Below, piece after piece: positions 1-64,000 of a DNA stretch of 64,000 bases (within the stretch, counting starts at the first letter, position 1; the number at the start of each line of letters is the position of its first letter). The translations under genes and the position numbers were made by a program. The notes beneath the pieces are model-generated. The model was not told the DNA's origin. It was given only the letters and a program-made list of their open reading frames with translations, and searched no databases. Origin of the DNA: Chloroflexota bacterium (GTDB taxonomy: Bacteria; Chloroflexota; Dehalococcoidia; Tepidiformales; Tepidiformaceae); assembly GCA_026702615.1 (NCBI GenBank), contig JAPPBY010000002.1, positions 1 to 64,000 of the forward strand, in the 5' to 3' direction.

Positions 1-49
1 CGTAACAAGGTAGCCGTAGCGGAAGCTGCGGCTGGATCACCTCCTTTCT
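1..49 (+). rRNA. rrs: 16S ribosomal RNA, 3' end (partial)
   Basis: The window opens inside the last 50 bases of 16S rRNA. The universal 3' region (CGTAACAAGGTAGCCGTA) is followed by GGATCACCTCCTTTCT, which carries the anti-Shine-Dalgarno core CCTCC. The exact mature 3' end, near 46-49, cannot be fixed from sequence alone. The rest of the gene lies upstream of the window. Confidence 0.98.
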
Positions 50-59
50 AGGGAGTACG

Positions 60-172
60 CCCTGCCGGTAAGACACCCAGGACCCGGTGTTCCGGGTGCG
101 GCAGGGACGATCCCAGGTCGATCGCCTCGAGTTTCGACTCGAGGTGTTCCTGAAGGCCTCCAGGCGGCCTTC
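60..172 (+). other. 16S-23S spacer, stem-loop cluster before tRNA-Ile
   Basis: Four inverted repeats lie between 16S and tRNA-Ile. The arms 60-67 and 99-106 enclose a 6 bp hairpin (82-87 with 92-97). A perfect 8 bp hairpin with a TTCG tetraloop follows (125-132 with 137-144), then a 7 bp hairpin (152-158 with 166-172). They are probably processing or antitermination structures of the rRNA precursor; that role is inferred from position. Confidence 0.6.
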
Positions 173-216
173 TTCCGTCCGCTATTCAGCTCTTAAAGGC
201 CGTGCCGGCCCAAGGG

Positions 217-293
217 GGGCCATTAGCTCAGCTGGTTAGAGCGCAGTCCTGATAAGACTGAGGTCTCTGGTTCGAGTCCAGAATGGCCCACCA
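217..293 (+). tRNA. tRNA-Ile (GAT)
   Basis: Full cloverleaf. The acceptor stem GGGCCAT pairs with ATGGCCC, the anticodon GAT is at 251-253, the T-loop reads TTCGAGT, and the 3' CCA is encoded at 291-293. This is the usual position of tRNA-Ile in bacterial 16S-23S spacers. Confidence 0.97.
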
Positions 294-311
294 CTCTGGC
301 GCCGGGCGCAA

Positions 312-387
312 GGGGCCGTAGCTCAGCTGGGAGAGCGCCGCCTTTGCAAGGCGGAAGTCGGGAGTTCGAGTCTCCTCGGCTCCACCA
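312..387 (+). tRNA. tRNA-Ala (TGC)
   Basis: The acceptor stem GGGGCCG pairs with CGGCTCC (one G-U pair), the anticodon TGC is at 345-347, and CCA is encoded at 385-387. It lies 18 bases after tRNA-Ile, giving the classical Ile-Ala pair of an rRNA spacer. Confidence 0.97.
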
Positions 388-430
388 CCTTCCCCTTCTC
401 GGGGTTACGGCAAGAGCAGGTTTCGCAATC

Positions 431-453
431 GGAGAGCGCCAGTGGCGCTCTCC
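431..453 (+). other. Perfect 10 bp hairpin in the tRNA-Ala to 23S spacer
   Basis: Arms 431-440 and 444-453 are exact reverse complements around a 3-base loop. No T-run follows, so a terminator is unlikely. A role in precursor folding or antitermination is inferred from location. Confidence 0.5.
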
Positions 454-578
454 GGCGACGAAGCCGGGTACGGACCTTCACAACTGAAGAGCGATGAAAC
501 TGCGAACGGGTTCGCTGCGTTCCTTTCGGGGAGTGTGGCGAAGCCGGGAAGAGATTCATGCGTGCGAGCCTTAATTGA

Positions 579-3532
<2,954 letters not shown>

Positions 3533-3601
3533 AATTGAGGCTCGCCATGAATCGACGCGGTTTCATCGTTCTTCAGTGCGAAGGTCCACAAGGGCCATCG
3601 G

Positions 3602-3676
<75 letters not shown>

Positions 3677-3685
3677 GACCACACC

Positions 3686-3719
3686 GAAGGGCCTCCCGAT
3701 TCATCTCGGGAGGCCCTTC
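3686..3719. terminator. Hairpin terminator after tRNA-fMet, probably bidirectional
   Basis: A perfect 14 bp GC-rich stem (3686-3699 with 3706-3719) encloses the loop TTCATC. The following T content is weak (TGCTTG). It sits between the end of the rRNA operon and the end of the oppositely oriented ppk2 gene, so it could stop transcription from both sides. Confidence 0.8.
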
Positions 3720-3746
3720 TGCTTGTCCGGGGGTGGGGGCGCCGGC

Positions 3747-4616
3747 CTACTGATCGAGCAGATCGAGGATGCGGCGGCGCTCCTCGGGGCCGATGGGCTC
3801 GACCTGGGGGAGCTGGGGATCCATGGCGCGGAGGGTTTCGGCGATGATGCCGGCCACGACGAGGCGCATGTAGGGCTTGTTGTCGGCGGGGATGGCGAAC
3901 CAGGGGGCCCAGGGGCGGGAGGTGGCGTTCAGGGCACTCTGGTAGGCGTCGAGGTAGGCGTCCCAGTGCTGGCGGTCGCGCACGTCGGACATGGAGAACT
4001 TCCACTGCTTCTCGCTGCCCTCGACGCGCGACCGAAGCCGCTTCGCCTGCTCCTTTCGGGAGACGTTGAGCCAGAACTTGAGGACGGTGGTGCCGTTGCG
4101 AGCAAGGTGTGCCTCGTGGTCGCGGATGGAGGTGAGCCTTCCTTCCCAGAGGTCATCAAGGTTCTCGATTGCGGGCAGGCGCTGGGGCTTGAGCAGCTCG
4201 GGGTGGACGCGGACAACGAGCACCTCCTCGTAGTAGCTGCGGTTGAAGACGCCGAGGCGTCCGCGCTGGGGAAGGACGCGGTTGGTGCGCCAGAGGAAGT
4301 CATGGTCGAGGTCAAGGGAGGATGGTTCGGCGAAGGCGGTGACCTGGAGTCCGGCGGGGTTCACGCCGCGGAAGACGGACCGGATGGTGCTGTCTTTTCC
4401 GGCAGCATCAAGGGCCTGGAAGATGAGCAGGAGAGAGCGGCTGTCTTCGACGAAGAGCCGGTACTGGAGGTCATCGATCTCCTTGATGACCTCGCCGAGC
4501 TGCCTGCGGAGCTCCTTCTTGGCGGGAGGGTCGGCGGCGGGGGCGGTGGGATGGGCACGCACGTCGAAGGAGCCATCGAAGGGGACAGACCAGCGGCTCG
4601 GTGGGGGCGTGAACAC
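3747..4616 (-). CDS. ppk2: PPK2-family polyphosphate:nucleotide phosphotransferase
   Basis: Protein of 289 residues that would transfer phosphate between inorganic polyphosphate and AMP/ADP or other nucleotides in the cytoplasm. The Walker A region reads ALDAAGKDSTI near residue 70, and GVNPAGLQVTAF follows. The Walker B-like segment FNRSYYEEVL lies near residue 124, and a basic lid motif (NVSRKEQAKRL) comes later. This order and spacing fit single-domain PPK2 enzymes, and ALDAAGKDSTI resembles the class III subgroup. The start is GTG with GAGGA about 7 bases upstream, and a TAGACT box lies further back. The gene stands alone, ending at the terminator shared with the rRNA operon. Substrate class (AMP or ADP) is not certain. 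Confidence 0.92.
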   Translation of the reverse strand: MFTPPPSRWSVPFDGSFDVRAHPTAPAADPPAKKELRRQLGEVIKEIDDLQYRLFVEDSRSLLLIFQALDAAGKDSTIRSVFRGVNPAGLQVTAFAEPSSLDLDHDFLWRTNRVLPQRGRLGVFNRSYYEEVLVVRVHPELLKPQRLPAIENLDDLWEGRLTSIRDHEAHLARNGTTVLKFWLNVSRKEQAKRLRSRVEGSEKQWKFSMSDVRDRQHWDAYLDAYQSALNATSRPWAPWFAIPADNKPYMRLVVAGIIAETLRAMDPQLPQVEPIGPEERRRILDLLDQ

Positions 4617-4669
4617 GGGGGCTCCTCAGCTTCTACGGGGCGCAAGTCTATGGGGTCTGACCGGCAACG

Positions 4670-6430
4670 TTAGTCCCCTGCCGGCTCCATGACCACGGGG
4701 AGGGTGACATGTGATGGCCTGTCGCTGTCGTGGAACACCTGCTGGATGGCGACGCGGACGTCCTCGGGGCCCGCGAACTCGGGCCGGACTTTCGAGTTGG
4801 CGTTGCGGCTGAAGCGGGGGAAGTTGCTGCTGCTGATCTCGAGGCGGAGGGCGTGCCCCTGCTTGAATGTGTAGGCGACGTCCCAGAGGTCGATGGTGAG
4901 CCTGGTGGGCTGGCCGGGCTCGAGGAACTCGGCTTCCTCGAAGGAGTTGCGGAAGCGGGCGCGCAGGATGCCATCGGCGACGACGGCGCAGTAGCCACCA
5001 GGTTCGACATCGACGAGCTTGCCCGTGAAGTCGGTATCGGGGGCGCTGCTCGCGATCCAGAGGTCGACGGTGATGTTGCCGGCGATGGTGAGGGGCTCGA
5101 GGAGGCGGGGCGAGGTGTAGACGAGCACATCGTCGCGGGTCTCGACCTCGGACTGATCGCGAACGCCGCCGGGGCCGGTGACGGTGGCGAAGACGCGGCC
5201 GCCAATGGTGGGGACGGGGTCCTCGGGGTCGTACTGGTAGCTGTCAGGAACCTCGGATGCGGGGGGCTCCTCCGAGAGAGCGCCGTCGCCGGAGCGGGTG
5301 TTGGCGTGACCGCCGCTGTGCAGGTAGTAGCGGGCGGGGGTGCTGGGAGGCGGCCAGGTATCGGTCTCCTTCCACTCGTTCCTGTCGCCCATGAGGAACC
5401 AGCGAGCGCGGGGCCGGGACATGAGGGGGGTGTCCTCGCCCTTGAGCCAGTGATCGAACCACTGGAGGAGGATGTCGCTGACGACGGCGACGCCGCTGAG
5501 GGCGCGGCCGCCGAACTCGCGGTCGCCGGCGCGGGAGAGGTTGTAGCCCATGTAGGAGTTGTGGTCCCAGGGACCAATGATGAAGCGGTGCGTATCGCGA
5601 ATGCGCTCGTCGGGGTGCTGCTGGAGGCCGAGGTTGAGGCCGAGGTGCCCCTTCAGGAACTGGTCGTACCAGCCGGCGATGTGCATGACGGGCACCTGGA
5701 TCAGGTCGGCGCGGGCATCGAGCTTCTTCCAGTAGTCGTCGTAGCTGTCGTGGTCGATGAACTCGTGCCAGTAGGGGAGGATGTCGCGCTCGCGCAGGAC
5801 TGGGGCCTCGCTGAGGGGCATGGTGCGGAGGAAGGCGGCGCGGTCGGCGGCGCCCGCGGCCATCTGGCGGCGGAGCTCGCGCTGACGCTCGGGATCGACG
5901 CCCATCCGCATCATGGCGGGGAGGGCTCGGCCCTGCGTGTAACCGAGGTTGAAGCTCAGCTCGAGGGCGCCGCCGCTGTAGACCCAGCCATCGTGGAGGT
6001 TGGCGGCGGTGAGGTAGGCCATGGCGGCCTTGAGGTGGGGAGGGGCGGCGGCGGCGGCCTGGAGGGTGGTGACGCCCATGTAGGAGGAGCCGTAGATCCC
6101 AACCTTGCCGTTGCTCCAGGGCTGGACGGCCGCCCACTCGATGGTGTCGTAGCCGTCGTCACGCTCGTCGCCGTAGAGGGTCATGATGCCCTCGGACTGG
6201 AAGCAGCCGCGGCAGTCCTGGACGACCACGGCGTACCCGTGCTCGGCAGCGACGACGGGGTTCACCATCTGGCTGCCGATGTTCTGCGCGACGGACTTGT
6301 CGTAGGGGATGCGGTGGACGAGGACCGGGTACTGCTCGTCGTCGTTGGGGCGGTAGATATCGGCGGCGAGGCGGACGCCATCGCGCATGGGAACCATGAC
6401 GTTGCGTTCGACGAGGACTTGCGCGGTCAT
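4670..6430 (-). CDS. CocE/NonD-family hydrolase (X-Pro dipeptidyl-peptidase S15 fold)
   Basis: Protein of 586 residues with the two-part layout of the CocE/X-Pro peptidase group. An N-terminal alpha/beta-hydrolase domain starts with the typical VPMRDGVRLAADIYRP and carries the nucleophile elbow GIYGSSYMG near residue 115. A C-terminal jelly-roll-like beta domain holds FTGKLVDVEPGG and RLEISSSNFPRF. Members hydrolyse esters or amides such as cocaine esters, glutaryl-lactams or X-Pro peptides; the substrate here cannot be read from sequence. No signal peptide is visible. Its ATG overlaps the stop of the upstream SDR gene by one base (TGATG), so the two are translationally coupled and may act on one small-molecule substrate. 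Confidence 0.9.
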   Translation of the reverse strand: MTAQVLVERNVMVPMRDGVRLAADIYRPNDDEQYPVLVHRIPYDKSVAQNIGSQMVNPVVAAEHGYAVVVQDCRGCFQSEGIMTLYGDERDDGYDTIEWAAVQPWSNGKVGIYGSSYMGVTTLQAAAAAPPHLKAAMAYLTAANLHDGWVYSGGALELSFNLGYTQGRALPAMMRMGVDPERQRELRRQMAAGAADRAAFLRTMPLSEAPVLRERDILPYWHEFIDHDSYDDYWKKLDARADLIQVPVMHIAGWYDQFLKGHLGLNLGLQQHPDERIRDTHRFIIGPWDHNSYMGYNLSRAGDREFGGRALSGVAVVSDILLQWFDHWLKGEDTPLMSRPRARWFLMGDRNEWKETDTWPPPSTPARYYLHSGGHANTRSGDGALSEEPPASEVPDSYQYDPEDPVPTIGGRVFATVTGPGGVRDQSEVETRDDVLVYTSPRLLEPLTIAGNITVDLWIASSAPDTDFTGKLVDVEPGGYCAVVADGILRARFRNSFEEAEFLEPGQPTRLTIDLWDVAYTFKQGHALRLEISSSNFPRFSRNANSKVRPEFAGPEDVRVAIQQVFHDSDRPSHVTLPVVMEPAGD

Positions 6431-7176
6431 CAGGCCTGTGTCCCTCCGTCGATGACGAGCTGGATGCCGGTGACGAACGATGCTTCGTCGGAGGCGAGGT
6501 AGAGGGCGCCGTAGGCGATATCAATGGGCTGGCCGAGGCGCCCGATGGGGATGCGGTTGGCGATATCGAGGTGCCGTCCGTGGGTGCCTTCGCGCAGCAT
6601 GGGCGTGTTGATGGACCCGGGATGGATGATGTTCACGCGGATCTTCTCGGGGGCGTACTGGAGGGCGGCGGAGCGGGTGATGAGCGCGAGGGCGGCCTTG
6701 GCGGCGGAGTAGGCGGCACTAGATGTCGCGCCGTGCATCGCGAGCGTGGAGCCGACGTTGATGATGGAACCGCCCCCCGCGCGACGCATCTCGGGGATGG
6801 CGGCGCGCATGCCGAGGAAGCCGGCCTTGCAGTTGACGTCGAAGAGGTCGTTCCAGTTCTCGGGGGTGATGTCCTCGATGCCTCCCTCGCCACGCCAGAT
6901 GGCGGCGTTGTTCACGAGGACGTCGAGCTTCCCGTAACGGTCGACGGCGTGCGCGACCGCTTCCTTCCAGCCGTCGGCTTCGGTGGTATCGAGGTGGACG
7001 AACTCGGCGTTGCCGCCGGACTCCGCTATTTCGGCGGCGACTTTCGTGCCTTCATCGACGCGTACGTCGGCAACGATGACGGAAGCGCCTTCGGCGCTGA
7101 AGAGCCGGGCCTCGGCCTCACCCTGCCCGCGCGCGGAGCCGGTGACGAGCGCCACCTTTCCGTCCAAGCGTCCCAT
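6430..7176 (-). CDS. SDR-family NAD(P)-dependent oxidoreductase
   Basis: Classical short-chain dehydrogenase of 248 residues. The cofactor motif TGSARGQG is at the N-terminus, DTTEADG follows, then NNAAIW, a catalytic Ser in NVGSTLAMHG, and the YSAAKAAL catalytic Tyr/Lys pair. The C-terminal IDGGTQA is typical. An Asp after the second beta strand (VADVRVDE) suggests a preference for NAD. The substrate is unknown; family members oxidise or reduce alcohols, ketones, steroids and acyl intermediates. GGAGGGG precedes the ATG. It is first in a two-gene unit with the CocE-like hydrolase. Confidence 0.93.
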   Translation of the reverse strand: MGRLDGKVALVTGSARGQGEAEARLFSAEGASVIVADVRVDEGTKVAAEIAESGGNAEFVHLDTTEADGWKEAVAHAVDRYGKLDVLVNNAAIWRGEGGIEDITPENWNDLFDVNCKAGFLGMRAAIPEMRRAGGGSIINVGSTLAMHGATSSAAYSAAKAALALITRSAALQYAPEKIRVNIIHPGSINTPMLREGTHGRHLDIANRIPIGRLGQPIDIAYGALYLASDEASFVTGIQLVIDGGTQA

Positions 7177-7257
7177 TCACCCCTCCAGCCGGCTTCGGCG
7201 GGCGGTAGTCTAGCGCGATACGAGGGCCGGGACCGGCCGTCGCGACAGGAGGCCCGG

Positions 7258-7686
7258 GTGACCGGAGCAGGGGAGCAAGCGCGGATCTGGCTGGGTGACG
7301 AGGGAGAACTTGGCATCCCGGACCTCACAGCGTCCGGCTGGGAGCGGTTGTCGACACCGGACTACGTGGTCCTCTTCCGGAAGGAAGGGGCCTCGGCGTT
7401 CGCAGTCCGGGTTCGGGGGGCGGGCGAGACGGACGACGTCCCCGACCGCTGGAAGCGGGTGCACGACGTTCCGCTGGAAGCGGTCACGACGACGCCGAGG
7501 CCGTTCGAGGGGTACGAGGCCATCGAACACGAGGCGCCGTGCGAGGAGTCGGACCTGTTGCGGACGCTTGTGGTGCGAACAGAGCGGCACCTGATCGACA
7601 TCGGACAGCTCGCGGCGATCGAGAGCGACAACCGGGCGGAGTTCGAGACGTTTCTGGCGGGAACGCAGCTGAAGCGAGCCGAGTAG
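7258..7686 (+). CDS. Hypothetical protein, 142 residues
   Basis: Unrecognised soluble protein. The GTG start is chosen because AGGAGG lies 5 bases upstream (7247-7252); a longer open frame further upstream is antisense to the SDR gene and has no support. The sequence starts VTGAGEQARIWLGDEGE and is acidic. It has no clear signal peptide or membrane segment, and two cysteines of which none pairs in a metal motif. It is transcribed divergently from the SDR gene and ends 12 bases before the oppositely oriented CoA transferase. Function unknown. Confidence 0.7.
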   Translation: MTGAGEQARIWLGDEGELGIPDLTASGWERLSTPDYVVLFRKEGASAFAVRVRGAGETDDVPDRWKRVHDVPLEAVTTTPRPFEGYEAIEHEAPCEESDLLRTLVVRTERHLIDIGQLAAIESDNRAEFETFLAGTQLKRAE

Positions 7687-7698
7687 CCGGTCGCGGGC

Positions 7699-8904
7699 CT
7701 AGCCGGTTTCGAGTTCGCCAAAGACCTCTGCGTTGTGCTCGCCGAGGCGGGGAGCAGGGCGGCGGAACTCGACGGGGGTGGCGGTGAAGCGGTAGCCGGC
7801 ACGGGGGTAGCGGGCGGGATCGGGGGAGCCGGGGACGGGGCCCTCGACGAAGAAGTCGCGGTCGTCCCAGTGGGGGTCGTCGAGGTTCTCCTCGGGCCAG
7901 CGCACGATGCCCCAGGGAAGGTGCATGGACTGGCCGCGCCGGTACAGGGCCTCGGCGGGCTGGGTGGCGACGAAGTCCCGGATGACCTCGCCGACGTGGC
8001 GGTTTGCGGCAGCGGCATCGCCTTCACCGTCGTAGAGGGCGCGGCTGTAGACGGGATCGTGGAGGTCCTGAGCGGCATCGTGCTCGTCGAGCCACTCGAG
8101 GAGGAGGGGGTAGAGGTGTTTCCGGCGGGGCACACCGCCGCCGAGGATCTGCATGTAGTGGCCGTCGCCGCTGAGGAACTGGGACGGAGGGGTGGGGTCG
8201 GGGGCGGAGTGGCGGCCGGTCTGGCGCTGGTTGATGCGCCCGCGGTACTCCCAGCTCTCGAAGGCGCCCTCGGTGGTGCAGGCGACGGCCTCGTGGATGG
8301 AGACATCAATGAGCTGCCCTTGGCCGGTGAGGGTGCGCTGCAGCAAGGCGGCGACGATTCCGGCAACGGCGTACTCGCCCGCCATCCAGAAGGAGTGCTC
8401 TCCGTCGGCGCGGATAGGGGGCAGATCGTGGTCGTCGTAGCCGGTGCTCATGGGTGGCCCGCCGAGGGCCATGCTGACGAGGTCGGTCGTGGTCCAGTCG
8501 CGGCGGGGACCGGTGAGGCCAAAGGGCGTGATCGCGCACCACACGATGCTGGGCGAATCCCCTGCGAGCGCGTCGTGGCCGAGCCCGAGGGCATCGAGGG
8601 CGCCCGGGTCGGTGCTGTCGACGACGATGTCGGCTCGGGCGACGAGAGCGCGCCAGCGGGCGGCGTCCGCGGACTCCGCGAGGTTGAGGGTGACACCACG
8701 CTTGTTCGTGTTGAGGTAGGCGAAGCGGAGGCTGGCGTCGCGATCGGGGCGGTCGTCGACGAAAGGGCCGGTGTGGCGGGTGCGGGCGCCCTCGGGGGCC
8801 TCGACACGGATCAGCTCGACGCCGGCATCGGCGAGGAGCTTGCCGGCGACCTCGCCACGGTCGCCAATCTCGAGGGCGGTGAGGCCGGTGAGGGGTCCCG
8901 GCAT
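7699..8904 (-). CDS. CaiB/BaiF-family (family III) CoA transferase, copy 1
   Basis: Protein of 401 residues of the formyl-CoA/carnitine-type CoA transferase family, which moves CoA between carboxylic acids through an Asp-anchored mixed anhydride. The family start LTGLTALEIGD..GEVAGKLLADAG and the FAYLNTNKRGVTL block are present, as is the C-terminal PAPRLGEHNAEVFGE tail. The N-terminal signature is less conserved than in the neighbouring copy, so the acyl substrate may differ. Its ATG overlaps the stop of the upstream CoA transferase by one base (TGATG at 8904), so the two proteins may form a heteromer, as in some family III enzymes. Substrates unknown. Confidence 0.9.
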   Translation of the reverse strand: MPGPLTGLTALEIGDRGEVAGKLLADAGVELIRVEAPEGARTRHTGPFVDDRPDRDASLRFAYLNTNKRGVTLNLAESADAARWRALVARADIVVDSTDPGALDALGLGHDALAGDSPSIVWCAITPFGLTGPRRDWTTTDLVSMALGGPPMSTGYDDHDLPPIRADGEHSFWMAGEYAVAGIVAALLQRTLTGQGQLIDVSIHEAVACTTEGAFESWEYRGRINQRQTGRHSAPDPTPPSQFLSGDGHYMQILGGGVPRRKHLYPLLLEWLDEHDAAQDLHDPVYSRALYDGEGDAAAANRHVGEVIRDFVATQPAEALYRRGQSMHLPWGIVRWPEENLDDPHWDDRDFFVEGPVPGSPDPARYPRAGYRFTATPVEFRRPAPRLGEHNAEVFGELETG

Positions 8905-10136
8905 CAGACGGCCCCCTCGGCAACGAGCTCGTCGAACTCGTCCTCGCTATAGCCGAGAATCCCGGTCGCGACGTGACGGGAGTGCTCGCTGAGGAGGGGC
9001 GCGCCCCGGTCGAGGCGCCAGCGGGCCGCGGAGAAGCGCATGGGGACGCCCTCGAAGCGGTGGTCGCCCAGTTCGGGGTGCGAGGCGACGGGGTAGAAAC
9101 CGCGGTCGGCGAGCTGGGGGTCGCGCTCCATGCGGTCCTCCATGGTCTGGACGACGCCTGCCGGGACGCCGCGCGCCTGGAGGGCCTCCATGAGCTCGTG
9201 GGGCTCACGCTCGGGGGTGCAGGAGGCAATGGCGGCATCGAGAACGTCCTCGTTGGCGACGCGGGCCTCGTTGGTGACGAAGCGTTCGTCGGCGGCAAGC
9301 GCGGGCAATCCGAGCTCGGCGCAGAGGGCGCGCCAGCCCGCGTCGTTCTCCACGGCGATGGCGATCCAGCGGTCGTCGCCGGCGCAGGGATAGATGCCGT
9401 GAGGCGCGACAGCGGGGAAGCGGGAGCGGTTGCCGATGCGCTCGGAGGGGCGCCCGTTGACCTGGAAGTTGAGCATGTGGAGGCCCTGGATCAGCATCCC
9501 GGTCTCGACCTGCGAGAGGTCGACGTGCTGGCCCTCGCCGGTCTGGGCGCGATGGTAGAGAGCCATCAGGGCGGCGACGGCGGCGTAGTAGCCGGCGGTG
9601 TGGTCGAGGTAGGAGAAACCCCAACCGGCGGGGGGCTCGTCGGGAAGACCGGAGACGGCGGTGCAGCCGGAGACGGCCTGGGCGGTGGGGCCCCAGGTGA
9701 CGTAGGTGGTGTCCCGACCGGCGTGGCCATACCCGGAGACGGAGAGGTACACGATGTCGGGACGGAGCTCACGGAGGCGCTCGTAGGGGAAGCCCATACG
9801 GGCGAAGGCGCCGGGGCTGAAGTTCTCGACCACGAGGTCGGAGACGCTGATGAGGCGTTCGACCAGCTCGCGTCCGCGGGGGTGGCCGAGGTTTGCGGTG
9901 ATGCTGAGCTTGTTGCGGTTGAAGTTGTTGTGCATGCCACGGCGGTTCGGGCCGGGCTGGCCGGCCTGGAGGCGAACCGTGTCGAGGTGGTCCTCGTTCT
10001 CGACCTTGATCACCTCGGCGCCGAGGTCGGCGAGGATGCGTGTGGACTGGGGGCCGGCAACGATCCAGGAGAAGTCGCAGACGCGGATGCCCTCGAGGGG
10101 AAGGGGTGCGGCGGCGGGGTCAGCTGGCGCTGTCAT
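8904..10136 (-). CDS. CaiB/BaiF-family (family III) CoA transferase, copy 2
   Basis: Protein of 410 residues. The N-terminus LEGIRVCDFSWIVAGPQ, the ADLGAEVIKVE motif, NFNRNKLSITANL and a C-terminal LLSEHSRHVATGIL are standard for family III CoA transferases. The internal VSGYGHAG and SQVETGM blocks fit the CaiB fold. The ATG at 10136 is preferred over an upstream in-frame GTG (10181) because the family start motif begins just after it. It is first in a coupled pair with the 7699-8904 gene. The 116 bp region upstream is shared with the divergent MFS gene. Confidence 0.9.
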   Translation of the reverse strand: MTAPADPAAAPLPLEGIRVCDFSWIVAGPQSTRILADLGAEVIKVENEDHLDTVRLQAGQPGPNRRGMHNNFNRNKLSITANLGHPRGRELVERLISVSDLVVENFSPGAFARMGFPYERLRELRPDIVYLSVSGYGHAGRDTTYVTWGPTAQAVSGCTAVSGLPDEPPAGWGFSYLDHTAGYYAAVAALMALYHRAQTGEGQHVDLSQVETGMLIQGLHMLNFQVNGRPSERIGNRSRFPAVAPHGIYPCAGDDRWIAIAVENDAGWRALCAELGLPALAADERFVTNEARVANEDVLDAAIASCTPEREPHELMEALQARGVPAGVVQTMEDRMERDPQLADRGFYPVASHPELGDHRFEGVPMRFSAARWRLDRGAPLLSEHSRHVATGILGYSEDEFDELVAEGAV

Positions 10137-10252
10137 GGTCGTACCCGGGCGGGGGAATGGTACGCGCTCGAGGGGCGGCACGGTTTGCCCGGCACGGGCC
10201 CGGCGCGTACGTTGACGTTCGCGGGAGCGTCAGAAGAGCCGCGCTCGCGCCG

Positions 10253-11623
10253 GTGGGGGGATTGGCAGAAACGACTGAGCGCGGCGCGCGGGCGGGCCCC
10301 GTACGGCGGGCTGGGGGAGGCCTCAGCCTGCAGACGTTCGCGGCCTTCGAGCTGCGGGACTTTCGGCTGCTGTGGTTCAACAATTTCAGCTACGCGCTGG
10401 TTCAGGGGATCCTGCGTTTCGCCTTCCCGTGGCTGCTGATCGAGACGCTACTGGCGCGGGACTTCTTCCTGGGCGCGGTGAGCTTCGCGCTCGGCGTGCC
10501 CGTGCTCTTCCTCGCGCTGCCCGTGGGCGTGCTTTCGGACCGCTGGGACAGACGGATGTTGATGTTCGTCAGCCAGTTCCTCGTGCTGGCCGCTTCCGTG
10601 CTGACGGCGGTGCTGATCTGGATCGGCGTGATGACGGTGCCGTGGGCCATGGTGATGGCCCTGTTCGCGGGCGTGGGCATCGCGGTGGGGCAGCCCGTGC
10701 GGCAAGCGCTCATTCCCGCCGTCGTTCCACCCGAGCGCCTGATGAACGCGATCACGCTGAACAGTCTGGGGCAGAACGTTTCCCAGATCGCGGGGCCCGC
10801 GCTCGGGGGGGCGGTCATCGCGCTCTGGGGGATCGGCGGGAGCTTCGGCCTCCAGGCGATCCTCGTCGGGGTTGGCGTGCTCTTCATCATTCCCCTGCGG
10901 ATTCCCGAGCGGGCGGCGCCGGTTCCGGCAGCCGCGGCGGCGCTGGCAGGCCCTTCCCCGCTCCGCGTCATGCTGAGCGACATCTTCGAGGGCTTCCGCT
11001 TCATCACCTTCGGAAACGCACAGATCCGGGTGCTGTTCATCCTGTTGCTCGCCTCAGCGCTCGTGATCATGGGGCCGTGGCAGACTCTGCTGCCCCGCAT
11101 CGGGCAGGAGCAGCTCGAGCAGGGCGCGTTCTGGACGAGCATGCTGTTCGCGTTCATGGGGGTGGGGACGATCGTCAGCTCCCTCATCCTCGCGTCGATC
11201 CCGCGGATTGCGAATGCGGGCGGCTGGTTCAGCCTGACGCTGGTCATCGGCGGGAGCCTGGCGGTCGGGATCGGGCTCTCGGACAGCTATCCGCTCACCG
11301 TCCTGTTCATGGTTCTGAGCGGCTTCAACGCCGGGTTCTTCATGAACCTGAACCTGACGCTGATCCAGTCCCACACGCCAGGCGACGTGATGGGCCGGGT
11401 GATGGCGATCTACACGCTGATGCTCCAGGGGGGTTCGCCGTTCGGCGGGCTGCTGGCCGGGGTCGGCGCGGAGTGGACAAGCGCGGGCGCATGGTTCGCG
11501 CTCTGCGGCGGGGCAGTCGCGGCGGTCGCGCTGGTGTTCTTGATAACGCAGCCGGGACTGAGACGGATGCCGTCGCACCCGGAGACCCCTGCCCCCGCGT
11601 CGGCGGACGCCGGATCGGGGTAG
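10253..11623 (+). CDS. MFS exporter, tandem copy 1
   Basis: Integral membrane protein of about 456 residues with twelve predicted hydrophobic segments, in the group of MFS exporters related to EntS and DHA3 drug efflux proteins. Loop 2-3 carries the motif A variant GVLSDRWDRR, and the entry helix reads FELRDFRLLWFNNFSYAL. The start is uncertain: GTG at 10253 or TTG at 10262 are the first plausible codons, chosen by alignment with the downstream paralogue. It is closely similar to the next gene along its whole length, which indicates a tandem duplication. The exported substrate is unknown. Confidence 0.87.
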   Translation: MGGLAETTERGARAGPVRRAGGGLSLQTFAAFELRDFRLLWFNNFSYALVQGILRFAFPWLLIETLLARDFFLGAVSFALGVPVLFLALPVGVLSDRWDRRMLMFVSQFLVLAASVLTAVLIWIGVMTVPWAMVMALFAGVGIAVGQPVRQALIPAVVPPERLMNAITLNSLGQNVSQIAGPALGGAVIALWGIGGSFGLQAILVGVGVLFIIPLRIPERAAPVPAAAAALAGPSPLRVMLSDIFEGFRFITFGNAQIRVLFILLLASALVIMGPWQTLLPRIGQEQLEQGAFWTSMLFAFMGVGTIVSSLILASIPRIANAGGWFSLTLVIGGSLAVGIGLSDSYPLTVLFMVLSGFNAGFFMNLNLTLIQSHTPGDVMGRVMAIYTLMLQGGSPFGGLLAGVGAEWTSAGAWFALCGGAVAAVALVFLITQPGLRRMPSHPETPAPASADAGSG

Positions 11624-11657
11624 CATCGGCCTGCGGCCACGCAGCGGAGGGGTTCCG

Positions 11658-12989
11658 GTGGCCATAGCGGGCGGCGAGCAGCGGACAGGCCCAAGGGGGC
11701 GGATCAGCCTCCAGACGTTTGCGGCCTTCGAGCTGCGCGACTACCGGCTTCTCTGGGCGAACAACTTCAGCTATGCCCTGGTGCAGGGCATCGAGCGCTT
11801 CGCCTTCGCCTGGCTCGTGATCGACACGCTCCAGGCGGGGGACTTCTACCTGGGGCTTTCAGCCTTCGCGCTGGGCATCCCGGTGTTCTTCTTCTCGCTT
11901 CCGTCGGGGGTGCTCGCCGATCGCTGGAACCGGCGGTTGCTGCTTGTCGCAAGCCAGGTGATCGTGCTGGTCGGGGCAGCGCTGGCGGCCGTCCTGATCT
12001 GGGTCGACCTCATGACCTTGCGGGTCGCGCTGGGGATGGCGCTGTTCGTGGGGACGGGGGTGGCGGTGGGGCAGCCGGTCCGGCAGGCGCTCATTCCGGC
12101 GGTGGTGCCGCCTCACCGGCTGATGAACGCGATCACGCTGAACAGCGCCGGACAGACGGTCTCGCAGATGGTGGGGCCGGCGCTTGGCGGAGCCGCTATC
12201 GCGGTCGCCGGGCTGGAGGGGAACTTTGCCCTGCAGGCCATCCTGATGGGCGCGGGGCTGATCTTCATCGTGCCACTCCGCATCCCCGCGCGCGCTCTCG
12301 ACCCGGTGACGGCGGCAGGTTCCGGGTTGCGCGTGATGGCCACCGACATCGTCGAGGGCTTCCGCTTCATCGTGAGGAACGACAACATCCGCTCGCTGTT
12401 CGTGCTGCTATTGGTGACCTCGCTGGTTATCAACGGCCCATGGGTAACGCTGCTGCCACGGGTTGCGCAGCTGCAGCTCGATGCGGACGGCCCGGCGGCG
12501 AGCTGGCTGTTCGCCTACCTCGGCATCGGGCTGACGTGCAGCTCGCTCGCGCTGGCCTCTCTACAGGGCAGCCTGCGCAGCGCCGGGGGCTGGTTCATCT
12601 GCGCGCTGATGACGAGCAGCACCTTCGCAATCATCATCGGGTTCTCCCACAGCTACCTGCTGACGGCGCTGCTGCTCTCGCTGACCGGCCTGAGCGCGGG
12701 AGTCTTTACGAACCTGAACCTGACGCTGATCCAGTCGTACACGCCCCAGCCGGTGATGGGGCGGGTAATGGCGATCTTCACGCTGATCATGCTGGGAGGG
12801 ACGCCGCTCGGGGGCCTGTTGGGCGGTCTGGGTGCGGAATGGGTCGGGGCGGGGAGGTGGTTCTCCATCTGCGGCGTAGCGAGCGTGGCGGTGGGGGCGT
12901 TCTTCCTGCTGACCAACGCGGGGTTGCGACGGATGCACTCGCACCCGGATCCGCCGGCGGGCGCCCCGGCTGAGTCAGGCCCGGGGTAG
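11658..12989 (+). CDS. MFS exporter, tandem copy 2
   Basis: Protein of 443 residues, paralogue of the gene just upstream. The N-terminal block SLQTFAAFELRDYRLLWANN matches copy 1 with only two changes, and the motif A variant is GVLADRWNRR. Both copies share QPVRQALIPAVVPP and the block NLNLTLIQS. The GTG start has GGAGGGG a few bases upstream. The gap from copy 1 is 34 bp, which contains a TAGCAT box, so it may also have its own promoter. It may work as a heterodimer or carry a diverged substrate. Its 3' end overlaps the convergent DUF309 gene by 15 bp. Confidence 0.9.
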   Translation: MAIAGGEQRTGPRGRISLQTFAAFELRDYRLLWANNFSYALVQGIERFAFAWLVIDTLQAGDFYLGLSAFALGIPVFFFSLPSGVLADRWNRRLLLVASQVIVLVGAALAAVLIWVDLMTLRVALGMALFVGTGVAVGQPVRQALIPAVVPPHRLMNAITLNSAGQTVSQMVGPALGGAAIAVAGLEGNFALQAILMGAGLIFIVPLRIPARALDPVTAAGSGLRVMATDIVEGFRFIVRNDNIRSLFVLLLVTSLVINGPWVTLLPRVAQLQLDADGPAASWLFAYLGIGLTCSSLALASLQGSLRSAGGWFICALMTSSTFAIIIGFSHSYLLTALLLSLTGLSAGVFTNLNLTLIQSYTPQPVMGRVMAIFTLIMLGGTPLGGLLGGLGAEWVGAGRWFSICGVASVAVGAFFLLTNAGLRRMHSHPDPPAGAPAESGPG

Positions 12990-13433
12990 CGGCCGGGGCG
13001 CTGGCGGCAGCAGGGGTGCGCCCGCCGCGAGGTTCCGTACGCGATCGAGGTCACGCTCGACGAGCGAACCAAGCGCGGAGAGGTCGATACCCCAGGCAGC
13101 AGCAGGCCCTTCACGGATCGCGTCGAGGGCGCGCTGCAGAAGAACGCGCATGCCGTGAGCATTCCCGCGAGCGGCATGGGTGTAGCCGGCTCCGAGCTGG
13201 GCAAGTCCCTTGAACAGGGCCTCGCTTGCGGTGCCCTTGCTCTCGAGCCAGGCCGCCTCCCAGGCCTCGTGGGCGAGGAAGTAGCGGCCCGCGTCGAAGT
13301 GCGCGAGCGCGAGGGCATTCGCCTCAGCGGCGGAGAGGCCATCCAGGTCGTCGGCGGCAAGGCGGTTGCGGGAGCCCGCGGGGAGCGGGCGTCCAAGTTC
13401 GTCGCGGGGGCGCTCGGGCTTATCGGGCGGCAT
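12975..13433 (-). CDS. DUF309 domain protein
   Basis: Small all-helical protein of 152 residues with the DUF309 signature: FDAGRYFLAHEAWEAAW near the middle, then LFKGLAQLGAGYTHAARGN and GMRVLLQRALDAI. The conserved His and Glu of AHEAWE are intact. DUF309 function is not established. ATG 13433 is chosen because GAGGG lies 4 bases before it; an in-frame ATG at 13454 is an alternative. It ends inside the 3' end of the convergent MFS gene. Confidence 0.82.
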   Translation of the reverse strand: MPPDKPERPRDELGRPLPAGSRNRLAADDLDGLSAAEANALALAHFDAGRYFLAHEAWEAAWLESKGTASEALFKGLAQLGAGYTHAARGNAHGMRVLLQRALDAIREGPAAAWGIDLSALGSLVERDLDRVRNLAAGAPLLPPAPRPLPRA

Positions 13434-13534
13434 GCGACCCTCGGAAGGCGACATCGATTTGCCGCGATCGTACTGCCTTAGACGGCCATGGCGTCTTTCC
13501 CCGGGATTAGTCCACCGGCAGCTACGGTGGAAGG

Positions 13535-14161
13535 GTGATGGTTGAGGCACGCCCCGCGCTTCGCGGTCAGTTCCATCTCCTGATGGCGCTGGTCTCTCCG
13601 GCTGCGCTGCTGGTGCTCGTTCTCATCGCCGACAGCCCCAGGGAATACGTGGGCGGAGCGATCTTCGGCGTGTCGTTGCTACTCCTCTTCTCGACAAGCA
13701 GCGTCTATCACCTTGTGGAACGAGGACAGGCGCTTCTGCAGCGGATTGACCGCTCCATGATCTTCGTGCTCATCGCGGGGACGTACACGCCGTTCTGCCT
13801 GGTGCTACTGGAAGACGGCTGGAGCACTCTCATCCTCTCGCTCGTGTGGGGGTTGGCGGCCGTGGGGATCGCCTCGAAAGCGGTCCACCCGACGCCACCC
13901 CGGTGGCTCAACCTGGCGCTGTATCTGGGACTGGGGTGGATCGGGCTGGTCGCGATCGCGCCGTTCGCCTCGGCGGCATCCTCGACCGTGCTGGCGCTGT
14001 TGCTGGCGGGCGGGGTTCTGTACTCACTCGGGGGCGTGGTTCACGCGCGTCGCCGGCCGGATCCGTTTCCAGGAGTGTTCGGCTACCACGAACTGTTCCA
14101 CCTGCTCACTGCGCTCGCCGGACTGACGTACTACGCGACGGCGGTCTACGCCTTCGGCTAG
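13535..14161 (+). CDS. Hemolysin III / PAQR-family membrane protein
   Basis: Protein of 208 residues with seven predicted membrane helices. Family metal-site motifs are visible: STSSVYH in helix 2, RSMIFVLIAGTYTPF at helix 3, and GYHELFHLL in the last part, which supplies the paired histidines of the zinc site of PAQR-type hydrolases. Bacterial members are linked to membrane lipid homeostasis; the name hemolysin is historical and does not imply toxicity here. Start is GTG at 13535 or the adjacent ATG at 13538, with GGAAGG just upstream. Confidence 0.92.
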   Translation: MMVEARPALRGQFHLLMALVSPAALLVLVLIADSPREYVGGAIFGVSLLLLFSTSSVYHLVERGQALLQRIDRSMIFVLIAGTYTPFCLVLLEDGWSTLILSLVWGLAAVGIASKAVHPTPPRWLNLALYLGLGWIGLVAIAPFASAASSTVLALLLAGGVLYSLGGVVHARRRPDPFPGVFGYHELFHLLTALAGLTYYATAVYAFG

Positions 14162-14199
14162 AGTCGCGCTGTCAGCCGTGCGCTGGCAGGGAGCCAACC

Positions 14200-14691
14200 A
14201 TGACAAGCACTGAGGAGCGGCTGGCGGAGCTGGAGGCGCGGCTGTCCGCGCTCGAGGACGAGCGGGGCGTGGTCGCGAACATGTACCGCTACGCGCACAG
14301 CATCGACTACGGGCTGGAGGCGGAGTGGGTCGACTGCTTCACGGAGGACGGCGCTTTCGACATGCGCCGGCCGCCGGACTTCGACACACCTGGAAACCGC
14401 ATCGACGGACGCGAGGCGCTGGCGGCGTTCATCGCGACACACACACGGGCGCCGGAGACGTGGCACAAGCACATGATGGTGCAGCCGCGGATCGCGCTCG
14501 ACGGCGATACGGCGAAGGTCGAGAGCTTCTTCACGCGGCTGGACGAGGATGAGACGGAGGAGCCGTACGTGCTCGTGTTCGGGCGCTACCTGGATACCGT
14601 GCATCGCTGTGAGGACGGGCTCTGGCGCTTCAAGGAGCGGATTGTCGAGATCGAGGCGATCAAGGGGCGCCCGGCGCCCGACCGGAGCTAG
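14200..14691 (+). CDS. SnoaL-like / NTF2-fold protein
   Basis: Protein of 163 residues with a short coiled N-terminal helix (ERLAELEARLSALED) followed by the cone-shaped NTF2-like fold used by polyketide cyclases, ring dioxygenase small subunits and ketosteroid isomerase relatives. Typical positions are YRYAHSIDYG, WVDCFTEDGAFD, and the His pair of ETWHKHMM. The layout resembles SnoaL_4-type proteins. The ATG is preceded by CAGGGAG. It lies between hemolysin III and the P450 gene on the same strand, and could act with the P450; the reaction is unknown. Confidence 0.82.
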   Translation: MTSTEERLAELEARLSALEDERGVVANMYRYAHSIDYGLEAEWVDCFTEDGAFDMRRPPDFDTPGNRIDGREALAAFIATHTRAPETWHKHMMVQPRIALDGDTAKVESFFTRLDEDETEEPYVLVFGRYLDTVHRCEDGLWRFKERIVEIEAIKGRPAPDRS

Positions 14692-14724
14692 CCGCCGGGA
14701 CTAGAATCGCGGGGGAGGGGCGGC

Positions 14725-16017
14725 ATGGCGCAGACGTTCACGCCATCGGAGGCGCCCTGGCGCGAGGACGACCCGTTCCTCGCGAATCCGTACGACTTCT
14801 ACGCCTGGGGGCGGGAGCACAGTCCACTGCGGGTCGACACGGCGCGGAGCGGGGCGTGGGGCGAAGAGGTAGGGCGCATCAACGAGCGGGTGGCGGTCCA
14901 GTTCGGGCGGGGGCACGGGGTCTGGTTCGTGTTCCGGCACGACCAGTGCGTCGAGATTTCGCGGGACCACGACCACTGGACGATGGAGCCACGGGCGGGG
15001 CAGTACGACCTCGACCCGGAGACGGGCGAGCGGCTGCCACGGACGGTGGGGTTGCTGAACAGCGACCCGCCTGAGCACACGCGGCTGCGGTCGCTGGTAG
15101 CGGAGGCGTTCACGCCGAAGACGGTCGAGCAGCTGGCGCCGCGCATCCGGGAGATTGCGGAAGAGCTGCTCGACGCCGTGCCCGCGAACGGCAGCTTCGA
15201 CCTCGTGGAGGCGTTCAGCCACCCCCTGCCGGTGATCGTGATCGCGGAAATACTGGGGGTGCCCAGCAGCGACCGGGCGAAGTTCAAGCAGTGGTCGGAC
15301 GAGGCGATCATTGCGATCGAGACGCGGGGACGAGGGCCGGGACGCTACCCGCTGGGCGGGCGCGCGTTTCCGGCGCTGCGGTCGTACTTCACGGAACTGA
15401 TCGAGGCGCGGCGCCAGGAGCCACGGGACGACCTCATCAGCGGGCTGGTGCGGGCGGAGGTGGAGGGGTCGCGGCTGACGCCCGACGAGCTCATCCACCT
15501 ACTCATCCTGCTTCTGGTGGCGGGGAACGAGACGACGCGCGACCTCATCGGGAACACGGTGCTGGCGCTGATCGAGCACCCGGAGCAGCTGGAGCTGCTG
15601 CGCTCGGAGCCGTCGCTGGGGTCGAACGCGGTCGAGGAGGTGCTGCGCTACAGCGCGCCGGCGCAGTACATGTCGCGCCGGGCGAAGGCAGCGACGGTGG
15701 TGGGGGATGCCCGCATCGAGCCGGGGGAGGAGGCGGTGCTGTGGTTCGGTTCGGCGAACCGGGACGAGCAGGTGTTCCCGGAGGCGGGCGCCTTCGACAT
15801 CCGCCGGGAGAACGCCAACCGGCACCTGACATTCGGGATCGGGACGCACTTCTGTCTGGGGGCGCCGCTGGCGCGGCTCGAGGGCGCGATCGCGATCGAG
15901 GCGCTGCTCTCGCGGTTCGGCGGCATGCGGCGGGCGGACGACAGCATGTTGCCGCGCATGCCGAGCCTGCAGCACCGGGGCGTGCGTTCGCTACCGCTGG
16001 TGGTGGAGCGGGCCTAG
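14725..16017 (+). CDS. Cytochrome P450
   Basis: Soluble bacterial P450 of 430 residues. The I-helix motif AGNETTRD (oxygen activation) lies near residue 265, the ExxR pair is in VEEVLRY, and the heme-binding loop FGIGTHFCLG places the thiolate Cys at residue 377. No N-terminal membrane anchor, so it should use ferredoxin-type partners; none is encoded nearby. The ATG has GGGGGAGGGG upstream and a TAGAAT -10-like box at 14702-14707. Its stop overlaps that of plsY (CTAG, 16014-16017). Substrate unknown; the fold group includes CYP enzymes for terpenes, steroids and fatty acids. Confidence 0.95.
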   Translation: MAQTFTPSEAPWREDDPFLANPYDFYAWGREHSPLRVDTARSGAWGEEVGRINERVAVQFGRGHGVWFVFRHDQCVEISRDHDHWTMEPRAGQYDLDPETGERLPRTVGLLNSDPPEHTRLRSLVAEAFTPKTVEQLAPRIREIAEELLDAVPANGSFDLVEAFSHPLPVIVIAEILGVPSSDRAKFKQWSDEAIIAIETRGRGPGRYPLGGRAFPALRSYFTELIEARRQEPRDDLISGLVRAEVEGSRLTPDELIHLLILLLVAGNETTRDLIGNTVLALIEHPEQLELLRSEPSLGSNAVEEVLRYSAPAQYMSRRAKAATVVGDARIEPGEEAVLWFGSANRDEQVFPEAGAFDIRRENANRHLTFGIGTHFCLGAPLARLEGAIAIEALLSRFGGMRRADDSMLPRMPSLQHRGVRSLPLVVERA

Positions 16018-16586
16018 TCTGAGGACCGGCGGGGCCAGAGGCGGTCGACGACGTCCTTGAGGCCGGCGCTGATGAAGAGGAGCACAGCGAAGAGGAGGCG
16101 GCTGAGGTCGCCGGCGACGAAGTAGGCGACGACGACGAGGGCGATCACGGCGGCGGCGATGGCGGGGACGGTTCGCCTGGTCGCGAGGAGAGCGACGAGG
16201 CCAAAGCCAAGCATGGCAAGGCCGGCCAGGGGGAAGAGGGCCCAGGCGACGCCGATGGCAGGGGCGGCTCCGCGACCGCCCTTGAAAGACAGCCACGGTG
16301 GGAAGACGTGGCCCACGAGGACGAGGACGCCGGCTGTGAGCACGACCCACTCGTCGCTCGCCATGGCAATGACGATGGTGATGGCGATGGCGCCCTTGAG
16401 GAGATCGAGGATGGTGGCGATCAGGACAGCGGAGATGCCGCCGACGTGGAGGAGGTTGCCGGAGCCGACGTGGCGGTCGCCGATGGTTCGCAGGTCGACT
16501 CCGTAGCGGAAACGGGCGAGGAGCCAGGAGAAGGGAATCGAGCCGGCAAAGAGGGCGACGAGCAGGGCGACGACGTTGATAGCCAT
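16014..16586 (-). CDS. plsY: Glycerol-3-phosphate acyltransferase PlsY
   Basis: Membrane protein of 190 residues that would acylate glycerol-3-phosphate with acyl-phosphate as the first step of phospholipid synthesis. PlsY motifs are in order: GSIPFSWLLAR, the substrate loop VGSGNLLHVGG (GSGN conserved, GATN degenerate), and GHVFPPWLSFKGGRG. The degenerate second half of the GSGN motif is a little unusual. ATG 16586 is chosen because the family start AINVVALLVALFAGS follows; the longer frame adds only a basic stretch. Stands alone on the minus strand. Confidence 0.9.
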   Translation of the reverse strand: MAINVVALLVALFAGSIPFSWLLARFRYGVDLRTIGDRHVGSGNLLHVGGISAVLIATILDLLKGAIAITIVIAMASDEWVVLTAGVLVLVGHVFPPWLSFKGGRGAAPAIGVAWALFPLAGLAMLGFGLVALLATRRTVPAIAAAVIALVVVAYFVAGDLSRLLFAVLLFISAGLKDVVDRLWPRRSSD

Positions 16587-16640
16587 AAGAACGCACGCGC
16601 GATCGTACGCCCTGGCCCGCAAACGCAGGGCCGGAGAATT

Positions 16641-16669
16641 CTGTTAACGGCCACTTAAGCCCTAGGGGC
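16641..16669 (+). promoter_or_regulatory. Possible Pho-box-like direct repeats upstream of the pstS-like gene
   Basis: CTGTTAA (16641-16647) and CACTTAA (16652-16658) share five of seven bases and start exactly 11 bases apart, the spacing of PhoB-type boxes. A third unit at 16663 is poor. A phosphate-binding lipoprotein gene starts 69 bases after the box, which makes phosphate control plausible. This is inference from spacing and context only. Confidence 0.3.
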
Positions 16670-16737
16670 TAGCTTCCGTCGCGACGAGAGCCGGACCGGA
16701 TCGGATCGGCAATCACTCAGGGGGCATCACTACTTCC

Positions 16738-18648
16738 GTGACCTTCCAGAAGGACATCCTCAACCCGACGCAGCGGCGATGGCTGTTGCTCCTCATCACC
16801 GGCCTGGCGGCGTTCGCGCTCGTCGCGGTCGCGTGCGGCGACGACGCTCCTGGACCGGCAGCGACCGAAGGGCCGGCAAACGAAGACGCCTACGCCGGCC
16901 TCTCGGGCGAGGTCCGCATCGATGGTTCCTCGACGGTGTTCCCCATCGCCGAGGCGATGGCCGAGGAGTTCGGGCTCGTGTCGGACGTGCGGGTGAACGT
17001 GGCCTTCTCCGGTACCGGCGGCGGCTTCGAGAAGTTCTGCCGTGGCGAGACCCAGATCAGTAACGCCTCCCGCCCCATCAAGGATTTGGAGCGTGAGGCC
17101 TGCGCCGAGAACGGCATTGATGACATCGTCGAGATCCAGGTCGCGATCGACGCCCTCACCGTGATGATCCATCCGGATAACGACTTCGCCCAGTGCATGA
17201 CCGTGCCGGAGCTCAACAAGGCCTTCCGCGCCGACGGCGCCAGGAAGTGGAGCGACCTCCGCCCCGAGTGGCCGGACGACGACATTGTCGCCTACTACCC
17301 CGGCGCCGACTCGGGCACGTTCGACTACTTCAATGAGGCCATCATCGAGGAGTTCGAGGGGTCGACGCACCGCGGCGACGGCACCCCTTCGGAGGACGAC
17401 AACATCCTCGCCCTCGGCATCGGGCGCGATAAGAACGCGATCGGCTACTTTGGCTTCGCCTACTTCCTCGAGGCGGGGCAGGGCCTGCAGGCGGTCGCGG
17501 TCGATGACGGCCACGGCTGCGTGGCTCCGAGCTTCGAGGCGGCGCTCTCGGGCGAGTACACGCCGCTCTCCCGGCCGCTCTTTATCTACACCCGCGCCAG
17601 CTTCCTGAACGACCGTCCGGAGGTTGCCGGGTTCGCGCGGTTCTTCCTGGAGAGCGTGGACACCATCGTGCCGGAAGTCGGCTACGTGACCATGCCGGCC
17701 GCCCTGCTCGCGCAGCAGTTCACGAAGATCACGCCGCCGTACGTCCTCCTGGGCCAGGAGGTTCCGGCCCCCGCACCCGTGGAGACCGACTACTCGAGAC
17801 TCTCGGGAGAGATCCGCATCGACGGGTCCTCGACGGTGTTCCCCATCGCCGAGGCGATGGCCGAGGAGTTCGGGTACGTCTCGGACGTTCGGGTGAACGT
17901 GGCCTTCTCCGGTACCGGCGGCGGATTCGAGAAGTTCTGCCGGGGCGAGACCCAGATCAGCGACGCTTCCCGACCGATCAAGGACTCGGAGCGGGAGTCC
18001 TGCGCCGAGAACGGCATCGATGACATCGTAGAGATCCAGGTGGCGATCGACGCCCTCACCGTGATGATCCACCCGGATAACGACTTCGCCCAGTGCATGA
18101 CCGTACCGGAGCTGAACCAGGCGTTCCGCGCCGACGGCGCCAAGAAGTGGAGCGACCTCCGCCCCGAGTGGCCGGACGACGACATTGTCGCCTACTACCC
18201 CGGCGCCGACTCGGGCACGTTCGACTACTTCAATGAGGCCATCATCGAGGAGTTCGAGGGGTCGACGCACCGCGGCGACGGCACCCCTTCGGAGGACGAC
18301 AACATCCTCGCCCTCGGCATCGGGCGCGATAAGAACGCGATCGGCTACTTTGGCTTCGCCTACTTCCTCGAGGCGGGGCAGGGCCTGCAGGCGGTCGCGG
18401 TCGATGACGGCCACGGCTGCGTGGCTCCGAGCTTCGAGGCGGCGCTCTCGGGCGAGTACACGCCGCTCTCGCGGCCGCTGTTTATCTACACCCGCGCCAG
18501 CCTCCTGAGCGAGCGCCCCGAGCTTGCCGGATTCATCCAGTTCTTCCTTGAGCAGAGCGACGCGATCGTGCCGGAAGTCGGCTACGTGACCATGCCGGCC
18601 GACCTGCTTGCGGAGCAGTTCGCCAAGATCGCTCCGCACATCAACTAG
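16738..18648 (+). CDS. pstS: Tandem-duplicated PstS-like phosphate-binding lipoprotein
   Basis: Protein of 636 residues, about twice the family length. A signal peptide with lipobox-like AVAC (Cys 33) predicts a lipoprotein on the outer face of the membrane. Two full periplasmic-binding domains follow, starting near residues 57 and 357. Each has the phosphate-loop signature RIDGSSTVFPIAEAMAEEF, the SGTGGGFEKFCRGE segment, PGADSGTFDYF and DKNAIGYFGFAYF. The repeats are offset by exactly 900 bases, and 327 bases are identical between them. Single-domain PstS delivers phosphate to PstCAB; no pstCAB gene is present here. The GTG start at 16738 has a loose AGGGGG upstream. Confidence 0.9.
   Translation: MTFQKDILNPTQRRWLLLLITGLAAFALVAVACGDDAPGPAATEGPANEDAYAGLSGEVRIDGSSTVFPIAEAMAEEFGLVSDVRVNVAFSGTGGGFEKFCRGETQISNASRPIKDLEREACAENGIDDIVEIQVAIDALTVMIHPDNDFAQCMTVPELNKAFRADGARKWSDLRPEWPDDDIVAYYPGADSGTFDYFNEAIIEEFEGSTHRGDGTPSEDDNILALGIGRDKNAIGYFGFAYFLEAGQGLQAVAVDDGHGCVAPSFEAALSGEYTPLSRPLFIYTRASFLNDRPEVAGFARFFLESVDTIVPEVGYVTMPAALLAQQFTKITPPYVLLGQEVPAPAPVETDYSRLSGEIRIDGSSTVFPIAEAMAEEFGYVSDVRVNVAFSGTGGGFEKFCRGETQISDASRPIKDSERESCAENGIDDIVEIQVAIDALTVMIHPDNDFAQCMTVPELNQAFRADGAKKWSDLRPEWPDDDIVAYYPGADSGTFDYFNEAIIEEFEGSTHRGDGTPSEDDNILALGIGRDKNAIGYFGFAYFLEAGQGLQAVAVDDGHGCVAPSFEAALSGEYTPLSRPLFIYTRASLLSERPELAGFIQFFLEQSDAIVPEVGYVTMPADLLAEQFAKIAPHIN
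17244..17570 (+). repeat. Exact direct repeat, copy A (327 bp), inside the pstS-like gene
   Basis: Identical base for base to 18144-18470 and displaced by exactly 900 bases. The flanking parts of the two domains are similar but not identical. This points to recent gene conversion or a recent duplication with divergence only at the edges. Confidence 0.98.
18144..18470 (+). repeat. Exact direct repeat, copy B (327 bp), inside the pstS-like gene
   Basis: Partner of 17244-17570. The first mismatches are at 18143 and 18471. Recombination between the copies would delete one 900 bp domain and keep the reading frame. Confidence 0.98.
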
Positions 18649-18677
18649 CCCCGACGGCCGCAGCCGTCCCCACGCCG

Positions 18678-18731
18678 GGGGGCGCAGCTTCGACGCCGCG
18701 CCCCCTGTTTGCCTGCCGGGGACCCGGCAGG
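18678..18731 (+). terminator. Double hairpin terminator region after the pstS-like gene
   Basis: A GC-rich stem (18678-18685 with 18698-18705) is followed by TGTTT, and a second stem (18712-18720 with 18723-18731) follows at once. They lie 30 bases after the stop codon and before the next promoter. Confidence 0.6.
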
Positions 18732-18800
18732 GCGCGAAGGCCGTAAGATGCGCCCTTGCGCCCGCTGGTGCGGGCCACTCGCAGAGCAACGGAGGAGGCG

Positions 18801-20015
18801 ATGACCGGTCCTCTGAACGATGTCCGGGTGCTGGACCTGACGCAGCACATCGCGGGCCCCTACGCGACGAAGCTGTTCGCGGATTTCGGGGCCGACGTGA
18901 TCAAGATCGAGCGTCCGGGGGGCGATCCCTCGCGGCGGCTGGGTCCGTACAAGGGCGGTGAGCCACACCCGGAGAAGAGCGGGACGTTCTTCTACTTCAA
19001 CACGAACAAGCGGTCGGTGGTGCTGGACCTCAAGGACGAGCGCGGCCAGGAGGTATTCTGGCGGCTCCTTGAGAGCGCCGACCTCGTGGTCGAGAGCTTC
19101 CGGCCAGGGGTCATGGACGACCTCGGGATCGGCTTCGACGCGATCCACGAGCGGCGGGCGAACGTGCCGCTCGTATCGATCACGAACTTCGGGCAGGAGA
19201 GCCCGTACCGGGACTACAAGGGCTCTGACCTGGTGCTCTATGCCTTCGCCGGGGAGATGTTCTCGACGGGGCTGCTGGAGCGGGAGCCGGTGAAGATGTA
19301 CGGGACGGCAGCTCTCGTGCAGTCGGGCTCGGCGGCGGCGACGGCCCTGATGGGCGCGCTAATGGCGGGCCGCTACCAGGGAGTGGGCCAGCACGTCGAC
19401 TTCTCGATCGCGGACAGCCACCTGGTGGGGGTCGACCGGCGGCACGCGACGGTGATGGGGTACCAGTACTCGGGGCGGAAGTCGCTGCGCTCGCCGGGGG
19501 CGGCGATCGGGATGCTGAACGGCGTGTTCCCCTGCCAGGACGGCTGGGTGGACCTGCAGGGCGGAGGGCCGCGCTTCACGAACGCGCGCGAATTCCTCGG
19601 CTACCCGGACTGGATGGAGGACCCGAAGTGGGACGACCCAGCCATCCAGATGAACCCGGAGGCGATCGAGGAGTTCAACGCGTTTTTCTACGTGTGGCTG
19701 CTCGAGCACACGAAGCGGGAGATCTGGGAGGCGGCGCGGAAGGTGCGCTTCCTCTGCGGACCGCTGTTTACGATCGACGAGGTGTTCGAGGACGAGAACT
19801 TCCGGGCACGGGGGTTCTGGGAGCTGGCTGAGCACGAGGAGCTCGGGCAGGTGGAGCTTCCCGGGCGCCCCTTCCTCATGTCGGAGACGCCGTGGGAGCT
19901 GCGCCGGCCCGCGCCGCTGCTGGGCGAACACACGGCGGAGGTGCTGGGGGAGGCCGGCTACGACGCGGGAGCGATCACCGAGCTGGCCTCGGCCGGCGTG
20001 GCGGAGGTGCGCTGA
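18801..20015 (+). CDS. CaiB/BaiF-family (family III) CoA transferase, copy 3
   Basis: Protein of 404 residues with the standard family start NDVRVLDLTQHIAGPYATKL, ADFGADVIKIERPGGDP and FYFNTNKRSVVLDL, then a SGSAAATALMGALMAG region and the C-terminal RPAPLLGEHTAEVLGE. These define family III CoA transferases, which transfer CoA from one acid to another. The ATG has GGAGGAGG 2 bases upstream, and a TAAGAT box lies about 55 bases upstream. The stop overlaps the ATG of the next CoA transferase by one base, so the two are coupled. Acyl substrate unknown. Confidence 0.92.
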   Translation: MTGPLNDVRVLDLTQHIAGPYATKLFADFGADVIKIERPGGDPSRRLGPYKGGEPHPEKSGTFFYFNTNKRSVVLDLKDERGQEVFWRLLESADLVVESFRPGVMDDLGIGFDAIHERRANVPLVSITNFGQESPYRDYKGSDLVLYAFAGEMFSTGLLEREPVKMYGTAALVQSGSAAATALMGALMAGRYQGVGQHVDFSIADSHLVGVDRRHATVMGYQYSGRKSLRSPGAAIGMLNGVFPCQDGWVDLQGGGPRFTNAREFLGYPDWMEDPKWDDPAIQMNPEAIEEFNAFFYVWLLEHTKREIWEAARKVRFLCGPLFTIDEVFEDENFRARGFWELAEHEELGQVELPGRPFLMSETPWELRRPAPLLGEHTAEVLGEAGYDAGAITELASAGVAEVR

Positions 20016-21352
20016 TGGCGAACCAACCGCTTGAAGGCGTGCGCATCCTCGACCTGGGCGGTGTGTGGGCGGGTACGTTCTCGACCGTGCTGCTGGCCGA
20101 CCTTGGGGCGGAGGTGCTGAAACAGGAGAACCAGTTCGTGTGGCAGCCGAACACGCGAGCGGTGCCGGGGCCACGCATCCCGGAGGCGATGACGCAGGCG
20201 GGGGCAGGCTGGATCACGGGGCTACCGAACAGCGATCCGGGCGAGAGTCCCTGGAACTACCACCCGATGTTCGTGAGCCTCTACCGAAACAAGCGCAGCT
20301 TCACGCTGGATATCCGGCAACCCGAGGGCAGGGAGATCCTGGGGCGTCTGGCGGCGATGTCGGACGCGGTGCTGGAGAACAGCGCCGTGGGCACGATGGA
20401 GAAGCTGGGCATCTCGTACGAGTGGCTGCGGGAGCAGCGCGACGACATCATCTTCCTGCGGGCGCCGGGCTACGGCGTCACGGGCGAGTACGCAAGCGCG
20501 CGCACGATGGGCGCCCACCTGGAAGGGACGATGGGCCACCAGATCCTGCGCGGCTACGAAGGGCTCGACCCGAACTCGAACAGCGGCATCTTCGCGGCGG
20601 ACTACATCGCGGCGACGCAGATCGCGCTCGCGATCATGATGGCGATCTGGCACCGGAATAACGCCGGCAAGGGTCAGTTCATCGAGATGGCGCAGGCGGA
20701 GAACGCGGCGGCGATGTTCGCGCAGGCGTACATGAACTACAGCCTGACGGGCGAGGTCGAGAACGCAATCGGGAACCGCTCGATCTACGCGTCGGACGGG
20801 CAGGCGCCGTCGGGCGTCTACCCGTGCCTCTCGCCGGGAGGGGCGGACACGGGTGACGACCGCTGGATCGCGATCACGGTGACGAGCAACCCCACCTGGG
20901 AGGCGCTGCGGACGGTGATGGGCGATCCCGAGTGGGCGCAGGCGCCCGATCTGGCGACAGCGGCAGGCCGGGCGGCAGCGCAGGACCTGCTCGACGAGAA
21001 GCTGGCGGAATGGACGGCGGGCTTCGAGGACGAAGACCTGTTCGCGCGGCTTCAGGCCGCGGGCGTGGCAGCGGCGCCGGTGCTCGAGGCCTCGCGCGTG
21101 CTCGACGACCCGCACGTGCAAGCGCGGAACCTCTACATCCCTCAGGAGCTGCAGGACGACATCGGCGTCTACAGCTACCCGCGCCCCGTCTACGACTTCC
21201 CCGAGTCGGAGGGCGGCATCCGACGTCCGCCGGTCGCCTTCGGACAGGACAACGACTACGTGTACCGAGAGCTGCTAGGCATGAGCGACGAGGAGTGCGC
21301 GCGGTTGGAGGCTGAGGGGCACATCGCCACGGCGTTCAGCGAGACGCTGTGA
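20015..21352 (+). CDS. CaiB/BaiF-family (family III) CoA transferase, copy 4
   Basis: Protein of 445 residues. The start LEGVRILDLGGVWAGTF and ADLGAEVLKQE are family III signatures, as are LYRNKRSFTLDIRQ and the C-terminal VAFGQDNDYVYRELLG. An extra stretch near residues 40-85 is absent from typical short members. The ATG overlaps the preceding stop (TGATG at 20013-20017). Its stop lies inside the GTG of the next gene (GTGA), so 18801-22527 is probably one transcript. Family members in such pairs often form one enzyme; that is inferred, not shown. Confidence 0.91.
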   Translation: MANQPLEGVRILDLGGVWAGTFSTVLLADLGAEVLKQENQFVWQPNTRAVPGPRIPEAMTQAGAGWITGLPNSDPGESPWNYHPMFVSLYRNKRSFTLDIRQPEGREILGRLAAMSDAVLENSAVGTMEKLGISYEWLREQRDDIIFLRAPGYGVTGEYASARTMGAHLEGTMGHQILRGYEGLDPNSNSGIFAADYIAATQIALAIMMAIWHRNNAGKGQFIEMAQAENAAAMFAQAYMNYSLTGEVENAIGNRSIYASDGQAPSGVYPCLSPGGADTGDDRWIAITVTSNPTWEALRTVMGDPEWAQAPDLATAAGRAAAQDLLDEKLAEWTAGFEDEDLFARLQAAGVAAAPVLEASRVLDDPHVQARNLYIPQELQDDIGVYSYPRPVYDFPESEGGIRRPPVAFGQDNDYVYRELLGMSDEECARLEAEGHIATAFSETL

Positions 21353-22527
21353 GCGACGCACCGGTCCCGGCCATCGAGGGCGTGTGCGACCCGCGCTTCG
21401 AGGGCGTGCGCGAGGCGTTCGCTCGAAACTTCACGGAGTCGGGCGAGATGGGCGCTTCGGTAGCGGTAGCGCTGCACGGGGAGATCGTGGTCGACCTGTG
21501 GGCCGGCCATGTGGACCGGGAGCGCACGCAGCCGTGGGAGCACGATACGGTCGTGCTCATCTACTCCTCGACGAAGGGAGTTGTCGCGCTGGCGGCGCAC
21601 ATGCTGGCGGACCGCGGCCTGATCGACTTCGAAGCGCCGGTGGCGGACGTCTGGCCGGAGTTCGCGCAGGCGGGCAAGGAAACACTGCCGCTGCGCTACC
21701 TCCTGACGCACCAGGCAGGGCTCCCAGCGATCGACGAGGAGCTGCCGATGGGAGCGGAGCTTAAGTGGGACACCATGGCCCGGGCGCTGTCGCGACAGGC
21801 GCCAATCTGGGAGCCGGGCGAGAAGCAGGGCTACCACGCAGCGACCTTCGGCTGGCTCGTGGGGGAGGTGGTCCGGCGGGTGGATGGGCGGTCCGTGGGG
21901 ACGTTCATCCGGGAAGAGATTGCAGGGCCGCTGGGGGTGGACTTCCTGCTCGGGTTCGGCCCGGAGGAAGACCACCGCGTCTCGGACCTGCATCTGGCGC
22001 AGGTTCCCGCGGAGGAGCTGCCAAGCCTGGCAGCGGCGGCGCTGCTCGACCCGAAGTCACTGGCGGCGCGCTCGTTCAACATCGCGCCACGGGGGCCGAA
22101 CAAGGGCCGGAACAGCCGCGCCTACCGGGGCTCCGAGCAGCCCGGGTCGAACGGGCATTCGAACGCCCGCGCACTGGCGACGATCTACGGGGCACTGGGG
22201 AACGGGGGCGAGTGGCAGGGCCACCGCCTGCTAAGCGAAGCAGGCATCCGGCTAGCGGGGACGGAACAGACGCAGGGCCGGGACATCATCCTGCAGACGC
22301 CAGTGCGGCGGACGCTCGGCTACATGATGCCGGTGCCTGCCGTACCCGACCCGCGGGGCGACAACGCCTTCGGGCACGCCGGGATGGGCGGGTCGCTCGG
22401 ATTCTGCGACCCGGACGCGGGTCTCGGGTTCGGCTACGCGATGAACCAGATGTGGACGAACACGCTGGACCAGGACGATCCCCGGGCAGCCCGGCTGATG
22501 CGGGCTGTCTACGACTCGCTGGGCTGA
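21349..22527 (+). CDS. Serine hydrolase of the class C beta-lactamase / EstB esterase family
   Basis: Protein of 392 residues. The catalytic SxxK motif is in YSSTKGVV near residue 69, and the conserved GLPAIDEELP and GEKQGYHAATFGWLVGEVV regions follow. The YxN position reads Tyr-His-Ala, which fits esterase-type members more than true beta-lactamases. The HAGMGGSLGFCDPD segment near the end replaces the KTG box. No signal peptide is visible, so it is probably cytoplasmic and acts on small esters. It is translationally coupled to the CoA transferase upstream. Its 3' end overlaps bioD by 19 bp. Confidence 0.9.
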   Translation: MSDAPVPAIEGVCDPRFEGVREAFARNFTESGEMGASVAVALHGEIVVDLWAGHVDRERTQPWEHDTVVLIYSSTKGVVALAAHMLADRGLIDFEAPVADVWPEFAQAGKETLPLRYLLTHQAGLPAIDEELPMGAELKWDTMARALSRQAPIWEPGEKQGYHAATFGWLVGEVVRRVDGRSVGTFIREEIAGPLGVDFLLGFGPEEDHRVSDLHLAQVPAEELPSLAAAALLDPKSLAARSFNIAPRGPNKGRNSRAYRGSEQPGSNGHSNARALATIYGALGNGGEWQGHRLLSEAGIRLAGTEQTQGRDIILQTPVRRTLGYMMPVPAVPDPRGDNAFGHAGMGGSLGFCDPDAGLGFGYAMNQMWTNTLDQDDPRAARLMRAVYDSLG

Positions 22528-23243
22528 CCGGCGAGGTCGAGGGCGGGGATGTCCTGCCCTCCGAGGAGCGGGGGCAGGGGACCGAGGATGTGGGGATCGA
22601 GGCCGGCGAGGGGGTCGGAGGGGGCGAGGGGCGCCTCGGCGAGGACGAGGAGGGGCAGGGCGGGGTAGCGGTCGCGCAGCCAGCGCAGGTTCTCCCACTC
22701 GGTGACGCCGGCGTCCCTCGGGAAGCCGCTAATGACGATCACCTCGACCGGCAAGCCACGGCGTTCGGCGGCCTCGAGGGTGAGGGTGGTGTGGTTAAGC
22801 GTGCCGAGCGAGGGCCGGGCGACGATGACGAGGGAGGCATCGAGGGCGGCGGCGAAGCCGGCCATGTCGTGCTCGGCGGTGATGGAGACGAGAAGGCCGC
22901 CAGCACCTTCGACCAGCGTTATGTCGCTTTGCTTGGCGATGGCGCGGCACTCGACGAGGGCAGCGGCGACATCGATACGCGCGTTCGCACGCTCGGCGGC
23001 GATCGAGGGCGCGAGCGGTTCGGGGAGGGAAACGAGCGTGCGGATCTCGACGGTTCCTTCGCCGAGCGCGGCCCGGTAGAAGGCCTCGTCGCCATCGCTG
23101 GAGGGATCGACGGCGCCCGTCTGGAAGGGCTTGACGAGGGTGACCCGCTGGTGGGGAGAGAGGGTGGCGGCGAGCCAGGCTGCGACAACGGTCTTGCCGA
23201 CGTCCGTATCGGTGCCCGTTACGAAGATGGTGCGATTGGTCAC
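22509..23243 (-). CDS. bioD: Dethiobiotin synthetase
   Basis: Protein of 244 residues. The P-loop reads TGTDTDVGKT near residue 9, followed by VKPFQTGAVD with the conserved Lys, and VEGAGGLLVSIT. It forms dethiobiotin from 7,8-diaminopelargonate, CO2 and ATP, the step before BioB. It is the last gene of bioA-bioF-bioD. Its GTG overlaps the bioF stop by four bases (GTGA), so the genes are translationally coupled. Confidence 0.95.
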   Translation of the reverse strand: MTNRTIFVTGTDTDVGKTVVAAWLAATLSPHQRVTLVKPFQTGAVDPSSDGDEAFYRAALGEGTVEIRTLVSLPEPLAPSIAAERANARIDVAAALVECRAIAKQSDITLVEGAGGLLVSITAEHDMAGFAAALDASLVIVARPSLGTLNHTTLTLEAAERRGLPVEVIVISGFPRDAGVTEWENLRWLRDRYPALPLLVLAEAPLAPSDPLAGLDPHILGPLPPLLGGQDIPALDLAGQPSES

Positions 23244-24421
23244 GCGGGCGGGGGGACGGCGGCGAGGACGCGATCGACGTCGTCGGTCGTGTGGGTAGCG
23301 ATGAGGTTGAAACGGATGCGGGCCGTGCCTTCGGGGACGGTGGGAGGACGGATCGCGCGGGAGAGGATTCCGGCGTCCCGCAGGCGCTGCTCGAGGGCGA
23401 GGGCGGCGTCGGCAGAGCCGAGGAGGAGGGGAACGATGGCGGTCTCGGAGCCGGAGGGTGGATAGCCGGCCGCAAGCAGGCCGTCCCGGAGGCGGGTGGC
23501 GAGGGCGTCGAGGTGGGCGCGGCGTTCTGGCTCGGCGGCGACGATGTCGAGGGCGGCGAGGGCAGCGCCTACGCTGGCGGGAGGGAGGGCGGTGTTGAAG
23601 ATGAAGGGGCGGGAGCGGTTCACGAGGTAGTCGATGACGGTGGCGTCCGCGGCGACGAAGCCACCAGCCGAGGCGAGCGCCTTGGAGAGCGTCCCGACGA
23701 TGACGATGCCCTCGGGGTCGAGCCCGAGGCGGGCGAGGGCGCCCTCGCCGTTGGGACCGAGCACGCCGGTGGCGTGGGCCTCGTCGAGGACGAGGACGGC
23801 ATCGTGGGCGCGGGCGAGCTCGACGAGGGAGGGGAGGGGCGCGACATCGCCGTCCATGCTGAAGACGGTCTCGCTGACGATGAGGCGGCGGCGGGCAGGG
23901 GTGGCGGCGAGGAGCTCGGCGAGGTGGCCGGCGTCGCAGTGGCGGTAGACCTGCGTCCCGGCGCCGGAGAGGCGGCAGCCGTCGATGATGGAGGCGTGGT
24001 TGAGGGCGTCGCTGAAGATGACGTCGCCGGGGCGGGCGAGGGCGGTGAGGACGCCGAGGTTGGCAAGGTAGCCGGAGGAGTAGAGGAGGGCGGCCTCCTG
24101 GCCCTTGAGGGCGGCCAAGCGCCCCTCAAGCTCCTCGTGGAGGGGGGTGGAGCCGCAAAGGAGGCGGGAGGCGCTGACGCTTGCGCCGTAGGCGCGGGCC
24201 GCTTCGGCGGCGGCCTCGACGACCCGGGAGTCGGCGGCGAGGCCGAGGTAGTTGTTGGAGGTGAGGTTGAGCAGCTCGCGCCCGTCAATGCTGAGCGTCT
24301 CGCCCTGGCCATCGCGGGGGGTGAGGACGGTGCGCCGGAGGGACTGGCGATCGAGGTCGTCGAGCTCGTCGCGGAGCTCGCCGAGCCAGCCGCTAGCCGC
24401 GGGGGACTCGGTCGAGGCCAT
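23240..24421 (-). CDS. bioF: 8-amino-7-oxononanoate synthase
   Basis: PLP enzyme of 393 residues of the alpha-oxoamine synthase family. Motifs: NYLGLAADSRV, HASIIDGCRLS (ring-stacking His), DEAHATGVLGPNGEG and the PLP Lys in GTLSKALASAGG. It condenses pimeloyl-ACP or pimeloyl-CoA with L-alanine. No glycine C-acetyltransferase partner (tdh) is near and bioA/bioD flank it, which supports BioF over related KBL. The ATG 24421 lies 29 bp inside the end of bioA. Confidence 0.95.
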   Translation of the reverse strand: MASTESPAASGWLGELRDELDDLDRQSLRRTVLTPRDGQGETLSIDGRELLNLTSNNYLGLAADSRVVEAAAEAARAYGASVSASRLLCGSTPLHEELEGRLAALKGQEAALLYSSGYLANLGVLTALARPGDVIFSDALNHASIIDGCRLSGAGTQVYRHCDAGHLAELLAATPARRRLIVSETVFSMDGDVAPLPSLVELARAHDAVLVLDEAHATGVLGPNGEGALARLGLDPEGIVIVGTLSKALASAGGFVAADATVIDYLVNRSRPFIFNTALPPASVGAALAALDIVAAEPERRAHLDALATRLRDGLLAAGYPPSGSETAIVPLLLGSADAALALEQRLRDAGILSRAIRPPTVPEGTARIRFNLIATHTTDDVDRVLAAVPPPA

Positions 24422-25679
24422 AGGCGACCGCCTCACAGATCTGTGCGAGCTCGTCCTCCTCGATGGAGAGGGGAGGCATGAGGACGATAACGTCCCCCAG
24501 GGGACGGATGAAGACCCCGCGGTCGCGGGCGGCAAGGCAGACGCGCCAGCCGGCTTCGCGGTCGGGGGGGAGGGGTTCGCGGGTGTCGCGGTCGGCTACG
24601 AGCTCGATGCCCGTCATGAGGCCCTGCTGGCGCACGTCGCCCACGAGGGGGTGGTCGGCGATGCGCTCGGCGAGGAGCGTAGCGAGGAGGTCGGCGCGGT
24701 CGCGGGTTCGGGCGAGCAGGTCGTCGCGTTCGAACAGATCGAGGCTGGCGAGGGCGGCGGCGCAACAGATGGGGTTGCCGGCGTAGGTGTGGCCGTGGAA
24801 GAGCTTGCGGCCCTCCTCGCCGTGGAAGGCCTGGTAGACCTCCTCGGTAGTGACGGTGGCAGAGAGGGGCAGGTAGCCGCCCGTGATGCCCTTGCCGAGG
24901 ACGGTGATGTCGGGGGTTACGCCCTCAAGGTCGCAGGCGAACATCGCCCCCGTCTTGCCGAAGCCGGTGGCGACCTCATCAGCGATGAGGAGGGTGTCGA
25001 ACTCGTCGCAGAGGGCGCGCACCGCGGCGATGTGGCCCTCGGGGGCGACGATGATGCCACCGGCGCCCTGGACGCGCGGCTCGATGATGACGGCCGCCAC
25101 CTCTTCGCCGTGGCTCTCGAGGAGTTCGCGGAGGGAGTCGGGGGAGGCAGGCGAAAAGCGCAGCGGCTCGAAGAGGAGAGGCTCGTAGACGTCGCGGAAG
25201 GGGCCTTCCCCGCCGACGCTGACGGCGCCCAGGGTGTCGCCGTGGTAGGCCATGTCGAGGGCGGCGATGCGGTTCCGTTCGGGGCGGCCCTTGTTCGCCC
25301 AGTACTGGACGGCCATCTTGAGGGCGACCTCGACGGCGGAGGCGCCGTTCTCGCTGAAGAACACGCGCGAGCGGCCGGGGAGGTGGGGCAGGAGGCGGCG
25401 GCCGAGCTCGACGGCGGGCTCGTGGGTGATACCAAGCAAGGTGCTGTGCTGGAGCTTCGCCGCCTGCTCCTGGATGGCCCCGACGATGTGGGGGTGGCTG
25501 TGGCCGTGGACGTTCGCCCAGAGGGAAGCGACGCCGTCGACGTACTCGTTGCCGGCGGTGTCGATAAGGCGGTTGCCCTCGGCGCGGGCGACGACGAGCT
25601 GGGGCTCGCGCTCGAAGCGCGCCATCTGGGTGAAGGGGTGCCAGAGGGGGTAGTCCGCGGGGGCGGAGTCGGCGGGCAT
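24393..25679 (-). CDS. bioA: Adenosylmethionine-8-amino-7-oxononanoate aminotransferase
   Basis: Class III aminotransferase of 428 residues. The N-terminus LWHPFTQM is the BioA hallmark. Next come [40 protein letters not shown], and the PLP Lys in [16 protein letters not shown]. It converts KAPA to DAPA with SAM as amino donor. First gene of bioADF, divergent from bioB; the ATG follows a TACGAT box by only 6 bases, so the mRNA may be leaderless. Confidence 0.96.
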
Positions 25680-25685
25680 CCGCGG

Positions 25686-25691
25686 ATCGTA
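25686..25691 (-). promoter_or_regulatory. Putative leaderless -10 box of bioA
   Basis: TACGAT on the minus strand ends 6 bases before the bioA ATG, leaving no room for a ribosome binding site. It sits in the centre of the palindrome CGCGGATCGTACCGCG (25681-25696), which could also be an operator. That second role is a guess from symmetry and the shared bioA/bioB spacer. Confidence 0.55.
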
Positions 25692-25721
25692 CCGCGACTG
25701 CCGTGTGGCGCGAGGGCGGGG

Positions 25722-25727
25722 TATGCT
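25722..25727 (+). promoter_or_regulatory. Putative leaderless -10 box of bioB
   Basis: TATGCT lies 8 bases before the ATG of bioB in the 56 bp divergent spacer shared with bioA. No good Shine-Dalgarno sequence fits between them. Confidence 0.55.
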
Positions 25728-25735
25728 TCGAGGCC

Positions 25736-26785
25736 ATGGAAACGACCTTCGAGGCGCGGCTGGAGAGGCTGGTCGAGGCGAGCCTGGACGGGCGCGATCC
25801 CAGCCGCGACGAGCTGGCCTGGCTGCTGCAGGCGCCCGACGAACGGACGCTGGAGATCGTGTCGGCGGTGAGCCGCGTGCGCTTCGCGGCGTTCGGGCGG
25901 CGGGTGAAGCTGAATCTGCTGCTGAACATCAAGAGCGGGCTCTGCCCGGAGGACTGCCATTACTGCTCGCAGGCGCGGGACTCGACGGCGGCGATCCCGT
26001 CGTACGCGATGGTGGGCGAGGAAACGTTCTGCGCGGCGGCGGAGCGGGCGCGGGAACTGGGGGCCACGCGGCTCTGTCTGGTAGCGAGCGGGCGCGGTCC
26101 GACCGAACGGGAGGTGGACCACGTGGCTCGCGGGGTGGAGGCGGTGAAGGCGGCAGACGGCGCGATGGAGATCTGCGCGTGCCTGGGGCTGCTGAGCGAG
26201 GGGCAGGCGGAGCGGCTGGGCGAGGCGGGGGTCTACGCCTACAACCACAACCTGAACACGAGCGAGAGCTTCTACGAGGCGATCTGCGACACGCACACGT
26301 TCGCGGACCGGCAGGAGACCGTGGGGCGTGCGAAGGCGGGCGGTCTCTCGCCCTGCTCGGGCGCCCTTTTTGGGATGGGCGAGAGCGACGCGGACGTGCT
26401 CGACGCGGGCTACGCGCTGCGGGAGCTCGACCCGGACTCGGTACCCATCAACTTCCTCATTCCCATTGATGGCACGCCGCTGGCGGGGCTCAACGAGCTC
26501 ACGCCGCAGCGCTGCCTGCGCATCCTGGCGGTGTTCCGGCTGCTGTTCCCGCGGGCGGAGGTGCGGATCGCAGGCGGTCGCGAGGTGCATCTGCGGTCGC
26601 TGCAGCCGCTTGGGCTCTACCTGGCGAACTCCATCTTCATCGGGGACTACCTGACGACGAAGGGACAGGCGGCGGAGGCGGACCTCGCGATGATCGCGGA
26701 CGCCGGCTTCGAGGTCGAAGGCGGCGGTCCCGCCGGAGAGCGGGAGCTGGAGCCGATCGCGCTCAAGCAGGGCGTTCTGGACTAA
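25736..26785 (+). CDS. bioB: Biotin synthase
   Basis: Radical-SAM enzyme of 349 residues that inserts sulfur into dethiobiotin. The SAM cluster motif CPEDCHYC has its cysteines at 70, 74 and 77. [16 protein letters not shown] carries the second-cluster cysteine, and [12 protein letters not shown] and [15 protein letters not shown] are typical C-terminal blocks. The ATG 25736 is chosen over a longer frame since the family start follows. It is divergent from bioA. With bioF, bioA and bioD the pathway from pimeloyl-ACP to biotin is complete; the bioC/bioH pimelate genes are not here. Confidence 0.96.
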
Positions 26786-26828
26786 GGCTGCTCGCCACCT
26801 CGATGCGGCGGGCCGAGAGGAGCACCAC

Positions 26829-27917
26829 ATGAAGGTCGCCGGGTTCGAGACGCAGGTGATCGAGCTGTCCAAGGAGCGGGTGACGCTGGGCGAGATTCCG
26901 GGGCAGGTGACGCCCTGGTACGTGACCCTGCGTCTGCGCACGGATGACGGGATCGAGGGGATCGCCTACGCGGCGTACGTCTCGCGGGCGGTGGCGCCGG
27001 CGCTGAAGGCAACGCTCGACGGCCTGTGTGAACAGGTCATTGGGCGCGACCCGTTCGAGACGGACGCGATCGGGCGGGACCTGCGGATGGGGAACGGAGG
27101 CACGGCGCCGGCGGGGCTGGTGACACGCGCGAGCTCGGCGATCGACGTGGCGCTATGGGACATCAAGGGGAAGGCGCTGGGAATGCCCTGCTGGAAGCTG
27201 CTCGGCGGCAGCGAGGGGCGGGCGAACGCCTACGGCAGCGGTCACCTGTGGCGGCACTACAACCTGGAAGAGCTGCAGCAGTGGGGTCCGACGCTGGTGG
27301 AGGCGGGCTTCAAGGCGATGAAGCTGCGCTGCGGGGCGGAGTCCTCGGCGGCGGACGAGGTGGAGCGCATGCGCGTGCTGCGGGAGGCGGTGGGGGAGGA
27401 CGTCGACATCATGATTGACATCAACCAGGGCTGGACCGTGCACCAGGCGACGACGATCGGGCGGCAGCTGAGCGAGCACCGGCTGTACTGGCTCGAGGAT
27501 CCGACGCAGCACCAGGACTACGCGGGGATGGCGCGCATCGCGGCGGCGCTGGACACGCCCGTCTGCTCGGGTGAGTACCACTACGGGCTGGTCCCGTTCC
27601 GACACATGGTGGAGGCGCAGTCGATCGACATCATGATGGTCGATCTGTTCCGGGTTGGCGGTTTCACCGAGTACGTGAAGGCGGCGCACCTGGCGGAGGC
27701 GTTCAACCTGCCGGTGGTGACGCACCTGGCGACGGAGCTGTTCGCGCACGCGGCGGCGGGCACAAACACGCTCCTGCTGGAGCACGTGCCCTGGGCGTTC
27801 CCTCTGTTCGAGGAAGTGCCGCAGGTGGAGGACGGGATGGTGGTGCTGGGTGACGAGCCCGGGCTGGGCCTGCGTTTCGACGAGGCGTACCTGCGAGCCA
27901 ACGCGGTCGACGCGTAG
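26829..27917 (+). CDS. Enolase-superfamily protein, mandelate racemase / muconate lactonizing group
   Basis: Protein of 362 residues with the two-domain enolase fold. Capping-domain residues come first. In the barrel, FKAMKLRCG supplies the second-strand Lys, MIDINQGW the first metal Asp, WLEDPTQ a metal Glu, and SGEYHYG the third metal ligand. VTHLATELF carries a His at the position of the catalytic His of the mandelate racemase subgroup. The fold abstracts a proton alpha to a carboxylate with Mg2+; the substrate (an acid sugar or hydroxy acid is likely) cannot be told. The ATG has GAGAGGAG upstream. It is 6 bases before the DCC protein gene and may be co-transcribed with it. Confidence 0.9.
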   Translation: MKVAGFETQVIELSKERVTLGEIPGQVTPWYVTLRLRTDDGIEGIAYAAYVSRAVAPALKATLDGLCEQVIGRDPFETDAIGRDLRMGNGGTAPAGLVTRASSAIDVALWDIKGKALGMPCWKLLGGSEGRANAYGSGHLWRHYNLEELQQWGPTLVEAGFKAMKLRCGAESSAADEVERMRVLREAVGEDVDIMIDINQGWTVHQATTIGRQLSEHRLYWLEDPTQHQDYAGMARIAAALDTPVCSGEYHYGLVPFRHMVEAQSIDIMMVDLFRVGGFTEYVKAAHLAEAFNLPVVTHLATELFAHAAAGTNTLLLEHVPWAFPLFEEVPQVEDGMVVLGDEPGLGLRFDEAYLRANAVDA

Positions 27918-27923
27918 GGAACG

Positions 27924-28280
27924 ATGAGCGGGGAGGGGAGCAGCGGGGAGCGCGCCTGGCTGCTCTTCGATGGCGACTGCGGGTTCTGCACCAGGCTGGC
28001 GGCGCGGGTCGAGGAACGTGACCGCTGGCGGAAACTGCGAGTGGTCCCTTACCAGGAGGCGCCAAGCCCGCCGATGACGCCGGAGCTGCGGGAGGCGTGC
28101 GCGGAGGCGCTGCACGCCGTCACGCCCCGGGGACGGGTGCTGCGCGGCGGGGACGCGACGATCTTCACGCTGCACACACTGGGGTGGAGGAGTCTGGCGC
28201 GGCTGCTCTGGCTGCGGCCGCTGCGAGACCTGGTGGGGTTCGGATACGGGATCGTGGCGAGGAACCGGGCGCGGTTGTGA
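27924..28280 (+). CDS. DCC-family thiol-disulfide-like protein (DUF393)
   Basis: Protein of 118 residues. The name-giving motif FDGDCGFC begins near residue 15 and gives a CxxC-like pair close to the N-terminus. The C-terminal part WLRPLRDLVGFGYGIVARNR is also typical. Members are predicted thioredoxin-fold proteins with unproven redox roles. It follows the enolase-superfamily gene by 6 bases. Confidence 0.9.
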   Translation: MSGEGSSGERAWLLFDGDCGFCTRLAARVEERDRWRKLRVVPYQEAPSPPMTPELREACAEALHAVTPRGRVLRGGDATIFTLHTLGWRSLARLLWLRPLRDLVGFGYGIVARNRARL

Positions 28281-28308
28281 AGGTTAGGACCGCAAGGGGA
28301 TACGTACC

Positions 28309-28328
28309 CGAACACATGTCCGTAGAAT
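28309..28328 (+). promoter_or_regulatory. LexA-like (Cheo-type) box and -10 element of mutS
   Basis: CGAACACATGTCCG (28309-28322) matches the gram-positive SOS box CGAACRNRYGTTYG at all positions but one. TAGAAT, a good -10, begins at the next base (28323-28328). A repressor bound here would cover the promoter. The mutS GTG starts 35 bases later. The match is seen directly; control by LexA is inference. Confidence 0.5.
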
Positions 28329-28363
28329 AGGCAGGGCCGCGCAGGCCAAGGGGTGTTGGGGGC

Positions 28364-30907
28364 GTGACGACGCCGATTCGCAAGCAGTACCTGGAGCTGA
28401 AGCGACGGCACCCCGGCGCGATCCTCTTCTTCCGGCTGGGCGACTTTTACGAGACGTTCGACGACGACGCGGAGCTCGTGGCGCGCGAGCTCGACATCGT
28501 GCTGACCTCGAAGCCGATGGGGAAAGGCATCCGCGTACCGCTGGCGGGGGTTCCGTACCACAGCATCGACGGGCACGTCGCAAAGCTGGTGAAGCGCGGG
28601 CATCGCGTGGCGATCTGCGAGCAGATGGCCGATCCGGCAAGCGTGAAGGGGATCGTGCCGCGCGAGGTGGTGCGCACGGTGACGGCAGGGACGGTCACGA
28701 GCGAGGCGGCGCTCTCGGCGGAGACGCCGAACGAGCTGGCGGCGCTGGTCGAGCGGGGCGGGGAGCGGGGTCTGGCGCTGGCCGACGTGACGACGGGCGA
28801 GGTGCGGGTGGCGGCGGGGGAAGGGGCAGCGGCGGAGCTCGCGCGGGCGGCACCGGCGGAGCTGCTGGTGGAGGAAGAGGGCGCGGGGCTGGGCGCGGCG
28901 GGCTGCGAGGTGGAGCGCCCGCGCCTGAGCGCGGCGGTTGCCTCGGCGCTGGTGGCGGAGCAGTACGGGGAGTCGGCGCCGGAGACGCTGGTGGGAAGCG
29001 AGGCGGCGGTGGCGGCGGTGGCGCAGGTGCTCGCCTACCTCGGCGAGGTGTATCCGGAGGCAGCCGGGGCGCTGGGGCGGGTGCGCACGCTCGCGAGCGA
29101 GGAAACGGTGTCGCTGGACGGGCGCACGCTCACGAACCTGGAGGCGCTCCCGGCGGGCGACGGGCGGCCATCGCTCTTCGATGTACTCAACCGGACGCGC
29201 TCGCCGATGGGGGCGCGGCTGCTGCGGCGCTGGCTGGCGCAGCCGCTGCGCGAGGCGGACTCGCTGGGAGCGCGGCACGACGCGGTCGCGTGGGCGCTGG
29301 AGCGCCCGATCGAGCGGGAGCGAGCGCAGACGATCCTGAAGGGAATCCCCGATGTCGCGCGCCTCTGCGGGCGGCTGGGGGCGCGGGCGGCGTCGCCGCG
29401 CGACCTGGCGGCGCTGCGGCACGGGCTGCGGGCCGCGCTCGACCTGGGAGCGCTGCTGGAGACATCGGAGCCGCCGGCGCTGCTGACGGAAGCGCAGGTG
29501 GCGCTGGCGGACGTGGTCGAGGCGCTGCTGGCGCTGGATGGGGCGCTCGCGGAAGATCCGCCACCGACGTTCGATGAGGGCGGCGTGATCGCCCCAGGGC
29601 ACGACCCCGAAATCGACACGCTGCGGGGGCGGACGCGGTCGGCTCGGGAGGCGTTGCTGGCGCTGGAGGCGGAGGAGCGGGAGCGGACGGGCATTCGCTC
29701 GCTGAAGGTGGGGCAGAACAAGGTCTTCGGCTACTACCTGGAGGTTTCGGTCGCGAACGCGGAGCTTGTGCCGGAGCGCTTCCAGCGGCGGCAGACGCTC
29801 GTAGGGGCGGAGCGCTATGTGACGGAGGAGCTGAAGGAGCTGGAGAGCGGCATGACGACCTCGCGTGAGCGGCTGGCGGCGCGGGAGCGGCAGGCGTTCG
29901 AAGCGCTGGTCGAGCGGCTGGCGGGGCAGCTCGATGCGCTGCAGCGGGCGGGCGAGGGACTGGCGACCATCGACGTGGCGCTGGGGCTGGCGGAGACGGC
30001 GGCGGAACGGGGATACGTCCGCCCGGAGTTCGGGGAGGGGACACGGCTGAGCATCCGCGGGGGGCGGCACGCGGTGGTGGAGGCGGCGCTGGGGCCGGGG
30101 CGGTTCGTGCCAAACGACTGCCTGCTGGAGGGCGAGTCGCGCATCCTCCTGCTGACGGGTCCGAACATGAGCGGCAAGTCGACCTATCTGCGGCAGGTGG
30201 CGCTGATCGCGCTGATGGCGCAGGCTGGGAGCTTCGTGCCGGCGGAGGTGGCGGAGCTGCCACTGTTCGACCGGATCTTCACGCGCATCGGGGCGCACGA
30301 CGACCTGGCGGCGGGGCACTCGACGTTCATGGTGGAGATGGTGGAAACGGCCCAGATCCTGCACCGGGCGACGGACCGGTCGCTCGTGATCCTGGACGAG
30401 GTGGGGCGGGGGACGAGCACGTTCGACGGGATGGCGATCGCGCGGGCGGTGCTCGAGTTTCTCGACGCGCGGCCGGAGGGACCGCCCCGGACACTCTTCG
30501 CGACGCACTACCACGAGCTCACGGCGGTGGCAGCCGAACTGGGAAGCGCGGACAACGCCCACGTGGCGGTTCACGACGAGGGCGGCGAGGTGGTGTTCGA
30601 GCACCGCATCGAGCCGGGTCCGAGCGACCGTTCCTACGGCATCCACGTCGCGCGGCTGGCGGGGCTGCCGGCGTCGGTGGTCGAGCGCGCGCGGACCCTG
30701 CTCGACGAGCTTGAGGGCGACCCCGTAGAGGTGGGAGAGGAGCCAGCGGCGACGGTTCCGACGGCGCCCATCGTGCAGGCGGCACTGTTCGGCGGGGTGA
30801 GCGGGATCGAGGCGGAACTGGCGGAGCTGGACCTGGAGTCGATGACGCCGCTGGAGGCGATGCGCGTGCTGGGAGAGATGCGCGAGCGAGCACGGGGGAA
30901 CGAATGA
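28364..30907 (+). CDS. mutS: DNA mismatch repair protein MutS
   Basis: Protein of 847 residues. The mismatch-reading Phe-x-Glu motif (Phe28-Tyr29-Glu30 in GDFYETF) is at the N-terminus, with connector, lever and clamp regions after it. The ATPase P-loop GPNMSGKST lies near residue 600, the Walker B segment LVILDEVGRGTST follows, and ATHYHEL is the signature His loop. It recognises mispairs and recruits MutL. The GTG start with GGTGTTGGGGGC upstream fits. It is coupled to mutL by ATGA. Confidence 0.96.
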   Translation: MTTPIRKQYLELKRRHPGAILFFRLGDFYETFDDDAELVARELDIVLTSKPMGKGIRVPLAGVPYHSIDGHVAKLVKRGHRVAICEQMADPASVKGIVPREVVRTVTAGTVTSEAALSAETPNELAALVERGGERGLALADVTTGEVRVAAGEGAAAELARAAPAELLVEEEGAGLGAAGCEVERPRLSAAVASALVAEQYGESAPETLVGSEAAVAAVAQVLAYLGEVYPEAAGALGRVRTLASEETVSLDGRTLTNLEALPAGDGRPSLFDVLNRTRSPMGARLLRRWLAQPLREADSLGARHDAVAWALERPIERERAQTILKGIPDVARLCGRLGARAASPRDLAALRHGLRAALDLGALLETSEPPALLTEAQVALADVVEALLALDGALAEDPPPTFDEGGVIAPGHDPEIDTLRGRTRSAREALLALEAEERERTGIRSLKVGQNKVFGYYLEVSVANAELVPERFQRRQTLVGAERYVTEELKELESGMTTSRERLAARERQAFEALVERLAGQLDALQRAGEGLATIDVALGLAETAAERGYVRPEFGEGTRLSIRGGRHAVVEAALGPGRFVPNDCLLEGESRILLLTGPNMSGKSTYLRQVALIALMAQAGSFVPAEVAELPLFDRIFTRIGAHDDLAAGHSTFMVEMVETAQILHRATDRSLVILDEVGRGTSTFDGMAIARAVLEFLDARPEGPPRTLFATHYHELTAVAAELGSADNAHVAVHDEGGEVVFEHRIEPGPSDRSYGIHVARLAGLPASVVERARTLLDELEGDPVEVGEEPAATVPTAPIVQAALFGGVSGIEAELAELDLESMTPLEAMRVLGEMRERARGNE

Positions 30908-32649
30908 GCGGGGAGCGGCGCATCCGTCAGCTTCCGCCCGAGGTAGCGGCACGCATCGCCGCGGGGGAGGTGATCGAACGGCCCGTCTCCGTGGTGCGGG
31001 AGCTGCTCGACAACGCCATCGACGCGGGGGCGAAGCGCATCCGCGTGACCATCGCGGAAGGCGGGTTGCGGTCGATCGAGGTGAACGACGACGGCCGGGG
31101 CATCCCACCGGACCAGATCGAGGTGGCGTTCGAGCGGCATGCGACGAGCAAGATCGCGGGGGCGGGGGATCTGCAGCGGGTCGAGACGCTCGGCTTCCGG
31201 GGGGAGGCGCTGGGAGCGGTCGCGGCGGCGGCGGAAGTCGACGTCGTGACACGGGCGGAGGGGGAGCCGGTGGGGGTGGCGGCCTTGCTCGTGGACCGCG
31301 AAGTCGTGCGTCGGAGCGCACGGGCGGCGCCGGTGGGGACAACCATCGCGGTGCGGGAGCTGTTCGCGAAGGTTCCCGCGCGGCGGAACTTCCTGGGGTC
31401 CGCATCGAGCGAGGGACGGCAAATCACAACGCTGGTCTCCCACTACGCGCTGGCCTACCCCGGCATCGCCTTCCGGCTGGAAGCGGGGCGGCGACCGTTC
31501 CAGACGAGCGGCGACGGCAACCTTCGGCACGCGGTGGCGGCGGTCTATGGGGCGGAGCAGGGGGACGCGATGCTCGACGTGGCGCACGAAGAGAACGGCA
31601 TCGCCGTCGCGGGGCTCACGGGACCGCCTTCGCTGCACCGGGGGAACCGCACGGGCATCGCGCTCTTCGTGAACGGTCGCTGGGTGCAGAGCGCGGCGCT
31701 GCGGTTCGCGGTGAGCGACGCCTACCAGTCGGAGCTGCCGGGCGGGCGCTATCCGGTCGCGAGCATCGCCCTGCACGTGCAGGCGGAGGCGGTGGACGTA
31801 AACGTGCACCCCGCGAAGGCCGAAGTGCGCTTCCGCGACCAGCGAGGGGTGGCGCGGGTCCTGCGCCACGCGATTTTGAAAGCGCTGGAGGGAGCGGGGC
31901 CGGTGGGGTGGGCGCTGGGGGACGCGCCGGCATCGGAGGAGGCTCCAGCAGAGGCGCCGCGTCCGTCGCTCCGCGAGCGGCTACAGCCACCGGAGGCCGC
32001 GGAGACACAGAGGATTCTGGCCGGCGACCTTGGCCGGGCTGCGCCGGCGAGCGAGGGGGCGTGGTCGGGGACGCAACGGGAGACGTTGCCGCTTCTGCGA
32101 GTGGTGGGCCAGGTGGCAACGACGTACATCGTCGCGGAGGGGCCGGACGGGATGTACCTGATCGACCAGCACGCGGCGCACGAGCGGGTCGTGTTCGACC
32201 GGCTGAAGGCCCGTCAGGACGCCGAGGACGCGGTGCAGCCGCTGCTGCAGCCGGTACTGGTCGAGCTGGACCGGCTGGCGGCGGCGGTGTTCGAGGAGCA
32301 CGGGTCGCACCTGGGGCGCCTGGGGCTGGCGCTGGAGCCGTTCGGGGATGCGGCCTGCCTCGTGCGGGCGGCCCCGGCAGGGTTCGGCGACGGCGACATC
32401 GCCGGGGGGCTGCGGGCGATGCTGGAAAAGCTGGGGGACGAGCGGCGCGTAGCAGACCCGTTCGACCGGGCGGCGGCCTCGGTGGCGTGCCACAGCAGCG
32501 TGCGGGCGGGGATGGCGCTCTCGCTGGAGGAGATGCGGCAGCTGATCGAGGACCTCGGGGCGACCACCTCGCCGCGAACGTGTCCCCACGGGCGGCCTAC
32601 GCTCGTCCACGTGCGGCAGGAAGCGCTCGCACGGCAGTTCGGCCGGTGA
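30904..32649 (+). CDS. mutL: DNA mismatch repair protein MutL, probable endonuclease type
   Basis: Protein of 581 residues, ATPase of the GHKL family. The N-terminal blocks VIERPVSVVRELLDNAIDAG and GFRGEALG are intact. The C-terminal dimer domain has the metal-site motif DQHAAHERVVFD near residue 421 (family form DQHAxxExxxxE, so its last Glu is Asp here), ACHSSV, CPHGRP near 560 and a final FGR. These are the marks of MutL proteins that nick DNA themselves, as expected where MutH is absent. The ATG overlaps the mutS stop by four bases (ATGA). Confidence 0.95.
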   Translation: MSGERRIRQLPPEVAARIAAGEVIERPVSVVRELLDNAIDAGAKRIRVTIAEGGLRSIEVNDDGRGIPPDQIEVAFERHATSKIAGAGDLQRVETLGFRGEALGAVAAAAEVDVVTRAEGEPVGVAALLVDREVVRRSARAAPVGTTIAVRELFAKVPARRNFLGSASSEGRQITTLVSHYALAYPGIAFRLEAGRRPFQTSGDGNLRHAVAAVYGAEQGDAMLDVAHEENGIAVAGLTGPPSLHRGNRTGIALFVNGRWVQSAALRFAVSDAYQSELPGGRYPVASIALHVQAEAVDVNVHPAKAEVRFRDQRGVARVLRHAILKALEGAGPVGWALGDAPASEEAPAEAPRPSLRERLQPPEAAETQRILAGDLGRAAPASEGAWSGTQRETLPLLRVVGQVATTYIVAEGPDGMYLIDQHAAHERVVFDRLKARQDAEDAVQPLLQPVLVELDRLAAAVFEEHGSHLGRLGLALEPFGDAACLVRAAPAGFGDGDIAGGLRAMLEKLGDERRVADPFDRAAASVACHSSVRAGMALSLEEMRQLIEDLGATTSPRTCPHGRPTLVHVRQEALARQFGR

Positions 32650-32683
32650 CGGTGTTTGACCGGTCTCGCAGAGGGGCCCCACC

Positions 32684-33697
32684 ATGACGCGCATGAGCGG
32701 GATGCGGATTCTCCCCGCGATCGCGAGCGTCGGGTTCGTGCTGGCCGTGCCGATCCTGCTCTTCACGACGAACATCCGCTTCCTGGCGAGCGACACAGGG
32801 TACCTGGAGGGGGGTCTGCGGCGTCACGACGCCGCGGAGAACACGGGGATCGCGCTGAACGAGCTCGACTACGCCGTGGGTGCGATCGTGCGGTATTTCG
32901 AGGACGACGCGGACACGCTGCGCATCCTCGTGTTCACGGGCGGGCAGGAGACGGCGCTCTTCAGCGAGGACGAGACCCTGCACATGGAGGACGTGAAGGG
33001 CCTCATGCGCACGATCTTCCGGGCAAACGAGGTGGCGCTTGGTTTCGTGCTGGCCTACGTGGCGGCGACCGTGCTGTGGGCAGGGGAGCGGTCGGGACGG
33101 ACCCTGGCGAAAGAGACGCTGGCGGCTGTGGGCGCGGGGGCGCTGGTGGGAGTGGCGGTGGGGATCGTGGCGCTGGTGGGATTCGACGGGGCGTGGAACC
33201 AGCTCCACGAGATTCTCTTCACGAACGACCTGTGGCTGCTGGACCCGCGAACAGACCGGCTCATCCAGATGTTCCCGGAGACGTTCTGGGCAGAGGCGAC
33301 GTTCATCGTGGTGGGGATGGCGCTGGCGGAGGCGGTCGTGCTGGTCGGGGCCGCAGGCGGGTACCTCTGGTTCACGCGTCCGCCACGCGCGGAGCAGGAC
33401 GAGCCGGAAGAAGAAGCGACGGACGACGACGAAGCAGCCGAGGATGAGGGCGAAGAGGAAGAGGTCGCCGATTCAGACGACGACGGTGAGGAGGCGGTCG
33501 CGGAAGTCAGCGAGACGGTAGAGGACGAGCGAGCGGAAGAGAGTCCAGAGGACGAGGAGCCCACGGACGAGACACAGCTCGAAGAGGTGGACGAATCACC
33601 GGCGGATGAGGAGGAGCCTGAGGCTCAGGAGGCGCAGCCGCAGCCACCACCACCGCAGGCGCAGCCACCGGACGAGCCGAACTCCGGTTCCATCTGA
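32684..33697 (+). CDS. DUF1461 (TIGR01906-type) membrane protein with acidic tail
   Basis: Protein of 337 residues. The family layout is clear: an N-terminal helix, an extracytoplasmic part with SEDETLHMEDVKGL, three more hydrophobic segments, then HEILFTNDLWLLDPRTDRLIQ and MFPETFW. The C-terminal 100 residues are an Asp/Glu-rich disordered tail ending in a Pro/Gln-rich stretch, which is not part of the family domain. Function is unknown. It starts 34 bases after mutL and may be in the same transcript. Its last 73 bp overlap the convergent zinc-ribbon gene. Confidence 0.85.
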   Translation: MTRMSGMRILPAIASVGFVLAVPILLFTTNIRFLASDTGYLEGGLRRHDAAENTGIALNELDYAVGAIVRYFEDDADTLRILVFTGGQETALFSEDETLHMEDVKGLMRTIFRANEVALGFVLAYVAATVLWAGERSGRTLAKETLAAVGAGALVGVAVGIVALVGFDGAWNQLHEILFTNDLWLLDPRTDRLIQMFPETFWAEATFIVVGMALAEAVVLVGAAGGYLWFTRPPRAEQDEPEEEATDDDEAAEDEGEEEEVADSDDDGEEAVAEVSETVEDERAEESPEDEEPTDETQLEEVDESPADEEEPEAQEAQPQPPPPQAQPPDEPNSGSI

Positions 33698-33861
33698 GCG
33701 ACGGCGGAGTCACCGGCGACAACGGCAATGGCGAAGTTCGAGATGGTGCGCTCGGCGGGGTCGCCGCATTCGCACGTTGCCGCGGCAGTGGCCTCCGACA
33801 TTGGGCGGCGAAGCTCGAATGTCTCTCGGCAGGTGGGGCAGTAGTACTCGTAGATCGCCAT
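33625..33861 (-). CDS. FmdB-family zinc ribbon protein
   Basis: Protein of 78 residues starting MAIYEYYCPTCRETFELRR, the hallmark of FmdB-type regulatory zinc ribbons. The zinc pairs are CPTC near residue 8 and CEC-x-D near residue 32; a Gly/Cys-rich tail (GGCACGGGGCGC) follows. Function is unproven; it is often called a putative regulatory protein. The ATG is 6 bases after TATACT. A longer frame upstream is not supported. Confidence 0.85.
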   Translation of the reverse strand: MAIYEYYCPTCRETFELRRPMSEATAAATCECGDPAERTISNFAIAVVAGDSAVAQMEPEFGSSGGCACGGGGCGCAS

Positions 33862-33867
33862 GTGGGG

Positions 33868-33873
33868 AGTATA
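33868..33873 (-). promoter_or_regulatory. Putative leaderless -10 box of the FmdB-type gene
   Basis: TATACT on the minus strand is followed by 6 bases and then the ATG at 33861. No ribosome binding site can fit, so the transcript probably starts at or near the A of the start codon. Confidence 0.6.
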
Positions 33874-33887
33874 GCGGGCGTCGACGG

Positions 33888-34100
33888 TCAGGCGGCGCTG
33901 GAGGGGCGGCGCCCGGACTGCTCGTCGCGGTTCTCGGCAATGACGGGGGCGGGAACGGGGTCGGGCTCGGCGGGGAGGTGGGGAGGGAGGCCGGTCTCCA
34001 TCTCGCGCTCGATTGCGCGGGTGATGAGGTTGCCAGGCTGCACCCATCCGCCGCGGCGGGGGCGGGGAAGAGAGGGGCGGCGGAGGGACCAGCGAGGCAT
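33888..34100 (-). CDS. Small hypothetical protein, 70 residues (tentative)
   Basis: The frame starts MPRWSLRRPSLPRPRRGG with a strongly basic N-terminus, then REMETGLPPHLPAEPDP and an SGRRPSSAA tail. No homologous motif is recognised. There is no clear Shine-Dalgarno; TAGCGT lies 9 bases before the ATG. It is the only candidate in the 299 bp between the zinc-ribbon gene and the alpha/beta hydrolase, and it could be chance in GC-rich DNA. Confidence 0.35.
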   Translation of the reverse strand: MPRWSLRRPSLPRPRRGGWVQPGNLITRAIEREMETGLPPHLPAEPDPVPAPVIAENRDEQSGRRPSSAA

Positions 34101-34160
34101 GGCCGGGAGACGCTAGGGCATCACCACGCGGGGTTCAAGATCAGATGCCTGATCACTCTG

Positions 34161-34964
34161 TCAGGTGGCGGACTGGCGCTCGCGTTGCTCGGCGCGGGCG
34201 AGGAAGGCGAGGACGTAGTCGTTGAAGACCTCGGGCTGTTCGAAGTAGGTCGAGTGGCCGGCGCCGGCCATCTCGAGGAGGTCCGCGCCGGGGACGAGCG
34301 AGTGGGCCTCGCGGATGAGCTCGGGGGAGGTGATGCGGTCGTGTTCGCCGACGACGAAGGTGATGGGGAGGCCGGAATCGATGAGCATCTGGTGGGTGCT
34401 GCCGCGGTAGTTGGCGGGTGGGGGGCCGAGGACGTTGGCCTCGCGGGGCGGGTTGAGGCGCCGGATCTGGTGGTAGAGGAGCGCGCGGTCGGGGTGGGCG
34501 TCGGGGAAGTGGGGGGCGAGGGCATGGGCGCGGAGGCCGCCGTCGCCCCGCTCAACGCGAAGAGCGGCCTGCAGCTCGCGGACGCGGTCGTTGGTGGCGC
34601 CGGCGTTGGTGCCACAGAGCACCAGCGAGCGGGCGCGCTCGGGGGCGAGGCGCAGAAGGCCGGCGACGGCGCGTCCGCCCATGGACTGGGCGATCACGTG
34701 GGCACGGTCGACATCGAGGTGCTCGAGGAGGCCGGCAAGGTCGCGTCCGAAGGCGCCACGGTCGTGCTCGCCGAGGGCGAGGGAGCGACCCCAGCCACGG
34801 GCATCGTAGACGGTGCAGCGGTAGCGCTCACCGAAGACGGGAAGCTGCTGCCACCAGGAGAGGGCGTTGCCGCCCGCGCCGTGGACGAAGACGACGTGGT
34901 TGCCGTCGGGGTTTCCGTGCTGCTCGTAGTAGATGCGGGAGCCGTCGAGGTCGGCGAAGGGCAT
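34161..34964 (-). CDS. Alpha/beta hydrolase
   Basis: Protein of 267 residues. The oxyanion motif VFVHGAGGNA, the nucleophile elbow IAQSMGGRA, the acid in GEHDRIT and the catalytic His in GAGHSTYFE are all present, so the triad is Ser-Asp-His. Close relatives cleave esters, lactones or C-C bonds in aromatic degradation; substrate unknown. It is preceded by a TACACT box 6 bases before the ATG. Confidence 0.93.
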   Translation of the reverse strand: MPFADLDGSRIYYEQHGNPDGNHVVFVHGAGGNALSWWQQLPVFGERYRCTVYDARGWGRSLALGEHDRGAFGRDLAGLLEHLDVDRAHVIAQSMGGRAVAGLLRLAPERARSLVLCGTNAGATNDRVRELQAALRVERGDGGLRAHALAPHFPDAHPDRALLYHQIRRLNPPREANVLGPPPANYRGSTHQMLIDSGLPITFVVGEHDRITSPELIREAHSLVPGADLLEMAGAGHSTYFEQPEVFNDYVLAFLARAEQRERQSAT

Positions 34965-34970
34965 CGGGGC

Positions 34971-34976
34971 AGTGTA
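34971..34976 (-). promoter_or_regulatory. Putative leaderless -10 box of the 34161-34964 hydrolase
   Basis: TACACT on the minus strand ends 6 bases before the ATG. The intervening bases GCCCCG contain no ribosome binding site. Confidence 0.55.
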
Positions 34977-34992
34977 CGCGGGAGATCGACAG

Positions 34993-36855
34993 CTAGACGA
35001 AGCGGTCGCGGACGGTGACAGCGTTGGGGGCGACCTCCGCGCAGGCGCCGCAGCGAATGCAGAGCTCGTCGACGATCTCGAAGCGTGAGCCCGCGTCGAC
35101 GATGGCCTCGGTGGGGCAGATGGCGGCGGCCTCGGCGAGGGCGGGGTCGCCGGGAGAGGTGATCTCGTAGGTGATCATGCCGGGGAGGGAGCGGGTGGGG
35201 TCGCGCTTCTCGCGGATGAGGGTCTCGAACTCGTCGCGGAAGTAGCGGAGGGCGAGCTTGACGGTCGTCATGGCGAAGGAGCCATGGAGGCAGTTCGACC
35301 AGGTCATGGTCTGGATGAGGTCCTCGAACTTGTCGAGGTCGCTGTCCCGGCCGCCACCGTTGCCGATGCGCCGGAGGATCTCGACGGCGCGCTGGGTGCC
35401 CTGGAAGCAGGTGGTGCAGCGGCCGCAGGACTCGTCCTCGGCGAAGCCGAGGAAGTAGGTGCAGAGGTCGACGACGCTTGTGGTCTCGTCGAAGAAGACG
35501 ATGCCGCCTGAGCCGAGGAAGAGGCCGCGGTCGCGGAAGGGGGCGAGGGTGAGGGGGAGGTCGGCCTCCTCGGCGGAGAGGACGCCGGAGAGAGGGCCGC
35601 CGGGCTGGTAGCCCTTGAGGGGCGCGCCGCCGGGCGTGCCGCCGCCGTATTTCTCGAGCAGGTCGCGAACGCTGAGGCCGAAGGGGATCTCGACGCAGCC
35701 GGGTTGGTTCACGGCGCCGGAGATGGTGAACATCTTGGTGCCCTTGGCCTCGTCGTCGCTGACGCCGGACCACCACTCGGCGCCGTGGCGCAGGACGAGG
35801 GGGGCGTTGGCGTAGGTCTCGACGTTGTTGACGTTGGTGGGGAGATTCCAGAGGCCGGCCTGGGCGGGGAAGGGCGGGCGGATGCGGGGCATGCCGCGGT
35901 AGCCGTCGATGGAGTTGATGAGGCCCGTCTCCTCGCCACAGACGTAGGAGCCGGCTCCGACGAAGACGACCAGGTCGAAGGCCTTGCCGCTTCCAAGTAC
36001 ATCCTCGCCGAGGAGGCCGCGCTCGCGGGCCTGCTCGACGGCGACGTTCATGCGCTCGATGGCGAGGGGGTACTCGTGGCGAATGTAGATATAGCCCTCG
36101 ATGGAGTTCGTCGCCATGGCGGCGATGAGCATGCCCTCGATGATGAGGTGGGGGTCGCCCTCCATGAGGATGCGGTTGACCCAGGCGCCGGGGTCGCCCT
36201 CGTCGGCGTTGCAGACGAGGTAGCGCGGTTCGGCCGTGGCGTTGCGGAGGAAGTCCCACTTGCGGCCGGCGGGGAAGCCGGCGCCGCCGCGCCCACCGAG
36301 GCCGCTCTCGAGCATGAGCTCGATGATGGCTTCGGGCTCCATGTCGAGGGATTCGACGAAGCCCTCGTAGCCGCCGTTCGCGAGGTAGTGGTCGATGTTC
36401 TCGGGGTCGATCTGGCCGCAGTTGGCCATGAGACGGCGAATCTGGCCGCGCATGAAGGGGTGGTCCTCAAGGGCGCCGATTGCGTCGCTGGGGGCGCCTT
36501 CGACAACGCCGAGGGCGAGCTCGGGGAACTCGCCAGCCTCGACGAGGGTCGCCTGCACGAACTCCTCGACGCGGTCGGGCGTGACGGAGTGGTAGAGGAC
36601 GGTGCGCGTTCCGGCGGCGGAGCGCACGGAGACGGTCGGTTCGAGCCAGCAGAAGCCCCACGAGCCGGTCGTCTGGATATCGACATTGAGGCCCTTCGCG
36701 GCTACCGCTTCCTGGAGGGCGGCGAGCGTCTCGGCGCCGCCACGGGCGAGCGAGGAGGTATCGAGGCAGACGTTGACCTGCTCGCGTCCGCTGGCGCGAG
36801 AAGCTTCCCAGCCCTCACGAGCCTCGGCGGCGATTGCGGTGAAGCGGTCGTTCAT
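34993..36855 (-). CDS. NuoF/HoxF-like NADH-binding diaphorase subunit with C-terminal ferredoxin domain
   Basis: Protein of 620 residues. An N-terminal thioredoxin-like domain has kept only two of its four cluster cysteines (Cys30 and Cys69; Ser35 and Ser65 replace the partners). Next come the FMN/NADH domain (GRGGAGFPAGRKW, then GAGSYVCGEETGLINSI), the SLBB domain, and the N3 4Fe-4S site ESCGRCTTC with SNCLHGS. The last 60 residues form a half-degenerate ferredoxin, CPTEA plus CIRCGAC, enough for one cluster. It would oxidise NAD(P)H or reduce NAD(P)+ in a complex such as formate dehydrogenase, hydrogenase or bifurcating enzyme. No catalytic partner is nearby. ATG 36855 overlaps the NuoE-like stop (ATGA). 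Confidence 0.9.
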   Translation of the reverse strand: MNDRFTAIAAEAREGWEASRASGREQVNVCLDTSSLARGGAETLAALQEAVAAKGLNVDIQTTGSWGFCWLEPTVSVRSAAGTRTVLYHSVTPDRVEEFVQATLVEAGEFPELALGVVEGAPSDAIGALEDHPFMRGQIRRLMANCGQIDPENIDHYLANGGYEGFVESLDMEPEAIIELMLESGLGGRGGAGFPAGRKWDFLRNATAEPRYLVCNADEGDPGAWVNRILMEGDPHLIIEGMLIAAMATNSIEGYIYIRHEYPLAIERMNVAVEQARERGLLGEDVLGSGKAFDLVVFVGAGSYVCGEETGLINSIDGYRGMPRIRPPFPAQAGLWNLPTNVNNVETYANAPLVLRHGAEWWSGVSDDEAKGTKMFTISGAVNQPGCVEIPFGLSVRDLLEKYGGGTPGGAPLKGYQPGGPLSGVLSAEEADLPLTLAPFRDRGLFLGSGGIVFFDETTSVVDLCTYFLGFAEDESCGRCTTCFQGTQRAVEILRRIGNGGGRDSDLDKFEDLIQTMTWSNCLHGSFAMTTVKLALRYFRDEFETLIREKRDPTRSLPGMITYEITSPGDPALAEAAAICPTEAIVDAGSRFEIVDELCIRCGACAEVAPNAVTVRDRFV

Positions 36856-37325
36856 GCGTCTCCCTTCACGTCGCGGGCGATGGCGACGGCCCCGGCGACG
36901 GTGAGGTCTCCAACGACCTCGCCATCGACCCATACCTGGGGCGCCTCGCTGCAGGTGCCGTTGCACTGGCCGAGGCGCAGTCCGTAGGCGCCGTCCTCGC
37001 TCTGGCTATCGAGCGGGAGGCCGAGGGTGTGCTGGAGGGCTTCGCGGATGCGGTCGCCGCCGCGGAGGCGGCAGGCGGGGCCGCTGCACCAGGCGATCTC
37101 GCGCTCCGGCGGGGGCTCGGTGCGGAAGTCGGCGTAAAAGGAAACGGCGCCGTAGACGAGGGCGGGCGTCGTGCGCATCTGGCGAGCGAGCACCTCGATC
37201 GCGGCGGGCGAGACGTAGCCGTATCGCTCCTGGATCTCGATGAGGGCGGGGAGGAGATGGCCGCGTTCGAACTCGTATTCGGCGACGAGTTCTCGCAGCT
37301 CACGAGTGGTCGGCTCAGCCGCCAT
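36852..37325 (-). CDS. NuoE-like thioredoxin-fold 2Fe-2S subunit
   Basis: Protein of 157 residues. The four cluster cysteines are intact: CSGPAC (C-x4-C) near residue 79 and CNGTC (C-x3-C) near residue 119. The N-terminal helices with LLPALIEIQERYGYVS and VYGAVSFYADF are characteristic of the 24 kDa subunit. It would pass electrons to or from the NuoF-like protein encoded next. Both could serve a soluble NAD-linked dehydrogenase rather than complex I, since no other nuo gene is present. Confidence 0.9.
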   Translation of the reverse strand: MAAEPTTRELRELVAEYEFERGHLLPALIEIQERYGYVSPAAIEVLARQMRTTPALVYGAVSFYADFRTEPPPEREIAWCSGPACRLRGGDRIREALQHTLGLPLDSQSEDGAYGLRLGQCNGTCSEAPQVWVDGEVVGDLTVAGAVAIARDVKGDA

Positions 37326-37347
37326 ATGGAGAGATCCCGTTTGTGAA

Positions 37348-37353
37348 ATGCGG
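37348..37353 (-). promoter_or_regulatory. -10-like element of the NuoE/NuoF pair
   Basis: TATAGT on the minus strand lies 22 bases before the nuoE-like ATG, in the 33 bp gap after the oxidoreductase stop. No good -35 is seen. It suggests that the diaphorase pair has its own promoter. Confidence 0.45.
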
Positions 37354-37358
37354 CACTA

Positions 37359-38693
37359 CTATATGCGGGCCCCTCGCGCGCCAGCAACCGCGCGGGCGTC
37401 GGCATCCATGAGTTCCGCGGCCTGTTCGCCCAGCCGGAGGCTGTAGTTCTGGCCGCGGTCCTCGGGGTAGACCTGGGTCGTGTTGGAAAGGTAGAGACCC
37501 CCGATGCCCGTCTCCATGGAGGGGATTGAGGCGGAGTAGTTGGTGGTGATGACGGGCTGGCCGCCGGGGTCGCGGAAAAACCACTTCTCGCGGACCCAGG
37601 AGCGGTCGAACGCGGGGTTGATGCGGCGGATGCTGTCCTCGTAGGCGGTGAGGGCCTCCTCGGCGTCCATCTGGAGGACGGGGTGGTCGGGAGCGACGTA
37701 GTTGGAGAGGTAGACGAGGTGATTGCCGCCGTAGCGCTCCGGACCGACGAGGTTGGTGTGCTCGACGCAGGCGACGAAGGGGAGGTCGTCGGCGATGGAG
37801 AGCCAGTAGACGTCGCTGAGGGGGCGGTCGAGGGCGAGGACGAGGCAGGAGGCCCACTGGTAGCGGACGCGGTCGAGAATCTCGACGTAGGAGGCGGGGA
37901 GGTCGGGGGCGATGCGCTTGGTGATGATGTTGGGGGTGGTCATGAGGACCTGGTCGAACTCGTGGAAGGCGCCGTCAGCACGGATGCCGGTGACGGCGCC
38001 GAGCTCGGTCACGACCGACTCGACAGGGGTGCTGAGGTGAATCTGGCCGCCGGCCTGGCGGATGTGGTCGGCGAGGGCGAAATAGTAGGAGCGGAAGGAG
38101 CCGCGAGGGTAGCCGAGGGTCTCCTTGGCGCCGAGCCGTCCCTCGCGGGAGCCGAAGCGAAGGCGGATCTTCCAGTGGAGCCAGGCCATGCCGATCTCGT
38201 CGGCGTGCTCGGCGAACTTGCCCCGGAGAAGGGGACCCCAGAAGGCGTCGAAGGCCTGCTTGCCGACGGCACGCTCCATCCAGGCGCGGGCGGTCACGTC
38301 CTCGTACACGCGCCAGTCGGCCTGGCGCTTCAGCCAGAGGCTGGCGAGGCCGAGGCGGATGCGGCTGGGGAGGCTGACCGCATCGAATCGGAGGAGGTCG
38401 AGGGGAGTCACGAAGGGATAGACGCGGCCCTTCACGAAGTGCCCGTTATGGGGCTCGATCCACTCGAGGCGGTCGCCCAGCCCGAGGTCGTTGAAGTAGC
38501 GAACGACGGTCGTGTCGTTGGTGAAGATGTGGTGGTAGAAGCACTCGATCGGCTCGTCCCCGACCTCGAAGGTGACGACCTGGCCGCCCGGCTCATCGCG
38601 CCCTTCGAAGATGGTGACCTCGTGGCCGAGCTCCTGGAGGCGGCGGGCTGCGGCGAGGCCCGCGACGCCAGCGCCGACGATGCCGGCCCTCAC
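37359..38693 (-). CDS. FAD/NAD(P)-binding amine-oxidase-like oxidoreductase
   Basis: Protein of 444 residues. The FAD-binding start is AGIVGAGVAGLAAARRL followed by EGRDEPGGQ. The body resembles the group with protoporphyrinogen oxidase, UDP-galactopyranose mutase and desaturase-like proteins. A C-terminal GGLYLSNTTQVYPEDRGQNY closes the FAD site. Substrate unknown; given the surrounding glycosyl genes a sugar-nucleotide or prenyl-lipid role is possible. GTG 38693 overlaps the preceding stop (GTGA). Last gene of the long leftward run. Confidence 0.85.
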   Translation of the reverse strand: MRAGIVGAGVAGLAAARRLQELGHEVTIFEGRDEPGGQVVTFEVGDEPIECFYHHIFTNDTTVVRYFNDLGLGDRLEWIEPHNGHFVKGRVYPFVTPLDLLRFDAVSLPSRIRLGLASLWLKRQADWRVYEDVTARAWMERAVGKQAFDAFWGPLLRGKFAEHADEIGMAWLHWKIRLRFGSREGRLGAKETLGYPRGSFRSYYFALADHIRQAGGQIHLSTPVESVVTELGAVTGIRADGAFHEFDQVLMTTPNIITKRIAPDLPASYVEILDRVRYQWASCLVLALDRPLSDVYWLSIADDLPFVACVEHTNLVGPERYGGNHLVYLSNYVAPDHPVLQMDAEEALTAYEDSIRRINPAFDRSWVREKWFFRDPGGQPVITTNYSASIPSMETGIGGLYLSNTTQVYPEDRGQNYSLRLGEQAAELMDADARAVAGARGARI

Positions 38694-39703
38694 GGGGCCA
38701 CCGCGCTGCGCTCTTCGACGGGCACCCTCGTGAGGCGTCCGAGGCGGGCGATGGGAATGCCGAAAGTCCAGAGCAGGATCAGGCCGACGACGGTGGCGGG
38801 AGCGACGACGACGGCGTGGGCGACGATGGCGTAGGCGGCGGCGAGGCCGCCGGCGAGTCCGGCGTTGACCAGCACGAGCTTGGCGGCCCACTCGAAGGGG
38901 CCGGCCCCGCCGAAGAAGGTGGGGATGATGATGGCGAGGTTGGCGGCGGCGAGGAGGAGGACGTAGTGGGCGAAGCCGAGATCAATGTTGAAGGCGAGTC
39001 CGACGATGGCGTAGGCGCCTGCCTCGACGGTCCAGCCGAGGAGGCTGAAGAAGGCGACAAGGAGGAAGCTGCGCCAGTCGTGGACCGAACGGAGGGCGCC
39101 GATGACCGAGTTGACATGGGGGCGCAGGCGCTCGGCAAGCCGCCGGGGGAGGCGTGCGAGGAGGAACTCGGCGAGGCGGTAGGCGCGCTCCTCGCGCAGA
39201 GTCATCCAGTAGAAGACGACGAGGGCGACGGAGAAGAGCGCGGAAGCGGCGATGGCGATGGCCTGCAGGCGGCTGTCGCCGAGGCCGGTAACAGCTCCGG
39301 CGGTGAGGAGCATGAGGACGAGCACGCAGCCATCGAAGAGGCGCTCAACGGCGATGGCGCCGAGCGTGCCCATGGTGGACACACGCTCACGTTCACCGAG
39401 CACATAGGCGCGGATGAGCTCGCCTGCGCGGGCGGGGAGGAGGTTATTCGCCATGTAGCCGATGATCGAGTACGAGAAGAGGCGCCGCGCGCTGATGGAA
39501 ACGACGGGGCGCATGAGCACGGACCAGCGATAACAGCGGAGCCAGAAAGAGGCGAAGAGCACGACGACGGCGGGGGCGAGGTACCAGTAGGTGGCGCCCT
39601 CGAAGGCATCGGCGATCTCGCCGAGGTCCGTGGCGAGCACGAAGAGCACGATGAGCAACGTGCCAATCGCCACGGCAACCCAGAAGCGGATTGAGCGGAA
39701 CAC
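38690..39703 (-). CDS. Flippase-like integral membrane protein (UPF0104 / LPG synthase TM family)
   Basis: Protein of 337 residues with about eight hydrophobic segments. The motif NNLLPARAGELIRAYVLGE and ERLFDGCVLVLML fit the UPF0104/AglD-C-terminal family, thought to move lipid-linked sugars or lysyl groups. The block PTFFGGAGPFEWA near the end is also typical. The start is GTG. It is 6 bases after the TIGR03663-type gene and overlaps the next gene, so it belongs to the same transcript. Confidence 0.9.
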   Translation of the reverse strand: MFRSIRFWVAVAIGTLLIVLFVLATDLGEIADAFEGATYWYLAPAVVVLFASFWLRCYRWSVLMRPVVSISARRLFSYSIIGYMANNLLPARAGELIRAYVLGERERVSTMGTLGAIAVERLFDGCVLVLMLLTAGAVTGLGDSRLQAIAIAASALFSVALVVFYWMTLREERAYRLAEFLLARLPRRLAERLRPHVNSVIGALRSVHDWRSFLLVAFFSLLGWTVEAGAYAIVGLAFNIDLGFAHYVLLLAAANLAIIIPTFFGGAGPFEWAAKLVLVNAGLAGGLAAAYAIVAHAVVVAPATVVGLILLWTFGIPIARLGRLTRVPVEERSAVAP

Positions 39704-39709
39704 GGCTGA

Positions 39710-42700
39710 TCAGCGCTCCCCGGCCTCGGCGCTGTCGAAGAGGCGCACTCTCCCGGCCCCGCCTTCCACGATCCAGAGCTTACCACCGGGGGTCTCCACG
39801 ATTCCGTACGGGGAACGGAGGGATTCGTCCTCGGGATCGATGACGGTGACGAGGACGCCGGTGTCGGCGTAGATGCGCACCCGGCCGAGCGACGGCAGGG
39901 AGAGGGCGATACGGCCATCGCGGAGCACACGCAGGTAGGGCTTATCGAGGTGGTCGGCGCCTCCCCAGCCGGACACGGGGAATTCGCGCAGGTGGGCGCC
40001 GGACGGATCGAGGACCTGGACGCGCGCGTTCCACATGTCGGCGATGACGATCTCGCCGCTGGGGGCGATATCGATGCCAACGGGTTCGCTGAACTCCGCC
40101 GAGCCGCTGCCCCGGCCCAGCGTGGCGGGGTCGAAGGGAGCGCCAATCTCGCGGACGTACTCGCCCATCGAGGTGTAGACGACGATGCGGTTATGGCCCG
40201 TATCGGTGACCCAGAGGTTGCCATCGGAGTCGATAGCAAGGTCACGAGGCCCGTAGAGGTGGTACGGGCCGGGAGGGGTTCCATCGAACAGCGGACGCTC
40301 GCCAAAGGAGAGCGTGAGCCGGCGGAGCTCGGCATCGAAGGCGAGGATGCGCCACCCGAAGGTGTCAGCCACATAGACGCTGCCGTCGTCTGAGACGGCG
40401 AGTCCCCAGGGCTGGCTCCCGGCGCCATCATCGGTGGGAAGCTCGATGGCGGCGAGGAAGTTGCCTTCAGCGTCGAAGCGCTGCAGGCGACGGGCCGTGC
40501 TGTCGATGACGTAGAGGCTGCCGTCGCGACCAGCCTCGATGTCAACGGGAGCCGAGAACTGGCCGGGGCGGACGCCGAGTCCGCCGAACATGGGGCGGCC
40601 GGCGTCATCGACGCCGGGAGGGGCCGGTTCTAGGGTCTGGGTCGTAAGCCGGCCGGTTTCCCGGTCGAAGTCGAGGGGGAAGTAGGCAATCCCGGCAACC
40701 CGCCCGGGTTCCTGCCGTGGATCGTGGTCGCGCCAGTAGAGGAAGGCATCCTTCGCCCAGCTTCCCTTGAAGATGCCGCTGCCAATCTGGCGCCAGGCCT
40801 CGCCCTCGAAGGGCCCGGCCGTAAGGGCGCTCTTGTAGTTCTCGGGGAACCACCAGCGGTGCGGGTAGCGGGTGGGCGGGGCGAAGCTCGTGACGCCGCG
40901 GGAGACGAGGTCCTGGGAGACGATCGCAGCGTTGGTGGCGTTGACGAGTACGACGTCGAACTCTCCCTGCGGGGGGCCCGACTCCATGTCGCTGAAGACG
41001 ACCTTGTCGTAGTCGCGCAGGTACCAGACCCAGGGCCAGGCGAAGGACGTGCGCGAATCGATAGCGATTCGCAGATCGGCGCCCTTCCCCGTGACCTCGG
41101 CAAGGGCGTCGATCTCATCGGCCATGCGGGTGATCTCGGGAGAGCTCTGCGTGTAGATGAGCATGTCCTTGGGGACATCGCCACGCTCAAAGGTGACCTC
41201 GATCATGGTGCGAACGGAGAAGAAGGCCAGCGAGGCGACGACGATGAGGGCGACGAGCATGGGCAGTGTGCGCCACCCGAGTCTCGAGACGACAAAGCCG
41301 GTCGTGACGATGGTGATCAGGAGCGCGACGGCGCCCCAGGTGACGCGCACGGCGAGCGGGGGTCCCCAGTCGAGGACGAAGGCGACCAGAGTGAGCGCGG
41401 CAGTCGCGAGGGCGAACGCGATCGTGAGCAGCGCGCGGGCATCGAGGGGAGGGGAACGCCAGTGTTCCCAGGCGCGCTGGATGGTCCAGGCGGCGAGGAG
41501 GGCGGCGGGGACGGCGAGATGCGTGTTGAGCCACGGCATCTTCTCGCCGGCGAAGGAAAGGGCGGCAAAGAGGATAAGGAACCAGAGCACGAGGAATCGG
41601 GCGAAGGAGGAGCCTCTCAGGAGGGCCCAGGCCCCGCCTGCGAGCGCCAGCAGGAGGGGGAGGAACTCGTAGGCGGGCATGACCATCAGGTAGTAGAACC
41701 AGGGCTGCATCCCGCGGCGGTAGTCGTGCTGGGCCTGCCAGTGATCGATGGAGCCCCAGAGACCGGTGCAGAACCCGTCGAGGTTCGTCCAGAGGCTGGT
41801 GACGAGGGTCAGGTAGATGAAGACGGCGACCCCCGCGGCGATCAACCAGGTGCGCGGGCGCCAGAGGAGACCAGCCACGGTTGCGATCGCGCAGACGACG
41901 GCGAAGCCGGTCACCAGCGCGGCGGCGTCACGCGTTGAAGCGGCGGCGCAGATCTCGGGAAAGTCCAGCGGGCCCGACGAGAAGGCCTCAAGGAGGGGCT
42001 TGGCGAAGGGGACGAGGAAGGGAAGCGTGAGCGTACCGGTCAGGACGACGAGATCCCCGGCCCGAGGGAGCCGTCGCCATGCGCCGGCCTCGCGCAGGAG
42101 GGGCCAGAGGGCGGCGATGATCCAGGCGAAGGGGTAGAGCGCGGCGGCCCGGAAGAAGCGCGCCCAGGTTGCCCCGGCGCCTGACTCCTCCGTGGGCTGC
42201 CGCACAAGGTCGAGTGCCAACTGTCCGTTCAGGTAGAGGAGGAGGAAGGCGACGAAGAGGAAGGCCGCCTCTTTGGTAGCGAAGGCGAGGGAGAGGGCGA
42301 CGGCGAAGGTGATGAGCCAGCGCGTTCGGCCGTCGTGGAGGTACTTCCACATGGCCGCCACGAGGACGAGCAAGAGGAAGGCCAGGAAAATGTCCATCCT
42401 CAGGAAGCGGCTGTAGTAGACGAGTGTGGGGGAGAAGGCGAGGAAGGTGACCGCCGCGAACACTCCCCCGGAGCCGAGCCAGCGCCGGAACGCAAAGGGG
42501 GCAGCGACGACGGCCATGCCGAAGAGGGCGGGGGAGATGCGGGCGGTGTAGTCGGTGGCGGTGAAGACGATGAAGGTGAAGCCCTGCGCCAGGTAGAGCA
42601 GGGGGCCGTGGAAGACAGGGCTGTGGGTGTAGGAGCCCTGGGCGAAGTCCCAGGCCCACTTGGCGTGGATGCTCTCGTCGTGGTGGAGGGCGCGGGCGCC

Positions 42701-42838
42701 AAGATCCCAGAAGCGCAGGGCGAAGGCGGCCGCGAAGACGAGGACGTAGGCAACCAGCACCCAATCCACCTCGATGCGGCGGGCCAGCAGGCGGTCGAAG
42801 GCATTCCCTTCGGTGGCTGGGCCGGGGCCGGAGGTCAT
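39710..42838 (-). CDS. TIGR03663-type membrane glycosyltransferase fused to an NHL-repeat propeller
   Basis: Protein of 1042 residues. The N-terminal 550 residues are multi-spanning with the GT-C-like acidic motif LHHDESIHAKWAWDF near residue 55 and a long loop SYTHSPVFHGPLLYLAQ, as in TIGR03663/Agl23 proteins of archaea and Chloroflexi. The middle is a soluble domain. The last 280 residues carry at least five NHL-type blades (RPGQFSAPVDIE, SQPWGLAVSDDGSVYVADT, YGPRDLAIDSDGNLWVTDT, FSEPVGIDIAPSGEIVIAD, RSPYGIVETPGGKLWIVEG), a likely six-bladed extracytoplasmic propeller. It probably adds or polymerises lipid-linked sugar. The ATG overlaps the previous stop (ATGA). Confidence 0.87.
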   Translation of the reverse strand: MTSGPGPATEGNAFDRLLARRIEVDWVLVAYVLVFAAAFALRFWDLGARALHHDESIHAKWAWDFAQGSYTHSPVFHGPLLYLAQGFTFIVFTATDYTARISPALFGMAVVAAPFAFRRWLGSGGVFAAVTFLAFSPTLVYYSRFLRMDIFLAFLLLVLVAAMWKYLHDGRTRWLITFAVALSLAFATKEAAFLFVAFLLLYLNGQLALDLVRQPTEESGAGATWARFFRAAALYPFAWIIAALWPLLREAGAWRRLPRAGDLVVLTGTLTLPFLVPFAKPLLEAFSSGPLDFPEICAAASTRDAAALVTGFAVVCAIATVAGLLWRPRTWLIAAGVAVFIYLTLVTSLWTNLDGFCTGLWGSIDHWQAQHDYRRGMQPWFYYLMVMPAYEFLPLLLALAGGAWALLRGSSFARFLVLWFLILFAALSFAGEKMPWLNTHLAVPAALLAAWTIQRAWEHWRSPPLDARALLTIAFALATAALTLVAFVLDWGPPLAVRVTWGAVALLITIVTTGFVVSRLGWRTLPMLVALIVVASLAFFSVRTMIEVTFERGDVPKDMLIYTQSSPEITRMADEIDALAEVTGKGADLRIAIDSRTSFAWPWVWYLRDYDKVVFSDMESGPPQGEFDVVLVNATNAAIVSQDLVSRGVTSFAPPTRYPHRWWFPENYKSALTAGPFEGEAWRQIGSGIFKGSWAKDAFLYWRDHDPRQEPGRVAGIAYFPLDFDRETGRLTTQTLEPAPPGVDDAGRPMFGGLGVRPGQFSAPVDIEAGRDGSLYVIDSTARRLQRFDAEGNFLAAIELPTDDGAGSQPWGLAVSDDGSVYVADTFGWRILAFDAELRRLTLSFGERPLFDGTPPGPYHLYGPRDLAIDSDGNLWVTDTGHNRIVVYTSMGEYVREIGAPFDPATLGRGSGSAEFSEPVGIDIAPSGEIVIADMWNARVQVLDPSGAHLREFPVSGWGGADHLDKPYLRVLRDGRIALSLPSLGRVRIYADTGVLVTVIDPEDESLRSPYGIVETPGGKLWIVEGGAGRVRLFDSAEAGER

Positions 42839-44457
42839 GGCGCCCTCACGTAGACGGCCACAATCTCCAGCCGCTGATCGAGACTGTTCCGCTCCGCGAA
42901 CCAGTGGGCGAACCCAAGAAAGCCATCCGGGCCGTCGATCTCGCGTTCAAACACCCAGCGACCGTCAAGGGCCACGAAGCCCTCCGGCGGGGGAGCACCG
43001 GCGGGCCAGATCACGACACCGGCACCGGCGGGCAGGTTGCTCGCAAGCAGGAGCGTGCCTGAATCGCGGAAGGGCCAGGTAAGCGCTTCGCGGTAGCGTT
43101 CGTGGACAACGATGGAACCCCCGGAGGTGTTCGCCGAGAGGGCAACATCGCGGATGGCGCGCGCGGACGATGGACTTGTCGGCCCGGGGAGAGGCTCACC
43201 GGCGGCGCTCAGGGCAATGCCACTCGAGCCCGCCAGCAGCAGAACGCCTCCGATCGCGACGGGAGCCAGGAGCGTGAGCGGCAGTGACTCGCGATAGGTC
43301 GCAAGAGTGGCGAGGGCCGTGACGGCGCCGATACCGGCCACGACGAGAAGCGCGCGTTCATAAGCGCCGCCGGCGTGTCCCTGTCGGGCCCAGTCGCTGA
43401 GGACGAAGCAGGCGATAGCCGCGAGGGCAAGGGCGAGGAGCAGAAGCCAGCTCTCCCGGCGCCAGGTGATCGCCATCAGCCGGCCGGCCAGGCGGGCAAG
43501 GGCAGGGCCCAGGAGCAGGCAGGAGGCGAAGGTGGCGGCGGCGAGAGGGAAGGGTGAGTGCGTGGGCAGGGCCACAAGGAACCAGACCACGGCGATACCA
43601 GCCACACCGAGCGAGAGAGTCTCCATTGGAGTGGGGGACCGGCCCTCGTCGCGGAGCCGGACGGCCAGCCAGACGACAGCGGCCGCGCCGCCGACGAGGA
43701 GGGGCAGCCCGTAGAGGGCGGCGAGCTCGGCGACGGAGAGGGTCGACCAGGGCTCGTCGAAGCCGGCGGCAATGAGCGAGAAGGCGGCGATGCGGAGGCC
43801 GTCGGCATCGACGCCGAACTGGAGACTCGTCAGGAGCACGCCCAGGGCCGTTCCGGCGGCTCCCCAGAGGAGAGCCCCGCGGGTGGGGCGGTGGCGGTGC
43901 AGGGCAGCGCTCACCGTCGCCGCAAGGACGACGGTGAGGCACAGCGGTCCCGCGGTGGCTACGAGGAAGGCGATGAGGAACCATCCCCAGGGTGGTGGCC
44001 GGCCGGCGACGAGGGCGACGACAAGCCAGAGGGCGATGGCCGCATCCCAGGCGGCGGCTGTGGCGGTCACCCCGAGGACGATGCCGGCAGGGTCGAGGGC
44101 GAGTAGCAGGAGGGCGAGGAGGGCGCCGCCTTCTCCGAGCCGCCGCCGGAGCATGAAGAGCGCCAGGGGGATCGTGAGGGCGCCGGCAAGGGCGATTGCT
44201 CGCGCGGGCTGCTCGGACTCGGTCCAGCCCAGGGTGAGGGCGGTCACCGCCTGGTAGAGGGTCGGACCGTAGCGGTCGTCCTCGACGCCGATGCGCGCCT
44301 GCCAGGCGCCGGAGAGATGCGCGAGTTCGGCGCCGCCGACGGGGGCTCTCCAGACCAGCCCGACGCGCAGCAGAATGAAGAGCGCCACGACGAGCACCCA
44401 GGCGATGGCCGCGACGGAGACGGTGGGGAGGCGGGAAGGAGCGGGCGGGGAGGTCAT
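42835..44457 (-). CDS. Multi-spanning membrane protein, GT39-like
   Basis: Protein of 540 residues with about ten hydrophobic segments. It opens with a helix and then the loop PVGGAELAHLSGAWQARIG; acidic residues in the first large loop recall GT-C enzymes (protein O-mannosyltransferase type). DDRYGPTLYQAVTAL follows. No closer family is recognised. The final 100 residues form a soluble domain ending VYVRAP. Overlap with both neighbours (ATGA) places it in the glycan run. Function inferred from neighbours and topology only. Confidence 0.75.
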   Translation of the reverse strand: MTSPPAPSRLPTVSVAAIAWVLVVALFILLRVGLVWRAPVGGAELAHLSGAWQARIGVEDDRYGPTLYQAVTALTLGWTESEQPARAIALAGALTIPLALFMLRRRLGEGGALLALLLLALDPAGIVLGVTATAAAWDAAIALWLVVALVAGRPPPWGWFLIAFLVATAGPLCLTVVLAATVSAALHRHRPTRGALLWGAAGTALGVLLTSLQFGVDADGLRIAAFSLIAAGFDEPWSTLSVAELAALYGLPLLVGGAAAVVWLAVRLRDEGRSPTPMETLSLGVAGIAVVWFLVALPTHSPFPLAAATFASCLLLGPALARLAGRLMAITWRRESWLLLLALALAAIACFVLSDWARQGHAGGAYERALLVVAGIGAVTALATLATYRESLPLTLLAPVAIGGVLLLAGSSGIALSAAGEPLPGPTSPSSARAIRDVALSANTSGGSIVVHERYREALTWPFRDSGTLLLASNLPAGAGVVIWPAGAPPPEGFVALDGRWVFEREIDGPDGFLGFAHWFAERNSLDQRLEIVAVYVRAP

Positions 44458-46901
44458 CGCGTCGGCACCTCCTCGAGCGTGGGCGCGCGGTAGACCCTCA
44501 CCTCACCCTCCGCGAAGACCGTATCGAGAAACGTCTCGAACGCGGGGATGAGGCTGCCCCGGTAGCGCTCCCGCTCTTCGCGCCCGACGACGACGTAGGT
44601 GGCCCCAAGCTCCTCGAGGGCGCGGACCACCTCCTCCGGGCCCGTGGCGGTGTAGACGGAATCGACGAGATCGCGGCGGTGGTCCACCTCGGGGGCGACC
44701 TCCTTCCCGCGCCAGGTGCGCTCGTGGCCGGGCCAGCCTACGGGCACCTGGAGACCGGTGCGGAAGCCCACGCGGCCAAACGACCCATAGCCGCCAGGGT
44801 CCTCAAGGAGGGCCTGACCCTCGTCGCCCGTTCTCCAGACCCGCCCGGACGCCTCCACAACGACGGCGTCGGGCTCGACGTTCTCGGCAAGCCACTCGAT
44901 GAGGGCGTACTCGTCGGGGTAGTAGAAGTCGACGAAGTGGAGGCCGTCGAGACTAACGGCCTCGCGGAAGCCATCGGTGCGGTTGGGCATCATCGTCACG
45001 GCAAAGACGAGCGACCCGGCGAGCAGCAGTGTGGCGGGGGCAGCAAGGAACAACCGGGGCCGGGGAGCAACGAAACGGAGAGCGGCGACGAACACGACCG
45101 GGGAGGCGATGGAGAGGACGATCCAGGCCTGATAGGAGAGCTTGAAGACCGTGTTATGTCGCGGGACGAAGAAGAGCGCATCGCGGATGAACAGCAGCTC
45201 CGTCCCATACAAGAGGAGGAGGCCGAGGGTGGCGAGACCGGCGACGGGCGCGGCCGAGTGGCGTCGTTCGGCAAGCCTGATGGTGGCGAAGGCAAGCAGC
45301 CAGAGGACGGCGGCGTAGAAGGCCAGGGTGAGCCATCCACCCGCCCCGCGACTGGAGAAGGCGTCGCCGAGCCCGGCCTCCTCGGCGAAGATGCCGGCGG
45401 CACGGCCGGCGCCGGCGAGGATGATCCAGAGAAGGAACGGCAGTGCAGGAAGGAGGAACGCCAGGGCCAGATGCCCGAGGCGGATGGAGAGACCCGGGCG
45501 GGGCAGGGCCCAGGCGACCACGGGAAGGCTGAGGACGACAATCGTGCCCCAGAAGAGGAGGACATGCCGGATGCGGGTACCGGAGTCGCTGTAGGCGTAG
45601 AGGCCGCCGACGGAGCCACTGCTGAGATCGACGATCCAGGGAGAGTAGGCAGCGAGGGCGAGGAGAGCGGGGACGGCAAGGTACGAGATGGCACCCGTCA
45701 TCGCGGGGGCGGGCGCGCCGGCTCGAAGGTTCCTGGCCAGCACAGCGGCGAAGAGAACCGTCGAGAACGTGATGACGTCCCAGGTGTTGACGAATGCGAG
45801 ACTGCCGAAGACGAGCGTCACCACGAGGAGCCACAGGGGACGGCGCCGGTGCTCGCGCCAGGAGAGGAGCCCGCGTCCCCGCCAGAGAGCGGCGCTGAGG
45901 GCGAGTGCGAGGATGATCCCGGGGATGGCCATCACATGGGGGTGCAGGTCGCCAAGGAGGAAGCTGAAGAAGGGCACCTCCGTGATGACGTCGGTGTAGC
46001 CCGGCTGGGGGCCCCAGTAGGACATGCGGGACATGCGCCACCAGGCCCAGTGGTCAGTGGGGAACCAGCGTTCTGTTGAGTCGAGGGGTTGCCCGATACA
46101 GGAGTCGCCGGCGCCGACGCCGCAGCGAACGAGGCCCTCCACGCCGAAAGCGGTGTAGACGCCCTCAGAGGAGGCGCCGTGCGCGGAGGCGAGCTCGAAG
46201 ATGCTCGCGAGGGGGCCGGCGAAGAGCAGGAGAAGCACGCCGCCTGCCGCGGCCATGGGAATCCAACGCCGGGCGCGGGCGCCGAGGAGCCAGCGCGCAA
46301 GCGCGGCGCAGATTGAGGCGGCGGCAACGCCGGCGCTGGCGAAAACGGCAGCCAGGGAGAGGTTGTAGCCGGTCGCCGGCCAGACGTCGGCGGCGCCCGT
46401 CAACACGGCGGCCTGGAGGTAGCCGCCGTAGTAGTAGCTCGCGTTCTCGCCGGCAAACCAGGGATCGTGCGGGGGGTAGTCGGGGGAGACCAGCATGGCG
46501 TTGAGATAGAGGAAGTCCATCGGCTGCTCGGTGTGCGCGATATCGGGCGAGTGCGCGCGAACGAAGGCGTAGCCGAAGAAGAGCACCGAGAAGAGCACCG
46601 CGGCGACGGTGAGGCCACGGAGGGAGCGGCAAAGGGTCGCGAGGAAGCGGCGGTCGCGGACGGCGAGCACGACCATGGCGACGGCGAAGAGGGCGATCGC
46701 GAGGATGAAGCCGCCCCGCCCCGCAGGGAGGGCGCCCACGACCCGGAGGAGGAAGTAGCCGGTGGAGATGAGGGTGAGCCCCAGGGTGAAGGAAAGGCCC
46801 GCGCCGGCATCGGGAAAGCGGGCGAAGAGGCGGAAGGCGAGGGGCAGGGCCAACGCCGCGATGACGAGCGCGACACCCCAGAAAGCCAGGGCCTCAGTCA
46901 T
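44454..46901 (-). CDS. DUF2298 / YYY-domain membrane protein
   Basis: Protein of 815 residues with many hydrophobic segments. The YYY signature is visible near residues 125-165: PMDFLYLNAMLV, PHDPWFAGE and ASYYYGGY. A further conserved stretch, PFFSFLLGDLHPHVMA, follows. This family is known mainly from Chloroflexi and archaea and is thought to be a GT-C-type glycosyltransferase. The C-terminal 150 residues are a soluble domain with ALEELGATYVVVGREERERY. It starts 9 bases after ftsY and overlaps the next gene by four bases. Confidence 0.88.
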   Translation of the reverse strand: MTEALAFWGVALVIAALALPLAFRLFARFPDAGAGLSFTLGLTLISTGYFLLRVVGALPAGRGGFILAIALFAVAMVVLAVRDRRFLATLCRSLRGLTVAAVLFSVLFFGYAFVRAHSPDIAHTEQPMDFLYLNAMLVSPDYPPHDPWFAGENASYYYGGYLQAAVLTGAADVWPATGYNLSLAAVFASAGVAAASICAALARWLLGARARRWIPMAAAGGVLLLLFAGPLASIFELASAHGASSEGVYTAFGVEGLVRCGVGAGDSCIGQPLDSTERWFPTDHWAWWRMSRMSYWGPQPGYTDVITEVPFFSFLLGDLHPHVMAIPGIILALALSAALWRGRGLLSWREHRRRPLWLLVVTLVFGSLAFVNTWDVITFSTVLFAAVLARNLRAGAPAPAMTGAISYLAVPALLALAAYSPWIVDLSSGSVGGLYAYSDSGTRIRHVLLFWGTIVVLSLPVVAWALPRPGLSIRLGHLALAFLLPALPFLLWIILAGAGRAAGIFAEEAGLGDAFSSRGAGGWLTLAFYAAVLWLLAFATIRLAERRHSAAPVAGLATLGLLLLYGTELLFIRDALFFVPRHNTVFKLSYQAWIVLSIASPVVFVAALRFVAPRPRLFLAAPATLLLAGSLVFAVTMMPNRTDGFREAVSLDGLHFVDFYYPDEYALIEWLAENVEPDAVVVEASGRVWRTGDEGQALLEDPGGYGSFGRVGFRTGLQVPVGWPGHERTWRGKEVAPEVDHRRDLVDSVYTATGPEEVVRALEELGATYVVVGREERERYRGSLIPAFETFLDTVFAEGEVRVYRAPTLEEVPTR

Positions 46902-46910
46902 GGGGGAGCC

Positions 46911-47906
46911 TCACGCAAGGAGGGCGTCGACGAAGGTTTCGGCATCGAAGGGGGCGAGATCGCCCAGACCCTCACCGGTGCCGATGAGCCGCACGGGAAC
47001 GCCGAGGTCGCTGGCGATGGCGAAGACAATTCCACCACGGGCGGTGCCGTCGAGCTTGGCGAGAACGAGGCCGGTCACGCCGACGGCCTCGGTGAAGGCG
47101 CGGGCCTGGAGGAGGCCGTTCTGGCCGGTGGTGGCATCGAGGACGAGGAGGGTTTCGTGGGGGGCGTCGGGATGGCGGCGCTGGATGACGCGGGTGACCT
47201 TCTTCAGCTCCTCCATCAGGTTCGACTTGGTATGCAGCCGGCCCGCGGTATCGATGATGGCGACGGCCGCGCCATCGGCTTCGGCGGCGGAGAGGGTGTC
47301 GAAGACGACGGCGCCGGGATCGCCGCCGGGCTGATGGGCGACGACGCGCACGTCGAGGCGTTCGCCCCACGTGCGGAGCTGGTCGATGGCGGCGGCGCGG
47401 AACGTATCGGCGGCAGCGAGGATGGGGGTGTAGCCGCCGGCGTTGAGGGCGGATGCGAGCTTGGCGATGGAGGTGGTCTTCCCGGCGCCGTTGACGCCGA
47501 CGACGAGGATGACGAGCAGGTCCGGGAAGGGAGCGTCCCAGCGAGGCGGGTCGCCGGCGGGGGCTTCAAGGATGGCGATGAGCTCCGCGCGGAGAATGTC
47601 ACGGACCTGGGCGGACGTGGTGGCGCGGGTCTCACGGACCTGCTCGCGAACGTTCTCGAGGATGCGCTCGGTGGTCGCGATGCCGGTGTCGGCGGTGATC
47701 AGAATCTCCTCAAGCTCCTCCCAGAGGTCGTCGTCGAAGTCGGGACGGTCGAAGAGGCGGCCGATCTGCCCGAGGAGGCCAGAGCGGCTGCGCGCGAGGG
47801 CGCGTCCTGACTGGGCCTCGATCTCCTCGACCTGCTCCGGGGTGAAGGCAGAATCTTCCGGGGACGGGGAGCCGTCGGGGTCCTGTTGTCTTCGCCAGAA
47901 CCGCAT
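46911..47906 (-). CDS. ftsY: Signal recognition particle receptor FtsY
   Basis: SRP GTPase of 331 residues. The G1 loop is GVNGAGKTTSIAKLA, followed by AADTFRAAAIDQL, DTAGRLHTKSNLMEEL, AKLDGTARGG and a C-terminal TGEGLGDLAPFD. The helical N domain (LWEELEEILITADTG) is present, and the acidic A domain is short. It docks SRP-ribosome complexes at the membrane. ATG 47906 is chosen for GGAGGGG 3 bases before; an upstream in-frame start adds a basic extension. It lies between smc and the membrane glycan genes. Confidence 0.96.
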   Translation of the reverse strand: MRFWRRQQDPDGSPSPEDSAFTPEQVEEIEAQSGRALARSRSGLLGQIGRLFDRPDFDDDLWEELEEILITADTGIATTERILENVREQVRETRATTSAQVRDILRAELIAILEAPAGDPPRWDAPFPDLLVILVVGVNGAGKTTSIAKLASALNAGGYTPILAAADTFRAAAIDQLRTWGERLDVRVVAHQPGGDPGAVVFDTLSAAEADGAAVAIIDTAGRLHTKSNLMEELKKVTRVIQRRHPDAPHETLLVLDATTGQNGLLQARAFTEAVGVTGLVLAKLDGTARGGIVFAIASDLGVPVRLIGTGEGLGDLAPFDAETFVDALLA

Positions 47907-47969
47907 CGCCCCTCCACGAACGCCAGCCCGGCGCCGCCCCGGATTCTCCCCCAAGGCCCCAGACCGGTG

Positions 47970-50900
47970 CTAGCGGCTCCCGGCCTCCACGGCCGCTCGC
48001 GGCCCGGCGGGAGCCTCCTCAGGGGCCTCGCCATCCGAGGTCTCCACTTCCTGAGCCTCGCTCGGCGGGACGCCCCCGGGGAGATCTGAGAGGCGAAGGG
48101 AGAGCGTGCTGGAAACGCCGCCGGGGCCCATCGAGACGCCGTAGATGGCGTCAGTGGACTCAATCGTGCGGCGGTTGTGGGTCACGATGAGGAACTGGGT
48201 GCGGTCGGCAAGACGGGCGAGCTCGGCGACGAAGCGGCCGACGTTCGCCTCGTCGAGGGCCGCATCGACCTCATCGAGGACGCAGAAGGGAGCGGGGTTC
48301 ACGGAGAGGAGGGAGAACAGAAGGGCGACGGCCGTGAGCGAGCGCTCGCCGCCGGAGAGGAGGCTGAGGGTGCTGAGGCGCTTGCCGGGGGGCTGGGCTT
48401 CGATCTCGATGCCGGAATCGATGATGTCGTCGGGGTCGAGCAGCTTGAGGCGAGCAGCGCCTCCGCCGAAGAAGGCCGTGAAGTAGTTGCCGAAGGCGGA
48501 GTCGACCTCGGCGAAGGTGGCGCGGAAGCGGGTCCGTATCTCGCCATTGAGCTCGGCGATGGCGCTCTGGAGCTGGGCCTCGGCGTCGGTGAGGTCCTGG
48601 ACCTGCTCGGTGAGGAAGGCGTGGCGCTCCTCGCTCTCGCGAAAGTCGTCGGGCGCCTCCTGGTTGATGGGCCCCAACTTGCGGATGGCGGCCCGCACCT
48701 CCTCGATCTCGCGCTCGGTGGCGTCGAGGTCGGGAGCGTCGTCGCCCGAGGCGGGGGCGTCGAGCCCACCGCCGGGAGTCAGGCCCTCGCGAGCCATCTC
48801 GGTGCGCAGCGTTTCGAGCCGCTCGCGAGCGCGGTCGAGGGCAGCTTCGAGATCCAGATGGCGGCGGCGCGACTCAAGGAGAGCGGTCTGCGCTTCGCCG
48901 TATTCGGCCTGCACGGCGCGCTCGTGCGTCTCGAGGCGTAGCAGCTCGTCGCGGTCGGGGGCGCTGTCGTCGGTGGAGTTCTCCTGATCGATCTTGAGCT
49001 GCTCGAGCTCCTCGGTCTGACGCTCGATCGCCTCGGCGAAGTTGCCGGCCTCAAGCTCGAGGTTCTGGGCGCGGAGGATGCGCTGCGCGATCTGGGACGA
49101 GAGGCGCTCGATGGCGCGCTTCTGCTGCTCGCGGGCAAGCGCGTGGGCCCTGGCCTCGCCCTCGGCGGAGGCGAGCCGGGCGCTGGCCCCGGAGACCTCC
49201 TCGACCGCTTCCTCGGCACGGGTCGGGGCGGCTTCGAGGTCGGGGGCGAGGGACTCGAGCTCGGCGCCCAGCTCCTCGCGGCGAGCGGTGAGTTGGGCGA
49301 GGAGGGCGCGCGCGTCCTGGGCGGCCTGCTCATCGACGAAACTGCCGGCGAGCTCGCGTCGGCGGGCAAGGACGTGGGTCATCTCGCGCCGGATGCGGTG
49401 GAGGCGATCCCGCTCCCGCTCGCGGGCCCGCAGGGCGTCATCGAGGGCGGTACGGCTCTCCTCGTGGGCGTGGTCGCTCTCCTCGACGAGGCGGGAGAGG
49501 CGTTCGACGGTCTCGCGGGCGCTCTCGACCTGGTCGCGGTTGGCTTTGACGACTTCCTCAAGGTCGGCGATCTGGCCGGGGAGCTCGTCGATTTCGCGCT
49601 GGCGAGTGAAGCTGAAAGGGCTCTCGGAGTCGGAAGCGAGGCCGCCGGTGATGACGCCCGAGGGGTCGAGGAAGACGCCGTCGAGGGTGACGACGGCGCC
49701 GAGGCCGCGGGTAAGCATGCGCCTGGCGACGCGCATGTCCTCGACGACGATGATGCGGCCGAGGAGGGTATCGACGAGGTCGCGGAAGCGCGCCTCGCAA
49801 CGGACGAGTCGGGAGGCGACGCCGACGACGCCGCGCTCCTTCTGGAGGTTCAGCGGGTAGACCTTGCGCAGGCCATCGAGGGGGAGGAACTGAGCGCGTC
49901 CGCGCGCGCCCTCGCGCAGAAGATCGATGGCCTGAAGCGCCTCGGCTTCGTGCTCGACGATGATGGCGTGGAGGTGGTTTTCGAGGGCGGCGTTGATTGC
50001 CGCCTCAAGGCCGGCGGGAACGCGGAGGTGTCGGGAGAAGAGGCCAACGACGCCGGTCACTTCGGGCGCTTCGCCAAGACTGCCCGGCTTCACGTTCTCG
50101 ATGAGCACCTGGCCCATGATGAGGGCGTTGCGCGTGCCGGTGGCGATGCCCTCGCTCTCGGCCTGGACTCGCTTGAGCACTTCGAGGCGCCCCTGGAGAT
50201 GGTCCAGCTGGCGAAGGGGTCCCTTCCCGGCCTCTTCGAGCTCACGCAACTCGTTCTGGACGCGGGCGAGGCGCTCGCGGGCGCCCGCGGCGGCCTGGCG
50301 AGCCTCCAGGAGGCTCGACTCGGCCGCGGCGGCGCGCTCGCTCAGCTCCGCGCGGCGGCGGCGGTAGGCGACGAAGTCGAGGAGCAGCTGCCTGCGACGC
50401 TCGTTGATAGTCTCCGCCTCGGGGCCCTCGGCAGGGCCGCGAACGGCACGCTCCGCGGCGGCGCCTTGCTCCCGAATGCGCTCTTCGAGGGCGGCGAGCT
50501 GGCCGCGGAGCTCCTCGGCCCGGCGGTGGAGCGCCGAGTCCTCCCGCTGGGCAGCGGTGAGGGCCTCGCGGGCGCGCTCAAGGGTGACCCGGAGGGCTTC
50601 GATCTCGTCGGTCAGCTCCATCGCACGCCGTCCGCTCTCAAGGTCGGCGGCGGCGAGGGTGGCCTTCTCGCCTTCGAGCGCTTCGACCTCGGTGCGAATC
50701 TCGCCGTGGCGGGTGGTGGTCATGCTGTGGCGTTCGCGGTCGAGGATGAGGGCGTGCTCAAGGGAGCGGGTGCGGCCTTCGAGGTCGTTGCGGGCGCCAT
50801 CGCGGCGGGCGACTGCCTCGCGGCGCCTCCCGATCTCCTCGCCGAGGGCCTGGAGCTGCTCTTCGAGCGTGGTGACGCGCGACTCGGCGTTCTCGTCCTC

Positions 50901-51659
50901 AGCGCCGCGCTGGTCGAGCTCGGCCTGGGCGCGGGCGATGGCGGTGCGGGTCTCGCTCCAGCGGGAGGAATAGAGCTGGCGGAGGAGCGTTGCGAGGCGG
51001 GCGGAGAGATCGCGATGCTCGCTGGCGCGGTTAGCCTGGCGGCGGAGGAGGCGGAGGCGGGGTTCCAGCTCGTCGATGATGATCTGGACCTTCGCCATGT
51101 TCTCGCGCGTGCTCTCAAGGCGGTTGTGGGCGTCGGCGATCTTCGTGCGGAAGGGCTTGACGTCGGCGGCCTCATCGATCAGCGAGCGGCGCTCCTGGGG
51201 GGAGAGGCTGAGCACCTCGTCGACCATGCCCTGGCCCATGATGGCGTAGCTGTTCTGGCCGACGTTGGCCTTCTGGAGGAGGTCGTTGAGGTCGCGCAGG
51301 CGGATGCGGGAGCCGTTCAGGAGGTACTCGGTGTCGCCGTCGCGATAGGCGCGGCGACCGATCTGGATCTCGCTGTAGTCGAGGGGGAGCCAGCCGTCAC
51401 TGTTGTCGAGGGTGAGGGTGACCTCGGCCATGCCGAGGGGAGGGCGGTCGCCGGCGCCGGAAAAGATGACGTCTTCCTGCTTGCGGGCGCGGAGGAGACG
51501 CAACCCCTGCTCGCCGAGGACCCAGCGAACGGCATCGGCGACGTTGCTCTTGCCCGAGCCGTTGGGGCCGATGATGGCGGTGACGCCGGAGCCGAACTCG
51601 AAGGTGGTCTCCGGGGCGAAGCTCTTGAATCCCTGAAGCGTGAGGCGCTTGACGTACAC
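47970..51659 (-). CDS. smc: Chromosome segregation protein SMC
   Basis: Protein of 1229 residues. The N-terminal ATPase half has IIGPNGSGKSNVADAVRWVL (P-loop near residue 32). Two long Glu/Arg-rich coiled coils flank a hinge near residues 520-660. The C-terminal half has LSGGERSLTAVALL and VLDEVDAALDE. A proline/acid-rich tail follows the ATPase. It organises and segregates chromosomes with ScpA/ScpB, which are not encoded here. It begins 3 bases after the rnc stop, the widespread rnc-smc-ftsY order. Confidence 0.97.
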   Translation of the reverse strand: MYVKRLTLQGFKSFAPETTFEFGSGVTAIIGPNGSGKSNVADAVRWVLGEQGLRLLRARKQEDVIFSGAGDRPPLGMAEVTLTLDNSDGWLPLDYSEIQIGRRAYRDGDTEYLLNGSRIRLRDLNDLLQKANVGQNSYAIMGQGMVDEVLSLSPQERRSLIDEAADVKPFRTKIADAHNRLESTRENMAKVQIIIDELEPRLRLLRRQANRASEHRDLSARLATLLRQLYSSRWSETRTAIARAQAELDQRGAEDENAESRVTTLEEQLQALGEEIGRRREAVARRDGARNDLEGRTRSLEHALILDRERHSMTTTRHGEIRTEVEALEGEKATLAAADLESGRRAMELTDEIEALRVTLERAREALTAAQREDSALHRRAEELRGQLAALEERIREQGAAAERAVRGPAEGPEAETINERRRQLLLDFVAYRRRRAELSERAAAAESSLLEARQAAAGARERLARVQNELRELEEAGKGPLRQLDHLQGRLEVLKRVQAESEGIATGTRNALIMGQVLIENVKPGSLGEAPEVTGVVGLFSRHLRVPAGLEAAINAALENHLHAIIVEHEAEALQAIDLLREGARGRAQFLPLDGLRKVYPLNLQKERGVVGVASRLVRCEARFRDLVDTLLGRIIVVEDMRVARRMLTRGLGAVVTLDGVFLDPSGVITGGLASDSESPFSFTRQREIDELPGQIADLEEVVKANRDQVESARETVERLSRLVEESDHAHEESRTALDDALRARERERDRLHRIRREMTHVLARRRELAGSFVDEQAAQDARALLAQLTARREELGAELESLAPDLEAAPTRAEEAVEEVSGASARLASAEGEARAHALAREQQKRAIERLSSQIAQRILRAQNLELEAGNFAEAIERQTEELEQLKIDQENSTDDSAPDRDELLRLETHERAVQAEYGEAQTALLESRRRHLDLEAALDRARERLETLRTEMAREGLTPGGGLDAPASGDDAPDLDATEREIEEVRAAIRKLGPINQEAPDDFRESEERHAFLTEQVQDLTDAEAQLQSAIAELNGEIRTRFRATFAEVDSAFGNYFTAFFGGGAARLKLLDPDDIIDSGIEIEAQPPGKRLSTLSLLSGGERSLTAVALLFSLLSVNPAPFCVLDEVDAALDEANVGRFVAELARLADRTQFLIVTHNRRTIESTDAIYGVSMGPGGVSSTLSLRLSDLPGGVPPSEAQEVETSDGEAPEEAPAGPRAAVEAGSR

Positions 51660-51662
51660 GGG

Positions 51663-52409
51663 TCAGGCTCCCACGGGGACGCTGGTGGCGGTTTCGACGG
51701 AGAGGGCGGCGTGGGCCTGGCGGGCCGCCTCGTGCTGGGCGGCGCGCTTGCTCGACCCGCTTCCACGACCAAGCATCTCACCGGAAACGCGAACCTCCAC
51801 CACGAATCGACGCCCCTCCTCCTCGGCCTGCTCCGCGACAGTGACATAGTCCGGGGGCTGGTGCCAGCGCGCCTGCACGAGGTGCTGGAGCGCGGACTTG
51901 GGATCGAGGGAAGGACCGCCGTCTCGCATGGAGTCGATCTCGGGTTTGAGCAGGCGGAGAGCGAGGGCGCGAGCGACCGTGAGCCCGTGGGCGCGGTAGA
52001 CCGCTCCGACAACCGCCTCGAAGGCGCCGGCGAGGTTGCGCTCGCGGTCACGACCGCCGGCGGCCTCCTCGCCACGACCGAGGATCAGGTAGCCGCCGAG
52101 GTCGAGGCGGCGGGCGGCCTTGGCGAGGGTGCTGCCGCGAACGATCTCCGCGCGCATACGGGTGAGTTCGCCCTCAGCGGCCTCGGGATAGGCGCGGAAC
52201 AGCTCGTTCGCGACGACCATGCCGAGGATGGAATCGCCGAGGAATTCGAGACGCTCGTTGGGCGTCGCCTGGGAAGAACTCTCGTTGGGGTAGGAGGCGT
52301 GCGTGAGGGCCTCGCAGAGGAGATCATCGGGGAGGGGCTTGATGCCAAGCCTCTCCGCCAGGTCGCCACTGCGCGGGGGCGACTGGACCACGGTGGCCGT
52401 GCTCTCCAA
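51663..52409 (-). CDS. rnc: Ribonuclease III
   Basis: Protein of 248 residues. The catalytic signature NERLEFLGDSILG is near residue 52, and the second acidic site AFEAVVGAVY follows. A dsRNA-binding domain from about 165 ends in SGSSKRAAQHEAARQAHA. It processes rRNA precursors such as the 14 bp stem flanking 23S in this window. The start is TTG at 52409 with GGTGGGGG upstream; an ATG at 52423 is out of frame. First gene of the run that extends to 37359. Confidence 0.95.
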   Translation of the reverse strand: MESTATVVQSPPRSGDLAERLGIKPLPDDLLCEALTHASYPNESSSQATPNERLEFLGDSILGMVVANELFRAYPEAAEGELTRMRAEIVRGSTLAKAARRLDLGGYLILGRGEEAAGGRDRERNLAGAFEAVVGAVYRAHGLTVARALALRLLKPEIDSMRDGGPSLDPKSALQHLVQARWHQPPDYVTVAEQAEEEGRRFVVEVRVSGEMLGRGSGSSKRAAQHEAARQAHAALSVETATSVPVGA

Positions 52410-52444
52410 GATGCCCCCACCATCTCAATTGTTAGGGTTCCTTG

Positions 52445-52474
52445 ATCATATCGGCGGGCGTTTGAAAGTGTCAA
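52445..52474 (-). promoter_or_regulatory. Sigma-70-type promoter of the rnc run
   Basis: On the minus strand, TTGACA (52474 to 52469) is followed after 18 bases by TATGAT (52450 to 52445). Both are near-consensus. The rnc start is 35 bases downstream. This is the best promoter seen in the window and overlaps the divergent promoter for the zinc-finger gene. Confidence 0.8.
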
Positions 52475-52489
52475 GAAATTGTCTATTCT
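52462..52489 (+). promoter_or_regulatory. Promoter of the zinc-finger/HTH gene
   Basis: TTGAAA (52462-52467), 16 bases, TATTCT (52484-52489). The ATG is 12 bases after the -10, so the leader would be about 6 bases long. It overlaps the rnc promoter on the other strand, so the two could compete. Confidence 0.7.
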
Positions 52490-52501
52490 CAGGGTCCATC
52501 C

Positions 52502-52897
52502 ATGACTGAGACTGCTTCATCCGATTCGTGCTCGATCTGCACCGAGCCCGTCGAGCCCCACACCGAGTCGTACTGCAACGCGTGCGGACGGCTGTTCCAC
52601 CTGAATCAGCGGGAGGATCTGCCGGGCCGTGATTGCGGCACGGTCTCGCTGAGCGAGACGCACCTGGCGCTGGTGTTCGCGTGCAACGCCTGCCTGGAGG
52701 CGGCGGAACCGGTCGCGCCGACCCTGGAGGCGGTGCTGGACCTCTCGGAGGCAGCGCTGGCGACCGGGCTGAGCGAGGGCGAGCTGGAGGCGGAGGCGGC
52801 CGCGGGGCAGATCTCGCACCGGCGCACGGCGGGCGGGTCGCTGTTGTTCGATCGAGAGGCGGTCGAGGCCCTCCTGCGGACAAGGGGAACGGCATGA
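52502..52897 (+). CDS. Small protein with RING-like zinc finger and HTH_17-like C-terminus
   Basis: Protein of 131 residues. Residues 10-64 hold possible zinc ligands in cross-brace order: Cys10/Cys13, Cys25/Cys28, His33/Cys45, Cys61/Cys64 (SCSICTEP, YCNACGRLFHL, FACNACLE). This pattern recalls RING/PHD treble-clef fingers. Residues 80-128 resemble an excisionase-type HTH (LSEAALATGLSEGEL, then GGSLLFDREAVEALL). It may bind DNA or protein, and lies divergent from rnc with overlapping promoters. Function unknown. It is coupled to the next small membrane protein (ATGA). Confidence 0.75.
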   Translation: MTETASSDSCSICTEPVEPHTESYCNACGRLFHLNQREDLPGRDCGTVSLSETHLALVFACNACLEAAEPVAPTLEAVLDLSEAALATGLSEGELEAEAAAGQISHRRTAGGSLLFDREAVEALLRTRGTA

Positions 52898-53205
52898 GTC
52901 CTTCACGACGGCGTCGACGGCGTATCCGGGGTCCCGTGGAGGGCGGGAGCGAGGCGGCCACGAAGCAGCAGGCGCCGCCGCCACCCCTGCCCGAGTGGAA
53001 GTGGCGCACGATGCCGGTGTTCATCGCGCTCTCGGCGGGTCTGTTCGTGGGGCTCTACCTGGGGATGGTGGCAACGGGGACAGGGATCGCGGCGACGGTC
53101 ATCTTCCTGATCGTGGCGGGCATGCTGGGCATCTCCGTTTCCCGCTACGTGATGCGATTGCTCATGCAGCGCGGGATCATCAAACCCCAGGCGAGGCGCC
53201 GCTGA
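52894..53205 (+). CDS. Small two-helix membrane protein
   Basis: Protein of 103 residues. A basic start (SPSRRRRRRIRGP) is followed by a Pro-rich linker, then two hydrophobic segments (PVFIALSAGLFVGLYLG and AATVIFLIVAGMLGIS), and a basic tail KPQARRR. No family is recognised. The ATG overlaps the stop of the zinc-finger gene by four bases, so the pair is made together. A membrane partner of the zinc-finger protein is possible but unproven. Confidence 0.75.
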   Translation: MSPSRRRRRRIRGPVEGGSEAATKQQAPPPPLPEWKWRTMPVFIALSAGLFVGLYLGMVATGTGIAATVIFLIVAGMLGISVSRYVMRLLMQRGIIKPQARRR

Positions 53206-53260
53206 CCTTGGGACGCTCCCGGCTGTGGCATGATGCCGCGACCCACGCAGGGGGAAGGCG

Positions 53261-54250
53261 ATGAGCTACTCCGGACTGGTGCTGCACGGCGAACACGTGC
53301 GCGATCACGTTGAGCAGGCGCAGGAGGGCGAGCGCCACGGCTTCAGTGGCGGCTGGGTGACCGAGGTGAACGCGCCGGACGCGATCACGGTGCTGGCAGC
53401 GACGGCGGCGAGCACGGACCGGTTCGGACTGGGCACGGGCATCCTGCCTATCGGCCTGCGCGACCCGTACCTGGCGGCGATGTCGTTCTGGTCGCTGCAG
53501 GACCTGAGCGGGGGGCGGGTCTCGGCAGGTTTCGGCGTGAGCACGCCAGTGATCGTGTCGAACTGGCACGGGCTGCCCTGGGACAAGCCAGTAGCGCGGA
53601 TGCGCGAATACGTCGACGTGTTCCGGCGGCTGACCTCCGGGGAGCGGTTGCGGCACGAGGGGCTGTACGAGACGCGAGCCCCGGCGATGGACCCAGCGGA
53701 GCCGGCGATCCCGGTGTACATCGGGGCGCTGGGCGAGAAGATGCTGGAGCTGGCGGGGGAGATCGCGGACGGGGTCATCCTGAACTACCCGACGGCGACC
53801 GTGATCGAGCGGTCGGTCAGGGCGATCGAGCGGGGCATCGCGAAGGCGGGGCGGAAGCGGGAGGAGGTGCGCATCGTGGCGTTCCTGCGGACGGTGATCG
53901 ACGAGTCGTACGAGCGGGCTTCGGAGCCGATCAGGAACGAACTGCTGGCCTACCTGATGGCCCCCGTCTACCGGAAGATTTTCATCGAGGACGGATTCGA
54001 GGAGGACTGCGAGGTCTTCGAGCGGCGCTGGATGGCGCGAGAGCGGACGGAGGCGATCGAGGGCATCTCTGAGGGGTTCGTGCGGGCGCACGCGGTGGTG
54101 GGGCAGAGCGCGGAGGAGTGCCGCGAGCTGGCGGCGGAGCTGGTGGGGGCGGGGCTCGACGAGGCGTTCCTGTACCCGATCGCGGCGGGAGGGGTGGCGA
54201 GCAAGCAGGAGGCGATGCTGGAAACGATCAGGGCGCTCGCCCCGCGCTAG
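53261..54250 (+). CDS. LLM-class flavin-dependent oxidoreductase
   Basis: TIM-barrel enzyme of 329 residues related to luciferase and F420-dependent reductases. Recognisable blocks are GFSGGWVTEVNAPDAITVLAA, RFGLGTGILPIGLRDP, LSGGRVSAGFGVSTP and PVYIGALGEKMLELAGEIADG. It binds FMN or F420 and probably oxidises a small substrate; which cofactor is not clear. The ATG has GGGGGAAGG upstream. It ends in a CTAG overlap with the convergent gene. Confidence 0.9.
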   Translation: MSYSGLVLHGEHVRDHVEQAQEGERHGFSGGWVTEVNAPDAITVLAATAASTDRFGLGTGILPIGLRDPYLAAMSFWSLQDLSGGRVSAGFGVSTPVIVSNWHGLPWDKPVARMREYVDVFRRLTSGERLRHEGLYETRAPAMDPAEPAIPVYIGALGEKMLELAGEIADGVILNYPTATVIERSVRAIERGIAKAGRKREEVRIVAFLRTVIDESYERASEPIRNELLAYLMAPVYRKIFIEDGFEEDCEVFERRWMARERTEAIEGISEGFVRAHAVVGQSAEECRELAAELVGAGLDEAFLYPIAAGGVASKQEAMLETIRALAPR

Positions 54251-54831
54251 GCGGGCGGGGGCGTGCCGGTGCAGGCGCGCCAGGCGGATTCGAGGAGGGC
54301 GCGAGCGTAGGGCGCTCCCGGACAGTGCGCGACGACGGCGCGTCCCTCGAAGGCGCCGTAGTGGCGGGTGAAGATGTCGCCCGCGCCTTCAGTGCGGACG
54401 AGGGCGTCCCGCCAGGCGTCGCGCTCGGCCTCGGCGGGCTCGTAGGGGTCGCCGGCGAGGGGCTCGCTCCAGAGGACAGCGTGCATGAGCACCGCGACGG
54501 ACTCGATGCCGGCCGTGACGAGCTCGGCGTCCTCCTCGGTCAGGCCCCGACCGGCCGCGCGCTCCCGGACGAGGTCGCAAGCGGCGGCGCGCCAGCCCTC
54601 GACGCGGGGCTCCCGGGGGAAGCGGCGGGCACGGTCGGCGGTGGCGGCTGCGAGGGGATCGGGGTCGGCGAGCAGTCCGAGGCGCTCGACTGTCTCGCCG
54701 ACACGGGCGATGAAGCCGGGCGGGAACTTCGAGACGAGCATGCTGTCTTCGTCTTCGCGGGCGAGGCGGCGGGGGTCGGCGATGCCGTGCTCGCTTGCGA
54801 GCCAGCGGCGGAGACGGTCCTCAGTCGTCAC
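54247..54831 (-). CDS. Hypothetical protein, 194 residues
   Basis: Soluble, mostly helical protein; no family recognised. Notable parts are LVSKFPPGFIARVGETVERL and EDAELVTAGIESVAVLMHAVLW. The GTG start overlaps the stop of pncA (GTGA), so it is coupled to nicotinamidase. Its stop overlaps that of the LLM gene (54247-54250). Confidence 0.75.
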   Translation of the reverse strand: MTTEDRLRRWLASEHGIADPRRLAREDEDSMLVSKFPPGFIARVGETVERLGLLADPDPLAAATADRARRFPREPRVEGWRAAACDLVRERAAGRGLTEEDAELVTAGIESVAVLMHAVLWSEPLAGDPYEPAEAERDAWRDALVRTEGAGDIFTRHYGAFEGRAVVAHCPGAPYARALLESAWRACTGTPPPA

Positions 54832-55424
54832 GGGGATGCGAGGGCGGAACGCACGCCGGCGCGGCGCATCGCCTCGAGGGCGCGGGCGCCGTCGCCGGGT
54901 TGGAGGTCGACGGCGCGGACGGCATCGATGAGGACGAAGGCGGCGAAGCCCCGACCGACGGCGTCGAGGGCGGTGTCCCGGACGCAGAAGTCGGTGGCAA
55001 GGCCGGCGATGGCAACAGTAGTTACGCCGCGGTCGCGCAGGAGGGAGTCGAGGAGCGTATCGGAGGGGTCGCCGCTGGCGGGGTCACGAACGGTGAAGCC
55101 GGAGTAGCCGTCCTCGCCACCCGTTCCCTTGCGAACGACCTCGCCGGCAACGCGCAGGTCAGGGTGGAACTCGGCGCCCCAGGTGTCCTGCACACAGTGG
55201 ACCGGCCAGATTCCGCCGTCCTTGGCGAAGTGGGGCGTATCGGGGGGGTGCCAGTCCTGGGTGTAGGCGACACAGGCCCCGGCCGCCCCGGCCTCGGCGA
55301 TGGCTTCATTGACGGTTGGGATGATCGCGTCGCCACCGGAGACGGACAGGCCGCCCTGGGGGTCGGCGAAGTCGTTCTGGACGTCGACGACGACGAGAGC
55401 GGTGCGTTCGTCCCAGCGGACCAT
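54828..55424 (-). CDS. pncA: Nicotinamidase / isochorismatase-family hydrolase
   Basis: Protein of 198 residues. The catalytic triad of nicotinamidases is visible: Asp in VVDVQNDFADP, Lys in VRKGTGG, and Cys in ATDFCVRDTA. The metal-binding segment YTQDWHPPDTPHF is complete, which favours nicotinamidase over isochorismatase. It would deamidate nicotinamide to nicotinate in NAD salvage. ATG 55424 is preceded by AAGGTGACC. Coupled to the 54247 gene. Confidence 0.93.
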   Translation of the reverse strand: MVRWDERTALVVVDVQNDFADPQGGLSVSGGDAIIPTVNEAIAEAGAAGACVAYTQDWHPPDTPHFAKDGGIWPVHCVQDTWGAEFHPDLRVAGEVVRKGTGGEDGYSGFTVRDPASGDPSDTLLDSLLRDRGVTTVAIAGLATDFCVRDTALDAVGRGFAAFVLIDAVRAVDLQPGDGARALEAMRRAGVRSALASP

Positions 55425-55487
55425 GGCCGGGTCACCTTGGGGAGGCGGGGGGCACGCGTCAAGTACGCGGCGGTGCGGGGGCGCTGG

Positions 55488-55493
55488 TAGGCT
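55488..55493 (+). promoter_or_regulatory. Putative leaderless -10 box of the methyltransferase gene
   Basis: TAGGCT is followed by 7 bases and GTG at 55501. The spacer CGCGCGG is not a ribosome binding site. Confidence 0.6.
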
Positions 55494-55500
55494 CGCGCGG

Positions 55501-56292
55501 GTGAGCGACACCTGGCAACCGGAGCAGTACGCGCGTTTCCGCGCCGAGCGCGAGCAGCCGTTCCACGACCTGCTGGCGCTGGTGGAACCGGTCCCGGGGG
55601 GGCGAGTCGTGGACCTGGGATGCGGGACGGGGGTGCTGACGCGAGTGCTGCACGAGCACACGCAGGCAGCGGAGACGGTTGGGGTCGACCGATCGGAGCA
55701 GATGCTGGCGCAGAGCGCACAGCACACAGGGGGAGGGGTGCGTTTCGAGCAGGGCGCGATCGAGGCGTTCACAGAGAAGGACCTGGACGTGGTGTTCTCG
55801 AACGCGGCGCTGCAGTGGGTCGACGGGCACGAGGCGCTATTCCCGCGACTGGCGGCCACGCTCCGGGAGGGTGGGCAACTGGCGGTGCAGATGCCGATGA
55901 ATCACGACCACCCGTCGCACACGGTGGCGCACGAGGTCGCGCGGGAGCCCCGGCACGCGAAGGCGCTTGGCGGGTACGTTCGCGGGTATCCGCTGCGGGA
56001 GGTCGAGTGGTACACGGAGCTGCTCGCGCGGATGGGGTTCGAGGAGCAGCACGTGCGGTTGCAGGCCTACCTGCACCGGCTGGCGGGTCCGGAGGAGGTG
56101 GTGGAGTGGGTGAAGGGCTCGCTGCTGACGGACTACCGCAACCGGCTCTCGCCGGAGGACTACGAGGCCTACCTGGCGGACTTCCGCGAGCGGCTGCTTG
56201 CGGAGCTTCCGGACGAGCGTCCCCACCTGTACCCCTTCAAGCGGCTGCTGCTGTGGGGGCGGAAGGGCGCGACGGGTAGCGGGAGCGCGTAA
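55501..56292 (+). CDS. SAM-dependent class I methyltransferase, Tam-like
   Basis: Protein of 263 residues. Motif I is VVDLGCGTGVLT, then VGVDRSEQML and FSNAALQWVDGH, a pattern close to trans-aconitate 2-methyltransferase. GGQLAVQMPMNHDHPSH and the final LYPFKRLLLWG match that group well. The start GTG follows TAGGCT by 7 bases; upstream codons are not supported. The next gene begins 10 bases after the stop and has its own -10-like box. Confidence 0.9.
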   Translation: MSDTWQPEQYARFRAEREQPFHDLLALVEPVPGGRVVDLGCGTGVLTRVLHEHTQAAETVGVDRSEQMLAQSAQHTGGGVRFEQGAIEAFTEKDLDVVFSNAALQWVDGHEALFPRLAATLREGGQLAVQMPMNHDHPSHTVAHEVAREPRHAKALGGYVRGYPLREVEWYTELLARMGFEEQHVRLQAYLHRLAGPEEVVEWVKGSLLTDYRNRLSPEDYEAYLADFRERLLAELPDERPHLYPFKRLLLWGRKGATGSGSA

Positions 56293-56295
56293 GCT
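56290..56295 (+). promoter_or_regulatory. Putative leaderless -10 box of the 56303-57010 hydrolase
   Basis: TAAGCT overlaps the end of the methyltransferase gene and is followed by 7 bases and ATG at 56303. The spacer CGCGGCG is not a ribosome binding site. Confidence 0.6.
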
Positions 56296-56302
56296 CGCGG
56301 CG

Positions 56303-57010
56303 ATGGCGGCGTTCGAGGCGACGGAGCGGGAGTACGGGGGTCTGCGGGAGGTCCGCTTCCGGCTGGGGGAGGCGCCGGGGCTGCTGTGGCTGCCCGACGG
56401 GGAGGAGGGGCCGCTGCCCCTGGTGCTGATCCAGCACCCGGGCATGGGCAGCAAGGACGACGCGCTCGTCGCTGGACCGGCGCGGGCGTGGGCAACGACG
56501 CATCGCTGGGCGTGCCTGGGGCTGGACGCGCCGGGTCACGGGGAGCGGGCGGTACCCGACCCGTTCGCGGCGATGCGCGACCCAGAGCAGGCAGCGGCGA
56601 TGGCGGCGCAGTTCGCTGGGGAGGTGGCGGGGGCCGTCGATGCGCTGGCGGAGCGCTATCCGATCGACGTCGGGCGGCTGGGGTACTACGGCTACTCGCT
56701 GGGGGCGATGCTGGGGGTGCCGGCGGTGGCGGGAAACGGGCGCTTCCGGGCGGCGGTGTTCGCGGCGGCGGGAACGGGGTCGCTGAGCGGGCCGGCGGAG
56801 GGGGAGGGGAGCCACCTGGCAGGGCTGGGGGACGTGGCGGTGCGGGTCATCGCGAAGCAGCGGGACGAGGTGGTGTCACCCGACGCGACGATGGAGCTGT
56901 ACGCAGGGCTTCCCGGGGAACGGGACCTCGTGACGCTGCCCGGCGGCCACTTCGCCGTCGGGGACGATGTGGTGGGGGCGGCGGAGGAGTGGCTGACGGC
57001 GAAGCTGTAG
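56303..57010 (+). CDS. Alpha/beta hydrolase (dienelactone-hydrolase-like)
   Basis: Protein of 235 residues. HPGMGSKDD forms the oxyanion region, GYYGYSLGAMLG carries the nucleophile Ser, AKQRDEVVSP the acid and LPGGHFAVGDD the His. ATG 56303 is chosen because TAAGCT lies 7 bases before and because the longer frame runs inside the preceding gene. Substrate unknown. Confidence 0.9.
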   Translation: MAAFEATEREYGGLREVRFRLGEAPGLLWLPDGEEGPLPLVLIQHPGMGSKDDALVAGPARAWATTHRWACLGLDAPGHGERAVPDPFAAMRDPEQAAAMAAQFAGEVAGAVDALAERYPIDVGRLGYYGYSLGAMLGVPAVAGNGRFRAAVFAAAGTGSLSGPAEGEGSHLAGLGDVAVRVIAKQRDEVVSPDATMELYAGLPGERDLVTLPGGHFAVGDDVVGAAEEWLTAKL

Positions 57011-57016
57011 CGGTTG

Positions 57017-57481
57017 CTAGCGCTGCAACTGGCCCAGCTTGAAGTTGTCCCAGGTGACGACGCGGTCGGGCTCAAGCACGACCCAGCGGCGGGTGCGTCC
57101 GGCGGCGGTGCCGGCGTGGCGTCCGTCCGGCTGGCCGTACTTCTCGCCCATCTGGAGGCGTACCTCCTCGAGGTGCGGGTCAGCGTTCTCGGCGTCCGGG
57201 TCTTCGAGGACGGTGGCACGGCCCTGGAGCATGATGCCCTGGAGTTCGGGGTAGCGTTCGTTCTTGTCGACGAGGACGGTGGCGACGGGGTTGCGCCGCA
57301 GGTTGGCGACCTTCTGGCCGCGGCACATGGTGTAGACCTTACCTCCGGCCCAGCCGAACCAGAGCGGGGTGAGGTTGATGCGGTCGCCGGGTCCGACGGT
57401 GGCGATACGCATGTTCCAGCTGGTGGTCATGATCTCGTCGATCTCGTCGGGGGTGAGGGCGAGCTCTTTGGGAATGGGCAC
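57017..57481 (-). CDS. Pyridoxamine-5'-phosphate-oxidase-fold flavin protein
   Basis: Split-barrel protein of 154 residues. Typical blocks are MTTSWNMRIATVGPGDRINLTPLWF, VATVLVDKNERYPELQG and the C-terminal VTWDNFKLGQL. Such proteins bind FMN, F420 or heme-like cofactors, and many are F420-dependent reductases; true PdxH is longer. GTG 57481 has GGAGGA 5 bases upstream. Divergent from tRNA-Gly. Confidence 0.88.
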   Translation of the reverse strand: MPIPKELALTPDEIDEIMTTSWNMRIATVGPGDRINLTPLWFGWAGGKVYTMCRGQKVANLRRNPVATVLVDKNERYPELQGIMLQGRATVLEDPDAENADPHLEEVRLQMGEKYGQPDGRHAGTAAGRTRRWVVLEPDRVVTWDNFKLGQLQR

Positions 57482-57508
57482 GGGCGTCCTCCGGTGAAAG
57501 TACGGGCA

Positions 57509-57518
57509 ATGATAGGAT
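57509..57518. promoter_or_regulatory. Overlapping divergent -10 elements, flavin protein and tRNA-Gly
   Basis: ATGATAGGAT reads TATCAT on the minus strand (57514 to 57509, toward the flavin protein) and TAGGAT on the plus strand (57513-57518), 13 bases before tRNA-Gly. Only -10 elements are convincing. Confidence 0.5.
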
Positions 57519-57531
57519 GCGGGCGGCGCGG

Positions 57532-57605
57532 GCGGGCGTGGTTCAATGGCAGAATGCGACCTTCCCAAGGTTGAGACGAGGGTTCGATTCCCTTCGCCCG
57601 CTCCA
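57532..57605 (+). tRNA. tRNA-Gly (CCC)
   Basis: The acceptor GCGGGCG pairs with CGCCCGC, the anticodon CCC is at 57564-57566, the T-loop is TTCGATT and CCA is encoded at 57603-57605. Confidence 0.95.
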
Positions 57606-57610
57606 TAGAT

Positions 57611-57704
57611 GAGGAGAGCCCCCCGCTGTCGCGGGGCTGAGTGGTGAGGAGAGCGCGCGGCGCTGCCGCGCTGAGTGGAGCGCCGCCTGCGGGCGGCTGA
57701 GTGG
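57611..57704. repeat. Three tandem hairpin units ending in CTGAGTGG
   Basis: Units at 57611-57644, 57646-57678 and about 57680-57704. The first two open with GAGGAGAGC, and all three end in CTGAGTGG after a GC-rich inverted repeat (perfect 6 bp stem with TGCG loop at 57682-57697 in the third). They lie between the 3' ends of tRNA-Gly and gltD and could terminate both. The copies share layout but differ in stem sequence. Confidence 0.7.
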
Positions 57705-57718
57705 GGCCTGAGGGGTGG

Positions 57719-59161
57719 CTAGTCCAGGGTGTCGAGGTAGGCGGCGATGGCTTCGGCGGCGACGCGGCCGTCGGCGAGGGCGGTGACGACGAGGTCGGCG
57801 CCGTTGACGTTGTCGCCGCCGGCGAAGACGCCGCGGCGGGAGGTGCGTCCGCCTTCGTCGATCTCGATGAGGGCGCCCCAGCTCGTGCTGAGCCCGCTGG
57901 TGGTTTCGGGGACGACGGGGTCGGCGCCGTAGCCGATAGCGATGGGGATGGTGTCGGCCTCGATGACGAACTCGCTGCCTTCGATGGGGACGGGGCGGCG
58001 GCGGCCTGAGTCGTCGGGCTCGCCGAGCCGCATGCGGATGCACTCGACGCCGGTGGCCTTGCCGTTCTCGTCGCCGAGGATGCGGAGGGGGGCGGTCAGC
58101 ATCTCGAACTGGACGCCTTCTTCGCGGGCGTTGATGCGCTCTTCGCCCCGGCCAAGCATCTCGGCCTCGGTGCGGCGGTAGACGCAGGTGACCGTCTCGG
58201 CGCCCATGCGGACGGCGGTGCGGACACAGTCCATGGAGGTGTCGCCGCCGCCGATAACAGCGACCTTCGTGGGCTGGGGCAGGGGCTCCTGCAGATGCTC
58301 GGGGAGTTGGTGAGGGAGGAGGTTGCCGCGCACGAGGTAGTCGGTGGCGCGATGGACGCCTTCGAGGTCCTCGCCCTCGATGCCGAGCTCGTTTCCGACG
58401 CCCGCGCCCGTTCCGAGGAAGACCGCGTCGTACTCGCCGTCCAGCATCTCGTCGACGGTGATGTCCTTGCCGACGTAGGTGTTGCAGCGGAACTCGATGC
58501 CGAGCGCCTCGAGGTGGGCGATGTAGTCGTCGACGATCTGCTTGCGCATCTTGAAGTTGGGGATGCCGTAGACGAGGACGCCCCCCGGTTCGGGCCAGTA
58601 CTCGAAGACGGTGGAGGCGTGGCCCATCTCGGCGAGCAGCTCGGCGACGGCGAGGCCGGCGGGGCCGGCGCCGATGACGGCGACCTTGCGTCCGCTGGGC
58701 GGGGGCGGGTAGGGGGAGCGGGGGTAGCCGCCGACTTCGCGGCGCTGGTAATCGGTGACGAAGGCCTCGAGCTTGCCGATGGTGACGGGGGGCTCGGCGC
58801 GGCCGTCGGCACGAATGGCGAAGCCGACGACGCAGGCGCCCTCGCAGAGGCTCTCCTGGGGGCAGAGGCGACCGCACATCTCGGGGAGGTTGCTCGTCTC
58901 GCGGAACTTGTCCGCCGCGCCGATGATGTCGCCCTCCTCGACGAGAGCGAAGGCGCCGGGGATATCGTTACTGACGGGGCAGGCTTCCTGGCAGGGAGCC
59001 GAGGGGCACTGGATGCAGCGCTCCGCCTCGATCTTGGCGGAGTTCAGGTCGAACCCGAGGTAGGTCTCGTCCCAGTTGCGAACGCGTTCCTCAGCGTCCT
59101 GCTTGGGGACCTTCTGAACGCCGATATCGAGCTTGCGGTGAACGAGGTGGGTCTCTGGCAT
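57719..59161 (-). CDS. gltD: GltD-like NAD(P)H-dependent oxidoreductase (glutamate synthase small subunit type)
   Basis: Protein of 480 residues. Two N-terminal cysteine groups (CIQCPSAPCQEACP and CGRLCPQESLCEGAC) bind 4Fe-4S clusters. VAVIGAGPAGLAVAELL is the FAD site and VAVIGGGDTSMDCVRTA the NADPH site, and FAGGDNVNGADLVVTALADG is the C-terminal FAD contact. It supplies electrons from NAD(P)H to a partner; in glutamate synthase that is GltB, which is not here, so a role with another enzyme (NfnB-like or dihydropyrimidine type) is possible. The stop is by the hairpin repeats. A TAAGAT box lies about 35 bases upstream. Confidence 0.88.
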   Translation of the reverse strand: MPETHLVHRKLDIGVQKVPKQDAEERVRNWDETYLGFDLNSAKIEAERCIQCPSAPCQEACPVSNDIPGAFALVEEGDIIGAADKFRETSNLPEMCGRLCPQESLCEGACVVGFAIRADGRAEPPVTIGKLEAFVTDYQRREVGGYPRSPYPPPPSGRKVAVIGAGPAGLAVAELLAEMGHASTVFEYWPEPGGVLVYGIPNFKMRKQIVDDYIAHLEALGIEFRCNTYVGKDITVDEMLDGEYDAVFLGTGAGVGNELGIEGEDLEGVHRATDYLVRGNLLPHQLPEHLQEPLPQPTKVAVIGGGDTSMDCVRTAVRMGAETVTCVYRRTEAEMLGRGEERINAREEGVQFEMLTAPLRILGDENGKATGVECIRMRLGEPDDSGRRRPVPIEGSEFVIEADTIPIAIGYGADPVVPETTSGLSTSWGALIEIDEGGRTSRRGVFAGGDNVNGADLVVTALADGRVAAEAIAAYLDTLD

Positions 59162-59254
59162 CTTGGATCACAAAGCCGCCCGATGGCGGCAACGCGATCT
59201 TACCGCGTTACGGTCAACGTGGGGAGTACAAGCACACCAGCGCGGCCGACGGGC

Positions 59255-60229
59255 TCAGGTCAGCTCGTAGCGCGGGGGCTCGATCCACTCATCCGTGGGG
59301 GGGTTCTCCTGGGCCCGCGCCTCGGCGCGACGGGCGGCCGCCTCGAGTCTCCGGGCGCGCTTGATGATGCGATCACGCTCGCGCCTGCGGGCCTCCTCGC
59401 GGGTGCGCTTGCGAGCAGTCGGACGGCGGGGCCTGCCGAGGGAGGCGAGGATGCGGCCCTCGGCCTCGAGCTGGGCGAGGTGGGTGCGGACGTTGCTATC
59501 GGCGGCGCGGCGCAGGCGCGTGTCGATGTCGTCGTAGATGGCGAGCATGATCTCCCAGCTCGTCTTCGGGCCGCCCTCCTTGAGGGCGTCGAGGATCTGG
59601 GCCTCGCGGCCGTTGCGGTGGTCGATGTAGGACTGGAGACGCTCTCGGGGGTCGTGGACGAGGGGACCGTGGCCGGGGCAGATGACCTTGAGGTTCGGGA
59701 GCTCGACGAGGCGCTGGAGCGTGGTGCGGTAGGCGGCAAGGTCGCCGATGGTGGTGGTGGTCGAGCCGAGCATGGTGTCGCCGGTGAAGAGGACGCCTTC
59801 ATCCTCGAGGTAGTAGCAGATGGAGTCGACAGAATGGCCGGGGGAGGTGATGACGCGGAGGTTGACGCCGCCATCGAGCTCGACGAGCTGGCCATCGACG
59901 AGCTTGCGGACGCCCTTCGCGGGGAGGCGGCCCTTGAGGAGGGGGCGGCCATTCTCGGGGATGGCGATCTCGGCATCGAAGATCTCGCGGGTCCACTTGA
60001 GGTTGCCGGAGTGGTCGGCGTGGTGGTGGGTGACGGCAGCGACGGCGATCTCGGCCTTCTCGGTGGCGGCGAGGTAGCCGCGGAGCATCCAGCGGTAGCG
60101 GTCGAGGGCCTCGCCGGAGTCGATCGTGAGGACCTGGTCGCGCCCGACGAGGTAGATGTTGGTCGACACGGGGCGCATGGGGCTCTCGTCGGGGACCTGG
60201 ACGGCGCGGACGCTGGGGGAGACCTGCAT
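59255..60229 (-). CDS. MBL-fold metallo-hydrolase with winged-helix C-terminus
   Basis: Protein of 324 residues. The metal motif THHHADHSGN lies near residue 68, and ITSPGHSVDSI, FTGDTMLGS and CPGHGPL follow, completing the binuclear site. Residues 215-265 resemble the winged helix of LACTB2-type hydrolases (SWEIMLAIYDD, THLAQLEAEGRI). A basic coil (KRTREEARRRERDR) is then followed by an acidic end. The substrate could be a thioester or nucleic acid; not decided. It lies near tRNA-Arg on the same strand. Confidence 0.88.
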   Translation of the reverse strand: MQVSPSVRAVQVPDESPMRPVSTNIYLVGRDQVLTIDSGEALDRYRWMLRGYLAATEKAEIAVAAVTHHHADHSGNLKWTREIFDAEIAIPENGRPLLKGRLPAKGVRKLVDGQLVELDGGVNLRVITSPGHSVDSICYYLEDEGVLFTGDTMLGSTTTTIGDLAAYRTTLQRLVELPNLKVICPGHGPLVHDPRERLQSYIDHRNGREAQILDALKEGGPKTSWEIMLAIYDDIDTRLRRAADSNVRTHLAQLEAEGRILASLGRPRRPTARKRTREEARRRERDRIIKRARRLEAAARRAEARAQENPPTDEWIEPPRYELT

Positions 60230-60282
60230 GGGTTGCCTCGGCGGAGATGGTGGCGGGCGAGCGTGGGGGTTGCAAGGAGGCG

Positions 60283-60358
60283 TGGCGCCCCCGGCAGGAG
60301 TCGAACCTGCGGCCAGACGTTTAGAAGACGCCTGCTCTGTCCGCTGAGCTACGGGGGC
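60283..60358 (-). tRNA. tRNA-Arg (TCT)
   Basis: On the minus strand the acceptor GCCCCCG pairs with CGGGGGC, the anticodon TCT is at 60325-60323, the T-loop is TTCGACT and CCA is encoded (60285-60283). Confidence 0.95.
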
Positions 60359-60520
60359 CCAGCGCCATTGTAGGAGAGGGGATGGGGCTGGGCGTGGGAC
60401 GCGCGCGGGCGGGGACCGTGATAGGCTGCAGTACTACGTTGCGGCCGGTGAGCCGCAAGAGCGTGGCCGTTGAGCGAGTCTCCGCGCGCTCACTGAACCA
60501 TTTCTCTGGAGATTTCGACC

Positions 60521-61594
60521 TTGAGCATCAACGTGGCCATCATCGGCGTGGGTAACTGCGCCTCCTCACTCGTGCAGGGGCTCGAGTTCTACCGGCACAT
60601 TGAGGAAGGGGACGAGGTTCCCGGCATCATGCACCCCGTCGTGGGGGGCTATCACATCAACGACATCAACGTAGCGGTGGCGATCGACATCGACGCCGAC
60701 AAGGTCGGCAAGGACCTGTCCGAGGCGGTGTTCGCCGGACAGAACAACACCTACAAGTTCTCCGAGGTGCCGCACGCAGGCGTGAAGGTCGAGCGCGGGA
60801 TGACGCACGATGGCCTGGGCCAGTACCTGGGCGACGTGATCGAGAAGGCGCCCGGGGGCACCGCCGACATCGTGAAGCTCCTGCGCGACAACGACGTCGA
60901 CGTCGTCATCAACTACCTGCCCGTCGGATCGGAAGAGGCGACGAAGTGGTACGTGGAGCAGACGCTGGCGGCGGGCTGCGCGTTCATCAACTGCATTCCC
61001 GTGTTCATCGCGCGGGACGAGAACGGCTACTGGCCACGCCGCTTCGAGGAAGCGGGGCTGCCGATCGTGGGGGACGACATCAAGAGCCAGGTCGGGGCGA
61101 CGATTGTGCACCGGACTCTGGCGCGGCTGTTCGCCGACCGGGGTGTGCACCTGGACCGGACGTACCAGCTCAACTTCGGCGGGAACACGGACTTCATGAA
61201 CATGCTCGAGCGGTCGCGGCTGGAGTCGAAGAAGATTTCGAAGACCTCGGCGGTGACGAGCCAGATCGACTACGAGATGCAGGCCGATGACGTGCATGTG
61301 GGGCCGAGCGACTACGTGCCGTGGCTGGACGACCGCAAGTGGTGCCACATCCGCATGGAGGGCACGACCTTCGGAAACGTGCCCCTGAACGTCGAGCTCA
61401 AGCTCGAGGTGTGGGACAGCCCGAACAGCGCGGGCGTGGTGATCGACGCGGTCCGCTGCGCGAAGCTGGGCCTGGACCGGGGGCTGAAGGGGCCGTTGCT
61501 GGCGCCGAGCGCGTACTTCATGAAGTCGCCGCCGGTGCAGTATCACGACGACGAGGCGCGTGACATGGTCGAGTCGTTCATCGCGGAGGCGTAG
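60521..61594 (+). CDS. ino1: Inositol-1-phosphate (inositol-3-phosphate) synthase
   Basis: Protein of 357 residues, the shorter form found in actinobacteria, archaea and some Chloroflexi. The NAD-binding start is [64 protein letters not shown] and [13 protein letters not shown] are conserved active-site blocks. It converts glucose-6-phosphate to inositol-phosphate for phosphatidylinositol-type lipids. The TTG start has TGGAGAT 9 bases upstream; a TAGGCT box lies at about 60422, so the leader is about 90 bases. Two acyltransferases follow, consistent with a lipid role. Confidence 0.95.
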
Positions 61595-61662
61595 CCGTCG
61601 AGGCCGGGGGAGCGGGAACGTTCGCTTACGCCGGGTGGCGAGCACTACTGGCAGTCACGCGT

Positions 61663-62508
61663 GTGGTCCCGCTGCCCCTCCTCTGTGCGATAGCGGGGCT
61701 GGTCGGGAGCGCCATGTACTACTGCTGGCCCCAGGGGCGGCAGACGATGCTGCGGAACTACGCACACGTGCTGCCCGAGGCGACCGCGCGAGAGCGCCAG
61801 CGGGTCGCTCGGCAGTCACTGGCCAACTACCTGCGGTACATGGTCGAGTTCGCGGCGAGCGCGAACCTCTCGCCGGAGCAGCGGCTGGCGGTGGGGGTGG
61901 AGACGCCAGGCTTCGACGGAGTCGACCGTGGGATGGAACGGGGCCGGGGCGTGGTGGTGGCGCCCATGCACTTCGGGAACTGGGACCTGGCGGCGACGAA
62001 CGCCGCAGCGCGGGGCTACAAGCTGACGGTGGTGGGGGAGACTTTCGGCAACCCGCGGCTGGACGACCTGGTCGTCGGCGGACGCGAGGCACTGGGCGTA
62101 CGGCTGGTGAAGATGGAGAAGGTAGGCCCGTCGCTGGTGCGGTCGCTCAGACGGAACGAGATGGTGGCGACGCTCATCGACCGGCCTCTGCACGAGGGGG
62201 GCGTGCGCGTCCAGTTCTTCGGGGAGGAGGTCGAGGTGCCGGCGGGCCCGGCGCGGCTCGCGATCCACACCGGGGCGGCGATCGGGGCGGTGGCGTTTCC
62301 CCGGCGGGGTCCGGGCCGTATCGACGTGCTCGCGAACTTCGACCTTGGCTTCGAGCCGACCGGAGAGACCACGCAGGACGTGCAGGCCCTGACGCAGGCG
62401 ATCATGACCGCCCACGAAGCATTCGTGCGCCAGTACCCCGAGCAGTGGTATATGTTCCGCGAGTTTTGGGAAGCACATACCTCGGACGAACCTTCGAAGG
62501 GACCCTGA
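61663..62508 (+). CDS. LpxL/HtrB-family lysophospholipid (PIM-like) acyltransferase, copy 1
   Basis: Protein of at least 281 residues. The HxxxxD active site is APMHFGNWDLA, with a basic LIDRPLHEGGVRVQFFG region and FPRRGPG. The best GTG start is 61663, but the frame stays open upstream to 61564 and encodes a plausible membrane N-terminus (TFAYAGWRALLAV); no ATG/GTG/TTG is found there, only CTG at 61648. Relatives acylate phosphatidylinositol mannosides or lipid A. Follows ino1; a membrane-associated role is likely. Confidence 0.85.
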   Translation: MVPLPLLCAIAGLVGSAMYYCWPQGRQTMLRNYAHVLPEATARERQRVARQSLANYLRYMVEFAASANLSPEQRLAVGVETPGFDGVDRGMERGRGVVVAPMHFGNWDLAATNAAARGYKLTVVGETFGNPRLDDLVVGGREALGVRLVKMEKVGPSLVRSLRRNEMVATLIDRPLHEGGVRVQFFGEEVEVPAGPARLAIHTGAAIGAVAFPRRGPGRIDVLANFDLGFEPTGETTQDVQALTQAIMTAHEAFVRQYPEQWYMFREFWEAHTSDEPSKGP

Positions 62509-62525
62509 CGCTGACGGCTCTCAAG

Positions 62526-63368
62526 GTGGGCGCGCCGCTGGCCGGACGTTTCCCGCGGCTGGGGTATGCGTTGGCGCGAGCTGCCGGGTGGGTCTTGTGG
62601 ACGCTACGGGCCAACGCGAGGGCGCGGATCGAGGAGACGCTGCTGCCGGCCTGTGACGGGGATCGGGCACGGGCCAGAGAAGCAGCCCGCCGGGCGTTCC
62701 GGAACGCGGCGAACTACCACGTCGACCTGGCCACGCTGGCCTACCGGGACCACGCCAGCTATGAGCGGGAGCATCTGCAGGTCGTCGGCGAGGAGCACGT
62801 CCCGGCGTTGTTCGAGCCCGGCCCCGTGCTCGTCGTGAGCGCACACACGGGGAACCCGGAACTGGCGCTGGTGGCGGTCGCGCAGCGGGGTCGGCGCTGG
62901 GTGGAGATGGTGGAAGCGCTGCAGCCCCCCGCGCTGGGGCGGGAGATGGCGCGGCTACGGGAGCTTGCCGGCGGGCGCGTGGTGGAAGTCGACGTGGGCG
63001 GCACGCGGGAGGCCCTGCGAGAGCTGCGGGCGGGCGGGATGGTGACGCTGCTGGCGGACCGCGACCTGGCGGGTGGGGGCATCTGCACGACGCTCCTGGG
63101 GAGGCGGGTTCGGCTCCCGCGCGGACCCTGGGAGCTGGCGCGCCGATCGGGGGCGACGGTGATACCGCTGTTCCTCTCGCGGCGGGGTACCCGCGATCAG
63201 ACGGCATGGATCGAGGAGCCGTTCACGGTACCGTCGGAGGGAGACCGGGAGGAGGTTACTCGCGCGGCGGCGCAGCGCTGGGCAGACCTGTTCGGCGCCC
63301 ATTTGCGGCGCGATCCGTCACAGTGGACAGTGCTGGAGGCGTACTGGGAGGTGCATGCCTGTGGGTAA
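62526..63368 (+). CDS. LpxL/HtrB-family acyltransferase, copy 2
   Basis: Protein of about 280 residues. The active site is SAHTGNPELAL (HxxxxE form), with LLADRDLAGGGICTTLLGR and LPRGPWELARRSG. The start is uncertain: GTG 62526 is the first standard codon that fits, but CTG at 62505 would overlap the previous stop as CTGA and match the coupled style of the region; TTG at 62466 is also open. It differs clearly from copy 1, so the pair may acylate two positions. It overlaps the next gene by 14 bases. Confidence 0.82.
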   Translation: MGAPLAGRFPRLGYALARAAGWVLWTLRANARARIEETLLPACDGDRARAREAARRAFRNAANYHVDLATLAYRDHASYEREHLQVVGEEHVPALFEPGPVLVVSAHTGNPELALVAVAQRGRRWVEMVEALQPPALGREMARLRELAGGRVVEVDVGGTREALRELRAGGMVTLLADRDLAGGGICTTLLGRRVRLPRGPWELARRSGATVIPLFLSRRGTRDQTAWIEEPFTVPSEGDREEVTRAAAQRWADLFGAHLRRDPSQWTVLEAYWEVHACG

Positions 63369-64000
63369 GGCGGACCTGCACATCCATACCCGCATCTCGG
63401 ACGGGATGGCCTCGGTCGAGACGGTGCTGGAGCGGGCCGAGCACGCCACCGACCTGGACGTGATCGCGATCACCGACCACGAGGACGCACGGGGCGGGCT
63501 CGAGGCACGGGAGCTTGCAGCGAAGCGGGGGCTGAAGGTGGAGGTGGTGCCGGGCGCTGAAATCACGACACGGCACGGTCACCTGCTGGCGCTCTTCATC
63601 GAGGAGACGCCGCCAATCTTCCGATCGGTGGAAGCGACCATCGAGGCGATCCACGCGCAGGGCGGGATCGCGATCGCAGCGCACCCGATGAGCTGGCTGA
63701 CGCGCTCGCTGAGCCGGCGCACGATCGACCGGGTGGTGGAGCGGGCGGAGGAGGGGATCACGTTCGACGCGATCGAAGCGAACCTGAGCCCGGCGGGTCG
63801 GGTCACGGCACGGCAGACGGAGGAGCGAAACGCCTCGCTCTGGAAGCTGCCGGTGTGCGGGGGAAGCGACTGCCATCACCTGCCGCAGCTGGGCACGGGC
63901 TGGACGGAGTTCGAGGGGAGCACGGCAGAGGAACTGTATGCGGCGCTGACCTCGGGGGCGGTGCGGGAGGGGCACTCGCGTCCGCCGTCGTTGCGGGAAA
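63355..64000 (+). CDS. PHP-domain phosphoesterase (partial, cut at window end)
   Basis: The first 215 residues are visible. Metal ligands follow the PHP order: ADLHIHTRISDG, ITDHEDARGG, GAEITTRHGH, AAHPMSW and GGSDCHHLPQLGTG. Such domains form trinuclear metal sites that cleave phosphate esters, often nucleoside or sugar phosphates. The ATG at 63355 overlaps the acyltransferase end by 14 bases. It could act in the lipid/inositol pathway, but that is only context. The end lies outside the window. Confidence 0.9.
   Translation, partial: MPVGKADLHIHTRISDGMASVETVLERAEHATDLDVIAITDHEDARGGLEARELAAKRGLKVEVVPGAEITTRHGHLLALFIEETPPIFRSVEATIEAIHAQGGIAIAAHPMSWLTRSLSRRTIDRVVERAEEGITFDAIEANLSPAGRVTARQTEERNASLWKLPVCGGSDCHHLPQLGTGWTEFEGSTAEELYAALTSGAVREGHSRPPSLRE

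Follow-up and report, generated by a model that had tools for sequence, protein, structure and literature searches.

Within the window, the stretch of 64,000 nucleotides at the start of contig JAPPBY010000002.1 of a Chloroflexota bacterium of the Tepidiformaceae, eight ORFs were found on the minus strand at the positions given by an initial annotation of the sequence (Table 1), and the gaps that it listed, 3, 63, 9, −4, −4, 6 and −4 nt, are exact for the starts used. The family names that it had proposed were borne out by profile searches, with RNase III, SMC, FtsY, TIGR03662/DUF2298, TIGR03663 with NHL, TIGR00374/PF03706 and NF005560/Amino_oxidase all scoring above cut-off. The ftsY ORF is also open from an upstream TTG at 47954, which is a possible alternative start; the ATG start is backed by smc-ftsY gaps of 61–67 nt in five other loci (L091, L092, L094, L095 and L102). 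The description of the eight genes as a run on one strand stands, but the FAD gene cannot be taken as its end, since NuoE-like, NuoF-like and alpha/beta-hydrolase ORFs continue on the same strand, and a NuoE-like match lies downstream of the FAD gene in many relatives as well. It should also be noted that the start region of a small divergent HTH_17-like gene adjoins the rnc promoter, and that this gene is seen upstream of rnc in relatives too.

Table 1. Features of the rnc-smc-ftsY-YYY region and its flanks, with the supporting matches
Feature	Position	Strand	Evidence
Promoter-like site TTGACA-N18-TATGAT, head of run	52445..52474	-	11/12 consensus matches
Small divergent HTH_17-like protein, cysteine cluster	52502..52897	+	PF12728 22.2 bits, below cut-off 27
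rnc, ribonuclease III, TTG start	51663..52409	-	TIGR02191 229.1 bits, cut-off 166.25
smc, chromosome segregation SMC	47970..51659	-	TIGR02168 901.2 bits, cut-off 567.35
ftsY, SRP receptor, ATG start	46911..47906	-	TIGR00064 334.6 bits, cut-off 260.7
YYY/DUF2298 polytopic membrane protein, predicted GT-C fold and C-terminal globular domain	44454..46901	-	TIGR03662
Gene 5, putative short Agl23-like GT-C paralogue retaining Glu but not the first-loop Asp	42835..44457	-	Profile and fold comparison
Agl23/TIGR03663 GT-C membrane domain and C-terminal NHL beta-propeller	39710..42838	-	TIGR03663, PMT_2, NHL
UPF0104/TIGR00374 flippase-like membrane protein (PF03706)	38690..39703	-	162.3 and 94.9 bits, above both cut-offs
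FAD amine-oxidase-like enzyme (NF005560/PRK07233)	37359..38693	-	472.4 bits, cut-off 252, scored on the longer ORF 37359-38891
NuoE-like [2Fe-2S] protein	36852..37325	-	PF01257 115.2 bits; 33 nt past FAD gene
NuoF-like ORF	34993..36966	-	PF01512 147.5 bits; start probably near 36855

Gene order was compared in related Chloroflexota, as the initial annotation had proposed, and was found to be kept across most of the Dehalococcoidia. Of 24 genomes from the window's family, 22 have ftsY immediately upstream of YYY/DUF2298. Among 24 loci labelled Dehalococcoidia, SAR202 or Tepidiforma, drawn from 80 loci of which eight (L091, L092, L094, L095, L099–L101 and L112) overlap the first genome set, it is next upstream of YYY in 23, within 150 nt in 22 of these and at 846 nt in L130, with L108 having no ftsY. 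The cultivated Tepidiforma flava (L102) also carries the operon. When 103 YYY proteins were placed in a tree, all 42 that are linked to ftsY fell inside one clade of 45, and the linkage required four changes on the tree compared with about 31 in shuffles. A protein was counted as linked when ftsY was next upstream within 2 kb, which includes L130 and L139; nine of the 103 rows were left ungrouped because their upstream sequence was too short, L101 was assigned manually to the linked group and L103 is absent. Two rows of the rpoB data (G005 and G039) were ignored for their very long branches, which probably reflect wrong frames. As ftsY-linked YYY is confined to one clade, a single origin of the junction in the Dehalococcoidia line, followed by three losses, is the most likely history. 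The order in relatives and the one-clade tree rule out a single-genome oddity or an accident of assembly.

Although the gene order is mostly kept class-wide, single members are separable. The block of YYY, short Agl23-like gene and Agl23+NHL occurs without ftsY in other classes, smc is missing between rnc and ftsY in two genomes (G034 and G038), and YYY follows directly after rnc in G037, in whose genome neither ftsY nor ffh was found. Four genomes (G032, G033, G035 and G142) have ftsY with no YYY match, and gene 5 is absent or a remnant in three (G002, G007 and G016) and so cannot be essential. In two relatives lipid-carrier genes are intercalated, in keeping with a sugar-transfer role for the block, with DedA/VTT between agl23 and upf in L106 and BacA/UppP after upf in L157. 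In ten Dehalococcoidia genomes no acceptable Ffh, FtsY or 4.5S RNA was found, all three being missing together.

These observations bear on the suggestion of the initial annotation that envelope glycosylation may be tied to growth through this gene order. Under such coupling, the glycan genes would be held under the ftsY promoter either because glycosylation must match growth or because the large membrane proteins that they encode require a matching supply of SRP receptor. The long retention of the order (23 of the 24 loci above) and the tight ftsY-YYY gaps of the family are what it would predict, but with the block existing apart from ftsY in other classes and in G037, ftsY existing without YYY in four genomes, members being lost singly and NuoE/NuoF-like genes following at the other end of the run, it is considered improbable. 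The growth link was set aside as the main reading on account of these separable parts, and the link of ftsY to the glycan block is positional, not obligatory.

The single strong promoter that had been described at the head of the run was confirmed as a promoter-like site, the TTGACA-N18-TATGAT site being the sole minus-strand match in positions 36000–54000. Two promoter-like matches were detected in this region in total against 0.4 in shuffles, and terminator-like matches in the same scan numbered four against 5.1 expected. In the window scan, the interval between ftsY and YYY, the junction at which a break had been looked for, showed neither a strong promoter nor terminators in excess of chance. 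In promoter scans that detect sigma-70-like sites only, a site with at least nine of twelve consensus matches precedes rnc in 17/17 loci of the window's family, and no internal site was found in family loci before smc (0/18), ftsY (0/20), YYY (0/22), gene 5 (0/19), agl23 (0/21) or upf (0/18); the family row for the FAD gene was left out of account because its query was out of frame. Co-directional genes, short gaps and a promoter solely at the head, all features of the sequence, suggest that the run is probably transcribed as a unit. In the wider locus set, from which the eight overlapping loci were omitted and which retains some family members (L096–L098 and L102), internal sites were found before YYY (5/48), ftsY (7/43) and upf (8/29), so that one transcript may not hold class-wide.

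It is possible, if unlikely, that the run is split by promoters outside the sigma-70 consensus or by weak terminators, and that its order is simply an inherited neighbourhood. Consensus-only scans would pass over such signals, internal promoter-like sites do occur before upf and ftsY in the wider set, and some gaps are long, ftsY-YYY gaps reaching 145 nt, 846 nt in L130 and 1.6 kb in L139, and three family loci having smc-ftsY gaps of 0.6–1.3 kb (L064, 570 nt; L061, 667 nt; L096, 1261 nt). Weighing against a split are the ftsY-YYY gap of 3–10 nt in 20/20 family rows having both ORFs called, the next junctions, which mostly overlap (−4 in 12/19 and 14/18), and the confinement of promoter-like sites in the family to the head of the run.

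The YYY protein matched TIGR03662 at full length (profile positions 5–725 of 727) with 380 bits against a cut-off of 300.25. The YYYxG motif, which we take to be the one behind the family name Chlor_Arch_YYY, is present, with Y158 and G160 found in 47/47 YYY sequences and Y156 and Y157 in 45/47 each. Modelling of the membrane proteins for GT-C folds had been proposed, and the predicted structures of both YYY and gene 5 match GT-C enzymes. The YYY model (pLDDT 91.9, pTM 0.94) aligned with the oligosaccharyltransferase STT3 (8agc; Z 16.0, rmsd 7.4, 473 aligned) and its C-terminal domain with AglB (3vu0; Z 11.0, rmsd 2.5, 114 aligned). Rows 1–39 of the fold list (Z 16.0–7.6, where values up to about 13 may be chance for helical proteins) comprise GT-C enzymes, two AglB C-terminal domains and one GPI transamidase chain, the last presumably having a GT-C-like fold, and the first unrelated row appears at Z 6.2. 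Foldseek gave a best E of 3.3e-5 with TM-scores of about 0.3. YYY is therefore predicted to have a GT-C fold, matched at superfamily level only. Neither Agl23 nor gene 5 could be usefully matched to YYY by profile comparison, and the literature excerpts retrieved under the names YYY and DUF2298 gave no function, the family being mentioned there in a list of neighbours.

The WWDYG motif belongs to the C-terminal domain of the oligosaccharyltransferases STT3, AglB and PglB. A WWDYG-like string was found in 0/47 YYY sequences, and the window YYY has no STT3 Pfam match; owing to the absence of the string in all 47, YYY was not classed as a true oligosaccharyltransferase. A T-I-x-E string (E308) and D318-x-H320 do resemble oligosaccharyltransferase motifs, but both lie in one loop of the model, whereas the motif Glu of those enzymes is located in a different loop, and they were therefore not counted as evidence. 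It is very improbable that YYY is a diverged oligosaccharyltransferase-like enzyme placed next to the SRP receptor gene because surface proteins targeted by SRP are glycosylated co-translationally, the lipid-linked sugars coming from an Agl23 pair with one active and one inactive member. If it were so, the operon would form a bacterial parallel to the SRP, translocon and oligosaccharyltransferase chain of the endoplasmic reticulum, and the SRP-less G037, which retains YYY, would represent a relapse to post-translational use.

At E 0.001, gene 5 had no match in Pfam or NCBIfam. Using hhalign, the gene 5 set was joined to a short Agl23-like set (E 7e-26 over 521 columns) and the latter to Agl23 (E 4e-54 over 560 columns), while direct comparison of gene 5 with Agl23 covered the first 115 columns only (probability 94.7). 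Its model (pLDDT 79.9) aligned with Pmt4 (9i5l; Z 22.1, rmsd 4.5, 354 aligned) and ArnT (5f15; Z 19.6, rmsd 4.1, 403 aligned). The catalytic first-outer-loop Asp of active GT39/PMT enzymes was found in 0/17 gene 5 sequences (A 13, L 2, E 1, S 1), with the Glu after it kept in 17/17. On these comparisons, gene 5 is a predicted Agl23 paralogue that has lost the first-loop Asp. The Agl23+NHL protein scored 241.8 bits with TIGR03663 (cut-off 126.25), 33.2 with PMT_2 (cut-off 26.1) and 83.7 with NHL. Its HHDES.H and HG strings are invariant in 18/18 sequences, with D54, E55, H77 and G78 in all 18; the invariant DE and HG of the first outer loop are presumably a TIGR03663/Agl23 feature. All 5 long Agl23 proteins scanned at loci where ftsY is not linked also carry an NHL propeller, the short Agl23-like slot being present at such loci too, and a solved-structure sequence search with the Agl23 protein gave, among the matches listed, NHL and other beta-propeller entries only.

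The NCBIfam family name reflects a role for Agl23 as a flippase for lipid-linked sugars, in which case it would not be a glycosyltransferase and the block would be mainly a translocation system. In the portions available of a study of Haloarcula hispanica (PMC11182771), purified Agl23 moved lipid-linked Man5GlcNAc2 in liposomes and Agl23 rescued yeast lacking Rft1, but the control protein Agl22 gave a hydrolysis half-time similar to that of flippase-containing liposomes. The invariance of D54, E55, H77 and G78, together with the PMT_2 score above cut-off, makes a flippase-only Agl23 doubtful, since a pure flippase would hardly need invariant first-loop acids and HG; the loss of the Asp in gene 5 while Agl23 kept it also counts against this reading. 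The presence of the first-loop Asp in Agl23 and its absence from gene 5 make the choice between flippase and glycosyltransferase a testable one.

The UPF0104-like protein scored 94.9 bits with TIGR00374 against a cut-off of 43.2, and a solved-structure sequence search with it gave no match among the entries listed. NF005560 is described by NCBIfam as a hypothetical protein; the best solved sequences for the FAD enzyme among the matches listed were 3ka7 (E 6e-12) and the phytoene dehydrogenase 5mog, and a literature search found no paper naming PRK07233. The role in lipid-linked sugar transfer assigned at first to all five downstream genes has good support in the case of the three GT-C proteins and is plausible for the UPF0104-like protein, but is only a guess for the FAD enzyme.

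We consider the run to be, with fair probability, a vertically inherited Dehalococcoidia operon, in which a block for sugar transfer at the outer face of the membrane would have been joined once downstream of rnc-smc-ftsY and would have been read from the housekeeping promoter since. A polyprenyl-phosphate sugar, made elsewhere, would be moved to the outer leaflet, perhaps aided by the UPF0104-like protein. The GT-C enzymes Agl23+NHL and YYY would then glycosylate a surface protein or glycolipid from lipid-linked sugars, with gene 5, lacking the first-loop Asp, as a putative partner subunit, and the FAD enzyme may modify the carrier or a sugar. The substrates and the acceptor are proposed on the same footing as the roles of gene 5 and the FAD enzyme.

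The available part of the description of Tepidiforma flava reports cells with peptidoglycan and a tetragonal S-layer (PMC10284905). The presence in this cultivated organism of a class-wide operon for a GT-C pair, a flippase-like protein and an FAD enzyme provides a concrete test bed for these families, including a test of Agl23 as flippase versus glycosyltransferase. The operon is also a clean example of class-level retention of gene order with loss of single members.

The cluster rnc-smc-ftsY occurs in the same order in bacteria such as Bacillus subtilis; the three genes and their order are shared here, whereas the Dehalococcoidia add the YYY block after ftsY. In at least eight Chloroflexota outside the class (G043, G050, G059, G068, G071, G087, G154 and G155), ftsY is followed by a second SRP GTPase, Ffh by score and frame length. 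TIGR03662 and TIGR03663 presumably co-occur in Chloroflexota and Archaea, as we understand the NCBI notes; both families score above cut-off and are neighbours in many loci, but here the pair is linked to ftsY, and gene 5 is too diverged for Pfam or NCBIfam to recognise. The H. hispanica Agl23, which in the portions of the study available acts on lipid-linked sugars (PMC11182771), belongs to the same NCBIfam family by name, the archaeal sequence not having been aligned, and differs from the present case in that the host here is bacterial, the protein is fused to NHL and the neighbours are other. With the GT-C enzymes STT3/AglB, PMT and ArnT, YYY and gene 5 share a predicted fold, YYY differing from STT3/AglB by its lack of both the WWDYG-like string and an STT3 Pfam match, and gene 5 from PMT/ArnT by the loss of the first-loop Asp.

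The minus-strand run in the window consists of rnc, smc, ftsY, the gene of a TIGR03662/DUF2298 membrane protein (YYY), a short Agl23-like GT-C paralogue (gene 5), agl23 (TIGR03663 with an NHL propeller), a gene for a UPF0104-like, flippase-like protein (upf) and an FAD gene. The initial annotation had described eight genes with a single promoter at their head, and the ORF coordinates confirmed eight ORFs from 52409 to 37359 with the gaps as claimed, and a promoter scan found one strong promoter-like site at the head. In profile searches seven of the eight ORFs passed a curated family cut-off, with no family over the cut-off for gene 5. Four terminator-like sites were found against 5.1 expected, which is not above chance. 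The run continues on the same strand past the FAD gene (see table) with a NuoE-like gene beginning 33 nt beyond it, which is also found behind the FAD gene in the window's family and in some other families.

Features of the window, of comparison loci and of genomes negative for the signal recognition particle (SRP)
Feature	Location	Coordinates	Strand	Remark
NuoE-like, NuoF-like and alpha/beta-hydrolase ORFs	window	34161-37325	minus	prolong run past FAD gene
Small HTH_17-like gene, cysteine cluster	window	52502-52897	divergent from rnc	promoter region common with rnc
rRNA region	window, left end	217-3676		tRNA-Ile, tRNA-Ala, 23S rRNA (579-3532), tRNA-Met
YYY without ftsY	L093	1-1516		
agl23-upf, BacA/UppP, ftsY	L157	17535-21289		
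DedA/VTT-family gene	L106	8278-8937		
SRP-negative genomes	G036, G054, G080, G063, G072, G104, G119, G134, G096, G037			rnc regions L234-L243

The order was found to be kept in related genomes, with ftsY directly before YYY in 22 of the 24 genomes of the window's family and a gap of 3-10 nt in all 20 family rows with both ORFs called. In G012, a heavily fragmented assembly, no ftsY lies in the 1.2 kb present upstream of YYY, and G018 is cut by contig ends. Elsewhere in the class the junction was present in 11 of the 14 genomes with YYY, part of this count being contig-end cases or wider gaps (G024, G028, G039); the three exceptions are G030, where 12 kb of a single contig separate the two genes, G031, with no ftsY over the cut-off, and G037, with no ftsY. 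The complete eight-gene order occurs in the cultivated Tepidiforma flava (L102), whose YYY shares a 13-row clade with that of the window in the YYY tree. This suggests that the window's genome belongs to Dehalococcoidia and is near Tepidiforma. Outside the class, no YYY lay less than 20 kb from ftsY (nearest about 23 kb) among the matches listed for 121 sampled Chloroflexota genomes, of which 15 belong to the class and many are fragmented, with positions compared by eye.

The 80 named loci, those closest to the window's YYY being titled Dehalococcoidia or Chloroflexi, comprised 24 titled as Dehalococcoidia, SAR202 or Tepidiforma, 24 titled as other classes or orders and 32 with unspecific titles. 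Within the first group ftsY was at most 150 nt before YYY in 22 loci and at 846 nt in L130, and L108 had no ftsY in the 10 kb before YYY. Only one locus of other classes or orders showed the junction (L105, from a MAG labelled Thermoflexus that is perhaps misbinned); 15/24 had no ftsY in more than 1 kb of upstream sequence and 8/24 were too short to tell. Of the unspecifically titled loci, 17 had ftsY within 150 nt and L139 at 1.6 kb, with no ftsY seen in 14, some shortened by contig ends. In an Ardenticatenaceae MAG (L157), agl23-upf, BacA/UppP and ftsY follow one another within 4 kb; this possibly represents a second nearness of the glycan block to ftsY, outside Dehalococcoidia, and counts against strict class specificity. 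It should also be noted that in L106 agl23 and upf are separated by the DedA/VTT-family gene, which is of the lipid-carrier transport type.

A midpoint-rooted tree of 103 YYY proteins, built by a quick method with no bootstrap, placed all 42 rows with ftsY next upstream within 2 kb, L130 and L139 included, in one clade of 45 (SH-aLRT 99). Because the unlinked rows L093, L108 and L112 are nested in this clade, the ftsY-link label required only four changes, where shuffled labels averaged 31. On this tree the ftsY-YYY junction is of one apparent origin. L093 is from a close relative (YYY 62% to that of the window) and forms an exception within the clade, as neither ftsY nor another cluster gene lies in the 1.5 kb upstream. 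The loci of other classes have YYY, often as a tandem, then a short Agl23-like protein and a long Agl23, with no ftsY; NHL repeats were detected in all five scanned long Agl23 proteins from such loci.

It had been suggested that shared control may tie envelope glycosylation to growth, which was not supported, with smc, ftsY, YYY and gene 5 each missing from the run in some genomes. In G034 and G038 smc is gone from between rnc and ftsY; in G037, where profile searches of the genome found neither ftsY nor ffh, YYY-agl23-upf-FAD stands directly behind rnc; ftsY occurs without a YYY match in G032 (81% complete), G033, G035 and G142; and G002, G007 and G016 have lost gene 5 or keep a remnant of it. 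Since single members are missing in these genomes, the parts can do without one another. The linkage of ftsY to the glycan block is one of inheritance and not an obligatory one.

A promoter scan counting sites with at least 9/12 matches detected a promoter-like site before rnc in 17/17 family loci, with an 18 nt spacer in 16 of these. No site preceded the inner genes smc (0/18), ftsY (0/20), YYY (0/22), gene 5 (0/19), agl23 (0/21) or upf (0/18) in the 140 nt scanned upstream of each gene, a length which does not span the smc-ftsY gaps of 570 and 667 nt in two family loci and 1261 nt in L096. In the wider locus set sites were found before rnc (8/23), YYY (5/48), ftsY (7/43) and upf (8/29), and because of the latter three it is likely that transcription starts inside the run in loci beyond the window's family. 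The HTH_17-like gene recurs upstream of rnc in relatives and is a possible regulator.

Searches of 14 Dehalococcoidia genomes with Ffh and FtsY profiles and a 4.5S RNA model gave nothing acceptable in the same ten, and detected all three in the other four. The ten comprise eight genomes of one family, f14 (seven single-contig), together with G096 and G037; their rnc regions contain no N, and FtsY-profile matches in G063, G072 and G134 were only at E 1.6e-4 to 6.8e-4. Both profiles were positive in 14/14 control genomes and the RNA model in 12/14, with no hit in B. subtilis or in a Bacteroides, which makes the absence of the RNA the least secure of the three. An rpoB tree of 27 rows, holding five of the eight negative f14 genomes, placed the loss in a 100/100 clade that joins f14 and G096, and in G037, which implies two apparent losses. 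Natural loss of the entire particle would be very unusual, if true, and no such report was among the matches listed, in the portions of the literature covered, for Dehalococcoid* with SRP, FtsY or Ffh or for SRP loss. The SMC_prok_B profile was over the cut-off in 0/14 of these genomes (weak partial matches in 13, best 42 bits) and in 10/14 controls; the fourteen include G088 and G150, both with ftsY and YYY, and several loci have rnc and ftsY close together with no smc.

The YYY model (pLDDT 91.9, pTM 0.94; predicted with 46 relatives) had GT-C enzymes as its top fold matches, namely yeast OST STT3 (8agc; Z 16.0, rmsd 7.4, 473 aligned), AglB (3waj; Z 14.2, rmsd 7.8, 463 aligned) and ArnT (5f15; Z 13.4, rmsd 6.4, 446 aligned), the first unrelated rows being at Z 6.2. 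Its C-terminal domain matched that of AglB (3vu0) with Z 11.0, rmsd 2.5 and 114 aligned. Foldseek ranked DPY19, a C-mannosyltransferase, first (E 3.3e-5), at low TM-scores of about 0.3, so that the modelled kinship to GT-C enzymes is at superfamily level. Residues constant in 47/47 sequences include E125, D146, W148, Y158, G160, R292, E308, D318 and H320. The accessible text on DUF2298, TIGR03662, TIGR03663 or Chlor_Arch_YYY gave a neighbour list only. As to the acceptor, the accessible text on Tepidiforma describes peptidoglycan and a tetragonal S-layer (PMC10284905), and that on Litorilinea aerophila (Chloroflexota) reads archaellum densities as likely O-glycans (PMC12488501); together these make a putative surface glycoprotein a fair candidate acceptor.

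The gene 5 model (pLDDT 79.9, 11 sequences) matched Pmt4 (9i5l) with Z 22.1, rmsd 4.5 and 354 aligned. By profile, gene 5 groups with the short Agl23-like protein of the same slot in other classes, and this protein is related over its full length to the membrane domain of Agl23. The first outer-loop acid is Asp in 18/18 Agl23, 0/17 gene 5 and 4/18 short Agl23-like sequences, and the next outer-loop Glu is present in 18/18, 17/17 and 17/18, respectively. Literature under the name Agl23 was mostly on plant AGL23 among the matches listed. The accessible text on H. hispanica Agl23 describes a putative flippase for hexose-phosphate dolichol which complements the loss of Rft1 in yeast and, in liposomes, translocates lipid-linked Man5GlcNAc2, an Agl22 control giving a hydrolysis half-time similar to that of flippase-containing liposomes (PMC11182771). 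That the GT-C acids are strictly conserved speaks for a catalytic role of Agl23 as well, and the flippase and glycosyltransferase views predict different outcomes for acid mutants. It is suggested that Agl23 and gene 5 form an active/inactive GT-C pair, and Pmt1-Pmt2 is a precedent for GT-C pairs.
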